Positions 1 through 48,683 are shown, counted from the stretch's first letter. The stretch: 48,683 bases of DNA from Rubrivivax sp. (GCA_027490215.1 JAIXYO010000015.1:1-48683); one strand, 5' to 3'. Notes: generated by a model not told the origin, from the sequence alone. Numbers and translations are program-made.

Positions 1-3000
1 AACCCCTGCCCGATGCTCCTCCGGTGCGCATCACCGCGCTCGAAGTCACTCCGGCGCCCGACCTGAAGCCTCTGAACCTCCAAGTCACATCGGCCGGCGC
101 CATCGAGGCCGGCAGCACCGTCACCGTGTCGTGGATCGATCGCAACGACGGCGTGCTGCCAGCGTCGGTCAACTGGCGCGACCGTGTCGTCATCACCCGT
201 GTCGACACCGGCGAAGTCCTCTCCAGCACGGTGCTGCCTTACGACGTGGCTGCGGCCGGTGCGCTGGCGGCGGGCGCGCAGACCAACCGCTCGTTGCAGA
301 TCGCGCTGCCCGATGGCGCCCGCGGCGCTGGTTCGCTGCGCGTCACGGTCACGCTCGACATCGACAACGCGCTCGCCGAACAGAACATCACCAGCGACGC
401 CGAGACCAACAACGCCGCCAACACGCTCATCACTTCGGTGCTGCCCACCTACGCCGATCTGCAACCGAGCGTGCTGCAGGTGCAACCGGCCAGCGGTTGG
501 CAGGCGGGCGACACCGTCACCGTCACCTGGCGCAGCAGCAATACCGGAACGCGCGATGCCTCCGGTGCGTGGAAGGAAACACTGCTGGTGCGCAATACCG
601 CGCTCAACCAGACGGTGCAGACGATCGACGTCACCCACGACGGCAGCACCCTGGCCGCGGCTGGCGGCTTCGTCGATCGAAGCGTCACCCTCACCTGGCC
701 CTCGGGCAACCTGGCCACCGGCACCTACAGCTTCAACATCGCGCTCGACACCTCCGGTGCGGTGTTCGAGGCCAACACCGGCGGCACCGGTGAATCGAAC
801 AACAGCACCACGCTGAATATCGCCTCGGCCCCGGACGTGATCGTCAACGGCGTCACGCTCGACGCCGGCCCGGTGCAGGCCGGCGGCACGCTGACCCTGC
901 GTTGGAACACCGTGAACACGGGCAGCGCAGCGGTTCTTGGCGGCTTCTCTGATCGCGTCGTGGTGCGCAACACAGCGACCAACCAGACCATCGTCAACAC
1001 CGCAGTGCTGTACGACGCGGTGGCCGGCGGAAACATCGGAGCTGGCGAATCGCGAGCCCGTCAGGCGACCTTCGCGCTGCCTCTTGGCGCTTCGGGCGCG
1101 GGTGCGCTCGAGATCACGGTCTATGCCGACGCCACCACCAACGGCACCGGCAGCGTCTTCGAAGCCAACGCCAGTGGCACGGCAGAAGGCAACAACGCTG
1201 CGTCGATCACTGTCACCTCGATCGCTGCCGCCTACGCCGACTTGAAGATCGACAGCTTCACCGTGCCGCCGACCGCGCGCGGTGGCGACAAGGTCATCGT
1301 CAGCTGGACAGTCACCAACATCGGTGCGGCACCTGCGGTGGGCAACTGGATCGACCGCGTCGTGCTGTCGGCCGACGGCGTCTTCGGCAATGCGGACGAC
1401 ACGCGCACCGTCGACAAGCCACGCACCGGTCCGCTGGCAGTCGGTGCGTTGTACACCGAGAGCGCCGAGATCACCCTGCCGATCAACTTCGACGGCACGC
1501 TCAACGTCATCGTTCGCACCGACGTTGGTCAGGCGGTGCTCGAACCCGATACGCGCGGCGACAACACGAGCGCCAAACCGATCAGCGTCGCCGCACCCTA
1601 CAGCGATTTCCTGGTCGAGGCGGTCACGGCGCCAACGGCGGCGCTGTCGGGCACGCAGGTCGAGATCGCCTGGCGAGTGCGCAACCTCGGCGACACCACC
1701 GCCGCCGGCAGTTGGCAAGACCGCGTCGTGCTGTCGCAGGACGGCGTCTTCGGCAACGCCGACGACATCGTTCTCGCCACCGTCAACCGCAGCGGGCCGA
1801 TCGCACCCAACGACTCGTACACCGTTCGGCAGACCTTCACCATCCCGGCCGAGCTCACCGGGTCGTGGCAGGTGCTGGTGCGTACGGACGTCAACAGCCT
1901 GGTGTTCGAGGGCGGCCGCGTCGGCAACAACCTGGGTACGACACCCGCAGCACTGGTCGTCAGCCCGGCGCCGTCGGCCAATCTGGTGGCCAGCTCACCT
2001 GTCGCGGCGTCACCCGCATTGGCCGGGGCATCGGTCACCGTGGCCTGGAAGGTCACCAACGCCGGCGAGGCCGACGCCGTCGGACCGTGGGTCGATTACG
2101 TTTACCTCAGCCCCGATGGGCAGGTCGCAGGCGCCACGCTGCTGGGCAGCAAGGCACGTACCTTGTCGCTCGCCCAAGGCGCGAGCTACGACGCCAGCTT
2201 GTCGGTCACGCTGCCCGACTGGGCCGACACCGACACCGCGCGGCTGCTGGTCGTCACCGATGCCGCCAAGCAGGTCTATGAATCCGGCCGCGAAGCCGAC
2301 AACACCGCTGGCAGCACACTCGCCCTGCGCCGCGTCGACCTGCGCGCCGACCAGCTGAATGCCACGCCCACCGCCACCTCGGGCGACACGGTCACCGTGT
2401 CGCTCAACGTCACGCAGGCGGGCACCGGATCGCTCAGCGGCACCTGGACCGATCGTCTCTACCTTTCGCGCGACGCCGTCCTCGACCCGAGCGATCGCCT
2501 GCTCGACACGCGCAGCGTCACGCGCACGCTCGACCCCAGCGCCACCTACACCAGTGACTTCAGCGTGCAGCTGCCTGTCGATGCCTCTGGCGCGTGGTTC
2601 CTCATTGGCCAGACCGACAGCGGCAACGTCATCAAGGAAGTCGGCTTCGAGGGCAACAACACCGCCGCGTCGGCCATCAACATCGCGTTGCGGCCCTACG
2701 CGGATCTCGAAACCACCGACGTCGTCGCGCCACCGCAAACCATCGGCGACCCGGCGCGGCTCACCGTCAGCTGGAAGGTGGCCAACCGCGGCACCGGCAT
2801 CGGACTGACCACGGCGTGGACGGAGTCGATCATTGCGTCGCGCGACGGCGTGCTCGGCAATTCCGACGACATCGTCCTCGGCACCTACGCGAACCAGCGC
2901 GTGCTGACGGTGGGAGACAGCTACACCCAGTCCGAGACGGTGCTGGCACCGGCCGGGCTGTCGGGCCGCTTCACCCTGTTCGTGCGTGCGGACAGCGGTA

Positions 3001-6000
3001 ATGCGGTGTTCGAGAACGACAGCGAGGCGAACAACACCTCGAGCACCGCGCCGGTCGATGTCATGCCGATCCCTTACGCCGACCTGCGCGTGGTGTCGGC
3101 CGGGACCGTCAACGCGGCGCAATCGGGCGGCACGGTCGCCGTCAACTGGCGCGTCGAGAACCGTGGCATCGGCCGCACCGACACCTCGGGTTGGTCGGAC
3201 CGGGTCACGCTGGCGCGCAACGCCGATGGCACCGACGTGGTCGCATCGGGCAGCTTCGACCACTTCGGCGCCCTGGCCAAGGACACCGGCTACGACCGCG
3301 TCGGTCAGGTCGAATTGCCCGAAGGCCTGTCGGGCACCTTCTACGTGTTCGTCGAGACGGGCGGCGCCTACGAGTTCATCTACGGCAACAACAACCGCGC
3401 CCTGGCCGGCCAGGTTACGGTCACCGTCGCTCCCAGCGCCGATCTGGTGGTGCAGTCGATTTCAACCGAGAAGGCCACCGCCACCGAAGGCGAGAACATC
3501 GAGATCAGCTGGACGGTGCTGAATCAGGGCGATGCCAACGCCACCAGCGCGATCACCGACACCGTCGAACTGTTCAAGCCGGCCGACCCGACGGTGCGGC
3601 CCATCAGCCTGGGATCGTTCAGCTACGCCGCCGGCTTGCAGGCCGGGAAGGCTTACACCCGTACCGAACGCGTCAACCTGCCGGCACGCATCGAGGGCGG
3701 CTGGGTCATCCGCGTCACCACCAACGCCAGCTCCCAGGTTTTCGAGCTCGGCACGCGCGCGAACAACAACACCACCGTCGATGACCAGTTGCTGCTTGTC
3801 AGCACCAAGACCCGCCCCGACCTGCAGGTGCAGACCATCGACGCGCCCGATGCGGTCACGGCCGGGTCGGGCTTTGCGGTCAATTACCAGGTGGTCAACC
3901 GCGGACAGATCGGCACGAGTGGTCTCTGGAACGACAAGGTCTACCTGTCGCTCGACAACAAGCTGAGCGGCGACGACATCCTGCTCGACACGGTGTCGAA
4001 CCCGCAGGCGCTGGCTGTTCAAGAGAACTACTCGGCGGGCACGAAGACGGTGTCGGTGCCCACGCGCCTGCAGGGACAGGCCTACCTCATCGTCGTCGCC
4101 GATGGCAGCAACCAGGTCGACGAGCACCCGAACGACTTCAACAATTCGGCGGTGCGGGCGATCACCATCAACCCGTACCCGCCAGCCGATCTGGTCGCGA
4201 GCAACGTCAGCGCGCCGGCACAGGCGGTCTACGGCAGCGAGATCGAGGTCCGCTTCAAGGTCACCAACAACGGCGTCAACCAGACCGACAAGCCGACCTG
4301 GGTTGATTCCGTCTGGCTGGCGCGCGACAAGACCCGCCCGACACCGGGTCTGCGCGACGAGAAGACCGGCGTCGCCGTCGGCAACGGCGGCATCTTCCTC
4401 GGCAGCGCGGTGCACACCGGCCTGCTCGCCAAGGGCGAGAGCTACGAAGCGGTCATCAAGGTGCGCATCCCGGCGGTGATCGAGTCGGGCAGCTACTTCA
4501 TCACACCGTGGACCGACGCCTACGACGCGGTGCTCGAAGACACCTTCGTGGCCAATCCCGACGACCCGGCCGAGTTCGACAGCAACAACTACAAGGCCCG
4601 GGCGATCGACATCATCGGCAACCCGACGCCGCCGAAGCCCGACCTGCAAGTCACTGAGGTGGTCGCCGATGCGACCGGTTCGGTCGATGCACCGTTCAAG
4701 ATCAGCTGGACGGTGCAGAACCGCGAGGACGGCGCGGCCGATGTGGAATGGTTCGACAGCGTCTATGCGTCTGACCTGCCGTTCGACAACCCGAACGCGA
4801 AGCGGTGGTTCCTCGGCAGCGTCGCGCGAGCCAAGCCGCTGGGCCGGCTCGACAGCTACACCAGCAGCCTGAGCGTCAACCTGTCGCCCGCCGTCAAGGC
4901 GAGCTACGTCACGGTGGTTGCAGACCAGGACGAGTTCCGGCTGCCCGCAGTCGACGAGACGAACGAGCTCAACAACAGCCGTTCGACCACCACGCAGATC
5001 ATTCCGCGCCCCGCCGATCTGGTGCCGATTTCGATGACCGCGAAGCAGCAGAACTTCTCGGGCGAAAAGACCACCGTGTCATGGACGGTCCAGAACCAGG
5101 GCCAGGCGGTGTGGAGCGGCACCCAGCGCTGGACCGACACGGTGTTCTTCTCGCCTGACCCGGTCTTCGGCAACCGCGCCATTGCCCTTGGTTCGGTCGT
5201 GCACGACAACAAGGCCGGCCTCGCCGCAGGCGCCAGCTACACCGAGACCGCCGATTTCACGCTGCCAGCCGGCACCGATGGGCCCTACTACCTGCACCTT
5301 GTCGTCGACGGTGGCAGTGCCCCGGTCTTTGAAGACGTCGCTGACAAGAACTCGCGATCGATCCGCAAGTACGAAGGCACCGCCTACGAGCCGCCAGACC
5401 TGGCCAACAACCGTTTCGTCAGCACCATCCCGGTGACCTACCGCGAATCCGACCTTGTCATCTCGGACCTACAGTTCGATGCGGCAGCCACCTCGGGCCA
5501 GAAGGTCGACGTCAGCTTCACCGTCAAGAACCAGGGCACCCGCAACACCCGCGAAACGGTCTGGGCAAACCGTATCTATCTGTCGCGAGACGCCTCGCTC
5601 GACAGGACCGACCTGCAGGTCGGTCAGGTCATCACCAACCTGTACTTCGGCGGGCTGGCGGCGGGTGGCGAACTCAACTACACCACCAAGATCCAGATCC
5701 CCGAGGGTGCCGACGGATCGTGGTACCTGATCGCCTACGCTGATGCCGATGTGCGGGGCATCGACCTGACCGGTCCTTCGCCTACCGATGCGGGTTCAGG
5801 AACGGGTGCTCTGGACCTTGATTCGGTCAAGGAATTCCGTGGCGAAGGCAACAACGTCACCGTCAAGCCGATCGCCATCACGCTGCGCGCCAGCGCTGAT
5901 CTGCGGGTCGAGTCGGGCTCGGTGAAGGTCCCCGAGCGCGTGCTTACCGGGCAGGAACTCAAAGTCGACTACCGGGTAGTCAACGCCGGCGCAGGTGCCA

Positions 6001-9000
6001 CACCGCCCGACCAGTTGCGCTGGGTCGACAAGGTCTACCTGTCGGCAGACGACTCCCTCGACCTCAATGCCGATCGCCTCATCGGCGAGGTGAGCCACGA
6101 AGGCGCTCTGGCCGCTGGCGCCGGCTACGACGTGACCAAGCGCTTCCGTCTGGGCAACGACCTGGTCGGCCCTTACTACGTCTTCGTGATCACCGACCCG
6201 GGCGACAGCAGCCGCCCACGCGGCGCCGTCTACGAGGGCGCGAACGAAGCCAACAACGCCACGCCGTCTGCGCTGCAGGTGCTGATCGAACAGCCGCCGC
6301 CGGCCGATCTGGTCGTCACCGACTTCAATTTGCCGAGCGGTGGCGCCGTCAACCAGGACATCACGCTGAGCTGGACCGTCAAGAACCAGGGTCAGTTCGC
6401 GGCGCAGGGCAGCTGGACCGATGCGGTCTATCTGTCGGCCGACGGTAGTTGGAGCCTGGACGACATCCGGCTCGGGCAGGTGAATCACAACGGCACCATC
6501 GACCCCGCTGGCACTTACACCAGCCCGCCAACGAGCTTCAAGTTGCCACCCATGAAGGCCGGCCAGTACCGCGTCATCGTGCGGCCGGACATCTTCAACC
6601 AGGTGTACGAGGGCAGCAACGAAGGCAACAACACCACGGCGTCGAGCAACGTGGTCAGCGTGACGGTGCCAGAGCTGCAACTGGGCGTCTCACGCGACAC
6701 CAGCCTCACGGTGGGCCAGGGGCAGCTCTACAAGGTGACGGTGGCGGCGGGCCAGACGCTGCGATTCAGCCTCGACACCGACCGCGCCGATGCGGCCGAC
6801 GAGATCTACGTGCGCTGGAACGAGGTGCCCAGCGCCGCGATCTTCGACGCCAGCTTCACCACGCCGCTGCAGCCCGACCAGGTCGCCGTGGTGCCGACCA
6901 GCCAGGCGGGCGACTACTACGTGCTGGTGCGCTCCCTCTCCGCCGGCGCCAGCACCTTCGCCGCCAAGGTGAAGGTCGAGGCGCTGCCGTTCCAGATCAG
7001 CAACGTGACGCCCGATCAGGGCGGCGATGGCCGCTGGGTGACGATGACGATCAGCGGCGCGCAGTTCAAGGCCGGCGCCGTGGCCAAGCTGGTGCGACCA
7101 GGCATCAGCGAGATCGAGCCGACTCGGGTGCAGGTGATCGATGCCACCACCATCGTCGCGATCTTCGACCTGCGCAACCAGCCGCATGGCCTGTACGACG
7201 TGCAGGTGATCAACCCGAACGGCGCGGTCGCGGTCGTGCCTTACCGCTACCTCGTCGAACGGGCCCTGCCGACGGACGTGACGCTCGGCCTGGGTGGCAC
7301 GCGCGCCCTGTCGCCGGGCGCTTCCGGCCTGTACCACGTCACGCTCGAGAACGGCACCAACGTCGACACGCCGTATGTCTACTTCCAGATCGGCGTCCCC
7401 GAAATGGGCGACAACGCCAAGGTGCTGGGCCTGCCGTATGTCAGTTTTGCCAGCAACGTGCGCGGCGGCCCGAATGCTGCAGACAACCCCAACGCCGCCT
7501 GGGCGAGCCTGGACTCCGAGGTCAACACGACCGGATACAACCTCGCGCCGGGCTACGTTCTCGACCTGCAGGCAGGCGGCTTTGCAGGCCTGAACTTCAC
7601 CGCGCAGACTTATCCCGGCTTTGCGGCGATCCTCGCGCTGGACCGGGTTCAGTTGCGCACGGTTCTGGCCGACGCACGTCCCGAATGGATCACCGACGGC
7701 ACCTTCGAGACCAAGCTCACCGCGCTCGAGGCCTTCATCCAGTCCGGCATCGACAACCCGAAGGGATTCGCCAAGGCGATCGGCAAGATTCGCCAGTACA
7801 TGCCTTTCCGCTTCAACGTGGCCGCTTCGGCAACCGCGTTGACGCGCGATGACTTCGTCAAGCGCGAGAGCGCCGAGGCCGAGGCCTTGCGCCTGAAGGT
7901 GCTGGCTGACAAAACCGCCAGCCGCGCGCTGGCCGATCTGGCCAGCGATGCCGAAGGCTGGAAGCAGAGCTACCTGGCCGCGCTTGAACAGGGTGGCCTG
8001 CTGCGCCCCGAGGACCAGGCACCGCCCATCCGCCTGCAGCCCCGGGTGGCCAGCATGCTCGCCATCCTGACCAGCGGCGTCACGCTGGGGCGCGCCGGGC
8101 AGTCGGTGCAAAGCGACGGCGACCTCGTCAACTTCTTCCAGCAGGTCAAGACCTGGTATGGCGACCAGCGAGGCAAGCTGGCCCCCATCGCGAGCTATGA
8201 CCCCCTGATCGTGTCGGAAGACGGCGTCGAGGAACTGATCCTGGTACCGGTGCCGGCACTGCCGACACAAGCCGATGCCGATCTGGGCCTGGCGCAGCAG
8301 ACCTACTTCAACGCCTTCAACGTCTTCGCCAAGGGCAATCTCAACCCCGCCTCCGCAGCGGTCTCGGCAGACTTGGCGCTGCTGGGCCTGCAGGCGCTGT
8401 TCGACCTCGCTGCAACTGCCAACGCGCAGGCATCGATCACCGGCCCGAGCGGCTTTGGCAGCCAGCAGTTCCTGCCGGCCGACCAGCCGCTGCCCTACAC
8501 CGTCAACTTCACCAACCCCGGCACGGCGAGCCGCACCGTCAATGAAGTGCGGATCGTGCAGAAGCTGGATGCGGGCGTCACGCCATACAGCTTCCGCCTG
8601 GGAGACATCCAACTGGGCGATGTGACGGTGCACATCCCCGCCGGCCGGGCCAGCTACCAGGGCGACATTGACCTGCGCAATTCGCGCGGCTACATCCTGC
8701 GCGTGTCGGCCGCGGTCGACCCGAACACCGCGATCGCATCGTGGGTGCTGCAGGCGATCGACCCGCTGACCGGCGAGGTGCTCACCGACGCCACGCGTGG
8801 GCTGCTTTCGCCTGACGATGCCAACGGCCGCGGGCAGGGCTACGTCAGCTACAGCGTCAACCCGAAGTTCGGCGTGGCGACGGGCCAGCAGATCAAGGCG
8901 AGCGCGCGCGTCACCTTCGACGGCCAGAGCGGGTTCGACACCGCCGAGGTGGTACACACCTTCGACGGCGAAGCGCCGGTCACCGCGCTCACGGCCCGCA

Positions 9001-12000
9001 CGCTGTCGGGCAATGCCTTCGACGTGCAATGGAGCGCCACCGACGAACCGGGCGGCTCGGGCGTGCGGCACACCAGCATCTTCGTCTCGGTCGACGGTGG
9101 TGCGTGGGAGATCTGGAAGCGCCAGACCACCGAAACCAGCGGCATCTATCAGGGGCAGCCTGGCAAGCGTTACGAGTTCGCCGCGCTGTCGACCGACAAC
9201 GCCGGCAACCGCGAGCTGGCACGTGCAACGCAGACATTGCCAGACGACGGTACCCGCACCAATCTGGGAGATGTACCGAGCGCTGGCAAGACGACCATTG
9301 ACACCGGCAAGCCACCGACGCCGAGCAACGCCACCTCGACCAACCCGCTGTTCGCCCAGGCCGAAAAGGGTCTGCCCGCCGGCGCCTCCGACCGGCCGTC
9401 GCAGTTCACCCAGGTGCTTGCGCCGTTCTCGGGTGCGGTCTTCGGCACGGGCATCGCGCAGAGCAATGCCGGCATCGGCCCGCTCGCGCTGCTCGAGCGG
9501 CCGGACGGCACCTTCATCGCGAGTGGTGGCCTCAACCGCGGCAGCTTGTATGTTTACGCGCAAGACGGCGGCAAGGCGCTCAACCCGCAGACGGTGCTCG
9601 ACACGCCGATCTTCGACCTGGCCTACGACAACCAGGGCGGCCTGTGGGCGACCAGCGGCGGTGGTCAACTGCTAGAGCTTGACACCACCAGCTTCGCCAT
9701 CCTCAACCGCTATGGCGACAGCCTGACACAGGCGCTTGCCTTCGATGCGGTGAAGGGCGTGTTCTACGTGTCGTCGGGCGACGGCATCGAGACCTTCGAC
9801 ATCGCGACGCGTCGCTTCGCGCACTTCAGCGACCTGCGCGTCGACGATCTGGCCATCGCCCCCAACGGCCAGCTGTGGGCCAGCCGCTGGCCGAACCGTG
9901 GCGAGATCGTCAGCTTCGATGCGCAAGGCAAGCCGAGCGCGCAGATCGTCATCGACGCCGACCTCGACTCGCTCGCCTTCGGCCGGAAGGGAACGCAGCT
10001 TGAAGGCCTGCTGTTCATCTCGGCACGCAAGCGTTCGGGCTACGACACACCCATCAGCCTCCACATGGTCGACCTCGCCACCCTGCGCGTACTGCAGGTC
10101 GCCAGCGGCGGCCCGAGCGCCGAGCAGCTGCTGGCCACCAGCGATGGCCGGCTGCTGATCGCCAACAGCGCGCAGGTGGATGTCTTGTCACCGATCGTGG
10201 CGCCACGCATCGTGTCGAGCAGTCCGGCGGATGGCGCCCTGGTGGCTCTGCCTCTGGACGAGTTCGCGATCACGTTCGACCAGGACATGACCCGCCCGAC
10301 CCGCACCGAAGCCGGCTCGGTGCTGAACCTGACGAACTACGTTATCAAGCAGGACGGCCTGACGGTGACACCCGCCCGGGTGCGTTATGACGCGCCGTCA
10401 CGCACGGTCTTCCTCGGATTCGACAGCCTCGAAGCCGGCAACTACACCGTCACGGTGGCGGCAGCCATCACGAGCCGACTCGGCTTGAAGCTCGGCAGCC
10501 CGACCACATTGAGCTTCATCGCTGCACAGGATTTCACCCCATACGTGCGCGTCGATTTCGAGAACACCCGCTCCGACCAGCTGGCGGGCACGATCAGCTA
10601 TGACCTGCGAGTCACCAACACCAGCGGATACGACCTGCGTGGGCCACTGGTGCTGTTGCTCGACCCGCAGGTCTACTTTGCAGGCAGGCCAGGTGCACCG
10701 GCTCAGTCAGACGATGGAAAGCTGTGGCGCCTGGACCTTTCCGCCGGACTCATCGGTGGTGCCCTGAAGGCCAACGAATCGACCGTCGTGCGCACGGTCA
10801 GCATCCGCAACCCGCTGGATCAGCGCGCAGACCTCGGCTTCGGGATCCTCGCCCTCCCTTATCCAAACACGCCACCGACCTTCAACTCGACCCCGGTGGT
10901 CCAGGCCAAGGCCGGCGAGTCCTACCGTTACGAAGCAAAGGCCACGGACCCCGACGGATTGCTGTCAGGCTACCTGTTGGTGGCGGGGCCCGCGGGCATG
11001 CAGGTTGACGCGGCCACAGGCGTTGTGACATGGATGCCCACGGCCGAATCGGCAGCCAACACCCCAGTGGTCCTGCGCGCCATCGACGGTCGCGGTGCAG
11101 TCGCCACGCAGCGGTTCACGATCGCCGTGAGCGGTGGCAATCACGCACCCGAGGTGTCTTCCATTCCTTCGGTCTACGCCGTGCGTGAGGGTGAGAAGCT
11201 CACCATCAACATGCTGCCGGTCGACGCCGACGGTGACAACGCGGTGGCACTGATGGACCAGTTGCCGCCCGGCGCCGTCTTTGACATGGCAACCGGCGTG
11301 TTCGAGTGGACACCAGCCTTCGGCGCCTCCGGCACCTACAAGAACGTGAGTCTGGTTGTCACTGACGGCAGGCTGAGCACCGCTTACAGCCTTGCCTTTG
11401 TTGTATTGCCGGCGAATCAGCTTCCGGTGATCTCTGCGGTACCTGACGGGACTGTCCGTCAGGGTGATCCAGTGCGCATCGATTTCAACGCCACCGACGC
11501 CGACGGCGACACCGTTCGATTCAGCGCGCCGATTCTTCCCGCTGGTGCAGTCATCGACCCGCTTTCTGGCGTTTTGACCTGGATCCCTGGATTCAGCCAG
11601 ACAGGGGCTTACGACATCACCGTGCGTGCATCGGATGGCATCGGCTACTCCGAAAGAACGGTGCGCCTCACGGTCCAGAACGCCAATGCCGCGCCTGTGT
11701 TCGACAACCTCACGGGGATCCAGGTCAGTGAAGGCCAGCCGCTTCAGTTTGCGGCTTTCGCCTTCGACCCTGACAACCCGGGCTACGCACTCCCGTACCG
11801 AACCAGCGATGGATCACTGGCTTTCATCGAAGGGGAGAGACCCAGCGTCACCTACTCCGTGCTCGACCTGCCTCCGGGCGCGAGTTTCGACCAGGACACC
11901 GCGGTCTTCTCCTGGACGCCCACTTTCGCCGACGCCGGGGTTCGAACGGTCCGATTCATCGCCACCGATGACGGAGACGGCACAGGTGTGCCGCTGACCA

Positions 12001-15000
12001 CCACGATCACCGTGCCGATCACCGTGCGCAACGTGAACCGCGCGCCCGTGCTGCCTGAGCTGAACGCCGTCAGCGTCAACAAGGGCGAGGTGCTGGAGAT
12101 CGACATCACTGCGACCGATCCCGACGGCAACCCGCTGGTCTACTCGGCTGCCGGTCTACCGCACTTTGGCGAACTCATCACCGCCGCCAATGGGTCTGCC
12201 AAGCTGCGATTCGCCCCGGGCCATCAAGACCGCGGCAACAGCGTGATCACGGTGAGCGTGCGGGACAACGGTGATGATGGCGGGCCGGTGTCTGAGCTGG
12301 TGTCGTCTCGAACCTTCGTGCTGTCGGCAGTGTCTGCGGCTGAAGCCCCTGTGCTGCAACGGATAGGCAACAAGGTGGCGTTGTTCGGTCAGCCGCTCGA
12401 GTTCAACCTCCTGGCGAGCGACAAGGATCAGGACACACTGACCTTCGCAGCCGAGGGGCTGCCGCCCTCGGCCACCCTGGTGCCTGGCGTGGCCTACGGA
12501 ACCGCAAGGTTCTCCTGGACGCCGACCAGCGCAGACGCTGGCGTGACGACGGTCAAGTTCACTGTCACCGACTCGACCGGGCTCAGTGACACCCAAACGA
12601 TCCAGATCACCGCGCGCGCCACCAATGCAGCCCCCACACTTGCTCCGGTCGGCAACCGGACCGTGGCTGAGGGCGCCACGCTCCGGCTGCAGTTGTCTGC
12701 GACCGACACGGATGGGGATTCCTTGACCTATGTGCGTCCGGTCAATCTGCCGCCCGGAGCCAGCTTCGACGTGGCCACTGGTCTTCTGACATGGACACCA
12801 GGCCTTGAGTCAGCCGGCATCTATGGAGGCATCGCGCTGAGCGTATCGGACGGCGCAGCAAGCAGTTCGGAAACCATTTCGATCACGGTCGCGCCAACCA
12901 ATCGCGCGCCATTGCTGCTTCCGGTGCTGCCGATCGGTGGCCAGGAGCGCTCCCTTTTGCAGTTCAACTTGTTGGGCGTCGACCCGGACGCTGACGTGTT
13001 GATCTACAAGGCGATTTCGCCACTGCCAGCCGGGGCCAGCTTCGATCCCGTCACGGGCCTCTTCAAGTGGACGCCGAGCCATGACCAGGCGGGCACCTAT
13101 GCACTCAAGTTCGCCGTTCTGGATCCTGCCGGTTCCCAGACGGAACAGACCGTCACGCTGAACATCGCAGACGTGAATCGCTTGCCGGTCCTGGCCTTCA
13201 CCAACCACCAGGTGACCTTGGGTCAAACGCTGCGTTTCAAGGTCAGCGCTTCCGATCCCGACACGGCAGAAACCTTGCGTTTCAGTTCGCGCAACCTGCC
13301 CGCGGGTGCGACGCTGGATCCAGTAACCGGGGAGATCGTCTGGGAGCCCAACCCTGGGCAGATTGGTGACCATGTCGCCGTGATCGGTGTCAGCGATGGA
13401 AAGTCGAGCGTCGAACGTGCGCTGGCGCTGCGGGTCACGGCATTGCCGGTCGGCCCGACCGTCTCTCTCGTGCTGACGCCAAGCTTCCCTTCCATCCCTG
13501 GGCAGCCTGTGTCCATCACTGTGCTGGCCGATGCCTTCTCGGCAGTGGCTGGTCGATCACTGTCCGTGAACGGCCAGTCCCTGAGCCTCGATGACCGGGG
13601 ACGCGCCATCTTCGTTGCGCCGGCGTCGGGGCTTTACACGCTTCAGGCCAGCGCCACCGACCTCGACGGGTTCAGCAGCACAGTCTCTCAGACACTGAAG
13701 GTACGAGACCCCAGCGACACGGCTGCACCCGTTGCCAAACTCGATGCGAGCCTGCCCGGCAGGCTGCTCAACAGCATCACCGAGCTCCGTGGTCAAGTGA
13801 TCGACAGCAACCTCGACAGTTGGACGCTGTCCATCGCGCGGGCCGGCTCCAGTAACTTCCGCGTCATCGCTGAGGGCAGTCAAGCCATCAGTGGCGTGCT
13901 CGCCACCCTCGATCCGAGCAGCCTGGAAAGCGGCCCGTACCAGCTTCGACTCCAGGCCATGGACATTGCAGGCCGCGTCGGCGAGAGCACCATTGCGATC
14001 GATTTGGCAGCTCCCTCAAATCCGCAGCGGCTGACTCGAACCGAAGTCGACATGACGGTGGTGGTTGCCGGCAAGTCGGTGCAGTTGCTGCGGCGATACG
14101 ACGCCCTCGCCACCGACCTCAGCGGCTCCCTGGGCTACGGTTGGCGGCTGGCGCTCAGAGATGTCGCGCTGGTCACCGATGTCGCCTTGACAGGACGGGA
14201 AGACATCGGCAACTACGGTCCGTTGCGCGACGGTTCACGCCTGTACCTCACCACACCTGCCGGCGAGCGGGTCGGCTTCACCTTTGCGCCACAACGCAAA
14301 TCGAGCGCCGGCGTCACCTGGTTTGAACCCAAATGGATTCCTGATGCAGGTGTGAACTGGGCTCTGGAGTCTGCGGGCGGCAAACTTCAGCGGGCTGGTG
14401 ATCGCTACTACGACTACCTCACCTCGAAGCCCTACAACCCGGCGGGCATCCCCGGGGTTCGTGGGCAATACACCCTGCGGGGAGCCGACGGCACAGCCTA
14501 TGAAATCGACGCCGACCGCGGCATCAGCGCGATCGTCTACGCAGACGGCACCCGTCTTGAAGTCAGCGACAGCGGCATCGTCGCAGCCAATGGCGATTCC
14601 GTGCGATTCGCTCTGGATGCCAAGGGCCGGATCGAGACTGCAGCCGCGCCCGATGGACGCGTAGTGATCTACAGCTATGACGACCAGGGCAATCTGATTG
14701 GCGTGCGGCAGCTGCAGGCAGCCACGTCCCAGCGCTATGCCTATGACGACATGCATCGGCTGGTTCTGGCCACCGGCCCTGCTGGTGGCGTCAGCATCGA
14801 GTCTGTCGGCGGGCTGCCTCAATCTCACCCGATCGTCGCCGATCTGGGCCCGGCGCTGTCCTACCTCAATCGGGTGGTCGACCGAACCTTGAGCGCTGGC
14901 GAAGTCGTTCGCTACAGCTTCTCGGTCCGCGACAGCGAACTGGCTTCGGCTGCCGGTGGCGCTGCACTGGTCCTGGCGGAGGTCGAATCCCTGGGCGGCA

Positions 15001-18000
15001 GCACACCGCCGGCAATCCCACACGTTGGCGGACTGGCGCCAGTGGCTTCCGGTACGCGTGGCAGCTCGTCATTCGCGATGTTCCGCGTCGATCAAGCCGG
15101 CCTCAAACTGCTGGAGGTGTCGGCTGCCAGCGCAGGCGCCTACCGATTCAGCTTGCGCGCGGTCGGCGACATCAATGGCGACCAGCGAGTCGACGGAGTC
15201 GACGCCGGTTTGCTGGCCGATGCACGACGAAGCGGCACAGCCCTCCCGACCGCTGACTTCAACAAGGATGGAACCGTCGACGCGAACGACAGCCAGTTGC
15301 TCTATGCCAACCTGGGCTTTGTCGCGAACCAGGCGCCCACCATCTCTGATCTGCCGCTGAAGACCCATGTGGATCTGGAGTTCGGACGGTCGCTGGTCTC
15401 GATCCTCGACGACGCGGAGGGCGACCCCACCGCGCTGCGGATTGTCAGCAGCACGGGAGGTCAGGCAAGCGTAGGTGGAGACGGCCGCACGCTGGTGTTC
15501 AGGCCCACACCCGGCTTCTCGGGGACGGCCACCGTGACGCTGGTTGCAGACGATGGTTTCTCGGCGTCGGCGGCCAGGACCTTGTCGGTGAACGTGTCGG
15601 ATTCACCCCTGCTCACGATGGACTACGCAGTGCGTCGACCGGCGATCGCACTCGGTGGCAATACGCCGTTGCAATTGATCGGTTACTTTGCCGATGAGGC
15701 AGGCGTCGCGCTGCCTGCCAGCTACCTGCGCTGGTCCTCAACAAACCCTGCGGCCGCCACCATCGCGGCAGACGGTGTCCTGCGCGGAAAGTCGGTCGGA
15801 TGGGGGGCGGTCACTGCATCGCGCGGCGACATCTCCGCGACCACTGCTTTCCTCGTGGGGAACCCGACCCAGTTCTCCGACCTGCTGCTGTCAACATCGA
15901 CCTTGGATGTCTATCCGGACTCGGTCACGCTGATCGCCGAAGGCGGCCGTCGCCAGATGCTGCTTGATGTCGTCGATGGCGACCGCACCTCAGTGGTTGG
16001 TGCCGCCAGCGGTACGCGGTACTACTCCAGCAACCCGAACGTCGCAGAGGTGTCGGCAGACGGCCTGGTGATCGCCAAGGCACCTGGCGACGCCTTGATC
16101 GTCGGCGTCTACAAGATGCTCGAAGCGGTGATGCCGGTGCGAGTCGTGGTGCCGACGCTTGGGCCCGCGAATCTGGGCATCGAAGGCGGCGCGGTCGCCA
16201 ATGCGGAAGGAATGAAGCTGGCCGTCGCGCCGGGTTCGCTGAAAGAAGTCACCACGGTGTCGATCAAGGCACTCGATCGAGCCGACCTGCCGATCAGTGT
16301 GCTCGACGGCAACGGCTGGACCTACTCGAACGCCTTCCAACTGGACGTGGGACCCGATCCGCTGAAGGTGCCGGTTCAGCTCTCCATTCCGACGCCTAAT
16401 CTGGCAGCGGGCTCACGGGTGGTCTTTTATCGCCTCTTTGACTTCCCGCAGCCTGACGGCACATTCAAGAAGGGCTGGCTGCAGGTTGAAAGCGGCACAG
16501 TCGGCGCCGACGGCGTGGCCCGAACCACATCGCCGCCCGACCCTGGGGTTGGTGGCAGTGGCGCTTACATCGTGGCAGGCGCCGAGTTTGGCGTCCTGAT
16601 CGACGCCCGAGGGACTGTTTCCATACAGATACCGATCGGGATCCCAAGATCGATCATGTCAGCGCTGCCTTTTGGCGAGCTCATTGGCGCCTTTGTCGGC
16701 GGGCCCGATGTCTCGATCGTCTTTCCGTTGGGACAGATCAAGCTGCGCATGGCGCAGATCCTCGACAACGGTCAGTACGTCCACTCGACGGCAGACGTCA
16801 ACCTCGTGAAGAACAACGACGGCAGCAATCGCGCGTCGTTCAGCGTCACGTTGCCCACCGTATTGCCAGACGCCCCGGACCAACCGCAGATCACGGGTCT
16901 GTCCTTCGAATATCGGAAGCAAACTGGTTCCGAGTTGCGGGAGCCGATCGTCAAGCTGCGGGGCAAGTCATTCACCTACAACAACCCCGCCGCGCCGGAA
17001 CCCATTGGCTCGACCGTGGCCGATGTCCGGGTTGTGGCCTATCAGGGAGTTGACCTAGAGACCACACAACAGCAGCGCGACACAGATTTCGCGCCGGGTA
17101 CTCCTGCTGTCGGTAGCAGAAGCCCGAAGCCCATCGCCATCGAGGTCGAGTCGATCACGGATCTGGGCAACGGCGAACAAGAGATCACCTTCCTCGTACC
17201 ACGCAAGGTGGTTCTGGGCGAAGCCACCTTCGAGGTGGCCCGGCGAACCTTGTTGCCCGACCAGTTCGTCAACGGCGTGCTCAGCTGGCGCGAGACCATT
17301 GTTCGCAGCGCACGGGTGGACATCCCGCTGGGCACCGAGTACGTATTCGGAACCCTGATCGCACCAGATCAGGTGGTCGCGATGAAGCGCTCGAACAATG
17401 TCGCCACCTCAGCCAACGAGGTGGTCGCCAAGATCGACGTTGGGCAAGACGGCGTCAGTGACGTTCCGCGCGCAATCGCGCTGACCAATGACGGCAAACG
17501 CGGCTACGTCGTGCTGCGCAACACCGGGCGGTTGGCACTGATCGACGCGCAATCACTGCAGCAGGTCGACACCAACCCGAACACCCCGGCGATGGATCTC
17601 ATCGATCTGTTCCCTGACGCGCGGCCGGGGGCAATTGCGATCGATATGCGCGATCAGTACGCGTATGTGACGGATTCGGACAAGGGACAACGCTACAAGC
17701 TCAACCCACTGACCGGAGCACTGGAGGAACTGCCGCCGAATCAGCAGACCAAAGGACGCATCTATGTCGTCGACATTGACCCGCTGTCGGCAACCTATAA
17801 CAAGATGGTGCGGACCATCGACGTCGACGCGCCGTTCTCATTGAGAAACAGCGGTTTGATCGTGACGGCGGATAACCAGACGCTGATGGTGGGTGTGCCG
17901 GGGCAGAGAACTACTGGCAAGCAAACCCCGAGTGACAAGCCTGGCACGGTCGCGCTGATCAGTATTGCCAATGCCCGGACGCGTCTTGCCAATCCGAACG

Positions 18001-21000
18001 GCGATGCCAATCTTTACGCGACCACTTACCTGAACGCCAGCCATGAGCCCTATGCGTTCACGCGGACCTCGGACCCCAATCGCATGCTTTTCTCGAACCG
18101 CATGTTCGACGGTGCCGGCGTAGGCCTGCTGGAGAAGAGTGGAGACAGCTGGACCATCAAGAACTATCTGCGGATGGCTCTTGGGCGACCAAACGACACC
18201 TTCGACGTCAACAACATATCGAGCATCGTCGTCACCAACGACCTGAAGTACGCCTTCGTCGCCGGCTACAACGCCTTCATTCAGGGCCTGCCCAGCCAGG
18301 ACCCGAACTACAGCAGCATCAACCCCTCGGGTAGCAACGTAGGTATCGTCTACAACCCGTTCAATCTGCCGCAGTTCCGGGCCCAGGGCGTAACCTTGTT
18401 CGGGGCGCCGACTACTGCAGACGACCCTGCGAGTGCCTCCGAGGTCATCGGTGTCGAGCAGCCCGGCTACAGCGGCTATCTGGTGGCTGCGACACGCAGC
18501 ATTCCCAACTCGTTCATGGACAACCTGGTGTTGTCAGATGACGGGAAGTACCTGTATGCCGCATACACGATGTCCGGCGCGGTGATGGCCTACGACGTCG
18601 ATGAAATCATCAAGGCGGTCGAGAAGCCCATCAACAACGCGAGCATTCTTGGGGCTCCAGGGACACGCGTGCTTGAAAACCTTGCCATCAACGAGATCGT
18701 TGATGGACGCAGCATCTTCTCGCCTACGTATTACCCACCGGGCCCGCTCCCACCAGCGGTGACGGACACGCTGCCCTACACCGGTAACCTGGCGATCGAC
18801 GTCAACGCGGATTACCGTGCCTACAAGGCAGGCGGTGCAGTCCGGTTCGAGACACGCGACCCCAAGCAAGGACCATTGGGTGTCGGGTTGATCCGCAGCC
18901 TGGTGGCGCAACCTACCCAGCTCAAGCTCATCTCGCCAACCATTGGCACGCCGGACGTGAAGCCGCGACCGGAGTTCACCTGGTCTCTGGGTCAGATCGT
19001 GGGCGACAGCAAGCTGTTCATCAGTACATTGCCGCCAGGACAGGGATTGTTTCCCTCAGACACGACGCCGCAACAGTTGGCGGCCACCAATCCCGTGGGT
19101 GCACTGGGCGGTGATGCCAATCGCAATCGGATCTTCAGCAAGGTCATTGCATTTCAAGGCTCAGGCATCCAGTCCTACACACTCAACGAACAGGACAGTT
19201 TTGCCAACGACATTCGGCTGACTGCCGGGAATACCTATTACTGGGGCATCGAGGTCACTGGTACCGACGGTCGCACCTACCGCGCGTCGCGTGCCTTCAA
19301 CGTCGACGCCATCGACTCCAAGGTGACGGATCGATTCTCGGGCGTGACCGTCTTGACTCACGGCCTGCAGGCACCCTACCTGACCTCGTCGCAAGCAGAC
19401 ATCGCACTCGGCGACCTTCTTCTGATGGGGAAGAAGATCGTCGCGCCGGGCGGCGGTTCGGTTTTCTACCTCGATCCCATCACCGGCAAGTGGGTCTCGG
19501 CACTGGCCAGCCAACAGGGTCTGCAGATTCAAGATGTACCGGTCGGCAAACCGATCGCACTGATCACCAACTGGACACTCGATTCAGCGATCGGCGACAC
19601 CGGATTCGCCGAAGCTGCTGCTGATTCGTTCTTCGCCCACTTGATGAGGCTCGACGAACTCACGCAGGGCAAGCTCGGCAAGTCACCGCTCCAGTTCATC
19701 GGCCAAGGCCGTGGGGCGTCGATCAACAGCGAACTGATCCAGCGCCTGGGGACATACAGAGCCGACATCACTGACATCCAGATGACCACACTGGATCCAC
19801 ATGACTTCGCGCAATCGAACCTCGACCTGCCCATTGAAGACGCTCTGGCTGGGCTGAAGAAGGCGTCCGATTTCATCGGGCTCATCCCACCATTGCGCTG
19901 GATGAAGGCCATCGGAAAGGTGTTCGAGACAGCAGCGACCGCCGTGAAGTACGCTGGCCTGTCCAAGGTGCCCTATGGCGACTTCAGCGACCCCAACGTG
20001 CAGGTGTGGTCGAACGTCCGTTTCGCTGACAACTACTGGCAGGCGTTGGGTGCTGGCCCTGTCGTGGACGATTTCGGCGAGCCACCACCGCCCCCGCCCG
20101 ATCCCGATGCCGAGGTGTCGGATCTGTTCACCTTCACATCGAACGGCCGAGAGATCTTCGGTGCGGACGTCAACATCGATTTGACTCGGCGTGCCGGTTT
20201 CATCAAGGACGAGACGGTGGGTTTCAAGATCGGCTACCTCCCGCCCAACATCGGCGCCGGCTGGGGTATCGGATTGCCCAACCAGCGACTGATGACTTGG
20301 TACCTGGGCACGATTGATTTGTCGTTGACCGAGCGGGCATCACTGTTCGGCACGAAGGATCGAGTCGTGCGGCAATTGGCTGACCTGAGGTTCAACCGGG
20401 ACGACCAGATTGCTGACCCGGTGCTGGACGCCCTCGTTTCGCTCGAAAACTACGCGATCGCGGAGCCTTGGTACCGCGCCTGGTACGCCGACAAAGGAGA
20501 AACGATCTCCGACTGGCAGACGGACGCGGCGGCCTCCTGGGAAGGCGTCGGGACCGGATGGGCGTGGTCGCATCTGGGCGGCTCGACCAGCAACTTTGAT
20601 CTCGCGCAGTCTGAAGAAGACCGGATCGCAATCAACGAGTCCAACCTGGTCAATGGCAGCAACGCTGCATCTTCGACCACTGAGTATGGTGAGTGGGATG
20701 CAACCGTCCCCACGGTCTTCAATGGCAACTTCGAGGCGAGTGCACGGCCTTGGTACGGACGGTTCCCGGTCATCGCCCCGACGTGGTTCGAGTTGCCGGG
20801 TTGGTCGCTTCAAGGCGGCGGATCGTCATTGAGTGAAGATCAGCGCACGTTCACCGACAGTGCCCAAGGTATCGGACTGAGCCCCTCCCTCGACGAGCGG
20901 GCGCTCCGACTCTGGTTCGAGGAATTGAAGATCGGCCAGACGGAGGTGGTCAAGGTCAGCCTTGACGCCATGAAGGCTTTCATGACGGAGGTTCTGGTCA

Positions 21001-24000
21001 AAGGCGCCGTTGGCAATCTGAAGGACGCCGTTAAACGTTTCCTCACTTCGACCCCCGCCGAGCAGCCGGACATGGCCAAGTTCTTCGCCGACTATCTGGT
21101 CCAGGGCGTCTTCACGTCCGCGTTCGAAGACATCAGCAAGATCACCGACGTCCGCGAAGCCCTGGGCGCTATCGGCGAGTACTTTGCTTCGCCCACCAAT
21201 CCGGTCAATCCGTTCGGGACCAAATCGTTCTTCACCAAGGAAACCAACCTCACCAAAGTGCTCGGTTCGTTCGCCAAGGACATGGTGATCGACAAGATCA
21301 AGGATGGCGTTCCTGACTTGCTGAAGTTCGTATTCGAAAAGTTCATCGACTGGCGCTTCCAGGTCACCGAATCCACGTCGCTGCGCCACAACTACCTCTA
21401 CTTCCCGCCAAGCGCCACCCATCTGCAGTTCGACTACAAGATCGATCAGAGTCAATGGGTCGGCACCGATGCAACGCTCGCAAAGCTCAAGCTGCGCTTC
21501 CAGGCAATCGGCTCCGACCAATGGGTCGACGTTCCCGATGTCGTTGAAGTGCGCGTGCCAGATCAGCAGTTCAAAAGGGCGATATGGGCGCTTCCCGCAG
21601 GCATGGCGGGGCGCACCGGTCGGTTCCAGTTCTACATGGTCAACGGCGGCACCACCCTCGCCACCAAGTCGGAAGTTCTGATCGACAACGTCAAGCTGGT
21701 TCTGGCGAATTCCACTGGTGGAGAAGACACACCGCCGCAAATCACATCGATGAGTGTTCTTCCATCCCCGGTGGACGAAGGCGGCTCGGTCACCTTGAAC
21801 GCCACGTTCACCGACGTCGGGCAATTACCTGGCCAGCGATACCAGGTCCTGATCGATTGGGGCGACGGTTCAGCCGCCACGATCCAGCAATTGCCGACGG
21901 GATCGAGCACCGTCACAGCCACGCACGTCTACAAGGATGACAACCCGACTGGCACACCGTCTGATCGATACGACGTTCGCCTCGAGATCTTCGATGGCAG
22001 CCTGCAGTCCGCGACCACGTTCGACCAGGTGGAAGTCGTCAACGTGCCGCCGTTGGTTGGTGCATTCTTCGACTCGTTCAGCGTCAACGAGGGCGGAACG
22101 GGCAGGCTGAAGGTTACGGTCAGCGAGCGGTCGGACCTGGACACACTTCAAATGCGTGTTGTGTGGGCTGACGGCAGCAGCGAGTACCGAGACATCGGCA
22201 CGTCGCGAGAAGAGCAGATCTTCGAACACGTCTTCCCGGATGACGGTCCAACCGCTGCGCCCTTTGACGATGAGGATGTGCGAGTCTTCGTCTGGGACGA
22301 CGACATGTCCGTCGCTCAGGCAGTCATTGAGACGGCGACGATCCGAGTGAAGAATCTGCCGCCGGTGGTAACGGCTGGCCCATCTCCGACGCTGTTGCCT
22401 GGTGAGTTCTTCACTCCCACTGCCAGCTTCACGGATCCAGGCGTGGCCGACACCCACACCTACCTGTGGCAGATATTCGACGGGAACGGAGCGTTGATCG
22501 CATCGTCGACGACGCTGGACGCGCCGACCGTTCAGCTCAACGTCCCCGGCACCTACACCGCAGTGTTCACCGTGACCGACGACGACGGCGGCGTCGGCAC
22601 CGCCACAGTTCCCGCGCTGGTGACCTCGGTACCTCAAGGAGCGGGCTTCCTGAGCTTCTCGAGTCTCAATGACCGCGTCAACGAAGGTTCTGCGATCACG
22701 CTCAGCGGCGAGGTGCTCGGCGCGTTCGGTGTTGGCATCTTCTCGGTGCGTGTCGATTGGGGCGATGGCAGCCCTGCAACGGTGATCGCCATCAACCAGA
22801 CCACCGCCACCACGCTGATTCCGTTCAGCGCGACCCATACCTACGCCGACGACAACCCGCCGGGCTCACCCGTGCAAGTCTCCGCCGATCTTTTCTTCAG
22901 CCTGCCCGATGGCACGTTGGTGCTGGCCGACAACAAGGTCAAGCAACTGTTCATCGACAACGTTGCGCCTGTGCTGGCAACTTCTTTCCCGATCCCGACG
23001 CAGCCCACAGGCTCGACCAACACCCTCGTCTTCAGCGCCATCGTCGCAACACCCGACCCCGGTGCCGACGCGCAGACATTCACCTTCGACTTCGGCGACG
23101 GTACGACCTCGACTGGGCTGACTCCCGTAGCGATGCACACCTTCGCTGGCCCCGGGACTTACCTGGTGCGGATCACCCTGGACGACGGCGACGGCGGCAC
23201 CAGTTCAGTCCGCTCCCGCCTGGTCATTCCAGCGACAGGATCGCCACCCGCCCTGGCGGCATGGACATCACCGTTCCAGCGGGCAGCCCTGGCAACGCCC
23301 CCCTCATCCCCAGTGGGTCAGGTGCTTGGTTCCGATGCCGATCTCACTTCGGTCGCCAGGCAAGCGGTCGCTGAGTGGCTGTCGGCAGGCTACGACTTCG
23401 CCGTGGCCGACCCGCTGGCCGCTGTCCGCTTCGAGATCACCGACCTTCCTGGCGACATCCTGTCGCTGAGCTACCTCAACACGGGCGAGCGGCTGATCCG
23501 AATCGACCGAGACGCTGGCGGTTGGGGGTGGTACGTGGACTCGACCCCCGCCAGTGCGCTGGAATTCGACACCGCGATTTCAACGCGCGAACGCCAGGCC
23601 ACCAGTGGTCCTGCCGCCGGTGCCTTTGACCTGCTCACCGCACTGACGCACGAGTTCGGACTGTTGCTCGGCCTGCCCTATGGCAGCGGCGTGATGCAGG
23701 AGCGGCTCGACCCCGGCACACGGCGCTTCGCGTCTGACGTGCCGCGGCTGGTGCAAGGGGCAGTGGGATCGCTAGCCAATGGCGACTTCGAACTTCCTTC
23801 GGGAAGCGTCAATGGCGCCTGGCGCATGGAGGGCGGTGCGGCCATCCAGTCTGGCCAAGGCGTTCTCACTGAGTCAGCACGCTCGGCCAATCGCCTGTCG
23901 CAGGCCTTCACGATTCCGGCCGGTGCACAGTCCTTGAGCTTCGACATCGTGTCAACAGCGTTCGACATCGCGAGTGGCGGACCGGGCGATGCCTTCGAGG

Positions 24001-27000
24001 TGTCCTTGCTGGATGCAGACACCGCCGCATCACTGGCAGGCGTGGTGTCACTCACGCAGACTGATGCGTTACTCAACGTGCAAGCAGATGGTGCGGTGCG
24101 CCTCGCTACCGGTGTGACGATGTCAAGCATGACCGGCTCTCGGCTCGCTGCCGGAACCAAGACCCGAGTGAGCATCGACTTGCGGCAGGTGCCGGCCGAG
24201 ACCCGTGCGGTGCTCGGCTTCAATCTGATTGGTTTCGGCACCTTGGGCAGTCGGGTGGTGGTGGACAACGTCGCCTTCAATCTGGGCGAAAACACGGCGC
24301 CGCAAGCCGTGGGCGATGTCGTCGTGACCAACGAGGACACGCCCGTCCTGTTCGATCCACGCGCAAACGACAACGACGCGCAAGGACAGGGATTGCAGAT
24401 ATTGATCGTCTCGGGACCGACGCACGGCACGTTGAATAGCAATGCCGATGGCACCCTCACCTACACACCGGTTGCCAACTACTCGGGCAATGACGAGTTC
24501 ACTTATCAGGTGAGCGATGGCTCGCTGCTGAGCAATCTGGTATCTGTCGCATTCACCATCGGCCAGGTCAATGACGCGCCGACGCTGGCGCCAGTGGCCT
24601 CCCTGTCCGCGAACGAAGGCGACGTCATCAACGTGAACCTGGTCGCCGCCGATATCGAAAGCGACGCGCTCACCTATGTGTTCGACGCAGCACCGGCAGA
24701 CGCCACGATCGACGCGCAAGGCCGCATCACCTGGAAGGCGGTCGACGGCCCGGCCTCGGCCGTGTTCACCGTCCGCGCCGTCGACTCGAAAGGCGCCTCA
24801 TCAGCCGCCCGCAGCTTCACCGTGAATGTTGTCAACGTGGCGCCGACATTCACGGTGGAGGTGCCGACGACGATCCGCGCCGGCAATGCTTTCAACATCA
24901 GCCTGCTGGCCACCGACCCCGGGCAAGACACGATCTCTCAGTGGCGCATCGACTGGGGCGATGGCACGCAATCGACGTTGGCCGGCACGGCGACCAGCGC
25001 CGACCACACCTACGCCGCGGCGCTGTCGGGGGCAGCCATCATCGTGCAGGCCTCCGACGAGGACGGCACCTGGACAGCACCGGCGATCACCCGCAATGTG
25101 CTGCCGAACAACACCACGGCCAACGACGCCCCGGTGGCCACCGCCGACAGTTTCACCACCCCGCGCGACACCGCCAAGGTGCTTGATGTGCTGGGCAACG
25201 ACAGCGACCCCAACGGCGACGTGCTGTCGGCGGTGGTGGTTACCGGCCCGGCCCACGGCTTGCTGGTCGCCAACCCCGATGGCACCCTGACCTACACCCC
25301 GGCGCTCGACTACAGTGGCCCCGACTCGTTCACCTACCGTGCCACCGATGGCCTCGGACAAAGCGGCATCGTGACGGTCAGCCTCAACGTCACGCCGGTC
25401 AACCACCCACCGGTGCTGGCGGCAGTGGCCGATGCGAATGTCAATGAAGGCAGCACCTTCACGGTGAAGCTCGCCGCCACCGATGCAGATGCAGACGGGC
25501 TGACCTACGTGCTCGACGCTGCTCCGGCAGGCGCTGTCGTCGATGCGGCGGGCAACATCACCTGGACGGCGACCGACGGCCCGGCTTCGGTACTGTTCAC
25601 TGCATACGCCGTCGACGCCCAAGGCGCATCGTCTGCCACCCGCAGCTTCACGGTCAACGTGGCCAATGTGGCGCCAACCCTCGCAGTCACTGTGCCCGCC
25701 GTGATCCGCGCCGGTGAAGCCTTCGCCATCGGCCTGCTGGCCAGCGACCCGGGCGCAGACACCGTCTCTCAGTGGCGCATCGATTGGGGCGATGGCACGC
25801 AGTCCACAGTGGCGGGTACGGCGACCAGCGCCGGCCACACTTATGCCGCAGCGCTGACGGGTGCGGCCATCACCGTGCAGGCCATCGACGAAGACGGCAC
25901 CTGGACCGCCCCTGTGATCAACCGCGATGTGCTGCCGATCAGCACACCTGTCAACAACGCGCCGGTACTCGCCCCCGTGGCCAATGCCAACGTGCTCGAA
26001 GGCAGCACCTACACGGTGGCCCTGGCGGGTACCGATGCCGACGGCGATGCGCTGACCTATGTGCTCGACCAGGCACCGTCCGGCGCCAGCATTGACGCGG
26101 CGGGTGTGGTGCGCTGGAATGCCGTCAACGGTCCGGCGGTGGGCAACTTCACAGCCCGCGCGGTCGATGCGGCCGGCGCCTCTTCAGAGGCAGTCAGCTT
26201 CGTCGTCACCGTGGCCAACGTCGCCCCGGTGATCACCGTGTCGGCCCCGGCCACCGTGCGCGCCGGCACCCCGTTCACCCTGAGACTGTCAGCCACCGAC
26301 CCGGGCGCTGACACCATCAGCCAGTGGCTCATCAATTGGGGTGACGGCACGCAGTCCAGCGTCGCAGGCGCCAGCGCCGGAGCTGCAGTCAACGCCAGCC
26401 ACACCTACAGCGCCGCGCGGGCCGGCACCGGCATCGTGGTACGCGCCGTCGATGCCGATGGCACCTGGACGGCACCCACGGTGACACGCGACGTGCTGGC
26501 TGCTTCGCCGAATCCGTCACCGCGCCCTCGCATCGACGACGACGGCCGCGAGCGGCAGAAGGAGCGCGAGCGCGAATCCCGCGAACGCGACAGCGAGCGT
26601 GAGCGTGAGCGTGAGCGTGAGCGCAGCGACTCCGACAGCCGCCGCACCCGCATCGAGTCGCGCGACGGCGAGCGCAGTGACCGCCGCCTGGGCGTGGGCA
26701 TGGTCGACCAGACCGCCCACCGTTCGAACCGCGTGCTCGCGGTGGTGGTCGCTGACGGCCGCCCGAGCACGACTGCCGACGGCAGCGCAGCGCTGACCGC
26801 CGAGGCGATGCAGGCGTTGATCGAATCCAATCCGACGGCCGCTGGTGTGCCCGGCCTGTCGTCCACGGAAGTCCTGCAGATCAACTCGATGGTGGCCACC
26901 GAGCGCGGCCTGCGGGTGCGCTTCAACCAGGCGCTGTCTGCCGCTGCCCTGCAAGCGCAGTCGGCCTCGGGTTCAGCCCTGCAGCTCATGCGTGGCGACC

Positions 27001-27518
27001 AGGTGGTGCCAGGCACGCTGGTGATCGACCCCGATGGTGAAGGTCTGCGCTTCGACACCGACGCGGGCGCCTTGCCGGCTGGCGAGTACCGCGTGCTGCT
27101 GCGCTCGGACTCCGGCGCCTTCGTCACCCCCACGGGAGCGCTGCTCGATGGCAACTACGACGGCCGTGCCGGTGGCGACTACCAGGGCCGCTTCACCGTG
27201 CCGGTTTCTGAACGCCTCGGGGCCGCGGAGTCGATCGGTGATCTGTCGTACGAAGCGCAGGCTACCCAGGACTACGCCGACATCTTTGCGGCGCTGTCGG
27301 GAGGTTGGGGTGGCGCGATGAGCGCTGCGCTCGGACCGCTTGCCAGCAGCCGTCGGCGGCGCGGTCGTGGTGCGGATCCAACCGTTCGTGTGGACGGTCT
27401 GGATCGGCTGCACACTGACGATCTGGGCTTTGCAGTGCAATCGGTGGTGCCGACCGCGCTGGCCGCTCAGACGGGCCGCACACGGGTTTCGGCGAATGAC
27501 TGGGAGATTCGGCTTTGA
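1..27518 (+). CDS. Giant multidomain surface/secreted protein, 5' end outside window
   Basis: The frame is open from the first base, so the real start lies upstream; GTG at 24 is only the first possible start inside the window. About 9,160 residues are visible with no interruption. Order of domains (residues counted from 24): 17 CARDB-like repeats (about 12-2214), PPC/IPT-like (2215-2415), a helical then beta segment (2415-3000), propeller-like (3125-3390), Big_5-like (3390-3500), nine He_PIG Ig domains (3615-4470), RHS/YD-like (4670-4926), dockerin-like (5049-5095), Big_2-like and ZU5-like (5190-5520), second propeller-like segment (5770-6200), alpha/beta-hydrolase-like (6440-6680), five PKD domains (7235-7740), metalloprotease-like (7750-7910), jelly-roll-like, cadherin/He_PIG/PKD modules (8090-8825), Arg/Glu-rich linker, C-terminal domain. 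I found no cysteine and no RTX repeats. Such domains are typical of exported adhesins or matrix proteins. The secretion genes downstream support export. It may belong to the LEPR-XLL class of giant proteins, but the diagnostic N-terminus is not in the window. Confidence 0.9.
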   Translation, partial: PLPDAPPVRITALEVTPAPDLKPLNLQVTSAGAIEAGSTVTVSWIDRNDGVLPASVNWRDRVVITRVDTGEVLSSTVLPYDVAAAGALAAGAQTNRSLQIALPDGARGAGSLRVTVTLDIDNALAEQNITSDAETNNAANTLITSVLPTYADLQPSVLQVQPASGWQAGDTVTVTWRSSNTGTRDASGAWKETLLVRNTALNQTVQTIDVTHDGSTLAAAGGFVDRSVTLTWPSGNLATGTYSFNIALDTSGAVFEANTGGTGESNNSTTLNIASAPDVIVNGVTLDAGPVQAGGTLTLRWNTVNTGSAAVLGGFSDRVVVRNTATNQTIVNTAVLYDAVAGGNIGAGESRARQATFALPLGASGAGALEITVYADATTNGTGSVFEANASGTAEGNNAASITVTSIAAAYADLKIDSFTVPPTARGGDKVIVSWTVTNIGAAPAVGNWIDRVVLSADGVFGNADDTRTVDKPRTGPLAVGALYTESAEITLPINFDGTLNVIVRTDVGQAVLEPDTRGDNTSAKPISVAAPYSDFLVEAVTAPTAALSGTQVEIAWRVRNLGDTTAAGSWQDRVVLSQDGVFGNADDIVLATVNRSGPIAPNDSYTVRQTFTIPAELTGSWQVLVRTDVNSLVFEGGRVGNNLGTTPAALVVSPAPSANLVASSPVAASPALAGASVTVAWKVTNAGEADAVGPWVDYVYLSPDGQVAGATLLGSKARTLSLAQGASYDASLSVTLPDWADTDTARLLVVTDAAKQVYESGREADNTAGSTLALRRVDLRADQLNATPTATSGDTVTVSLNVTQAGTGSLSGTWTDRLYLSRDAVLDPSDRLLDTRSVTRTLDPSATYTSDFSVQLPVDASGAWFLIGQTDSGNVIKEVGFEGNNTAASAINIALRPYADLETTDVVAPPQTIGDPARLTVSWKVANRGTGIGLTTAWTESIIASRDGVLGNSDDIVLGTYANQRVLTVGDSYTQSETVLAPAGLSGRFTLFVRADSGNAVFENDSEANNTSSTAPVDVMPIPYADLRVVSAGTVNAAQSGGTVAVNWRVENRGIGRTDTSGWSDRVTLARNADGTDVVASGSFDHFGALAKDTGYDRVGQVELPEGLSGTFYVFVETGGAYEFIYGNNNRALAGQVTVTVAPSADLVVQSISTEKATATEGENIEISWTVLNQGDANATSAITDTVELFKPADPTVRPISLGSFSYAAGLQAGKAYTRTERVNLPARIEGGWVIRVTTNASSQVFELGTRANNNTTVDDQLLLVSTKTRPDLQVQTIDAPDAVTAGSGFAVNYQVVNRGQIGTSGLWNDKVYLSLDNKLSGDDILLDTVSNPQALAVQENYSAGTKTVSVPTRLQGQAYLIVVADGSNQVDEHPNDFNNSAVRAITINPYPPADLVASNVSAPAQAVYGSEIEVRFKVTNNGVNQTDKPTWVDSVWLARDKTRPTPGLRDEKTGVAVGNGGIFLGSAVHTGLLAKGESYEAVIKVRIPAVIESGSYFITPWTDAYDAVLEDTFVANPDDPAEFDSNNYKARAIDIIGNPTPPKPDLQVTEVVADATGSVDAPFKISWTVQNREDGAADVEWFDSVYASDLPFDNPNAKRWFLGSVARAKPLGRLDSYTSSLSVNLSPAVKASYVTVVADQDEFRLPAVDETNELNNSRSTTTQIIPRPADLVPISMTAKQQNFSGEKTTVSWTVQNQGQAVWSGTQRWTDTVFFSPDPVFGNRAIALGSVVHDNKAGLAAGASYTETADFTLPAGTDGPYYLHLVVDGGSAPVFEDVADKNSRSIRKYEGTAYEPPDLANNRFVSTIPVTYRESDLVISDLQFDAAATSGQKVDVSFTVKNQGTRNTRETVWANRIYLSRDASLDRTDLQVGQVITNLYFGGLAAGGELNYTTKIQIPEGADGSWYLIAYADADVRGIDLTGPSPTDAGSGTGALDLDSVKEFRGEGNNVTVKPIAITLRASADLRVESGSVKVPERVLTGQELKVDYRVVNAGAGATPPDQLRWVDKVYLSADDSLDLNADRLIGEVSHEGALAAGAGYDVTKRFRLGNDLVGPYYVFVITDPGDSSRPRGAVYEGANEANNATPSALQVLIEQPPPADLVVTDFNLPSGGAVNQDITLSWTVKNQGQFAAQGSWTDAVYLSADGSWSLDDIRLGQVNHNGTIDPAGTYTSPPTSFKLPPMKAGQYRVIVRPDIFNQVYEGSNEGNNTTASSNVVSVTVPELQLGVSRDTSLTVGQGQLYKVTVAAGQTLRFSLDTDRADAADEIYVRWNEVPSAAIFDASFTTPLQPDQVAVVPTSQAGDYYVLVRSLSAGASTFAAKVKVEALPFQISNVTPDQGGDGRWVTMTISGAQFKAGAVAKLVRPGISEIEPTRVQVIDATTIVAIFDLRNQPHGLYDVQVINPNGAVAVVPYRYLVERALPTDVTLGLGGTRALSPGASGLYHVTLENGTNVDTPYVYFQIGVPEMGDNAKVLGLPYVSFASNVRGGPNAADNPNAAWASLDSEVNTTGYNLAPGYVLDLQAGGFAGLNFTAQTYPGFAAILALDRVQLRTVLADARPEWITDGTFETKLTALEAFIQSGIDNPKGFAKAIGKIRQYMPFRFNVAASATALTRDDFVKRESAEAEALRLKVLADKTASRALADLASDAEGWKQSYLAALEQGGLLRPEDQAPPIRLQPRVASMLAILTSGVTLGRAGQSVQSDGDLVNFFQQVKTWYGDQRGKLAPIASYDPLIVSEDGVEELILVPVPALPTQADADLGLAQQTYFNAFNVFAKGNLNPASAAVSADLALLGLQALFDLAATANAQASITGPSGFGSQQFLPADQPLPYTVNFTNPGTASRTVNEVRIVQKLDAGVTPYSFRLGDIQLGDVTVHIPAGRASYQGDIDLRNSRGYILRVSAAVDPNTAIASWVLQAIDPLTGEVLTDATRGLLSPDDANGRGQGYVSYSVNPKFGVATGQQIKASARVTFDGQSGFDTAEVVHTFDGEAPVTALTARTLSGNAFDVQWSATDEPGGSGVRHTSIFVSVDGGAWEIWKRQTTETSGIYQGQPGKRYEFAALSTDNAGNRELARATQTLPDDGTRTNLGDVPSAGKTTIDTGKPPTPSNATSTNPLFAQAEKGLPAGASDRPSQFTQVLAPFSGAVFGTGIAQSNAGIGPLALLERPDGTFIASGGLNRGSLYVYAQDGGKALNPQTVLDTPIFDLAYDNQGGLWATSGGGQLLELDTTSFAILNRYGDSLTQALAFDAVKGVFYVSSGDGIETFDIATRRFAHFSDLRVDDLAIAPNGQLWASRWPNRGEIVSFDAQGKPSAQIVIDADLDSLAFGRKGTQLEGLLFISARKRSGYDTPISLHMVDLATLRVLQVASGGPSAEQLLATSDGRLLIANSAQVDVLSPIVAPRIVSSSPADGALVALPLDEFAITFDQDMTRPTRTEAGSVLNLTNYVIKQDGLTVTPARVRYDAPSRTVFLGFDSLEAGNYTVTVAAAITSRLGLKLGSPTTLSFIAAQDFTPYVRVDFENTRSDQLAGTISYDLRVTNTSGYDLRGPLVLLLDPQVYFAGRPGAPAQSDDGKLWRLDLSAGLIGGALKANESTVVRTVSIRNPLDQRADLGFGILALPYPNTPPTFNSTPVVQAKAGESYRYEAKATDPDGLLSGYLLVAGPAGMQVDAATGVVTWMPTAESAANTPVVLRAIDGRGAVATQRFTIAVSGGNHAPEVSSIPSVYAVREGEKLTINMLPVDADGDNAVALMDQLPPGAVFDMATGVFEWTPAFGASGTYKNVSLVVTDGRLSTAYSLAFVVLPANQLPVISAVPDGTVRQGDPVRIDFNATDADGDTVRFSAPILPAGAVIDPLSGVLTWIPGFSQTGAYDITVRASDGIGYSERTVRLTVQNANAAPVFDNLTGIQVSEGQPLQFAAFAFDPDNPGYALPYRTSDGSLAFIEGERPSVTYSVLDLPPGASFDQDTAVFSWTPTFADAGVRTVRFIATDDGDGTGVPLTTTITVPITVRNVNRAPVLPELNAVSVNKGEVLEIDITATDPDGNPLVYSAAGLPHFGELITAANGSAKLRFAPGHQDRGNSVITVSVRDNGDDGGPVSELVSSRTFVLSAVSAAEAPVLQRIGNKVALFGQPLEFNLLASDKDQDTLTFAAEGLPPSATLVPGVAYGTARFSWTPTSADAGVTTVKFTVTDSTGLSDTQTIQITARATNAAPTLAPVGNRTVAEGATLRLQLSATDTDGDSLTYVRPVNLPPGASFDVATGLLTWTPGLESAGIYGGIALSVSDGAASSSETISITVAPTNRAPLLLPVLPIGGQERSLLQFNLLGVDPDADVLIYKAISPLPAGASFDPVTGLFKWTPSHDQAGTYALKFAVLDPAGSQTEQTVTLNIADVNRLPVLAFTNHQVTLGQTLRFKVSASDPDTAETLRFSSRNLPAGATLDPVTGEIVWEPNPGQIGDHVAVIGVSDGKSSVERALALRVTALPVGPTVSLVLTPSFPSIPGQPVSITVLADAFSAVAGRSLSVNGQSLSLDDRGRAIFVAPASGLYTLQASATDLDGFSSTVSQTLKVRDPSDTAAPVAKLDASLPGRLLNSITELRGQVIDSNLDSWTLSIARAGSSNFRVIAEGSQAISGVLATLDPSSLESGPYQLRLQAMDIAGRVGESTIAIDLAAPSNPQRLTRTEVDMTVVVAGKSVQLLRRYDALATDLSGSLGYGWRLALRDVALVTDVALTGREDIGNYGPLRDGSRLYLTTPAGERVGFTFAPQRKSSAGVTWFEPKWIPDAGVNWALESAGGKLQRAGDRYYDYLTSKPYNPAGIPGVRGQYTLRGADGTAYEIDADRGISAIVYADGTRLEVSDSGIVAANGDSVRFALDAKGRIETAAAPDGRVVIYSYDDQGNLIGVRQLQAATSQRYAYDDMHRLVLATGPAGGVSIESVGGLPQSHPIVADLGPALSYLNRVVDRTLSAGEVVRYSFSVRDSELASAAGGAALVLAEVESLGGSTPPAIPHVGGLAPVASGTRGSSSFAMFRVDQAGLKLLEVSAASAGAYRFSLRAVGDINGDQRVDGVDAGLLADARRSGTALPTADFNKDGTVDANDSQLLYANLGFVANQAPTISDLPLKTHVDLEFGRSLVSILDDAEGDPTALRIVSSTGGQASVGGDGRTLVFRPTPGFSGTATVTLVADDGFSASAARTLSVNVSDSPLLTMDYAVRRPAIALGGNTPLQLIGYFADEAGVALPASYLRWSSTNPAAATIAADGVLRGKSVGWGAVTASRGDISATTAFLVGNPTQFSDLLLSTSTLDVYPDSVTLIAEGGRRQMLLDVVDGDRTSVVGAASGTRYYSSNPNVAEVSADGLVIAKAPGDALIVGVYKMLEAVMPVRVVVPTLGPANLGIEGGAVANAEGMKLAVAPGSLKEVTTVSIKALDRADLPISVLDGNGWTYSNAFQLDVGPDPLKVPVQLSIPTPNLAAGSRVVFYRLFDFPQPDGTFKKGWLQVESGTVGADGVARTTSPPDPGVGGSGAYIVAGAEFGVLIDARGTVSIQIPIGIPRSIMSALPFGELIGAFVGGPDVSIVFPLGQIKLRMAQILDNGQYVHSTADVNLVKNNDGSNRASFSVTLPTVLPDAPDQPQITGLSFEYRKQTGSELREPIVKLRGKSFTYNNPAAPEPIGSTVADVRVVAYQGVDLETTQQQRDTDFAPGTPAVGSRSPKPIAIEVESITDLGNGEQEITFLVPRKVVLGEATFEVARRTLLPDQFVNGVLSWRETIVRSARVDIPLGTEYVFGTLIAPDQVVAMKRSNNVATSANEVVAKIDVGQDGVSDVPRAIALTNDGKRGYVVLRNTGRLALIDAQSLQQVDTNPNTPAMDLIDLFPDARPGAIAIDMRDQYAYVTDSDKGQRYKLNPLTGALEELPPNQQTKGRIYVVDIDPLSATYNKMVRTIDVDAPFSLRNSGLIVTADNQTLMVGVPGQRTTGKQTPSDKPGTVALISIANARTRLANPNGDANLYATTYLNASHEPYAFTRTSDPNRMLFSNRMFDGAGVGLLEKSGDSWTIKNYLRMALGRPNDTFDVNNISSIVVTNDLKYAFVAGYNAFIQGLPSQDPNYSSINPSGSNVGIVYNPFNLPQFRAQGVTLFGAPTTADDPASASEVIGVEQPGYSGYLVAATRSIPNSFMDNLVLSDDGKYLYAAYTMSGAVMAYDVDEIIKAVEKPINNASILGAPGTRVLENLAINEIVDGRSIFSPTYYPPGPLPPAVTDTLPYTGNLAIDVNADYRAYKAGGAVRFETRDPKQGPLGVGLIRSLVAQPTQLKLISPTIGTPDVKPRPEFTWSLGQIVGDSKLFISTLPPGQGLFPSDTTPQQLAATNPVGALGGDANRNRIFSKVIAFQGSGIQSYTLNEQDSFANDIRLTAGNTYYWGIEVTGTDGRTYRASRAFNVDAIDSKVTDRFSGVTVLTHGLQAPYLTSSQADIALGDLLLMGKKIVAPGGGSVFYLDPITGKWVSALASQQGLQIQDVPVGKPIALITNWTLDSAIGDTGFAEAAADSFFAHLMRLDELTQGKLGKSPLQFIGQGRGASINSELIQRLGTYRADITDIQMTTLDPHDFAQSNLDLPIEDALAGLKKASDFIGLIPPLRWMKAIGKVFETAATAVKYAGLSKVPYGDFSDPNVQVWSNVRFADNYWQALGAGPVVDDFGEPPPPPPDPDAEVSDLFTFTSNGREIFGADVNIDLTRRAGFIKDETVGFKIGYLPPNIGAGWGIGLPNQRLMTWYLGTIDLSLTERASLFGTKDRVVRQLADLRFNRDDQIADPVLDALVSLENYAIAEPWYRAWYADKGETISDWQTDAAASWEGVGTGWAWSHLGGSTSNFDLAQSEEDRIAINESNLVNGSNAASSTTEYGEWDATVPTVFNGNFEASARPWYGRFPVIAPTWFELPGWSLQGGGSSLSEDQRTFTDSAQGIGLSPSLDERALRLWFEELKIGQTEVVKVSLDAMKAFMTEVLVKGAVGNLKDAVKRFLTSTPAEQPDMAKFFADYLVQGVFTSAFEDISKITDVREALGAIGEYFASPTNPVNPFGTKSFFTKETNLTKVLGSFAKDMVIDKIKDGVPDLLKFVFEKFIDWRFQVTESTSLRHNYLYFPPSATHLQFDYKIDQSQWVGTDATLAKLKLRFQAIGSDQWVDVPDVVEVRVPDQQFKRAIWALPAGMAGRTGRFQFYMVNGGTTLATKSEVLIDNVKLVLANSTGGEDTPPQITSMSVLPSPVDEGGSVTLNATFTDVGQLPGQRYQVLIDWGDGSAATIQQLPTGSSTVTATHVYKDDNPTGTPSDRYDVRLEIFDGSLQSATTFDQVEVVNVPPLVGAFFDSFSVNEGGTGRLKVTVSERSDLDTLQMRVVWADGSSEYRDIGTSREEQIFEHVFPDDGPTAAPFDDEDVRVFVWDDDMSVAQAVIETATIRVKNLPPVVTAGPSPTLLPGEFFTPTASFTDPGVADTHTYLWQIFDGNGALIASSTTLDAPTVQLNVPGTYTAVFTVTDDDGGVGTATVPALVTSVPQGAGFLSFSSLNDRVNEGSAITLSGEVLGAFGVGIFSVRVDWGDGSPATVIAINQTTATTLIPFSATHTYADDNPPGSPVQVSADLFFSLPDGTLVLADNKVKQLFIDNVAPVLATSFPIPTQPTGSTNTLVFSAIVATPDPGADAQTFTFDFGDGTTSTGLTPVAMHTFAGPGTYLVRITLDDGDGGTSSVRSRLVIPATGSPPALAAWTSPFQRAALATPPSSPVGQVLGSDADLTSVARQAVAEWLSAGYDFAVADPLAAVRFEITDLPGDILSLSYLNTGERLIRIDRDAGGWGWYVDSTPASALEFDTAISTRERQATSGPAAGAFDLLTALTHEFGLLLGLPYGSGVMQERLDPGTRRFASDVPRLVQGAVGSLANGDFELPSGSVNGAWRMEGGAAIQSGQGVLTESARSANRLSQAFTIPAGAQSLSFDIVSTAFDIASGGPGDAFEVSLLDADTAASLAGVVSLTQTDALLNVQADGAVRLATGVTMSSMTGSRLAAGTKTRVSIDLRQVPAETRAVLGFNLIGFGTLGSRVVVDNVAFNLGENTAPQAVGDVVVTNEDTPVLFDPRANDNDAQGQGLQILIVSGPTHGTLNSNADGTLTYTPVANYSGNDEFTYQVSDGSLLSNLVSVAFTIGQVNDAPTLAPVASLSANEGDVINVNLVAADIESDALTYVFDAAPADATIDAQGRITWKAVDGPASAVFTVRAVDSKGASSAARSFTVNVVNVAPTFTVEVPTTIRAGNAFNISLLATDPGQDTISQWRIDWGDGTQSTLAGTATSADHTYAAALSGAAIIVQASDEDGTWTAPAITRNVLPNNTTANDAPVATADSFTTPRDTAKVLDVLGNDSDPNGDVLSAVVVTGPAHGLLVANPDGTLTYTPALDYSGPDSFTYRATDGLGQSGIVTVSLNVTPVNHPPVLAAVADANVNEGSTFTVKLAATDADADGLTYVLDAAPAGAVVDAAGNITWTATDGPASVLFTAYAVDAQGASSATRSFTVNVANVAPTLAVTVPAVIRAGEAFAIGLLASDPGADTVSQWRIDWGDGTQSTVAGTATSAGHTYAAALTGAAITVQAIDEDGTWTAPVINRDVLPISTPVNNAPVLAPVANANVLEGSTYTVALAGTDADGDALTYVLDQAPSGASIDAAGVVRWNAVNGPAVGNFTARAVDAAGASSEAVSFVVTVANVAPVITVSAPATVRAGTPFTLRLSATDPGADTISQWLINWGDGTQSSVAGASAGAAVNASHTYSAARAGTGIVVRAVDADGTWTAPTVTRDVLAASPNPSPRPRIDDDGRERQKERERESRERDSERERERERERSDSDSRRTRIESRDGERSDRRLGVGMVDQTAHRSNRVLAVVVADGRPSTTADGSAALTAEAMQALIESNPTAAGVPGLSSTEVLQINSMVATERGLRVRFNQALSAAALQAQSASGSALQLMRGDQVVPGTLVIDPDGEGLRFDTDAGALPAGEYRVLLRSDSGAFVTPTGALLDGNYDGRAGGDYQGRFTVPVSERLGAAESIGDLSYEAQATQDYADIFAALSGGWGGAMSAALGPLASSRRRRGRGADPTVRVDGLDRLHTDDLGFAVQSVVPTALAAQTGRTRVSANDWEIRL
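57..6665 (+). repeat. Array of 17 CARDB-like domains in the giant protein
   Basis: Seventeen units of about 115-145 residues each start with an A/P-D-L motif (near 57, 451, 830, 1234, 1600, 1977, 2334, 2697, 3076, 3436, 3815, 4183, 4638, 5013, 5450, 5894 and 6303). They share a core of the type SWTVxNxG, then W-x-D-x-V-x-LS-x-D, and end in an E-x-N-N turn. This is the pattern of CARDB (cell-adhesion-related, bacterial) domains. The units are divergent in sequence, so the array is old, unlike the modules near the C-terminus. Confidence 0.85.
9400..10190 (+). other. Propeller-like segment 1 of the giant protein
   Basis: Short units such as I-F-D-L-A-Y-D-N-Q-G-G-L-W-A-T-S-G-G-G and L-A-I-A-P-N-G-Q-L-W-A-S repeat at about 40-residue spacing. 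This is typical of YncE/NHL-like beta-propeller blades. A Big_5-like Ig domain follows (about 10200-10530). The fold is inferred from repeat spacing only. Confidence 0.55.
10866..13440 (+). repeat. Nine He_PIG/cadherin-like Ig repeats
   Basis: Nine units of about 90-115 residues begin near 10866, 11140, 11415, 11688, 12036, 12340, 12626, 12900 and 13176. Each has an N-x-x-P-x-(I/L/F) start, an A-x-D-x-D-G-D type calcium-binding turn, a L-P-x-G-A-x-x-D segment and a (T/R)-F-x-W-x-P strand. This is the He_PIG/dystroglycan-type cadherin-like signature. Confidence 0.8.
14035..14800 (+). other. RHS/YD-like segment inside the giant protein
   Basis: The segment has the usual entry of RHS proteins: a R-R-Y-D-x-x-A motif followed by S-L-G-Y-G-W-R. 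YD-type strands follow (I-Y-S-Y-D-D-Q-G-N-L, then R-Y-A-Y-D-D-M-H-R-L). Only two to three YD units are visible and no toxin domain follows. It is probably a structural beta segment and not a polymorphic toxin cage. Confidence 0.6.
15168..15306 (+). other. Dockerin-like calcium-binding pair
   Basis: Two EF-hand-like loops, D-I-N-G-D-Q-R-V-D-G-V-D and D-F-N-K-D-G-T-V-D-A-N-D, lie about 33 residues apart and each is followed by a short helix. This is the duplicated pattern of type I dockerins. In giant exported proteins such motifs may bind calcium or a partner; no cohesin is visible in this window. Confidence 0.7.
17340..18620 (+). other. Propeller-like segment 2 (YncE-like)
   Basis: Repeated strands include R-A-I-A-L-T-N-D-G-K-R-G-Y-V-V, G-L-I-V-T-A-D-N-Q-T-L-M-V and N-L-V-L-S-D-D-G-K-Y-L-Y-A-A. 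These match the blade motif of YncE/surface-antigen beta-propellers. The region lies between an IPT-like segment and the hydrolase-like segment. The fold is inferred. Confidence 0.55.
19335..20060 (+). other. Alpha/beta-hydrolase-like domain with degenerate nucleophile elbow
   Basis: The segment starts with V-T-V-L-T-H-G, the usual oxyanion-strand motif of lipase-like hydrolases. It later has P-L-Q-F-I-G-Q-G-R-G-A-S at about 19686-19721, where active relatives carry G-H-S-R-G. The expected nucleophile serine is a glycine here (GQGRG, 19701-19715). A later T-T-L-D-P-H motif resembles the region after the acid strand. The fold seems kept and catalysis is probably lost. Confidence 0.55.
21728..23240 (+). 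repeat. Five tandem PKD-like domains
   Basis: Units begin near 21728, 22040, 22355, 22640 and 22965. Most carry the PKD hallmarks: a D-x-G-D-G turn (I-D-W-G-D-G, V-D-W-G-D-G, F-D-F-G-D-G) and an H-x-Y/F strand before the last strand (A-T-H-V-Y, A-T-H-T-Y, M-H-T-F). The second and third units are less typical. PKD domains are extracellular structural or binding modules. Confidence 0.8.
23270..23750 (+). other. Degenerate matrixin/serralysin-like metalloprotease segment
   Basis: A helix of the type V-A-R-Q-A-V-A-E-W, then an A-L-T-H-E-F-G-L-L-L-G-L-P-Y motif at 23640-23681, then V-M-Q-E-R-L-x-P-G-T-R, follow the layout of HExxHxxGxxH metzincin-like domains found in giant bacterial proteins. 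The first His, Glu and the Gly are kept, but the second His is Leu and the third is Tyr. It is most likely inactive. Confidence 0.6.
24290..26500 (+). repeat. Cadherin-like and He_PIG-PKD modules, recently duplicated
   Basis: The order is cadherin/VCBS-like (24290-24565), He_PIG-PKD unit A (24566-25112), cadherin-like (25122-25395), unit B (25396-25938), unit C (25951-26500). Units A and B are close to identical over long stretches at DNA level, for example around 24931-25025 and 25763-25857. C is clearly related. Each unit ends with D-G-T-W-T-A-P. The similarity points to recent tandem duplication. Confidence 0.85.
26523..26690 (+). repeat. Arg/Glu/Ser-rich charged linker with gagcgt hexamer repeats
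   Basis: About 55 residues are dominated by Arg, Glu, Asp and Ser. At 26595-26624 the hexamer gagcgt occurs four times in tandem followed by one gagcgc variant, encoding alternating Glu-Arg. The repeat keeps frame, so slippage would change linker length without breaking the gene. The linker separates the Ig/PKD modules from the C-terminal domain. Confidence 0.85.
26700..27515 (+). other. C-terminal domain and tail of the giant protein
   Basis: After the charged linker there is a Big_5/SwmB-like sandwich (L-R-V-R-F-N-Q-A-L at about 26910, then G-E-Y-R-V-L-L-R-S-D). Then come an N-Y-D-G-R-A-G-G-D-Y-Q-G turn, a small Gly/Ala segment, a basic S-R-R-R-R-G-R-G patch at about 27345-27370, and a tail ending D-W-E-I-R-L. 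There is no LPXTG, PEP-CTERM or RTX element. If a C-terminal export signal exists it should be here; that is an inference. Confidence 0.5.
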
Positions 27519-28915
27519 TGGTTGCTCTGACTCGGTTATCGACGCGCCCCGGTTGTGGCCTTCGTCTGCTCGCGGTGTGTCTGGCGCTCGGCAGCGCTGG
27601 CGCCTCCGCCCAGCAAGCCTCAAGCCCTGCCGCGACCCAGGCTCCCTCAGCCGCGTCATCCCGCGGCGCCGGCCTGAGCGCCATCCTCGAGCTGGCGCGC
27701 GCCAACGACGCGCAGTACGCGGCAGCAGTGGCAGCAACAGACGCCGGGCGGGAGAAGCTACCGCAAGCCCGCGCAGCGAACCTGCCCAGCATCAACGCCA
27801 CTTACAACCCCAAGCGCAGCAACAACCGATCGTCGGAGTATTCGGGCGGGCGCACCTTCAGTGCAAACAGCGCCGCACTGACCGTCACCCAGGCGCTGAT
27901 CCGGCCGGCCAACTGGGCGGGCACCGACCAGGCCGAATTGCAGGTGCAGCTCGCCGAGCAGCAACTGCAGCTGGCCGAGCAGGACCTGCTGCTGCGCGTG
28001 TCGCGCGGCTATTTCGATGTACTGCAGGCGCAGGACGATCTGGCCGCCGCCTCGGCACAGCAGGACGCGATGGTCCAGCAGCTCGCACAGACCAAGCGCA
28101 GCCTGGAGGTCGGCACGGTGCCGATCACCGATTTCAACGAGGCGCAGGGTCGCCACGACCTAGCCGTGGCGCAACGCATCGCCGCCGTCAATGAGCTGGA
28201 GTCGAAGAAGCGGGTGCTCGAGCGCTACATCGCGCAACCGCTTCCGGCGCTCGCCAGCCTGGGCGCGGCAGCCAGTGTGGATCAGCTCACGCCGGACATG
28301 CAGCGCCAGCTGGTGGCCGATGCGCCGAACAATGCATTGCAGGTGATCATTGCGCGCACCTCCACGCAGGTGGCCGAGAAGGAGATCAGCCGTCGCGAAG
28401 CGGGGCATTACCCGACGCTCGATCTGGTGGGCACGGTGCGCGATGACCGCAACCAGAACTACGGGCAGTTCGGCGGCAGCAACACGCGCGAAGCCAGCAT
28501 CGGGGTCGAGTTGACGATCCCCATCTACCAGGGTGGCGCGGTGAGCTCTCGCACCCGCGAGGCGATCGCTGACCGCAACCGCGCGCTGCAGGAGCTGAGC
28601 GACGCCCAGCGGCAGGCCACGCTGGACGCGCAGCAGGCGCAGTTGGGGGTGCAGTCGGGCAGCGCCCTCACCCAGGCCTTGAAACAGGCGCTGATCTCGA
28701 GCGAGACGCAACTCAAGAGCACGCAGCGCGGCCTGCAGGTGGGCGTGCGCACCCGCGTGGACGTGCTCAACGCGGAGCAGCAGCTGTTTGCCACCCGCAA
28801 GGACCTGGCTGCTGCCCGCTACAAGACGCTGGTGGCGGCCTTGCAACTGAAGGCCGCAGCGGGCTCTCTGGCAGAAGCCGACCTCCGCGCGCTTGATGCG
28901 CTGCTGAACGATTGA
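27518..28915 (+). CDS. TolC-family outer membrane channel
   Basis: The 465-residue protein has a signal peptide ending A-S-A|Q-Q near residue 32. Long Gln/Ala/Leu-rich helices follow in the two-fold repeat of TolC proteins, including the late V-L-N-A-E-Q-Q-L-F motif that matches the conserved segment of the family. E. coli TolC is 493 residues, so this is full length. TolC trimers form the outer-membrane duct of type I secretion and efflux. The ATG at 27518 overlaps the stop of the giant gene (TGATG), so the two are probably translationally coupled; TTG at 27515 is a less likely start. This position makes it the probable exit channel for the giant protein. Confidence 0.92.
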   Translation: MVALTRLSTRPGCGLRLLAVCLALGSAGASAQQASSPAATQAPSAASSRGAGLSAILELARANDAQYAAAVAATDAGREKLPQARAANLPSINATYNPKRSNNRSSEYSGGRTFSANSAALTVTQALIRPANWAGTDQAELQVQLAEQQLQLAEQDLLLRVSRGYFDVLQAQDDLAAASAQQDAMVQQLAQTKRSLEVGTVPITDFNEAQGRHDLAVAQRIAAVNELESKKRVLERYIAQPLPALASLGAAASVDQLTPDMQRQLVADAPNNALQVIIARTSTQVAEKEISRREAGHYPTLDLVGTVRDDRNQNYGQFGGSNTREASIGVELTIPIYQGGAVSSRTREAIADRNRALQELSDAQRQATLDAQQAQLGVQSGSALTQALKQALISSETQLKSTQRGLQVGVRTRVDVLNAEQQLFATRKDLAAARYKTLVAALQLKAAAGSLAEADLRALDALLND

Positions 28916-29020
28916 GGGCCATACCGAGGGCGCTGTTGCAGGGAATGCGCGGCATCTTCCCGGTTCTGACCGCACCGGGCCGGTTCCCTGGGAGCCGACT
29001 ATCGGGCATGCTTAGCCACC

Positions 29021-30844
29021 ATGGCTGCAGTCATCGATAACGATCCGGACATTCCGACCGGCGACCCCTGGAGCGCACTGGCTCAGGCATTGACTGCCGA
29101 CGCCTTGTGCCGCTCGTGGCTGGAAGTGCTGTGCCGCGATCTCGTCCATGCCGAAGCCGGACTGCTGCTGATGGCACAAGCCGATGGTGCCTACGCGCCC
29201 GTAGCGGCCCACCCGGCCGATCGCGACCTGAGCCACCTGCGCGAGATCGCCACCGAGGCGCTGAAAACCCGCGACGCCGCATTGCGGCGCGACGACCTCG
29301 GCCATGTACAGATGGCGTTCCCGCTGCTCAGCGGCGACCAGTTGCAAGGCGCGGTCGTGCTGGAGCTGGGTCGCGTCCAGCAGACCAGCGTGGACCAGGC
29401 CTTGAAGCTCGTCAACTGGGGCGCCGGCTGGCTGGTGGGCCTGCTGCACCAGCGGGAACTGGCGAAGCAGCGTCAGTGCCTGCAACAAGGCAGCTTCCTG
29501 CTCGATTCCCTGCTCGGCCTGCTGGCCGAGCGCTCGCCGCGCGAAGCGGCGCTGGCGCTGGTGAACCGACTCGGGCGTGAATTCGACAGTCCGCAGGTGC
29601 ATCTGGCAGTGGCGCGAGGCCAGACACTGCAGTTGCTGGCGCTGAGTCATGCCGCCTGGTTCGACGAAAAGGCAGGCGTGCTGCGGCAAGCGATACAGGC
29701 GATGCACGAAGCGATGGATCAACGCCGGCGCATCGCCTGGCCGCCCAGCGACGAAGGGGCCGACGCCACCGTGACCGCGGCGCACCGGCGCTATGCCGAG
29801 GAAGCAGGCGCGCAGGCGCTGCTCAGTCTGCCATTGCTGCACGACGGCCGCGTCGCGGGCGTGTTGATGCTGGAGCACCGCACCGCCTTCACGCCAGCAG
29901 ACATCGAATACCTCGAGAGCGTGGCCATCGGGCTGGCCCCGGCCCTGATGCTGCAGCGCGAGGCGCACGAAGGGGCGGTGATGCGCGCCCGGCGCACGGC
30001 CCGCCGCAGCATGGAAACAGTGCTCGGTCCGCGCTACCCGGCCATCAAGCTGGCGGCGGCAACACTTGGTGTCGTGCTGCTGATGCTCGCAGTGGTACCG
30101 GTGCCGTTTCGAATTTCGTCCCAGGCGCTGGTCGAAGGCTCGGTGCAGCGCGCAGCGGTCGCGCCATTCGAGGGCTATCTGCGCGAAGCACCGGTACGGG
30201 CTGGCGATGTGGTGAAGGCGGGCCAGGTGCTGGCCACGCTCGATGACCGCGACCTGAAGCTGGAGAAGGTGCGCTGGGAGTCGGAGCTGGAAGTCTCCCT
30301 GCGCAAGGAGCGCGAAGCGATGGCCAACGGCAATGCTGTCGAGCAGCGGCTCGCTGGCGCGCAGGCGAATCAGGCGCGTGCACAGATGGACCTGGCAGTG
30401 TCCAAGCTGGAACGCGTCAGCATCCTCGCGCCATTCGATGGCACGGTGGTCAAGGGCGACTTGACTCAACAGCTCGGCTCGCCGGTCGAACAGGGCAAGG
30501 TGCTCTTTGAGCTGGCGCCGCTGGACGCCTGGCGCGTGATCCTGAAAGTCGATGAGCGCGACATCGGCCATGTGAAGGTCGGTGCCGGAGGCGAGTTGGT
30601 GCTGGCCAGCCTCCCGGGTCAATCGTGGCCTTTCAGCGTCAAGAAGCTGACGCCGATCTCGGTCGCCGAGGATGGCCGCAACCACTTCCGCGTCGAGGCC
30701 GAACTCGGCCCGGGCGCGCCGCGTCTGCGGCCGAACATGGAAGGCGTGGGCAAGGTCGATGCTGGCCACGCCAGCCTGATGTGGATCTGGACACGCCCGC
30801 TGGTCGACTGGGTGCGTCTGACCTGGTGGAAGCTGCTGCCGTGA
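29021..30844 (+). CDS. GAF-GAF-TM-HlyD fusion adaptor
   Basis: The 607-residue protein has two parts. Residues 1-330 are cytoplasmic and read as two GAF-like domains; the second is clearer, with L-S-L-P-L-L-H-D-G-R-V-A-G-V-L-M-L at about residues 267-283. One membrane helix follows at about 342-362. The rest is a periplasmic HlyD/membrane-fusion adaptor: a first lipoyl half (A-P-F-E-G-Y-L, A-G-D-V-V-K-A-G-Q-V-L-A-T-L-D), a short Glu/Arg-rich hairpin, a second lipoyl half (I-L-A-P-F-D-G-T-V-V-K-G-D) and a beta-barrel. GAF domains sense small molecules, or bind proteins. Their fusion to an adaptor suggests that export is gated by a cytoplasmic signal, which is an inference. There is no good Shine-Dalgarno; the ATG is the first in frame after a 105-bp gap. 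Confidence 0.85.
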   Translation: MAAVIDNDPDIPTGDPWSALAQALTADALCRSWLEVLCRDLVHAEAGLLLMAQADGAYAPVAAHPADRDLSHLREIATEALKTRDAALRRDDLGHVQMAFPLLSGDQLQGAVVLELGRVQQTSVDQALKLVNWGAGWLVGLLHQRELAKQRQCLQQGSFLLDSLLGLLAERSPREAALALVNRLGREFDSPQVHLAVARGQTLQLLALSHAAWFDEKAGVLRQAIQAMHEAMDQRRRIAWPPSDEGADATVTAAHRRYAEEAGAQALLSLPLLHDGRVAGVLMLEHRTAFTPADIEYLESVAIGLAPALMLQREAHEGAVMRARRTARRSMETVLGPRYPAIKLAAATLGVVLLMLAVVPVPFRISSQALVEGSVQRAAVAPFEGYLREAPVRAGDVVKAGQVLATLDDRDLKLEKVRWESELEVSLRKEREAMANGNAVEQRLAGAQANQARAQMDLAVSKLERVSILAPFDGTVVKGDLTQQLGSPVEQGKVLFELAPLDAWRVILKVDERDIGHVKVGAGGELVLASLPGQSWPFSVKKLTPISVAEDGRNHFRVEAELGPGAPRLRPNMEGVGKVDAGHASLMWIWTRPLVDWVRLTWWKLLP

Positions 30845-30863
30845 GGCAGTGCCCTGGCGCCAG

Positions 30864-33023
30864 ATGAGCGGCCCGCTGCTGTCAGACAACTGGTACCGCA
30901 TGCGGCAATTGCGGCCGCGGCTGCGCGGCCATGTTCGCATCCACCGCCACGAGTACCGCGGCGAGGTCTGGTACGTGATCGAAGATCGCATGGCGGCCAA
31001 GCACCAGCGCTTCAACTTCCAGGCCTATCGGGTGATCGACCTGATGGATGGCAACCGAAGCATGGACGACATCTGGGATGCGCTGTGCGCCGACCTGAGC
31101 GACGAGACACCGGCGCAGTCAGACGTGCTGCGACTGCTGTCGACGCTGCACGCGGCCGACCTCGTGCAGATGGATGTCACACCGGATGTGGCCGAGTTGC
31201 TGCATCGCCGTGGCAAGCAGGTCCGCAGCAAATGGATGGCGCGAGTGGGCAATCCGCTGGGCCTGCGCATCCCTCTGTTCGACCCCGATGGCCTGCTCCG
31301 CCGCATGGTGCACACCGCACGCCAATTCGCACGCCATGGCGGCCCCCTGCCCTGGGTGCTGACATGGCTCGCCGTCGTGCTGCCTGCGCTGCTGATGGTG
31401 CCAGCGCAGTGGTCACAGCTGTCGGTCCACTCCACCGATCAGCTGCTGGCGACCGACAACCTGCTGATGCTGGCGCTGCTGTTCCCGCTGGTGAAGCTGG
31501 TTCATGAATTCGGCCATGGGCTGGCCTGCAAGGCCTTCGGTGGCGATGTGCATGAATCAGGCGTCATGCTGCTGGTGCTTTACCCGGTGCCGTATGTCGA
31601 TGCATCGAACGCCTCGACATTCGTCAACAAATGGCAGCGGGCCCTGGTGGGCGCTGCCGGCATGCTGGCCGAGCTGTTCGTGGCGGCGCTCGCCTTTTAT
31701 GCCTGGCTGCTGCTGGAACCCGGCACACCGCGCGGCATCGCCTACAACGTGGCGGTGCTGACCAGTGTCACGACACTGTTCTTCAATGCCAACCCGCTGC
31801 TGCGCTTCGACGGCTACTACATCCTCATCGACATCATCGAAGCGCCGAACCTCGGCAGTCGCGCCAACCGCTACTGGCAATACCTGGCCGAACGCTTTGT
31901 GTTTGGCGTCAAGCGCACCGAAGCACCACAGGCCACACTGGGCGAGAAGCGCTGGTTCGTGCTGTATGCGCCGGTGTCGTATGTCTACCGCCTGATCATC
32001 TCTTTCTCGATCGCGCTGTTCGTGGCCACCCAGTTTTTCGTGGTCGGCGTCATGCTGGCGATCTGGACGGTGACGCAAAGCGTGATCTGGCCGCTGTTCA
32101 AGGCCATCAAGGCGCTGGTGACCGGGCCGCAGTATGCCGATCGGGGCCCCCGCGTTCGCGGCGTGATGGGCGCGGGACTCGTCCTCGTGGCGCTGCTGCT
32201 GTTCGTCGTGCCGCTGCCGCACCACACCATGGCCACGGGCGTGCTGTGGCTGCCCGAGCATGCGATCGTTCGTGCGGAAAGCTCAGGCTTCGTGCGCCAG
32301 TTGCTGGCCCAACCGGGATCCGAACTGGTTTCGGGCGCGGCGGTGGTCGACATGGTGGAGCCCGGTCTGGCCGCACGCATCGCGGTGCAGGAGGCCAAGG
32401 CCGATGAAGTGCGTGCGCAGTACGACGCCGCCTGGGGCCAGTCGCAGTCAAAGGCGCAGCAACTGGAGCAGCAACTGGCCCGCGAAACGGCCTCGCTTGA
32501 GCGCCTGCAGGACGACGCGCGGCGCCTGACCCTGCGCACGCATGCGGCAGGCACGCTGCTCGTTCAATCGCCGGAAGACCTGCCCGGGCGCTACCTGAAG
32601 CAAGGCGACGTGGTGGGCTACCTGCACACGCCGGATGAGCCTTTGGTCCGACTGGTGGTGCCGCAAAGCGAGGTCGACTCGGTGCGGCTGGACACCCGCG
32701 CGGTCGAGGTGCGGCTGGTACAGGACACTGCGCGGCTTTTCGAAGCGACGCTGGCGCGCAGCACGCCAGGCGCTGTGCACCAGTTGCCCAGCGCTGTCTT
32801 GGGCAGCAAGGGTGGTGGACCGGAGCAGACCGATCCACGCGACGACAAGGGGCTGACCACGCTGGAGTCGGTCTTCGAGTTCGAGTTGCTGCTGCCAGGG
32901 AACGTGCCTCACGACTTCCTGGGCAGCCGTGTGCATGTGCGCTTTGAGCACGAGCCCGAGCCGATCGCGTGGCGACTGGGTCGCTCGGTGCGGCGCCTGT
33001 TCCTGTCGCACTTCGACGCCTGA
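30864..33023 (+). CDS. PqqD-like / site-2 protease (M50) / HlyD fusion
   Basis: The protein has about 719 residues from the ATG at 30864; GTG at 30849 would add five. Residues 1-100 resemble a PqqD/winged-helix peptide-binding domain (Y-R-V-I-D-L-M-D-G-N-R-S-M-D-D-I). Several membrane helices then carry H-E-F-G-H (31503-31517), the M50 zinc site, and N-P-L-L-R-F-D-G-Y-Y (31791-31820), which supplies the third zinc ligand Asp. After a last helix (about residues 430-450) comes a periplasmic HlyD-like part with a lipoyl half, a Gln/Glu-rich coiled coil and a beta-barrel. All protease residues are intact. It follows the GAF-HlyD gene by 20 bp and precedes the SecA-like gene by 10 bp. It may hold or process the substrate in the membrane. 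M50-HlyD fusions are known in genomes, but I know of no settled function. Confidence 0.87.
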   Translation: MSGPLLSDNWYRMRQLRPRLRGHVRIHRHEYRGEVWYVIEDRMAAKHQRFNFQAYRVIDLMDGNRSMDDIWDALCADLSDETPAQSDVLRLLSTLHAADLVQMDVTPDVAELLHRRGKQVRSKWMARVGNPLGLRIPLFDPDGLLRRMVHTARQFARHGGPLPWVLTWLAVVLPALLMVPAQWSQLSVHSTDQLLATDNLLMLALLFPLVKLVHEFGHGLACKAFGGDVHESGVMLLVLYPVPYVDASNASTFVNKWQRALVGAAGMLAELFVAALAFYAWLLLEPGTPRGIAYNVAVLTSVTTLFFNANPLLRFDGYYILIDIIEAPNLGSRANRYWQYLAERFVFGVKRTEAPQATLGEKRWFVLYAPVSYVYRLIISFSIALFVATQFFVVGVMLAIWTVTQSVIWPLFKAIKALVTGPQYADRGPRVRGVMGAGLVLVALLLFVVPLPHHTMATGVLWLPEHAIVRAESSGFVRQLLAQPGSELVSGAAVVDMVEPGLAARIAVQEAKADEVRAQYDAAWGQSQSKAQQLEQQLARETASLERLQDDARRLTLRTHAAGTLLVQSPEDLPGRYLKQGDVVGYLHTPDEPLVRLVVPQSEVDSVRLDTRAVEVRLVQDTARLFEATLARSTPGAVHQLPSAVLGSKGGGPEQTDPRDDKGLTTLESVFEFELLLPGNVPHDFLGSRVHVRFEHEPEPIAWRLGRSVRRLFLSHFDA

Positions 33024-33033
33024 GCACACCGCG

Positions 33034-35025
33034 ATGTCCACCGGACTGATGACGCCCTCGCTGCGACTCGCGCGCACCGCGTTTCCGGAACGCGAGGACA
33101 GGGCGGTTCACATGGCCGATCAATGGGCGCTCGGGGTCATGGCAGGCGCCCGCCGGCTGCTGGCGAGCAGCCCGGCGCGCGAGATCGCAGAACTCGAGCG
33201 CCTGATGGCACAGAGGGCAACCGAACTGGCCGCGCTGGACGATGCCAAGGTGGTCGCCCGACTGCGTGCCGCGGCCACGACCGCCTTGCAACACAAGCAC
33301 CGAGCTGCGCTGCACGATGCGTTGCTGCTGGTGGCCGAAGCCGCATCCCGGTCACTGGGCATGCGTCCCTATCCAACCCAACTGGTGGGTGCTGCCACGT
33401 TGGTACGCGGGCGCCTCGCGGAAATGCAGACCGGCGAGGGCAAGACGCTGACCGCCGGTCTGGCCGCCTGCCTGATCGCCAGCGCCGGTGTGCCGGTGCA
33501 TGTGGTCACGGTCAACGACTACCTGGCTGAACGAGACGCCGAGAAGCAAACTCCCCTGTTTGGCTTCGCCGGCCTGAGCGTGGGCGTGGTGATCCACGAC
33601 AGGACACCCGACCAGAAGCGCGCCGCCTATGGCTGCGACATCGCCTACTGCACCGGCAAGGAGATGGTGTTCGACTATTTGCGCGACCGGGTCGCCGAGG
33701 GCGGCCGGGCCAGCGTGGCGCAACTGCGCGGGCGGCAACTCTTTGGCGCCTTGTCGACGCCGCCCGTGCTGCGCGGCCTGCATTACGCCATCGTCGACGA
33801 GGCCGACAGCATCCTGATCGACGAGGCACGCACACCGCTGATCCTCGCGGTGAAGGCCGGCCCGGTCGAGAACGCTGACGAGCTGCCGCGCGCCCTCGCA
33901 CTGGCGGCCACGCTGACACCCGACGAGGATTTCCTGCTCGACGAATCGCGCCGCGAGGTACGGCTCACACGCACCGGCCGCGAACGCGTCACCGCAGCCA
34001 CCACGGGCTGGGGTGGGCCGTGGCGCGCATTCCATGTGCGCGAGCACCTGATGACCCAGGCGCTGCGGGCGCAGCGGTTATTCCTGCGCGACCAGCACTA
34101 CCTCATCGACAGCGAGGGCGCGGTGCAGATCATCGATGAGTACACCGGACGCGTGCTACCGGGGCGCACCTGGGAGCAGGGCCTGCACCAGATGATCGAG
34201 TGCAAGGAGGGCGTGGCCCTGTCCGAACGCACGCAGACACTCGCACGCATCACCTACCAGCGCTTCTTTGCGCGCTACCTGTGTCTGTCGGGCATGACCG
34301 GCACCGCGCGGGAAATGGCCGGTGAGCTGTCGGTGGTGTACCGCCTCGACACGGTGACGATACCGACCCATCGGCCCAGCGCCCGGCGCCGTCTGCCCGA
34401 TGTGGTGTGCCGCAACGGCTCTGAGAAATGGCAGGCGGTGGCCGAGGAAGTCGCACGGCGACAGGCACGTGGTCAGCCGGTGCTGGTCGGCACGCGTTCG
34501 GTGGAGGCATCTGAAGCGCTGAGCCAGCGGCTGAATGCCATGGGCGTGCGCCATGCGGTGATCAACGCCCGCCAGGATGCCGGCGAGGCCGAGGTGGTGG
34601 TGCAGGCCGGGCAACGTGGCGCGGTCACGGTGGCCACCAACATGGCCGGCCGCGGGACCGACATCTCGCTCGGCGAGGGCGTCGAGGCACTTGGCGGCCT
34701 GTTCGTCATCCTGACCGAATACCATGAGTCTCCCCGCATCGACCGGCAACTGCTTGGTCGCTGCGCCCGCCAGGGACAGCCGGGCGAGTGCGTGGCGATG
34801 ATTGCTATCGACGACGATCTGTTCACGCAGCACGGCGGCGCCTCACACGATGCCTTGTCTCGCTGGAGCCGGCTCCATGGCACAGTGCCTGCTGCGTGGG
34901 TGGTCCAATGTCGGAAAGCGGCCCAGTCCCGCGCCGAACGCATGCATGCCCGCACACGACGCGACACCTTGCGACAGGACCGCGAACTCGAGCGATCGAT
35001 GGGGTTCTCCGGTGATCCCCTTTGA
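33034..35025 (+). CDS. Short SecA-like translocase ATPase
   Basis: The 663-residue protein has the SecA motor core: Walker A T-G-E-G-K-T (33430-33447, residue 133), V-N-D-Y-L-A, Walker B D-E-A-D (33796-33807), a preprotein-crosslinking-domain region, S-G-M-T-G-T-A and, in the second nucleotide-binding domain, M-A-G-R-G-T-D-I and Q-L-L-G-R-x-A-R-Q-G. Housekeeping SecA is about 850-900 residues. This one ends shortly after the second motor domain and seems to lack most of the scaffold and wing domains and the C-terminal zinc tail. It is therefore an accessory SecA-like protein. I chose ATG 33034, 10 bp after the previous stop, because an earlier start would overlap the M50 gene by about 95 bp. 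It probably drives substrate export in this locus. Confidence 0.88.
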   Translation: MSTGLMTPSLRLARTAFPEREDRAVHMADQWALGVMAGARRLLASSPAREIAELERLMAQRATELAALDDAKVVARLRAAATTALQHKHRAALHDALLLVAEAASRSLGMRPYPTQLVGAATLVRGRLAEMQTGEGKTLTAGLAACLIASAGVPVHVVTVNDYLAERDAEKQTPLFGFAGLSVGVVIHDRTPDQKRAAYGCDIAYCTGKEMVFDYLRDRVAEGGRASVAQLRGRQLFGALSTPPVLRGLHYAIVDEADSILIDEARTPLILAVKAGPVENADELPRALALAATLTPDEDFLLDESRREVRLTRTGRERVTAATTGWGGPWRAFHVREHLMTQALRAQRLFLRDQHYLIDSEGAVQIIDEYTGRVLPGRTWEQGLHQMIECKEGVALSERTQTLARITYQRFFARYLCLSGMTGTAREMAGELSVVYRLDTVTIPTHRPSARRRLPDVVCRNGSEKWQAVAEEVARRQARGQPVLVGTRSVEASEALSQRLNAMGVRHAVINARQDAGEAEVVVQAGQRGAVTVATNMAGRGTDISLGEGVEALGGLFVILTEYHESPRIDRQLLGRCARQGQPGECVAMIAIDDDLFTQHGGASHDALSRWSRLHGTVPAAWVVQCRKAAQSRAERMHARTRRDTLRQDRELERSMGFSGDPL

Positions 35026-35047
35026 GCACTATCCCGATTCCGAGACC

Positions 35048-35875
35048 ATGACATTTCACACCCTGCCTCGTCTGATCTGCGTCGTGATATGGACGGCTGT
35101 TGCAGTGACTCAGCCCGCCGATGCCGCACCCACCAGTGGCTATGCCTGCCTGATCGAGCCTTCGCAGCGCGTCGAGTTGCGCAGCGTGGTCGAAGGTCGC
35201 ATCGATGCGATCAACGTGGACCGCGGAGCCGAGGTGCGCAAGGGGCAGGTACTGGTCGAACTCGAAAGTGCTGCCGACCGCGCGGCGCTCGATGCAGCAC
35301 GCTACCGCGCGGTGATGGAAGGACAGCTGAAGTCCGCCGAGAGCCGTCGCCAGGCCGCCCAAACCAAGCTGACGCGCCGCGACAACCTCGTTCAGGAAAA
35401 ATTCATCGCCGCCCAGGACCGTGACGACACCGCCGCCGAGCTGTCCCTGGCCGAGGCCAGCGTGGTCGAAGCACAGGACAACCGCCGGCTCGCCGAGCTG
35501 GAGCAGCGGCGGCTGCAGGAGACGCTCGAGCAGCGGCGCATCCGCAGCCCGATCAACGGCGTGGTGACCGATCGCCTGCAACACGTGGGTGAGATCGCGC
35601 AGGCAGGCGAGAGTGCTCGCGCGATCCTGAAGCTGGCACAGGTGAATCCGCTGCGCATCGACGTGGTGCTGCCGGTCGGGCTGTTCGGCAAGGTGAAGGT
35701 CGGCGCGCCCGCGAAGATCACGACCGAGGCACCCCTGCTGGGCCAGTACACCGCCGCGGTATCCGTGGTCGATCGGGTCGTCGATTCCGCCAGTGGCACC
35801 TTTCGAGCTCGCCTCGATCTGCCCAACCCCAAGGGAGACATCCCGGCCGGCGTGAAGTGCTCTGTGCAGTTCTGA
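35048..35875 (+). CDS. Periplasmic HlyD-type adaptor protein
   Basis: The 275-residue protein has an N-terminal signal peptide or anchor (residues 1-26, ending A-D-A|A-P). A lipoyl half with V-E-G-R-I-D-A-I-N-V-D-R-G-A-E-V-R-K-G-Q follows, then an alpha hairpin rich in Ala, Glu and Arg, the second lipoyl half (R-I-R-S-P-I-N-G-V-V-T-D) and a beta-barrel with D-S-A-S-G-T-F-R-A-R-L. This is a compact efflux-type periplasmic adaptor. It lies 22 bp after the SecA-like gene. ATG 35048 is chosen because it precedes the signal peptide; GTG 35012 would overlap secA. It is the third adaptor of the locus, so the periplasmic bridge to TolC could be mixed. Confidence 0.88.
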   Translation: MTFHTLPRLICVVIWTAVAVTQPADAAPTSGYACLIEPSQRVELRSVVEGRIDAINVDRGAEVRKGQVLVELESAADRAALDAARYRAVMEGQLKSAESRRQAAQTKLTRRDNLVQEKFIAAQDRDDTAAELSLAEASVVEAQDNRRLAELEQRRLQETLEQRRIRSPINGVVTDRLQHVGEIAQAGESARAILKLAQVNPLRIDVVLPVGLFGKVKVGAPAKITTEAPLLGQYTAAVSVVDRVVDSASGTFRARLDLPNPKGDIPAGVKCSVQF

Positions 35876-35972
35876 ACGGTCTTTTGCGCCCGGTCATTCC
35901 CTTCAGAGCACCTCGCGTCTCGTCATCTCCTCAACGCCACCACGCTTCTTCACGCTACCGACAGGAGCCTTC

Positions 35973-36785
35973 ATGTCCAAGTTGATGTTCTATGAGCGCC
36001 CCATCGCGCTGAACCGCGAGCGACACGCCAGCCTGAAGCTGGCAGTGATGCCCGATCACTACCGCTTCGCGGCACGAACCAATGCCGTGCCGATCATGAG
36101 CACCGAGTTCGCCGACGCGGCACGCGACTACCCGATCGTCTTCGTCGGCGAAGAGGGAAAGGCCTTCAATGTCGCCGCACTCGTCGGCATGCGCGATCAG
36201 GAAAACCTGATGGTCGACGGGGACGGCCAGTGGGCCAAGGGTGTCTACGTGCCCGCCTTTGCGCGTCGCTACCCGTTCGTGCTGTCCAAGACCGACGACA
36301 GCGACAACCTGACGGTTTGCGTCGACGAGGTCTACCCCGGCCTCGGCCTCGAGCGAGGCGAGGCGCTTTTTGGGCCCGATGGCAAGGAGACAGCGTACCT
36401 GCAGCGGGTGCTCGAGTTCCTGCAGGCCTTCCACGGCGACGCCCAGCGCACGCTCGACTTCGCGACGCGGCTCGCAAAGCTGGGCTTGCTGGTGCCCAAG
36501 GTCATCAGCGTCGAGCGCCCGGGCGAGCCGGTGCAGACGCTGCGAGGCCTGTGGATCGTCGACGCTGCAAAGCTGCGCGGCATCGACGACGCGCGGGTGG
36601 TTGAATTGTTCCGCGACGGCTACCTGTCGTGGATCGAGGCACACCTCATCTCCCTCGGCAACTTCACGCGGTTACTGGCGAGAATGGAACGACCTGCAAT
36701 AGCCACGAGCGTGCCCGCAGACGCGGCCGAGGGCAGTGGCACAACGCCTGGGAGTTTCGGCGGCGTCACTTCCGACCTGCACTAG
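35973..36785 (+). CDS. SapC-family protein
   Basis: The 270-residue protein fits the SapC family (PF07277): an early H-x-x-L-x-L segment, Y-P-I-V-F, A-x-V-G-x-R-x-x-E-N-L-x-V-D, Y-V-P-A-F-A-R-R-Y-P-F, L-R-G-L-W-I-V-D-A-A-K-L and a C-terminal helix A-H-L-I-S-L-G-N. It has no signal peptide and is likely cytoplasmic. The start is supported by AGGAG five bases upstream of ATG 35973. In Campylobacter fetus, sapC lies with the type I export genes of the S-layer protein. Here it again closes a cluster for export of a huge surface protein, so a chaperone or substrate-handling role is plausible. The biochemical role of the family is not known. Confidence 0.88.
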   Translation: MSKLMFYERPIALNRERHASLKLAVMPDHYRFAARTNAVPIMSTEFADAARDYPIVFVGEEGKAFNVAALVGMRDQENLMVDGDGQWAKGVYVPAFARRYPFVLSKTDDSDNLTVCVDEVYPGLGLERGEALFGPDGKETAYLQRVLEFLQAFHGDAQRTLDFATRLAKLGLLVPKVISVERPGEPVQTLRGLWIVDAAKLRGIDDARVVELFRDGYLSWIEAHLISLGNFTRLLARMERPAIATSVPADAAEGSGTTPGSFGGVTSDLH

Positions 36786-36795
36786 CCTGTTTGGT

Positions 36796-36882
36796 GCCAG
36801 CGGCACCTTCCGAGCTCGCCTCGATCTGCCCAACCCCAAGGGAGACATCCCGGCCGGGGTCAAGTGCTCGGTGCAGTTCTAG
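36796..36882 (+). pseudogene. Relic of a second HlyD adaptor gene (last 28 codons and stop)
   Basis: These 87 bases match the 3' end of the intact adaptor gene (35789-35875) over their whole length and encode the same 28 residues before a stop. I count seven substituted positions. Five are third-codon changes that keep the amino acid, and the other two turn the stop TGA into TAG. The sequence upstream of 36796 is not related to the adaptor. The fragment starts 10 bp after the sapC stop and has no start codon of its own. Confidence 0.88.
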
Positions 36883-36920
36883 TGCGGGGCGCCGATCTGT
36901 TCTCTACCTATCGTGCGAGT

Positions 36921-36952
36921 TGACATCCGGGTGTTGGCGCTCCCGGGTGTCA
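36921..36952. terminator. Hairpin between convergent genes, possible terminator
   Basis: The arms tgacatccggg (36921-36931) and cccgggtgtca (36942-36952) form an 11-bp stem, with one G-U pair in RNA read from the plus strand and a 10-base loop. It lies after the export locus and before the convergent amidohydrolase gene. No T-run follows, so it is not a classical intrinsic terminator; it could still block transcription or protect a 3' end. The rest of 36883-37129 shows nothing recognisable. Confidence 0.4.
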
Positions 36953-37129
36953 GCCATGGGTCGACAGGCTGGACACCCGTTGCCGGCCCATCACCGACAT
37001 CCGCGGCTGTGAACTCGCTGCCCTGAAGCGGCCGCTCGGAGTCGTGGCGAGACCCGCAAAGAAGGCTTCGCAGCGGAGGGCTCACGCTGGTAGGCGTCCC
37101 TCGGGGCGACTGAGGCACAGCGCGCGGCT

Positions 37130-38869
37130 TCAGACGGAAGCCTGCAGGGTTTGCGGCCCCCGGACCAGCCGTCCCGGCAACAGGCCGCTTGGCACGCCAG
37201 CGCGCTGCACGACGGTACCGCTGACGACCGTGGCCGCATAGCCATCCGCACGTTGCACCAGGCGCCGCCCGCCGCTCGGCAAGTCGTAGGCCACCTCCGG
37301 GGCGTGGAGTTGCAGACGGTGCGGGTCGAACACGTTCAAGTCAGCCTTGTATCCCGCTGCAATCAACCCGCGGTCCAGAAGGCCGACTGCCCGCGCCGGA
37401 TCGTGGCTGAGCCACTTCACGACCAACGGCAGCGACAGCCGCTCCCCGCGAGTGCGGTCGCGGACCCAATGTGTGAGCATGAACGTCGGATAACTCCCGT
37501 CGCAGATCGTCCCGCAGTGCGCACCGCCATCGCCCAACCCGAGCACGGCTCCGGGATGCCGCATCATGGCCAGCGAAGAGTCAAGCGAACCGTGCTCGTA
37601 GTTGCACAGCGTCACATAGAGGTTGTTGCGCCCGTCGCGCTCAAGCATCAGGTCGTAGGCAAGCTCTTCCGGTGTGACCCCCAGTCGGCGTGCGCGTGCG
37701 GCGATGCTCTGCTCGAACGGTTGTTCGTAGTCCGGTGGGTCGCCGAGCAGGAACATGTGGTCGAACTCGCGCGCCAGGCGCCCCAGAACAATGGTGGGAT
37801 CGGGATCGGCCGACTCCGCCAGAATGCGCGCCCGCATCTCTGGTCGCTTCAGTGCTCGTATCTTTTCGTCGAAGGGCAATCGCGCGATGTCGACATAGGA
37901 CGGGCAGGTATAGAAGGTGTTCAGTGTCAGTTCGTGGCCAAGCATCACGCCGATCGCCCGGCTCAGGACCTGCGCCTTGATAGGCAACCCGCCGGCAGTG
38001 GATTCAGCGGCCCAGTCGAGTACGTCGTTCCAGCGCAGCGTCATCGGGCCATAACTGCCTTCGAGCAGCGAAACGGACAGGGGCCGACCCGCGCTCTGAA
38101 CCAACCGGCGCAACAGCGCAAAGGTCTGCTCGGGATCGTCGAAGTCGGTGATGAGTTGCATCGCCCCTTTGCCGGATGCCTTCAGGGCCAGAGCGAGGGA
38201 AATCAATTCGCCCTCTTCGGCCTCGAAGCTCGGCGTGGACTTCCCGTCTGCGGACCGGTGGAAGAACGTGCGTGAGGTTGAAAAGCCCATCGCGCCAGCG
38301 TCCATCGCTTCGCGGACGATGCCAGCCATCTGCTCCAGATCAGCCTCCGACGCGGCTTCTCTGTCTGCGCCACGCTGGCCCATCACGTAAACGCGCACAG
38401 GGGCGTGCGGCACATAGGCGCAGATGTCCATGTCGTAGCGCCGAGAGGACAAGAAATCGAGGTATTGCGGAAAGGTCTCCCAAGCCCACGGCAGGCCCTC
38501 CACCAGCACAGGATGTGGGATGTCCTCGACACCCTCCATCAAGCCGATGAGCATGTCGTGCTGATCGGGCCTGCACGGCGCGAAGCCGACGCCACAGTTG
38601 CCCATCACCACCGTGGTGACACCGTGGCTGGACGACGGCACAAGTCGATCTGCCCAGGTGGCTTGCCCGTCATAGTGTGTGTGGATGTCGACGAAGCCGG
38701 GTGTCACGACGAGACCGGTAGCGTCGATCTCCTGCCTTGCGGGACCTGCGACTTTCCCGACCTCTGCGATCTTCTCACCGTTGATGGCGATGTCTGCTTC
38801 GAACGGCTCACCGCCCGAGCCATCGATGACCCGGCCGCCGCGCACAACAAGATCGAAGACGGTTGCCAA
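37130..38869 (-). CDS. N-acyl-D-amino-acid deacylase family amidohydrolase
   Basis: The 579-residue protein has the D-aminoacylase layout: an N-terminal beta-sandwich (D-L-V-V-R-G-G-R-V-I-D-G), P-G-F-V-D-I-H-T-H-Y-D-G-Q with the two metal-binding His (residues 63 and 65), H-G-V-T-T-V-V-M-G-N-C-G-V-G with the conserved Cys, and late G-D-G-G-A-H-C-G with the catalytic Asp. These enzymes hydrolyse N-acyl-D-amino acids or related amides; the exact substrate cannot be told. The likely start is TTG at 38869 (minus strand), with GAAAGGGG seven bases upstream. The gene runs toward the export locus and is unrelated to it by function. Confidence 0.88.
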   Translation of the reverse strand: MATVFDLVVRGGRVIDGSGGEPFEADIAINGEKIAEVGKVAGPARQEIDATGLVVTPGFVDIHTHYDGQATWADRLVPSSSHGVTTVVMGNCGVGFAPCRPDQHDMLIGLMEGVEDIPHPVLVEGLPWAWETFPQYLDFLSSRRYDMDICAYVPHAPVRVYVMGQRGADREAASEADLEQMAGIVREAMDAGAMGFSTSRTFFHRSADGKSTPSFEAEEGELISLALALKASGKGAMQLITDFDDPEQTFALLRRLVQSAGRPLSVSLLEGSYGPMTLRWNDVLDWAAESTAGGLPIKAQVLSRAIGVMLGHELTLNTFYTCPSYVDIARLPFDEKIRALKRPEMRARILAESADPDPTIVLGRLAREFDHMFLLGDPPDYEQPFEQSIAARARRLGVTPEELAYDLMLERDGRNNLYVTLCNYEHGSLDSSLAMMRHPGAVLGLGDGGAHCGTICDGSYPTFMLTHWVRDRTRGERLSLPLVVKWLSHDPARAVGLLDRGLIAAGYKADLNVFDPHRLQLHAPEVAYDLPSGGRRLVQRADGYAATVVSGTVVQRAGVPSGLLPGRLVRGPQTLQASV

Positions 38870-38876
38870 GATAAAA

Positions 38877-38884
38877 CCCCTTTC
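38877..38884 (-). promoter_or_regulatory. Ribosome binding site supporting a TTG start
   Basis: Read on the minus strand the site is GAAAGGGG, seven bases before TTG at 38869. No ATG or GTG is better placed, so it decides the start of the amidohydrolase. Confidence 0.6.
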
Positions 38885-38885
38885 A

Positions 38886-38899
38886 AGGTGAATTCACCT
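38886..38899. promoter_or_regulatory. Perfect 14-bp palindrome, candidate operator
   Basis: AGGTGAATTCACCT is a perfect palindrome just upstream of the ribosome binding site of the amidohydrolase gene. Its position would let a dimeric repressor block transcription or early elongation. No regulator gene is next to it, and I do not recognise the motif as a known operator. Confidence 0.4.
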
Positions 38900-39176
38900 C
38901 AAGACAGAGGCTGCACGGGCTGAGACAAATGCGCCACCGTTAGTGTGGGGTTGGGATCTTTGACCAGCCCCAACAAGCCGCATCGTGGCAAATGTTAGCC
39001 AGTGCGGACCTGAGGCGCATCGATTGTTGTGGGTCGCCCGCCGCAGCAAGTTGCGGGACCGGACTCGGTTGGTCGCAGTGGGCGGGCAAGGCGTCGTTCA
39101 GGCTTCGCTGCCGTTTTGGTCTCGCACCCAAATCCGCGGTTGAGAAGCGACTGGCGCAACGCCGCTTGAAGCAGTG
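38900..39176. other. Intergenic region upstream of the amidohydrolase
   Basis: This stretch should hold the promoter of the minus-strand amidohydrolase and lies after the stop of the oxygenase gene. I see no convincing sigma-70 boxes, no gene and no strong hairpin apart from short gttggg/cccaac arms near 38950-38975. Confidence 0.5.
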
Positions 39177-39980
39177 CTATGTCGTCGTGGCCTCGTACAT
39201 CACGTTGATCCGCGCAACGTACTTCGGCACCGGGCCTCGCACCGGGCAGCCCACGTGGAGCACCGATTGCGGCCCGAAGCCGTGGCGGAAGAACAGTGCC
39301 GAGCCCTTGGCCGGCCGCACGTCGTGGCTGCTGCCGTCTGGCCGATACAAGCGGGTGTTGCCGCCTTGCACACCGTCGTCGGGCCCGTTCAGGTACAGCA
39401 GCATCGTCAGGCAGGAGCGCATGTGCGCAGGCCACTGCAGCATGCAACGCCGTTCGGCGTCGAGCGAGAAGCCGGGCCAGTCGCCGTCGGTGTGGCGATT
39501 GAACACGTCGCCGTCGTCGTAGCGGTACATGTTCAGCCGCTCCGACAGGCGCGGGTGCAGCGTCAAGCCGTCGATGCTCGCCGGCAGCAGCGCGGCCATG
39601 CGCGCAAGCACAGGGCCGAGAAACTCGGGGTCAGCCACCCAGTGCACCGACTTGTTCATGCGCATGCCAGGCGGTGTCGCGATCCCGGGGGCTTCATCGC
39701 GGTAGCCGAATCGTTCGCTGGCTTCGACGACCGCATCGGCTTCGGCGGCCGTCAGCACGTTGCGGATCTCGAACGCGAGCAGCCCGCCGAGTTCGATGTC
39801 GTGTCGCTCAGGTCGCAACTCGCCATCGATGCGCAGCGCGAGCGGCGGTGGCGGCGTGACGAACCCATGGATCGGCGTGTCGGACACGATGCCGCCTTGG
39901 GGCAGCGAGCCGGGCAGCAACGCGACGGTGCGGTGCGCCGGCCATGTCGACACGGCGCTGTCGGCTGCAAGAGCGACCAT
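39177..39980 (-). CDS. 2OG-Fe(II) oxygenase (prolyl-4-hydroxylase-like)
   Basis: The 267-residue protein has the double-stranded beta-helix metal site: H163-x-D165 in N-R-H-T-D-G-D, distal His in V-L-H-V-G (H242), and R257 in Y-V-A-R-I-N-V that would bind 2-oxoglutarate. L-T-M-L-L-Y-L-N and G-G-N-T-R-L-Y are also typical of P4H-like enzymes. It should hydroxylate a protein or small molecule; the substrate is unknown. ATG at 39980 overlaps the gloA stop (TGATG) and has GGGG eight bases upstream. An in-frame ATG six bases earlier (39986) is possible. Confidence 0.8.
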   Translation of the reverse strand: MVALAADSAVSTWPAHRTVALLPGSLPQGGIVSDTPIHGFVTPPPPLALRIDGELRPERHDIELGGLLAFEIRNVLTAAEADAVVEASERFGYRDEAPGIATPPGMRMNKSVHWVADPEFLGPVLARMAALLPASIDGLTLHPRLSERLNMYRYDDGDVFNRHTDGDWPGFSLDAERRCMLQWPAHMRSCLTMLLYLNGPDDGVQGGNTRLYRPDGSSHDVRPAKGSALFFRHGFGPQSVLHVGCPVRGPVPKYVARINVMYEATTT

Positions 39981-40399
39981 CACCATGTCCCCACGTTCGG
40001 CATCGACGCCCATGGCTCGGCCGGCGCCAGCGCGCCGCTGGCCTGCAGCAATTCGACAGAGATGCCATCGGGCGAGCGCACGAACGCCATGCGACCGTCG
40101 CGCGGCGGGCGGCTGATGGTCACGCCGTGCGCCATCAAGCGTTCGCACGCGGCGTAGATGTCGTCGACCGCATACGCCATGTGGCCGAAGCTGCGGCTGG
40201 CGCTGTACGCCTCCGGATCCCAGTTGTACGTCAGCTCGAGCTCGGCCTCGGGCTGACCCGGCGCGGCGAGGTAGACCAGGGTGAAACGACCGACTGGCGC
40301 ATCATGCCGGCGAGTCACTTCCAACCCGAGAGCGTCGCGGTAGAAACGCAATGATGCGTCGAGGTCGGTCACACGGACCATCGTGTGCAGATATTTCAT
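39980..40399 (-). CDS. gloA: Lactoylglutathione lyase (glyoxalase I)
   Basis: The 139-residue VOC-fold enzyme starts M-K-Y-L-H-T-M-V-R-V-T-D-L, close to the E. coli GloA start. The four metal ligands fit: H5, E55 (E-L-T-Y-N-W), H73 (F-G-H-M-A) and E116 (S-V-E-L), compared with H5, E56, H74 and E122 of E. coli. It isomerises the methylglyoxal-glutathione hemithioacetal to S-D-lactoylglutathione in the cytosol. The gene is first in a two-gene minus-strand unit with the 2OG oxygenase. The ATG at 40399 has only a weak Shine-Dalgarno. Confidence 0.92.
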   Translation of the reverse strand: MKYLHTMVRVTDLDASLRFYRDALGLEVTRRHDAPVGRFTLVYLAAPGQPEAELELTYNWDPEAYSASRSFGHMAYAVDDIYAACERLMAHGVTISRPPRDGRMAFVRSPDGISVELLQASGALAPAEPWASMPNVGTW

Positions 40400-40622
40400 G
40401 GGGCTGGATGAGAGAGTGGAGCCTCAATTCTGGGCGAATCCATCTTTCCTGCGGTGAAGCCGTCCTTCGCCCGCAAGGATTGGCGCAGGCACTTCGAGTG
40501 CTCCATATCAAGCAGGGTTTCGCGGCGGCACTGGGATTTGATAAGCGGAGCTTGTGTCACAAAGTGAGGGGATCATGAAGCGTTGACCAACGACAACCTT
40601 CATCCTCCACGCCCATTGCCCT

Positions 40623-41543
40623 GTGCCAGAGTCCAACCAGACACGCAACGCTGCCACAGTTGACGCCCCGACCGAGTCCATCGGCTGGCGCCTCGAAGAC
40701 ATCAATTTCACGGCGATCGACAGCGCACACCGCCAAGCCGACGAGCCGTTGCTCCTGCTGCTGATTGCATCGTCGTTCATCGAATCGGGCACGCATCTGT
40801 ACGCCTCGAACCTGACGACGCACTTCGATGGCGATCGGGAGGTCACCACCTGGCTCACCGAGGAGTGGGAAGCCGAGGAACTGCAGCACGGTCTGGCCTT
40901 GCGCACCTATGTGACTCATGCGTGGCCATCCTTCGATTGGGAGCATGCCTACGCCGGATTCATCGCGGCCTTCGAGCCGCTGTGCACGATGGGCCGGCTG
41001 GAGCCGCGGCGCGGACTTGAGATGGTCGGACGCTGCGTGGTCGAAACATCGACGACCTCGCTGTACCGGGCCATCCAGGGACATGCCCGCGATCCTGTGT
41101 TGCGCGACCTGGTGCGGCGGATCGGCGACGACGAGGTCCGCCACTACAAGCACTTCCTCCGCTATTTCCGCCAGTTCCAGCAGCGCGAGCAGAGCAGCCG
41201 AATGGCGGTTCTCGGCGCCCTGGTTCGCCGTTCGCTTGAAATCGGACTGCGAGACACGGACAGCGGACTGCGCCATGCCTATGCCGGCCGCTACCGAGAC
41301 ACGGCCACGCCCCATCCGACATTCGAAGAAACCAGGCGCGCGGTCCGTGCGCTGCTGCGGCCGAACGTCCCTGTCGGTTTGGCGGGTGCCATGTGGCTGC
41401 GGCCGTTGCAGCTTGCACCCCGCGTCGAAGGGGCCGTCAGACGGCTTTTCGCCGGGGTTGCGAGGGCTTTGCTGTTCGTTGCTGCACCCCTGACCGCATC
41501 TCCTGCAGCCCCTGATGCCAATCGGCGCCCGCCCTCCAGCTAG
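40623..41543 (+). CDS. Ferritin-like diiron protein
   Basis: The 306-residue protein begins at GTG 40623. It shows the six carboxylate/histidine ligands of a ferritin-like diiron four-helix bundle: E54 (F-I-E-S), E86-x-x-H89 (E-L-Q-H), E141 (V-V-E-T) and E171-x-x-H174 (E-V-R-H). The spacing resembles acyl-ACP desaturase or R2-type proteins more than ferritin. The C-terminal 100 residues are basic, and a hydrophobic stretch near the end (A-R-A-L-L-F-V-A-A-P-L) may touch the membrane. It could be an oxidase or desaturase; the substrate is unknown. It is divergent from gloA, with 223 bp between, where I see no clear promoter. Confidence 0.72.
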   Translation: MPESNQTRNAATVDAPTESIGWRLEDINFTAIDSAHRQADEPLLLLLIASSFIESGTHLYASNLTTHFDGDREVTTWLTEEWEAEELQHGLALRTYVTHAWPSFDWEHAYAGFIAAFEPLCTMGRLEPRRGLEMVGRCVVETSTTSLYRAIQGHARDPVLRDLVRRIGDDEVRHYKHFLRYFRQFQQREQSSRMAVLGALVRRSLEIGLRDTDSGLRHAYAGRYRDTATPHPTFEETRRAVRALLRPNVPVGLAGAMWLRPLQLAPRVEGAVRRLFAGVARALLFVAAPLTASPAAPDANRRPPSS

Positions 41544-41796
41544 GCTGCGATCGCACAAGCTGATCCGGTACGCGGCAAGTTGGGAGGCAAGGGGACGGTG
41601 CCGGGCTACTCGGGGTGTTGGGCGATCGAGCCGCCTTGACAGTGAGTTGGCAGTGAGACTCCGTGGCCCTTGCTCCCAATCCGCATCATGGCGCAATGTG
41701 CTCGTCGTGATCGGCAGATAAGCCCTTGAATAACGGCGCTGACCGCTTTATCGCCGGCCTGTGCGGTTCTGTCTGGCGGCCCCGAACCCGCCCGGC

Positions 41797-42801
41797 TCAT
41801 TCACGCCGTCGGAACGCCAGCCAGCCCGCCACGATGGTGAAGCTCAGCACGATCAATGCGATGAACAGGAAGCCATGGGGGTTGTCGGCCATCGGGATAC
41901 CGCCGACATTCATGCCCAGCAGACCGGCAATGATGTTGATCGGCAGCGCCAGCACGGTGACGACGGTCAGTGTGAACACGCTGCGGTTGGTCTGCTCACC
42001 GACCTGCGCTGCAATCTCCTCCTGCAAAAGCTTGATGCGCTCCTGGAGTGCTGCGAGGTCACGCAGCACCAGGGAAAACTCTTCGGTCGATTGCCGCAAT
42101 TCATCCAGGTCGTTGTCGTTGATCCAGCGCGGCGGTTGCCGCAGCAGCCGGAACAGCGCGCCCGGTTCCGGGGCCAGCAGCCGCTGCAGCCTGACCAGCA
42201 CGCGGCGCAACTTGCCCAGGTCGCCGCGCTTGTGCTGCAGCCGGCCCAGCAGCAGGCTGTCTTCGATGCCGTCGACCTGCAGCGTCGCGTCGCGCACGAT
42301 CCTGACCAGCACGTCCCCCTGGTCGTTCATCAGATGGTTCAGCAACGCCATCGACGAGCCGAATCGGCAGCCGTCCTTGACCGCCTCGCGCAGCCGATCG
42401 ATCGAGCGCAATGGGTGGCTGCGCGCACTGACGGCAATCCGCTCGTTGACCGTCATGAACAACGAGGCAATTTCCGACGGCTCGAACGAGAACTCGTAGG
42501 AGACATCGTTGATCACGGCGATCAGGTGGTCGGCGGCATCCTCGATGCGCGTCGATCGCGAACCGGCGTGCATCGCTTCGAAATACTCCGGCGCCAGCGG
42601 CAGGTTCTCCTGCATCCACGGCTCGGCCATGGCGTCGGTGAGATTGAAGTGCAGCCAGATGAAGGCGCCGGAGCGCTCTGCCTGCTCGGTGGCCAGCCAC
42701 TGCAGCGCATCGTCAAGCGAGATCGGTCGACCTGGCGAGGCCGCATCGAAAAGGTAGCCGCAGATCAGCCCTTTCGGATCCGAGCCGTAGGTGGTCGCCA
42801 T
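41797..42801 (-). CDS. CorA/ZntB-like divalent cation transporter
   Basis: The 334-residue protein has a long cytoplasmic part ending in a charged helix, then two C-terminal membrane helices. The G-M-N signature lies between them (L-L-G-M-N-V-G-G-I-P, residues about 296-298). The G-M-N-V-G-G-I-P form is usual in ZntB-type members, which move zinc; CorA members move Mg/Co. ATG 42801 has GGAG about nine bases upstream. It is convergent with the ferritin-like gene and divergent from the TRAP operon. Metal specificity cannot be settled from sequence alone. Confidence 0.87.
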   Translation of the reverse strand: MATTYGSDPKGLICGYLFDAASPGRPISLDDALQWLATEQAERSGAFIWLHFNLTDAMAEPWMQENLPLAPEYFEAMHAGSRSTRIEDAADHLIAVINDVSYEFSFEPSEIASLFMTVNERIAVSARSHPLRSIDRLREAVKDGCRFGSSMALLNHLMNDQGDVLVRIVRDATLQVDGIEDSLLLGRLQHKRGDLGKLRRVLVRLQRLLAPEPGALFRLLRQPPRWINDNDLDELRQSTEEFSLVLRDLAALQERIKLLQEEIAAQVGEQTNRSVFTLTVVTVLALPINIIAGLLGMNVGGIPMADNPHGFLFIALIVLSFTIVAGWLAFRRRE

Positions 42802-42965
42802 CTTGTTGTTCTCCAGTCGGTGAATCGTTGCGTCGAGGCCATTCACTGTGTACGCGGAACGTGACGCCTTTGTCACCATGCCTTCATCAGCGAAACATAA
42901 AGTGTGATGGTGGGTTGGATTCTCTTTGTCCAACACGCCTGAACTCATCCGGAAGTGCTGCCGCC

Positions 42966-43883
42966 ATGGGCTGTTGTTCAATCGCCGGATCTCGCTCGCC
43001 AAGTGTTCGTCTGGCCGCCTGCATCGGTTGGGTCTTGATTGCCATCTTGTTGAGCGCTTGCTCGCCGCGCATGTTGATCGTGCAGAGCGCGGCCGACGAA
43101 CTCGCGGGTCAGGGGCAGGCCCAGGAAGATGATCTGGTGCTCGCCCGGGAGGCCAGCGCCTTCTACCTGAAGCTGTCTGAATCGGTCCTGCGACAGACAC
43201 CCGGCCATCTCAAGCTGGCCGAATCCGTGGCAGCGGGTTTCACGCAGTACGCCTTTGCCTTCGTGTCGTTCGAGGCAGATCGCATCGAGTCGACCGATGC
43301 CAAGGCCGCGCAGAAGCTGCGCGAGCGCGCAGCGCGGCTCTACCTGCGGGCTCACCGTCACGCCATGGCTGCGCTCGAGCAGCGCTCGCCCGGCTTTGCA
43401 ACACGGCTGGCCAGCCCCGATGCGGCAAAGTGGCCGCGGATCGACGACAGCGAACTCGGCGTGGCGTACTGGGCCGCAGCCTCCTGGGGCGGTTTCATTG
43501 CGCTGTCGAAGGACAAACCGGAAGCCGTGGCCGACCTGCCACTGGCCGTGCGGCTGGCCCAGCTGGCCTGGAATCGAGATCCAGGAAGCGGGGACGGTGC
43601 ACTGGCCAGCCTGATGGGGTCGTTCGAGTCGGCCCGGCCGGGGGGTGATCGCCGGCAGGCCGAGCGCTACTTCGACCAGGCCTTGGCCAGCAGCCGCGAT
43701 CAACGCGCAGGCGTACTCGTCGCGAAGGCTGAGGCAATCGCGCAGCCTGCAGGCGATCGGGCCGCCTTCGAGGCGCTGTTGCGACAGGCCTTGCAAGCCA
43801 GCGCCGATCGACGCGACTTGTCCAACGTCGTCATGCGCGAACGGGCGCAATGGCTGCTCGACACGGCCGACGACCTGTTCTGA
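42966..43883 (+). CDS. TatT-type lipoprotein of a TRAP transporter
   Basis: The 305-residue protein has a lipoprotein signal with lipobox L-L-S-A-C (C32) and then an all-helical TPR-like body with A-x-F-Y-L-K-L-S-E-S, Y-W-A-A-A-S-W-G and repeated Ala-rich helices. This matches TatT (TRAP-associated TPR) proteins. In Treponema pallidum TatT (Tp0956) is encoded before the TatP binding protein (Tp0957) and binds it. The same order is seen here. The ATG at 42966 is preferred to earlier starts because it sits directly before the signal. Confidence 0.82.
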   Translation: MGCCSIAGSRSPSVRLAACIGWVLIAILLSACSPRMLIVQSAADELAGQGQAQEDDLVLAREASAFYLKLSESVLRQTPGHLKLAESVAAGFTQYAFAFVSFEADRIESTDAKAAQKLRERAARLYLRAHRHAMAALEQRSPGFATRLASPDAAKWPRIDDSELGVAYWAAASWGGFIALSKDKPEAVADLPLAVRLAQLAWNRDPGSGDGALASLMGSFESARPGGDRRQAERYFDQALASSRDQRAGVLVAKAEAIAQPAGDRAAFEALLRQALQASADRRDLSNVVMRERAQWLLDTADDLF

Positions 43884-43925
43884 CAGGCTACCCAATACCA
43901 CCCTCCCCTTCCATCGAAAGCACCC

Positions 43926-44936
43926 ATGCGCCAGCTCATCGCCATCGTCCTGTCCTGCGCGGCCCTGTTGCTTGGCAGCCCGGCGTCTGCGTCCGACAAG
44001 AAGCTGCGGATCGGCACCCTGGCTCCCAAGAATTCCCTGTACCACCGTGAGCTGCTGGGGCTCGGCGAGGTCTGGCGAACCGCACAGGGTGGCAACGCCA
44101 AGTACCTGGTCTACGCCGATGGCAGCCAGGGCGGTGAAGCCGAGATGGTGCGCCGCATGCGCATTGGCCAGTTGCAGGGTGCGCTGCTGTCGGTGGTCGG
44201 GCTGCGCGACATCGAGCCCTCGATCGCGGCATTGCAGAACATGCCCTTGCTCTTCAGGAGCTGGGACGAAGTTGATTACGTGCGCGACAAGATGCGCACG
44301 GCGATGGAGAAGAAGTTCATCGACAAGGGCTACGTGGTGCTCGCCTGGGGCGATGCCGGCTGGGTGCGCTTCTTCTCGAAGGACGCCGCCTTCCGGCCGG
44401 ACGATTTCAAGAAGATGAAGTTCTTCGCCTGGGGCGGCGAGACCGAACAGCAGGACATCATGAAAAGCCTGGGCTACACGCCGGTGCCGCTGGAAACCAG
44501 CGACATCCTGCCGAGCATCCAGACCGGGATGATCAATGTGGTGCCATCGACGCCGTACTTCGCGTTGGCCAGCCAGATCTACAACACCGCCCCGAACATG
44601 CTGGACATCAACTGGGCGCCCATCGTCGGCGCGCTGGTGGTCACCCGCAAGGCCTGGGACGACATGACGCCGGCCGCACAGGACGCGCTGCGAAAGGCCA
44701 GCGAGAAGGCCGGCATGCAGATGCGCACGCAAGCTCGGCTGGAAGTCGATGAAGCCGTGGAGGCCATGAAGAAGCGCGGCCTCGTCGTCAACCGGCCCAA
44801 CGCCGAGCAGATGCGGGAATGGAATGCGCTGGCCGAGGCGCTTTATCCGCGCATCCGCGGCGCGATGGTGCCCGCAGACACCTTCGATGAGGTCCTCGGC
44901 CTGCTGAAGGCTTACCGCGCCGGCAAGGCCCGCTGA
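43926..44936 (+). CDS. TRAP transporter substrate-binding protein (DctP/TatP family)
   Basis: The 336-residue protein has a signal peptide (cut near A-S-A|S-D, residue 22). The mature part starts K-K-L-R-I-G-T-L-A-P and carries DctP-family motifs: Y-A-D-G-S-Q-G-G-E-A-E-M-V-R-R-M-R-I-G-Q-L-Q-G, then P-L-L-F-R-S, A-W-G-D-A-G-W-V and L-E-T-S-D-I-L-P-S-I-Q-T-G-M-I. It is a periplasmic binder whose ligand is unknown. It follows tatT by 42 bp and its stop overlaps the permease start (TGATG). Confidence 0.9.
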   Translation: MRQLIAIVLSCAALLLGSPASASDKKLRIGTLAPKNSLYHRELLGLGEVWRTAQGGNAKYLVYADGSQGGEAEMVRRMRIGQLQGALLSVVGLRDIEPSIAALQNMPLLFRSWDEVDYVRDKMRTAMEKKFIDKGYVVLAWGDAGWVRFFSKDAAFRPDDFKKMKFFAWGGETEQQDIMKSLGYTPVPLETSDILPSIQTGMINVVPSTPYFALASQIYNTAPNMLDINWAPIVGALVVTRKAWDDMTPAAQDALRKASEKAGMQMRTQARLEVDEAVEAMKKRGLVVNRPNAEQMREWNALAEALYPRIRGAMVPADTFDEVLGLLKAYRAGKAR

Positions 44937-46792
44937 TGACGGCCACGCTGTCGACTGGCCGTCTCGGCGTGTGGGGGCGGTTCGATGAGGTGCTCGCCTC
45001 TGGCGCGCTGCTTCTGATGACATTGATCCCGTTGATCGAAGTCGCGTCGCGCCCGCTGATGGGCCATGGGGTCCACAACGCATCGGTGCTGGTTCAGCAC
45101 CTGGGGCTGGTGCTGGCCATGTTCGGCGCGGTGGCGGCCGAGCGCCATGGGCACCTCACCACCTTGGGCAGCGGCCTCGGGACGTTCGGCGGGCCCGGTA
45201 TGCGCGTGGTGGAGCAATGCTTTGCAAAAGGCAGTTCCGCAGTGATCTGCGGCCTGCTGGCACAGGCGAGCTGGCGCTTCGTGAGCAGTGAGTGGGAAGG
45301 CGGCCGCGAGCTGGCTTACGGCATTCCGGTGTGGTGGGTGCAGGCCACCATGCCGATCGGCTTTGTGCTCCTGGGCATGCGGCTGGGTGCGCGCTGCAGT
45401 GGCCCGTGGTGGTCGAGAGCAGTCTGCGCCATCGCGTTGCCCCTGGTCGGCTTCTGGGCGGCCCACCTGTTCGACGGCAGCAGCGTGCCGCTGTGGCCGT
45501 TGGCCCTGTGGCTGGTGGCCGTGCTGCTCACCGGCGCCCCGATCTTCGCGGTGCTGGGCGGGCTCGCCCTGGCACTGTTTGCGCAGGACGGTCAACCGCT
45601 GGCGTCGGTGCCACTCTCGCATTACCAGATCACCGTCAACCCGTCGCTGCCAGCCTTGCCGCTGTTCACGCTGGCCGGCCTGATCTTCGCGCGCACCGGC
45701 GCTGCTGGTCGGCTGGGGACCTTGTTCACGGCGGTGTGCGGCGGTGGTGTCACCGGCACGGTGGTGGCGACCGCAGTGCTGTGTTCCTGCTTCACCGCAT
45801 TCACCGGCGGCAGCGGCGTGACGATCCTGGCGTTGGGCGGACTGCTGTTGCCGCTGCTGCGGCAAGCGGGCTACCCCGAGCAGCGGGGCATCAGCCTGGT
45901 GACCAGCGCCAGCGCGCTGGGTGTGCTGCTGGCGCCGTCGGTGCCGTTGATCATGTACGCAATCATCGCGCGCGTGCCGATCAACACGATGTTTCTGGCC
46001 GGGCTGGTGCCTGCGGTGGTGATGGTGGTCTGTCTGCTGATTTGCGGTGGCTTTCTGAGGCGCGGGGGGATCGCTGTCACCACCTCAGACAACTCGGTTC
46101 CGCTGGTCGCCGATCAAGGCACGTCGTCTGTCAGGTCGGCCGCATGGGCCGCGAAATGGGAAATTCTGGCGCCCGTGGTGGCGATCGGGTCGCTGATCAG
46201 CGGCCTGGCCACGCCCACGGAAAGCGCCGCCATCACCGCGGCCTACGCCATCCTGACGCAAGCACTGGCGCACCGTGAGTTGAGTCCCCGCGTGTTCGGC
46301 AAATGCCTGAACGACTGCGCGCAACTGATCGGCGGCGTGATGCTGATCCTGGGCATGGCCCTGGGGCTGACCAACTACCTGATCGACGCCGGCATCCCGG
46401 ACGCCGCGATCGAATGGGTGCACAGCGTCATCCCGAACCGCTTCGTCTTCCTGCTCGCGCTCAACGTCTTCCTGTTCTTCGCAGGCGCGCTGATGGAAAT
46501 CTTCGCGGCCATCGTCGTGCTGGTGCCGCTCCTGCTGCCGGTGGCCATGAGCTACGGCATCGACCCGGTGCACTTCGGCATCATCTTCCTGGCGAACATG
46601 GAAATGGGCTTTCTGTGCCCGCCAGCCGGCATGAACCTCTACTTCGCCTCTGCGATGTTCGGCAAGACCATCCGCTATGTCGCAGTCTCGGTCCTGCCTG
46701 CGCTGCTCGCCATATTCGTCGGCACGCTGATCATTTCCTGGTTGCCGCTGCTGGCCACCGGGCTGCCTGGGCTGCTGCTCGGAACGGGATGA
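44936..46792 (+). CDS. Fused TRAP transporter permease DctQ-DctM
   Basis: The 618-residue membrane protein joins a small DctQ domain (residues 1-170) to a large DctM domain (about 180-610). DctM features include N-P-S-L-P-A-L-P-L-F-T-L-A-G, F-T-G-G-S-G-V-T-I-L-A-L-G-G, A-P-S-V-P-L-I-M-Y and A-T-P-T-E-S-A-A. TRAP permeases use an ion gradient to import the ligand handed over by DctP. Q-M fusions also occur in Tp0958 of T. pallidum, after TatT and TatP, so the whole operon layout is the same. The ATG overlaps the dctP stop. Confidence 0.92.
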   Translation: MTATLSTGRLGVWGRFDEVLASGALLLMTLIPLIEVASRPLMGHGVHNASVLVQHLGLVLAMFGAVAAERHGHLTTLGSGLGTFGGPGMRVVEQCFAKGSSAVICGLLAQASWRFVSSEWEGGRELAYGIPVWWVQATMPIGFVLLGMRLGARCSGPWWSRAVCAIALPLVGFWAAHLFDGSSVPLWPLALWLVAVLLTGAPIFAVLGGLALALFAQDGQPLASVPLSHYQITVNPSLPALPLFTLAGLIFARTGAAGRLGTLFTAVCGGGVTGTVVATAVLCSCFTAFTGGSGVTILALGGLLLPLLRQAGYPEQRGISLVTSASALGVLLAPSVPLIMYAIIARVPINTMFLAGLVPAVVMVVCLLICGGFLRRGGIAVTTSDNSVPLVADQGTSSVRSAAWAAKWEILAPVVAIGSLISGLATPTESAAITAAYAILTQALAHRELSPRVFGKCLNDCAQLIGGVMLILGMALGLTNYLIDAGIPDAAIEWVHSVIPNRFVFLLALNVFLFFAGALMEIFAAIVVLVPLLLPVAMSYGIDPVHFGIIFLANMEMGFLCPPAGMNLYFASAMFGKTIRYVAVSVLPALLAIFVGTLIISWLPLLATGLPGLLLGTG

Positions 46793-46903
46793 ATTCGGCC
46801 TCGCCCGGCTCCGTCCGACAGCGTACAGACGCGCGCGGCAATACGGCCGATAAACAGCGTCTTCGGCGCCTCGAAAGCCGCGCGCCGTTTCCACTGGAGG
46901 CCG

Positions 46904-48304
46904 ATGAAGTCGCAAAGCCGCCGCCGCGCCTTCGCGCTGTGCGTGGCCCTCATCACAGCCGCGATGCTGGGTCTGAGCTGCAGCAGCCTGCCCAGCTTCG
47001 TGCCCGACCTCGCACACCGACCGACGCGGCCGGTGCCGCTGGAGGGTGCGAGCGGCCCGCTGTCCGCTGCCCAGAGCCGCGCCATCCTGCAGCGCCTGCA
47101 GCGCGGCGGTGACCCAACCGACATCTTCAGCCGCCATCTCGCGCTTGAAGAGGCCATCGTCGGCAGCCCGCTGACCACGGGCAACGCGGTGCGTCTGCTG
47201 CAGGACGGCCCCGCCACCTACCGCGCCATGCTCGGCGCCATCGCTGGGGCACGCGACCACATCAACATGGAGACCTACATCCTGGACGACGATGCCGTCG
47301 GCCGCCAGTTCGCCGAGGCTCTGCTGGCCAAGCAGGCGCAAGGCGTGCAGGTCAACCTGCTGCGCGACAGCGCGGGCACCTTCAGCACACCCGTTGCCTT
47401 CTTCCAGCGCCTCAGCGAGGCCGGCGTGCAGGTCCTCGAATTCAACCCGGTCAACCCGCTGACGGCGCGCGACGGCTGGCAATGGAACCAGCGCGACCAC
47501 CGCAAGCTGCTCGTCGTCGATGGCCGCATCGCCTTTCTCGGCGGCATCAACATCAGCAGCGTCTACTCGGGCGGCTCCTTCGGCAAGGCCAGGCGAGTCG
47601 ATCCCGACGCGGCGCTGGCCTGGCGCGACACCGACCTGCAGCTGGAAGGCCCGGTGGTGGCGGAGTTGCAGAAGCTCTTCCTGGCCGCATGGCACGGCCA
47701 GAACGGGCCACCGCTGCCGCCGCGTGACTACTTCCCAGCCTTGCAGGCGATGGGAACTCAGGTGGTGCGAGCCATCGGCAGTTCACCTGAAGAGGCATTC
47801 AGCCTGATCTACGCCACGCTGCTGTCGGCCATCGGCAGTGCCGAGACCAGTGTGCGCATCACCAACGCCTACTTCGCGCCCGACCCTCAGCTTCTGGAGG
47901 CGCTGGTGGCCGCCGCGGCGCGCGGCGTCGAGGTGACGTTGATCCTGCCGGGGCAGACCGACTCGTGGCTGGTCTTCCACGCCGGGCGCAGCCACTACGC
48001 GCGACTGCTGAAGGGCGGTGTCCGGATCTTCGAGCGTCGCGGCGTCGTGCTGCACTCGAAGACGGCACTGGTGGACGGGGTCTGGGCCACCGTCGGATCC
48101 ACCAACCTCGACTGGCGCAGCTTCCTGCACAACCACGAACTCAACGCCGTCATGCTGGGCGCCGACTTCGGGCAACAGGTGCAGACCATGTTCGATCGCG
48201 ACCTGGCAGCGTCGGATGCCATCGAACTCGCAGCATGGGAGCGTCGCAGCCCGGCCTTGCACATGCAGGAGTGGTTCGGCCGGCTGTGGGAATACTGGCT
48301 CTGA
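46904..48304 (+). CDS. Phospholipase D / cardiolipin synthase-like lipoprotein
   Basis: The 466-residue protein has a lipoprotein signal ending L-G-L-S-C (C26, followed by Ser-Ser, which fits outer-membrane retention). Two PLD domains follow, with HKD motifs H-R-K-L-L-V-V-D (from residue 199, 47498) and H-S-K-T-A-L-V-D (from residue 384, 48053). N-M-E-T-Y-I, G-G-I-N-I-S and G-S-T-N-L-D also fit ClsA/ClsB-type cardiolipin synthases. A lipoprotein signal, instead of the usual membrane helices of ClsA, is a variant seen in some proteobacterial PLD proteins. It lies 111 bp after the TRAP permease and is probably separate from it in function. Confidence 0.86.
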   Translation: MKSQSRRRAFALCVALITAAMLGLSCSSLPSFVPDLAHRPTRPVPLEGASGPLSAAQSRAILQRLQRGGDPTDIFSRHLALEEAIVGSPLTTGNAVRLLQDGPATYRAMLGAIAGARDHINMETYILDDDAVGRQFAEALLAKQAQGVQVNLLRDSAGTFSTPVAFFQRLSEAGVQVLEFNPVNPLTARDGWQWNQRDHRKLLVVDGRIAFLGGINISSVYSGGSFGKARRVDPDAALAWRDTDLQLEGPVVAELQKLFLAAWHGQNGPPLPPRDYFPALQAMGTQVVRAIGSSPEEAFSLIYATLLSAIGSAETSVRITNAYFAPDPQLLEALVAAAARGVEVTLILPGQTDSWLVFHAGRSHYARLLKGGVRIFERRGVVLHSKTALVDGVWATVGSTNLDWRSFLHNHELNAVMLGADFGQQVQTMFDRDLAASDAIELAAWERRSPALHMQEWFGRLWEYWL

Positions 48305-48683
48305 CGCACCAGGCCCAGCAGGCACGCAGGGCGCGGCGAAAACCAAGTAGGTAGTGATCCCTGCGACATCACTTCGGCTGGCCTGCTTGTGAAGCTCGGG
48401 CTCAAGCGACGACAGCTTTGCGGCAAGCCAATCTCGTTGGCCTAGGCGCTCTATCGACCCGTTGCGGTCTTTCGCAGATCTGCCCCCACAGGCATCGGTC
48501 TGCGCGAGCGGAGGCTACCGGGTGACCGGCTCCGCTCATGTCCCCCGGGCCGGTTCACTGCCCTGGCGCTTCGGGTCAAGCCGATTCGGCCCTCCTCCTT
48601 TACTTCGCTGCGCCGGTCACCCGGCATCCCCCGCAGACAGCCACGGTTGTGTTCAACGGCCTTCAACCGCAACAGTGGCTCCC
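48305..48683. other. Non-coding tail of the window
   Basis: No convincing gene is seen. A minus-strand frame of 73 codons (48451-48672) is Arg-rich and lacks recognisable domains. The stretch from about 48480 to the edge has strong internal complementarity and could be the end of a mobile element or a structured RNA. Confidence 0.4.
48518..48624. repeat. Long inverted repeat near the right edge
   Basis: The arms ccgggtgaccggc (48518-48530) and gccggtcacccgg (48612-48624) are perfect 13-bp inverted copies, separated by 81 bases. The flanks continue imperfectly (ggcta before the left arm, catcc after the right arm). The loop has further short complementary GC-rich stretches. Confidence 0.6.

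Follow-up and report, generated by a model that had tools for sequence, protein, structure and literature searches.

A conserved gene cassette without an ABC exporter beside a giant surface protein gene in Rubrivivax sp.

How might a surface protein of more than nine thousand residues leave the cell when the genes that follow its own encode no ABC exporter? We examined this question in a 48,683-nucleotide stretch of Rubrivivax sp. DNA (the window), which is an entire contig (G000:C57).

Layout of the locus

Because the start of the contig cuts the giant gene, its 5' end is missing here; an N-terminal piece of 3192 residues, with the LEPR motif, lies on contig G000:C4. The protein carries CARDB, He_PIG, Big_9, cadherin-like, PKD and RHS-type domains, and its residues in the window contain neither Cys nor the RTX motif. 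The giant frames of close relatives run to 12,195 and 14,768 codons (stop to stop), and larger homologues occur in G003, G009 and G048. As the first-pass annotation proposed, six same-strand genes follow, each family call being backed by domain or family matches (Table 1), and the first begins in a TGATG overlap (giant TGA 27516-27518, TolC ATG 27518). Domain searches found no ABC domain in any of the six, consistent with the claimed absence of an ABC exporter from the set. The short SecA and small HlyD frames both extend further upstream, and their tabulated starts are corrected to the likely ATG of each (33034 and 35048).

Table 1. Features of the window
Feature	Position	Strand	Evidence or remark
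Giant surface protein gene, 5' end missing	3..27518	+	9171 codons here
TolC-type outer-membrane duct	27518..28915	+	OEP 8.9e-48; TIGR01844 282 bits (cut-off 225)
GAF-HlyD	29021..30844	+	GAF 2.7e-10; HlyD_3 1.1e-16
PqqD-M50-HlyD fusion, polytopic, cassette core	30849..33023	+	M50 2.9e-6; PqqD 6.9e-6
PqqD-like N-terminal domain, residues about 15-106	30891..31166	+	Pfam PqqD 6.9e-6; PDB 3g2b E 0.002
M50 motif HEFGH, residues 219-223	31503..31517	+	alignments of 25 and 47 proteins
M50 motif NANPLLRFDGYY, residues 313-324	31785..31820	+	same alignments
Periplasmic adaptor half of M50-HlyD, residues about 455-705	32211..32963	+	Foldseek and profile
Short SecA-like ATPase, 663 aa	33034..35025	+	SecA_DEAD 5.4e-90
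Small HlyD/RND-type adaptor, 275 aa	35048..35875	+	RND_mfp 128 bits (cut-off 95)
SapC family protein, optional component	35973..36785	+	SapC 2.1e-69
Frame bounding the cassette	37130..38869	-	amidohydrolase-like by eye

In the fusion protein, the PqqD-like domain is modelled as three strands followed by three helices, and the M50 residues H219, E220, H223, N313, P316, D321 and Y323 are invariant in both alignments. Its adaptor half resembles MacA/MexA (Foldseek MexA 4e-11; profile against solved MacA 1e-7); this part of the window protein gave no Pfam match at 0.001, but is present in its structure model and was detected in 6/6 branch B relatives. GAF-HlyD has its GAF region at the N-terminus, a single membrane helix (judged by eye) and a periplasmic adaptor; the small HlyD has a hydrophobic stretch at its N-terminus. 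The short SecA retains the ATPase domains and the preprotein cross-linking domain, with the C-terminal part mostly gone.

Conservation of the gene set

Among 79 named loci retrieved by the M50-HlyD protein, GAF-HlyD lay within 3 kb upstream of it in all 76 that could be evaluated. On the downstream side, short SecA followed at no more than 1.3 kb in 68/74, and small HlyD was present within 9 kb in 60/79. The core parts are therefore linked, and the set is spread over many bacterial groups. The expectation that all six genes travel together held for GAF-HlyD, M50-HlyD, SecA in branch A and, less strictly, small HlyD, but not for the other two. SapC lay within 6 kb in 19/97 branch A loci (17/79 named, 2/18 relatives) and, although present in 22 genomes among 100 relatives, was inside a cassette in only 3; it is an optional component. 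A TolC-like gene was found in 24/105 stretches, many of which end within the giant gene, such that a TolC past it would be missed. A conserved unit tied to giant genes and lacking an ABC exporter is nonetheless real.

Proposed machine and its cargo

The cassette looks like a dedicated export and processing machine for giant surface proteins, the best explanation as predicted from genomes. The PqqD-like domain would read the giant's leader, a short N-terminal tag, which M50 would then clip; the adaptors and TolC would make up the duct; and in branch A short SecA may push the protein. We infer that the six-gene set could thereby export the giant without the usual ABC pump. Against a dedicated machine, type I ABC proteins are encoded elsewhere in the same genome. 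The suggestion that short SecA replaces the ABC motor fails as a general role: it is missing from branch B of M50-HlyD (0/7 in the locus survey, 0/24 in stretches linked to the FDGA variant of LEPR), and therefore cannot be a universal motor. Some branch A loci also lack it, and it can be the motor in one subtype only. We found no description of such a cassette in open papers; if true, this would be a previously undescribed ABC-free export route for enormous surface proteins.

The cargo signal is a new lead, tied to the cassette by linkage. The giants carry a LEPR motif at the N-terminus and lack a strongly hydrophobic signal there. Across 249 genomes of the phylum, 79 carry M50-HlyD and 63 have one of two LEPR variants, 61 of these 63 with M50-HlyD. 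Where linked, the FDGA variant adjoins branch B M50-HlyD in 24/24 cases.

The giant gene and the adjoining cassette

The first-pass annotation had described six same-strand genes that follow a giant surface protein gene, starting with a TGATG overlap and including no ABC exporter, and the window confirms this arrangement. A giant reading frame, its 5' end cut by the contig start, runs from there to 27518; the six genes (the cassette) follow it, separated from TolC through SapC by gaps of 105, 4, 10, 22 and 97 bases, and none of them encodes an ABC domain. Promoter and terminator scans gave nothing above chance. Downstream, at 43926-46792 and 46904-48304, we recognised by eye genes for a TRAP-type transporter pair and for a phospholipase D-like protein.

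Cassette genes and the following frame in the window
Feature	Position	Strand
TolC	ATG at 27518, overlapping the TGA of the giant gene	+
GAF-HlyD	29021-30844	+
PqqD-M50-HlyD (M50-HlyD)	30849-33023	+
Short SecA	33034-35025	+
Small HlyD	35048-35875	+
SapC	35973-36785	+
Opposite-strand frame after SapC	37130-38869	-

The host genome (G000) is 3.5 Mb long in 72 contigs, one of which (G000:C57) is the whole window, while a second (G000:C4) holds an N-terminal giant piece of 3192 residues. This piece aligns, in two parts, to residues 27-2966 of the giant of genome G009, and the piece in the window starts at residue 2928 of the same protein. From this comparison, the G000 giant gene appears to be split over the two contigs, G000:C4 and window 3-27518, with about 12,300 codons in total; uncut giant frames in G003, G009 and G048 measure 12,195 to 14,768 codons from stop to stop. 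The window piece (9171 residues) has CARDB, Ig-like, cadherin-like, PKD and RHS-type domains and no cysteine, and a motif scan over all of these residues found 0 RTX motifs. Long frames beside the cassette are weak proof of giants: they occur on the same strand in 71 of 104 cases and on the opposite strand in 53 of 104, an excess so small that, in genomes this rich in GC, length by itself says little. A single cassette may serve more than one giant, since genome G088 has seven matches to the LEPR motif found at the N-termini of giants, with frames of up to 14,056 codons on several contigs, against three M50-HlyD genes.

A conserved core and two branches

M50-HlyD is present in 18 of 100 relatives (own genome included) and is sporadic, being found in 4 of the 14 other genomes of the genus (G005 with only a copy of branch B, the branch that lacks short SecA). 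Scoring at most 12 SecA candidates per genome in these relatives, we found 18 short-SecA matches with scores of at least 787 bits, every one of them beside an M50-HlyD gene; the strongest match below these, at 601 bits, is the sole SecA match of its genome (G077). A scan of genome contigs gave at least 589 stretches encoding M50-HlyD relatives, some of them possibly not the fusion, and we took the best 80 as a locus set, which is tilted toward branch A because it is made of closest relatives only. Leaving out L146 as a copy of L042, and keeping the near copies L037 and L132, gave 79 named loci; the 80 carry the labels Pseudomonadota, Thermodesulfobacteriota, Myxococcota, Nitrospirota and Rokuibacteriota.

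Counted from HMM matches on stop-to-stop frames, linkage is conserved in these 79 loci, the best of at least 589. GAF-HlyD lies within 3 kb upstream of M50-HlyD in 76 of 76 evaluable loci, the start of short SecA falls no more than 1.3 kb downstream in 68 of 74 (weakly matched in L133), and small HlyD is found within 9 kb in 60 of 79. The co-occurrence expected by the first-pass annotation thus holds for GAF-HlyD, M50-HlyD and, in branch A, short SecA. SapC, which that annotation had counted among the parts of the system, is inconstant near the cassette and was rejected as a core part: it lies within 6 kb in 17 of 79 loci, in five of which (L109, L121, L123, L124, L131) it sits between M50-HlyD and short SecA. 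Among the relatives, 19 of 22 SapC genomes have SapC only elsewhere, and the control Caulobacter vibrioides is SapC-positive as well; because SapC occurs without the cassette, it probably has another role. The Nitrospiraceae locus L102 (7182-15632) has one additional frame separating M50-HlyD from GAF-HlyD, and a pair of small HlyD genes after SecA. Within 105 related stretches, TolC was found in 24 and an ABC-type motif pair in 4, with 0 such pairs within 5 kb of the M50 start. Across 82 sets, the matrices of distances for M50-HlyD, SecA and GAF-HlyD show correlations of r 0.89-0.90, a level reached in 0 of 1000 permutations and one that includes any effect of species relatedness.

Six of the named loci (L078, L125, L126, L138, L141, L143) are without short SecA. 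In a tree of 105 M50-HlyD proteins (FastTree, with long branches), seven SecA-less relatives share one branch (B) and seven more are scattered in branch A; the no-SecA label needs six changes on this tree, three of them forced by well-supported branches. The gene in the SecA position scores 163 bits in L133 (Seongchinamella unica, 11826-14078) and 172 in L213, compared with at least 639 in branch A loci uncut by a contig end, and in these two loci short SecA may have given way to another ATPase, either a distinct one or one that has diverged strongly. Branch B retains other parts of the set: M50 and HlyD domains were both detected by Pfam in 6 of 6 proteins tested, TolC was present by Pfam in the three loci examined, and small HlyD plus a second adaptor (one with GAF) was confirmed in two of those three.

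The LEPR leader and its association with the cassette

Readable giant starts in branch A mostly consist of a basic stretch, then LEPR, then residues of the SAD or SGD type, a form that NCBIfam names LEPR-8K; giants of branch B start with LEPR too (L049, L179-L181). The N-terminal giant piece on G000:C4 has a 24-residue match to LEPR-XLL (NF012209) at 30.3 bits against a cut-off of 17, which many giants' N-termini likewise exceed, and LEPR is also found at giant starts in G003, G009, G048 (two) and G058. The locus stretches gave 23 LEPR-pattern matches, including two antisense ones (L034, L132 minus) that look spurious. Two genome and virome papers list LEPR-XLL once each (PMC10868602, PMC9611531).

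The leader is associated with the cassette at the level of whole genomes. Of the 16 relatives in 100 with a LEPR match, 14 are among the 18 with M50-HlyD (p 8e-12), and the remaining two matches are weak. Across 249 genomes of the phylum, LEPR-8K is found in 45, all but one of which (G307) have M50-HlyD. A second variant, FDGA, first noticed beside branch B in L049, was sought in DNA as the pattern EPRx[MLIF]FDGA; it is found in 39 of the 249 genomes, against 1 for the reversed pattern, and 38 of the 39 have M50-HlyD, the exception being G285, which is 57% complete. Taken together, one or other variant is present in 61 of 79 genomes with M50-HlyD and 2 of 170 without (Fisher p 5e-39, relatedness ignored), leaving 18 of the 79 with neither.

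The FDGA variant is matched to branch B. As distances were taken to the M50-HlyD matches listed, the site counts for the two branches are lower bounds: at least 24 of 56 FDGA sites share a contig with a listed M50-HlyD gene no more than 20 kb away, in every case one of branch B, compared with at least 18 of 64 other LEPR sites, divided into nine A and nine B (p 1e-4, relatedness ignored). Within 50 kb, among the matches listed, the figures are 24 B for FDGA and 20 A plus 12 B for other LEPR sites (p 4e-7, again ignoring relatedness). Branch was assigned from the start of the profile match and afterwards checked on the DNA of the 24 B and 16 of the 20 A cases, in which M50-HlyD scores do not overlap (432-546 in B, 662-1029 in A). 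Short SecA was found in 15 of the 16 A stretches, one of them weak; the 24 B stretches, of which two end at a contig start just downstream, gave none. We therefore rejected short SecA as a universal motor, given its absence from branch B.

Measured by hydropathy, the leaders have no strongly hydrophobic N-terminal stretch, with a best 11-residue mean of at most 1.98, whereas the N-termini of TolC and small HlyD reach 2.37 and 2.75.

A candidate export machine and its alternatives

PqqD-like domains, which have the RRE fold, bind peptide leaders. The first 110 residues of the M50 protein are PqqD-like (Pfam 6.9e-6; E 0.002 to the PqqD structure 3g2b in the PDB), a call that rests on sequence profiles and model topology, because a Foldseek search with the complete M50 model gave adaptors in all of its 50 best rows. 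The N-termini of branch B, where Pfam gives no PqqD, are homologous to this domain of branch A (hhalign probability 98.9). The catalytic motifs of the M50 part (HExxH and a second motif with Asp) do not vary across two alignments, one of 25 proteins and one of 47; they are the motif set of an active M50 metalloprotease, and we predict that the protein has this activity; its M50 core found no match among the solved structures listed in the profile search. The C-terminal half is a MacA/MexA-like adaptor, as judged by profile and by a structure model with a mean pLDDT of 90.7.

A domain of the leader-binding type, fused to an intramembrane protease and an adaptor and tied to leader-bearing proteins, suggests that reading, clipping and export could be carried out by one machine. 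We give a probability of about one half to the reading that the cassette is a machine dedicated to one task, the export and maturation of giant surface proteins with an N-terminal LEPR leader. It draws on the conserved linkage, the invariant catalytic motifs, the association of leader with cassette and the pairing of one leader variant with one branch; weighing against it are the inconstant TolC, the 18 M50-HlyD genomes with neither leader variant, the absence of short SecA from branch B, the SecY-contacting region that short SecA lacks, and the type I ABC proteins encoded elsewhere in G000. For this reading, we infer binding, cleavage, path and energy source as follows. On the cytoplasmic side, the PqqD-like domain of M50-HlyD would bind the leader; the M50 protein, polytopic and carrying its own periplasmic adaptor, would serve as the inner-membrane platform and clip the leader; and GAF-HlyD and small HlyD would complete a periplasmic channel to TolC. 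In branch A, short SecA would drive the unfolded chain, while branch B would draw its energy elsewhere, perhaps from housekeeping SecA or from the proton motive force. The first-pass annotation had proposed all six genes as an ABC-free export system for the adjacent giant, an idea that stays plausible and has been sharpened, but at the cost of SapC as a core part and SecA as a universal motor. A plausible core now comprises GAF-HlyD, PqqD-M50-HlyD, small HlyD and a LEPR giant, together with short SecA in branch A. We regard it as possible, at somewhat less than even odds, that leader recognition in the style of RiPPs here constitutes a new class of secretion, in which the PqqD-like domain on a protease-adaptor fusion captures the LEPR leader of a protein of more than 10,000 residues, passes the chain to a TolC duct and removes the leader, using neither an ABC nor an RND or MFS transporter, with a SecA lacking its SecY-engaging end as an added motor in one branch, and with leader variant and machine branch having co-diverged.

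The main rival, which we consider unlikely, is a two-step route coupled to Sec, in which short SecA (or housekeeping SecA in branch B) would pass the chain to SecYEG, the adaptors and TolC would carry it outward from the periplasm, and the M50 protein would trim or release it. Short SecA retains the ATPase domains and the preprotein cross-linking domain, its Walker A, DEAD-like, GRGTD and arginine-finger residues are invariant or nearly so in alignments, and its model (pLDDT 91.2) superposes on 5eul, a structure of SecA with SecY and substrate, at a TM-score of 0.79. The absence of short SecA from some lineages would also be easier to explain if housekeeping SecA stood in. G000 encodes an ordinary SecA as well, in a 936-codon frame on contig G000:C46. 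Against such a route, the leader has no strong hydrophobic core by hydropathy, none of the six cassette genes encodes SecY, and the alignment of short SecA stops at residue 605-608 of B. subtilis SecA, near residue 640 of the ordinary G000 SecA, leaving about 280 C-terminal residues of the latter with no counterpart. In SecA, this region contacts SecY: it holds the two-helix finger, which inserts into SecY, together with most of the helical scaffold, the helical wing and the zinc C-tail.

Less probable again is that the cassette only matures, anchors or gates giants at the envelope, while a conventional type I ABC exporter from another locus would take them out. G000 encodes LssB-, PrtD- and HlyB-type ABC proteins above cut-off outside the cassette, which makes export in trans possible, and 10 of 12 cassette genomes have at least one of the three types (LssB and PrtD sought in 12, HlyB in 5). 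However, G064 (96% complete) and G069 (100%) have the cassette and LEPR matches with nothing above these three cut-offs, although G069 has a weak match (22.7 bits) that does not share a contig with its cassette; moreover, the window giant has no RTX motif, and the cassette brings its own adaptors and, in the window, its own TolC. That the genes lie together by chance, or belong to some efflux or regulatory system with no tie to the giant gene beside them, would accord with the inconstancy of SapC and with the occurrence of GAF and adaptor domains in unrelated systems, but we judge it very improbable and, barring sampling artefacts, reject it for the core on the synteny across phylum labels, the pairing of short SecA with M50-HlyD in 18 of 18 cases and the leader association.

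The candidate machine shares a TolC duct, a HlyD-type adaptor and a giant repeat-protein cargo with type I secretion of LapA/SiiE-type adhesins, but has an M50-adaptor fusion and short SecA in place of a cassette ABC protein, and an N-terminal LEPR on a cargo that, in the window, is free of RTX. The Campylobacter fetus sap S-layer locus likewise has a SapC family protein adjoining an export set for surface proteins, whereas here no ABC gene is among the six and SapC is optional. With accessory Sec (SecA2-only or SecA2/SecY2), G000 shares a second SecA besides the housekeeping one; yet short SecA falls below the cut-offs of four SecA2 models (TIGR04397, 510 of 1085 bits; TIGR03714, 448 of 930; TIGR04221, 428 of 725; NF012136, 388 of 1100) and lacks the C-terminal region, its cassette has no SecY and its cargo, by hydropathy, no strongly hydrophobic signal. 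No M50 protease is known to pass a giant protein. Among RiPP M50 leader proteases, the PqqD-M50 half matches the daptide model NF041824 (143.6 bits over residues 23-406, below the 300-bit equivalog cut-off), but the cassette protein has a fused adaptor and a cargo of more than 10,000 residues rather than a small peptide; another such protease, EpeP, is proposed to cleave and export a leader-bearing peptide (PMC10885120). The adaptor fold is near MacA and MexA and, with TolC, recalls the MacAB, AcrAB and EmrAB tripartite pumps; the inner-membrane part of tripartite and type I systems is named in a review (PMC8277102) as ABC, RND or MFS, whereas in the cassette it would be the M50 protein. The SecA-like domain described in PMC8195603 is unrelated.

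Open-licence PMC literature, which leaves preprints and most subscription journals outside, gave no description of this gene set and no work on the function of LEPR-XLL. The tie to the cassette comes from the present analysis, and it makes a named domain with no job in that literature a likely sorting leader with a likely reader and protease. It also ties some very large predicted bacterial proteins (frames above 14,000 codons) to a set without ABC, RND or MFS parts, and offers an outlet for giant genes with no obvious secretion route. Short SecA offers a variant with which to gauge the minimal part of SecA required for pushing a protein. Finally, the GAF region of the GAF-HlyD adaptor lies N-terminal to its membrane helix, which hints that export might respond to a small ligand.
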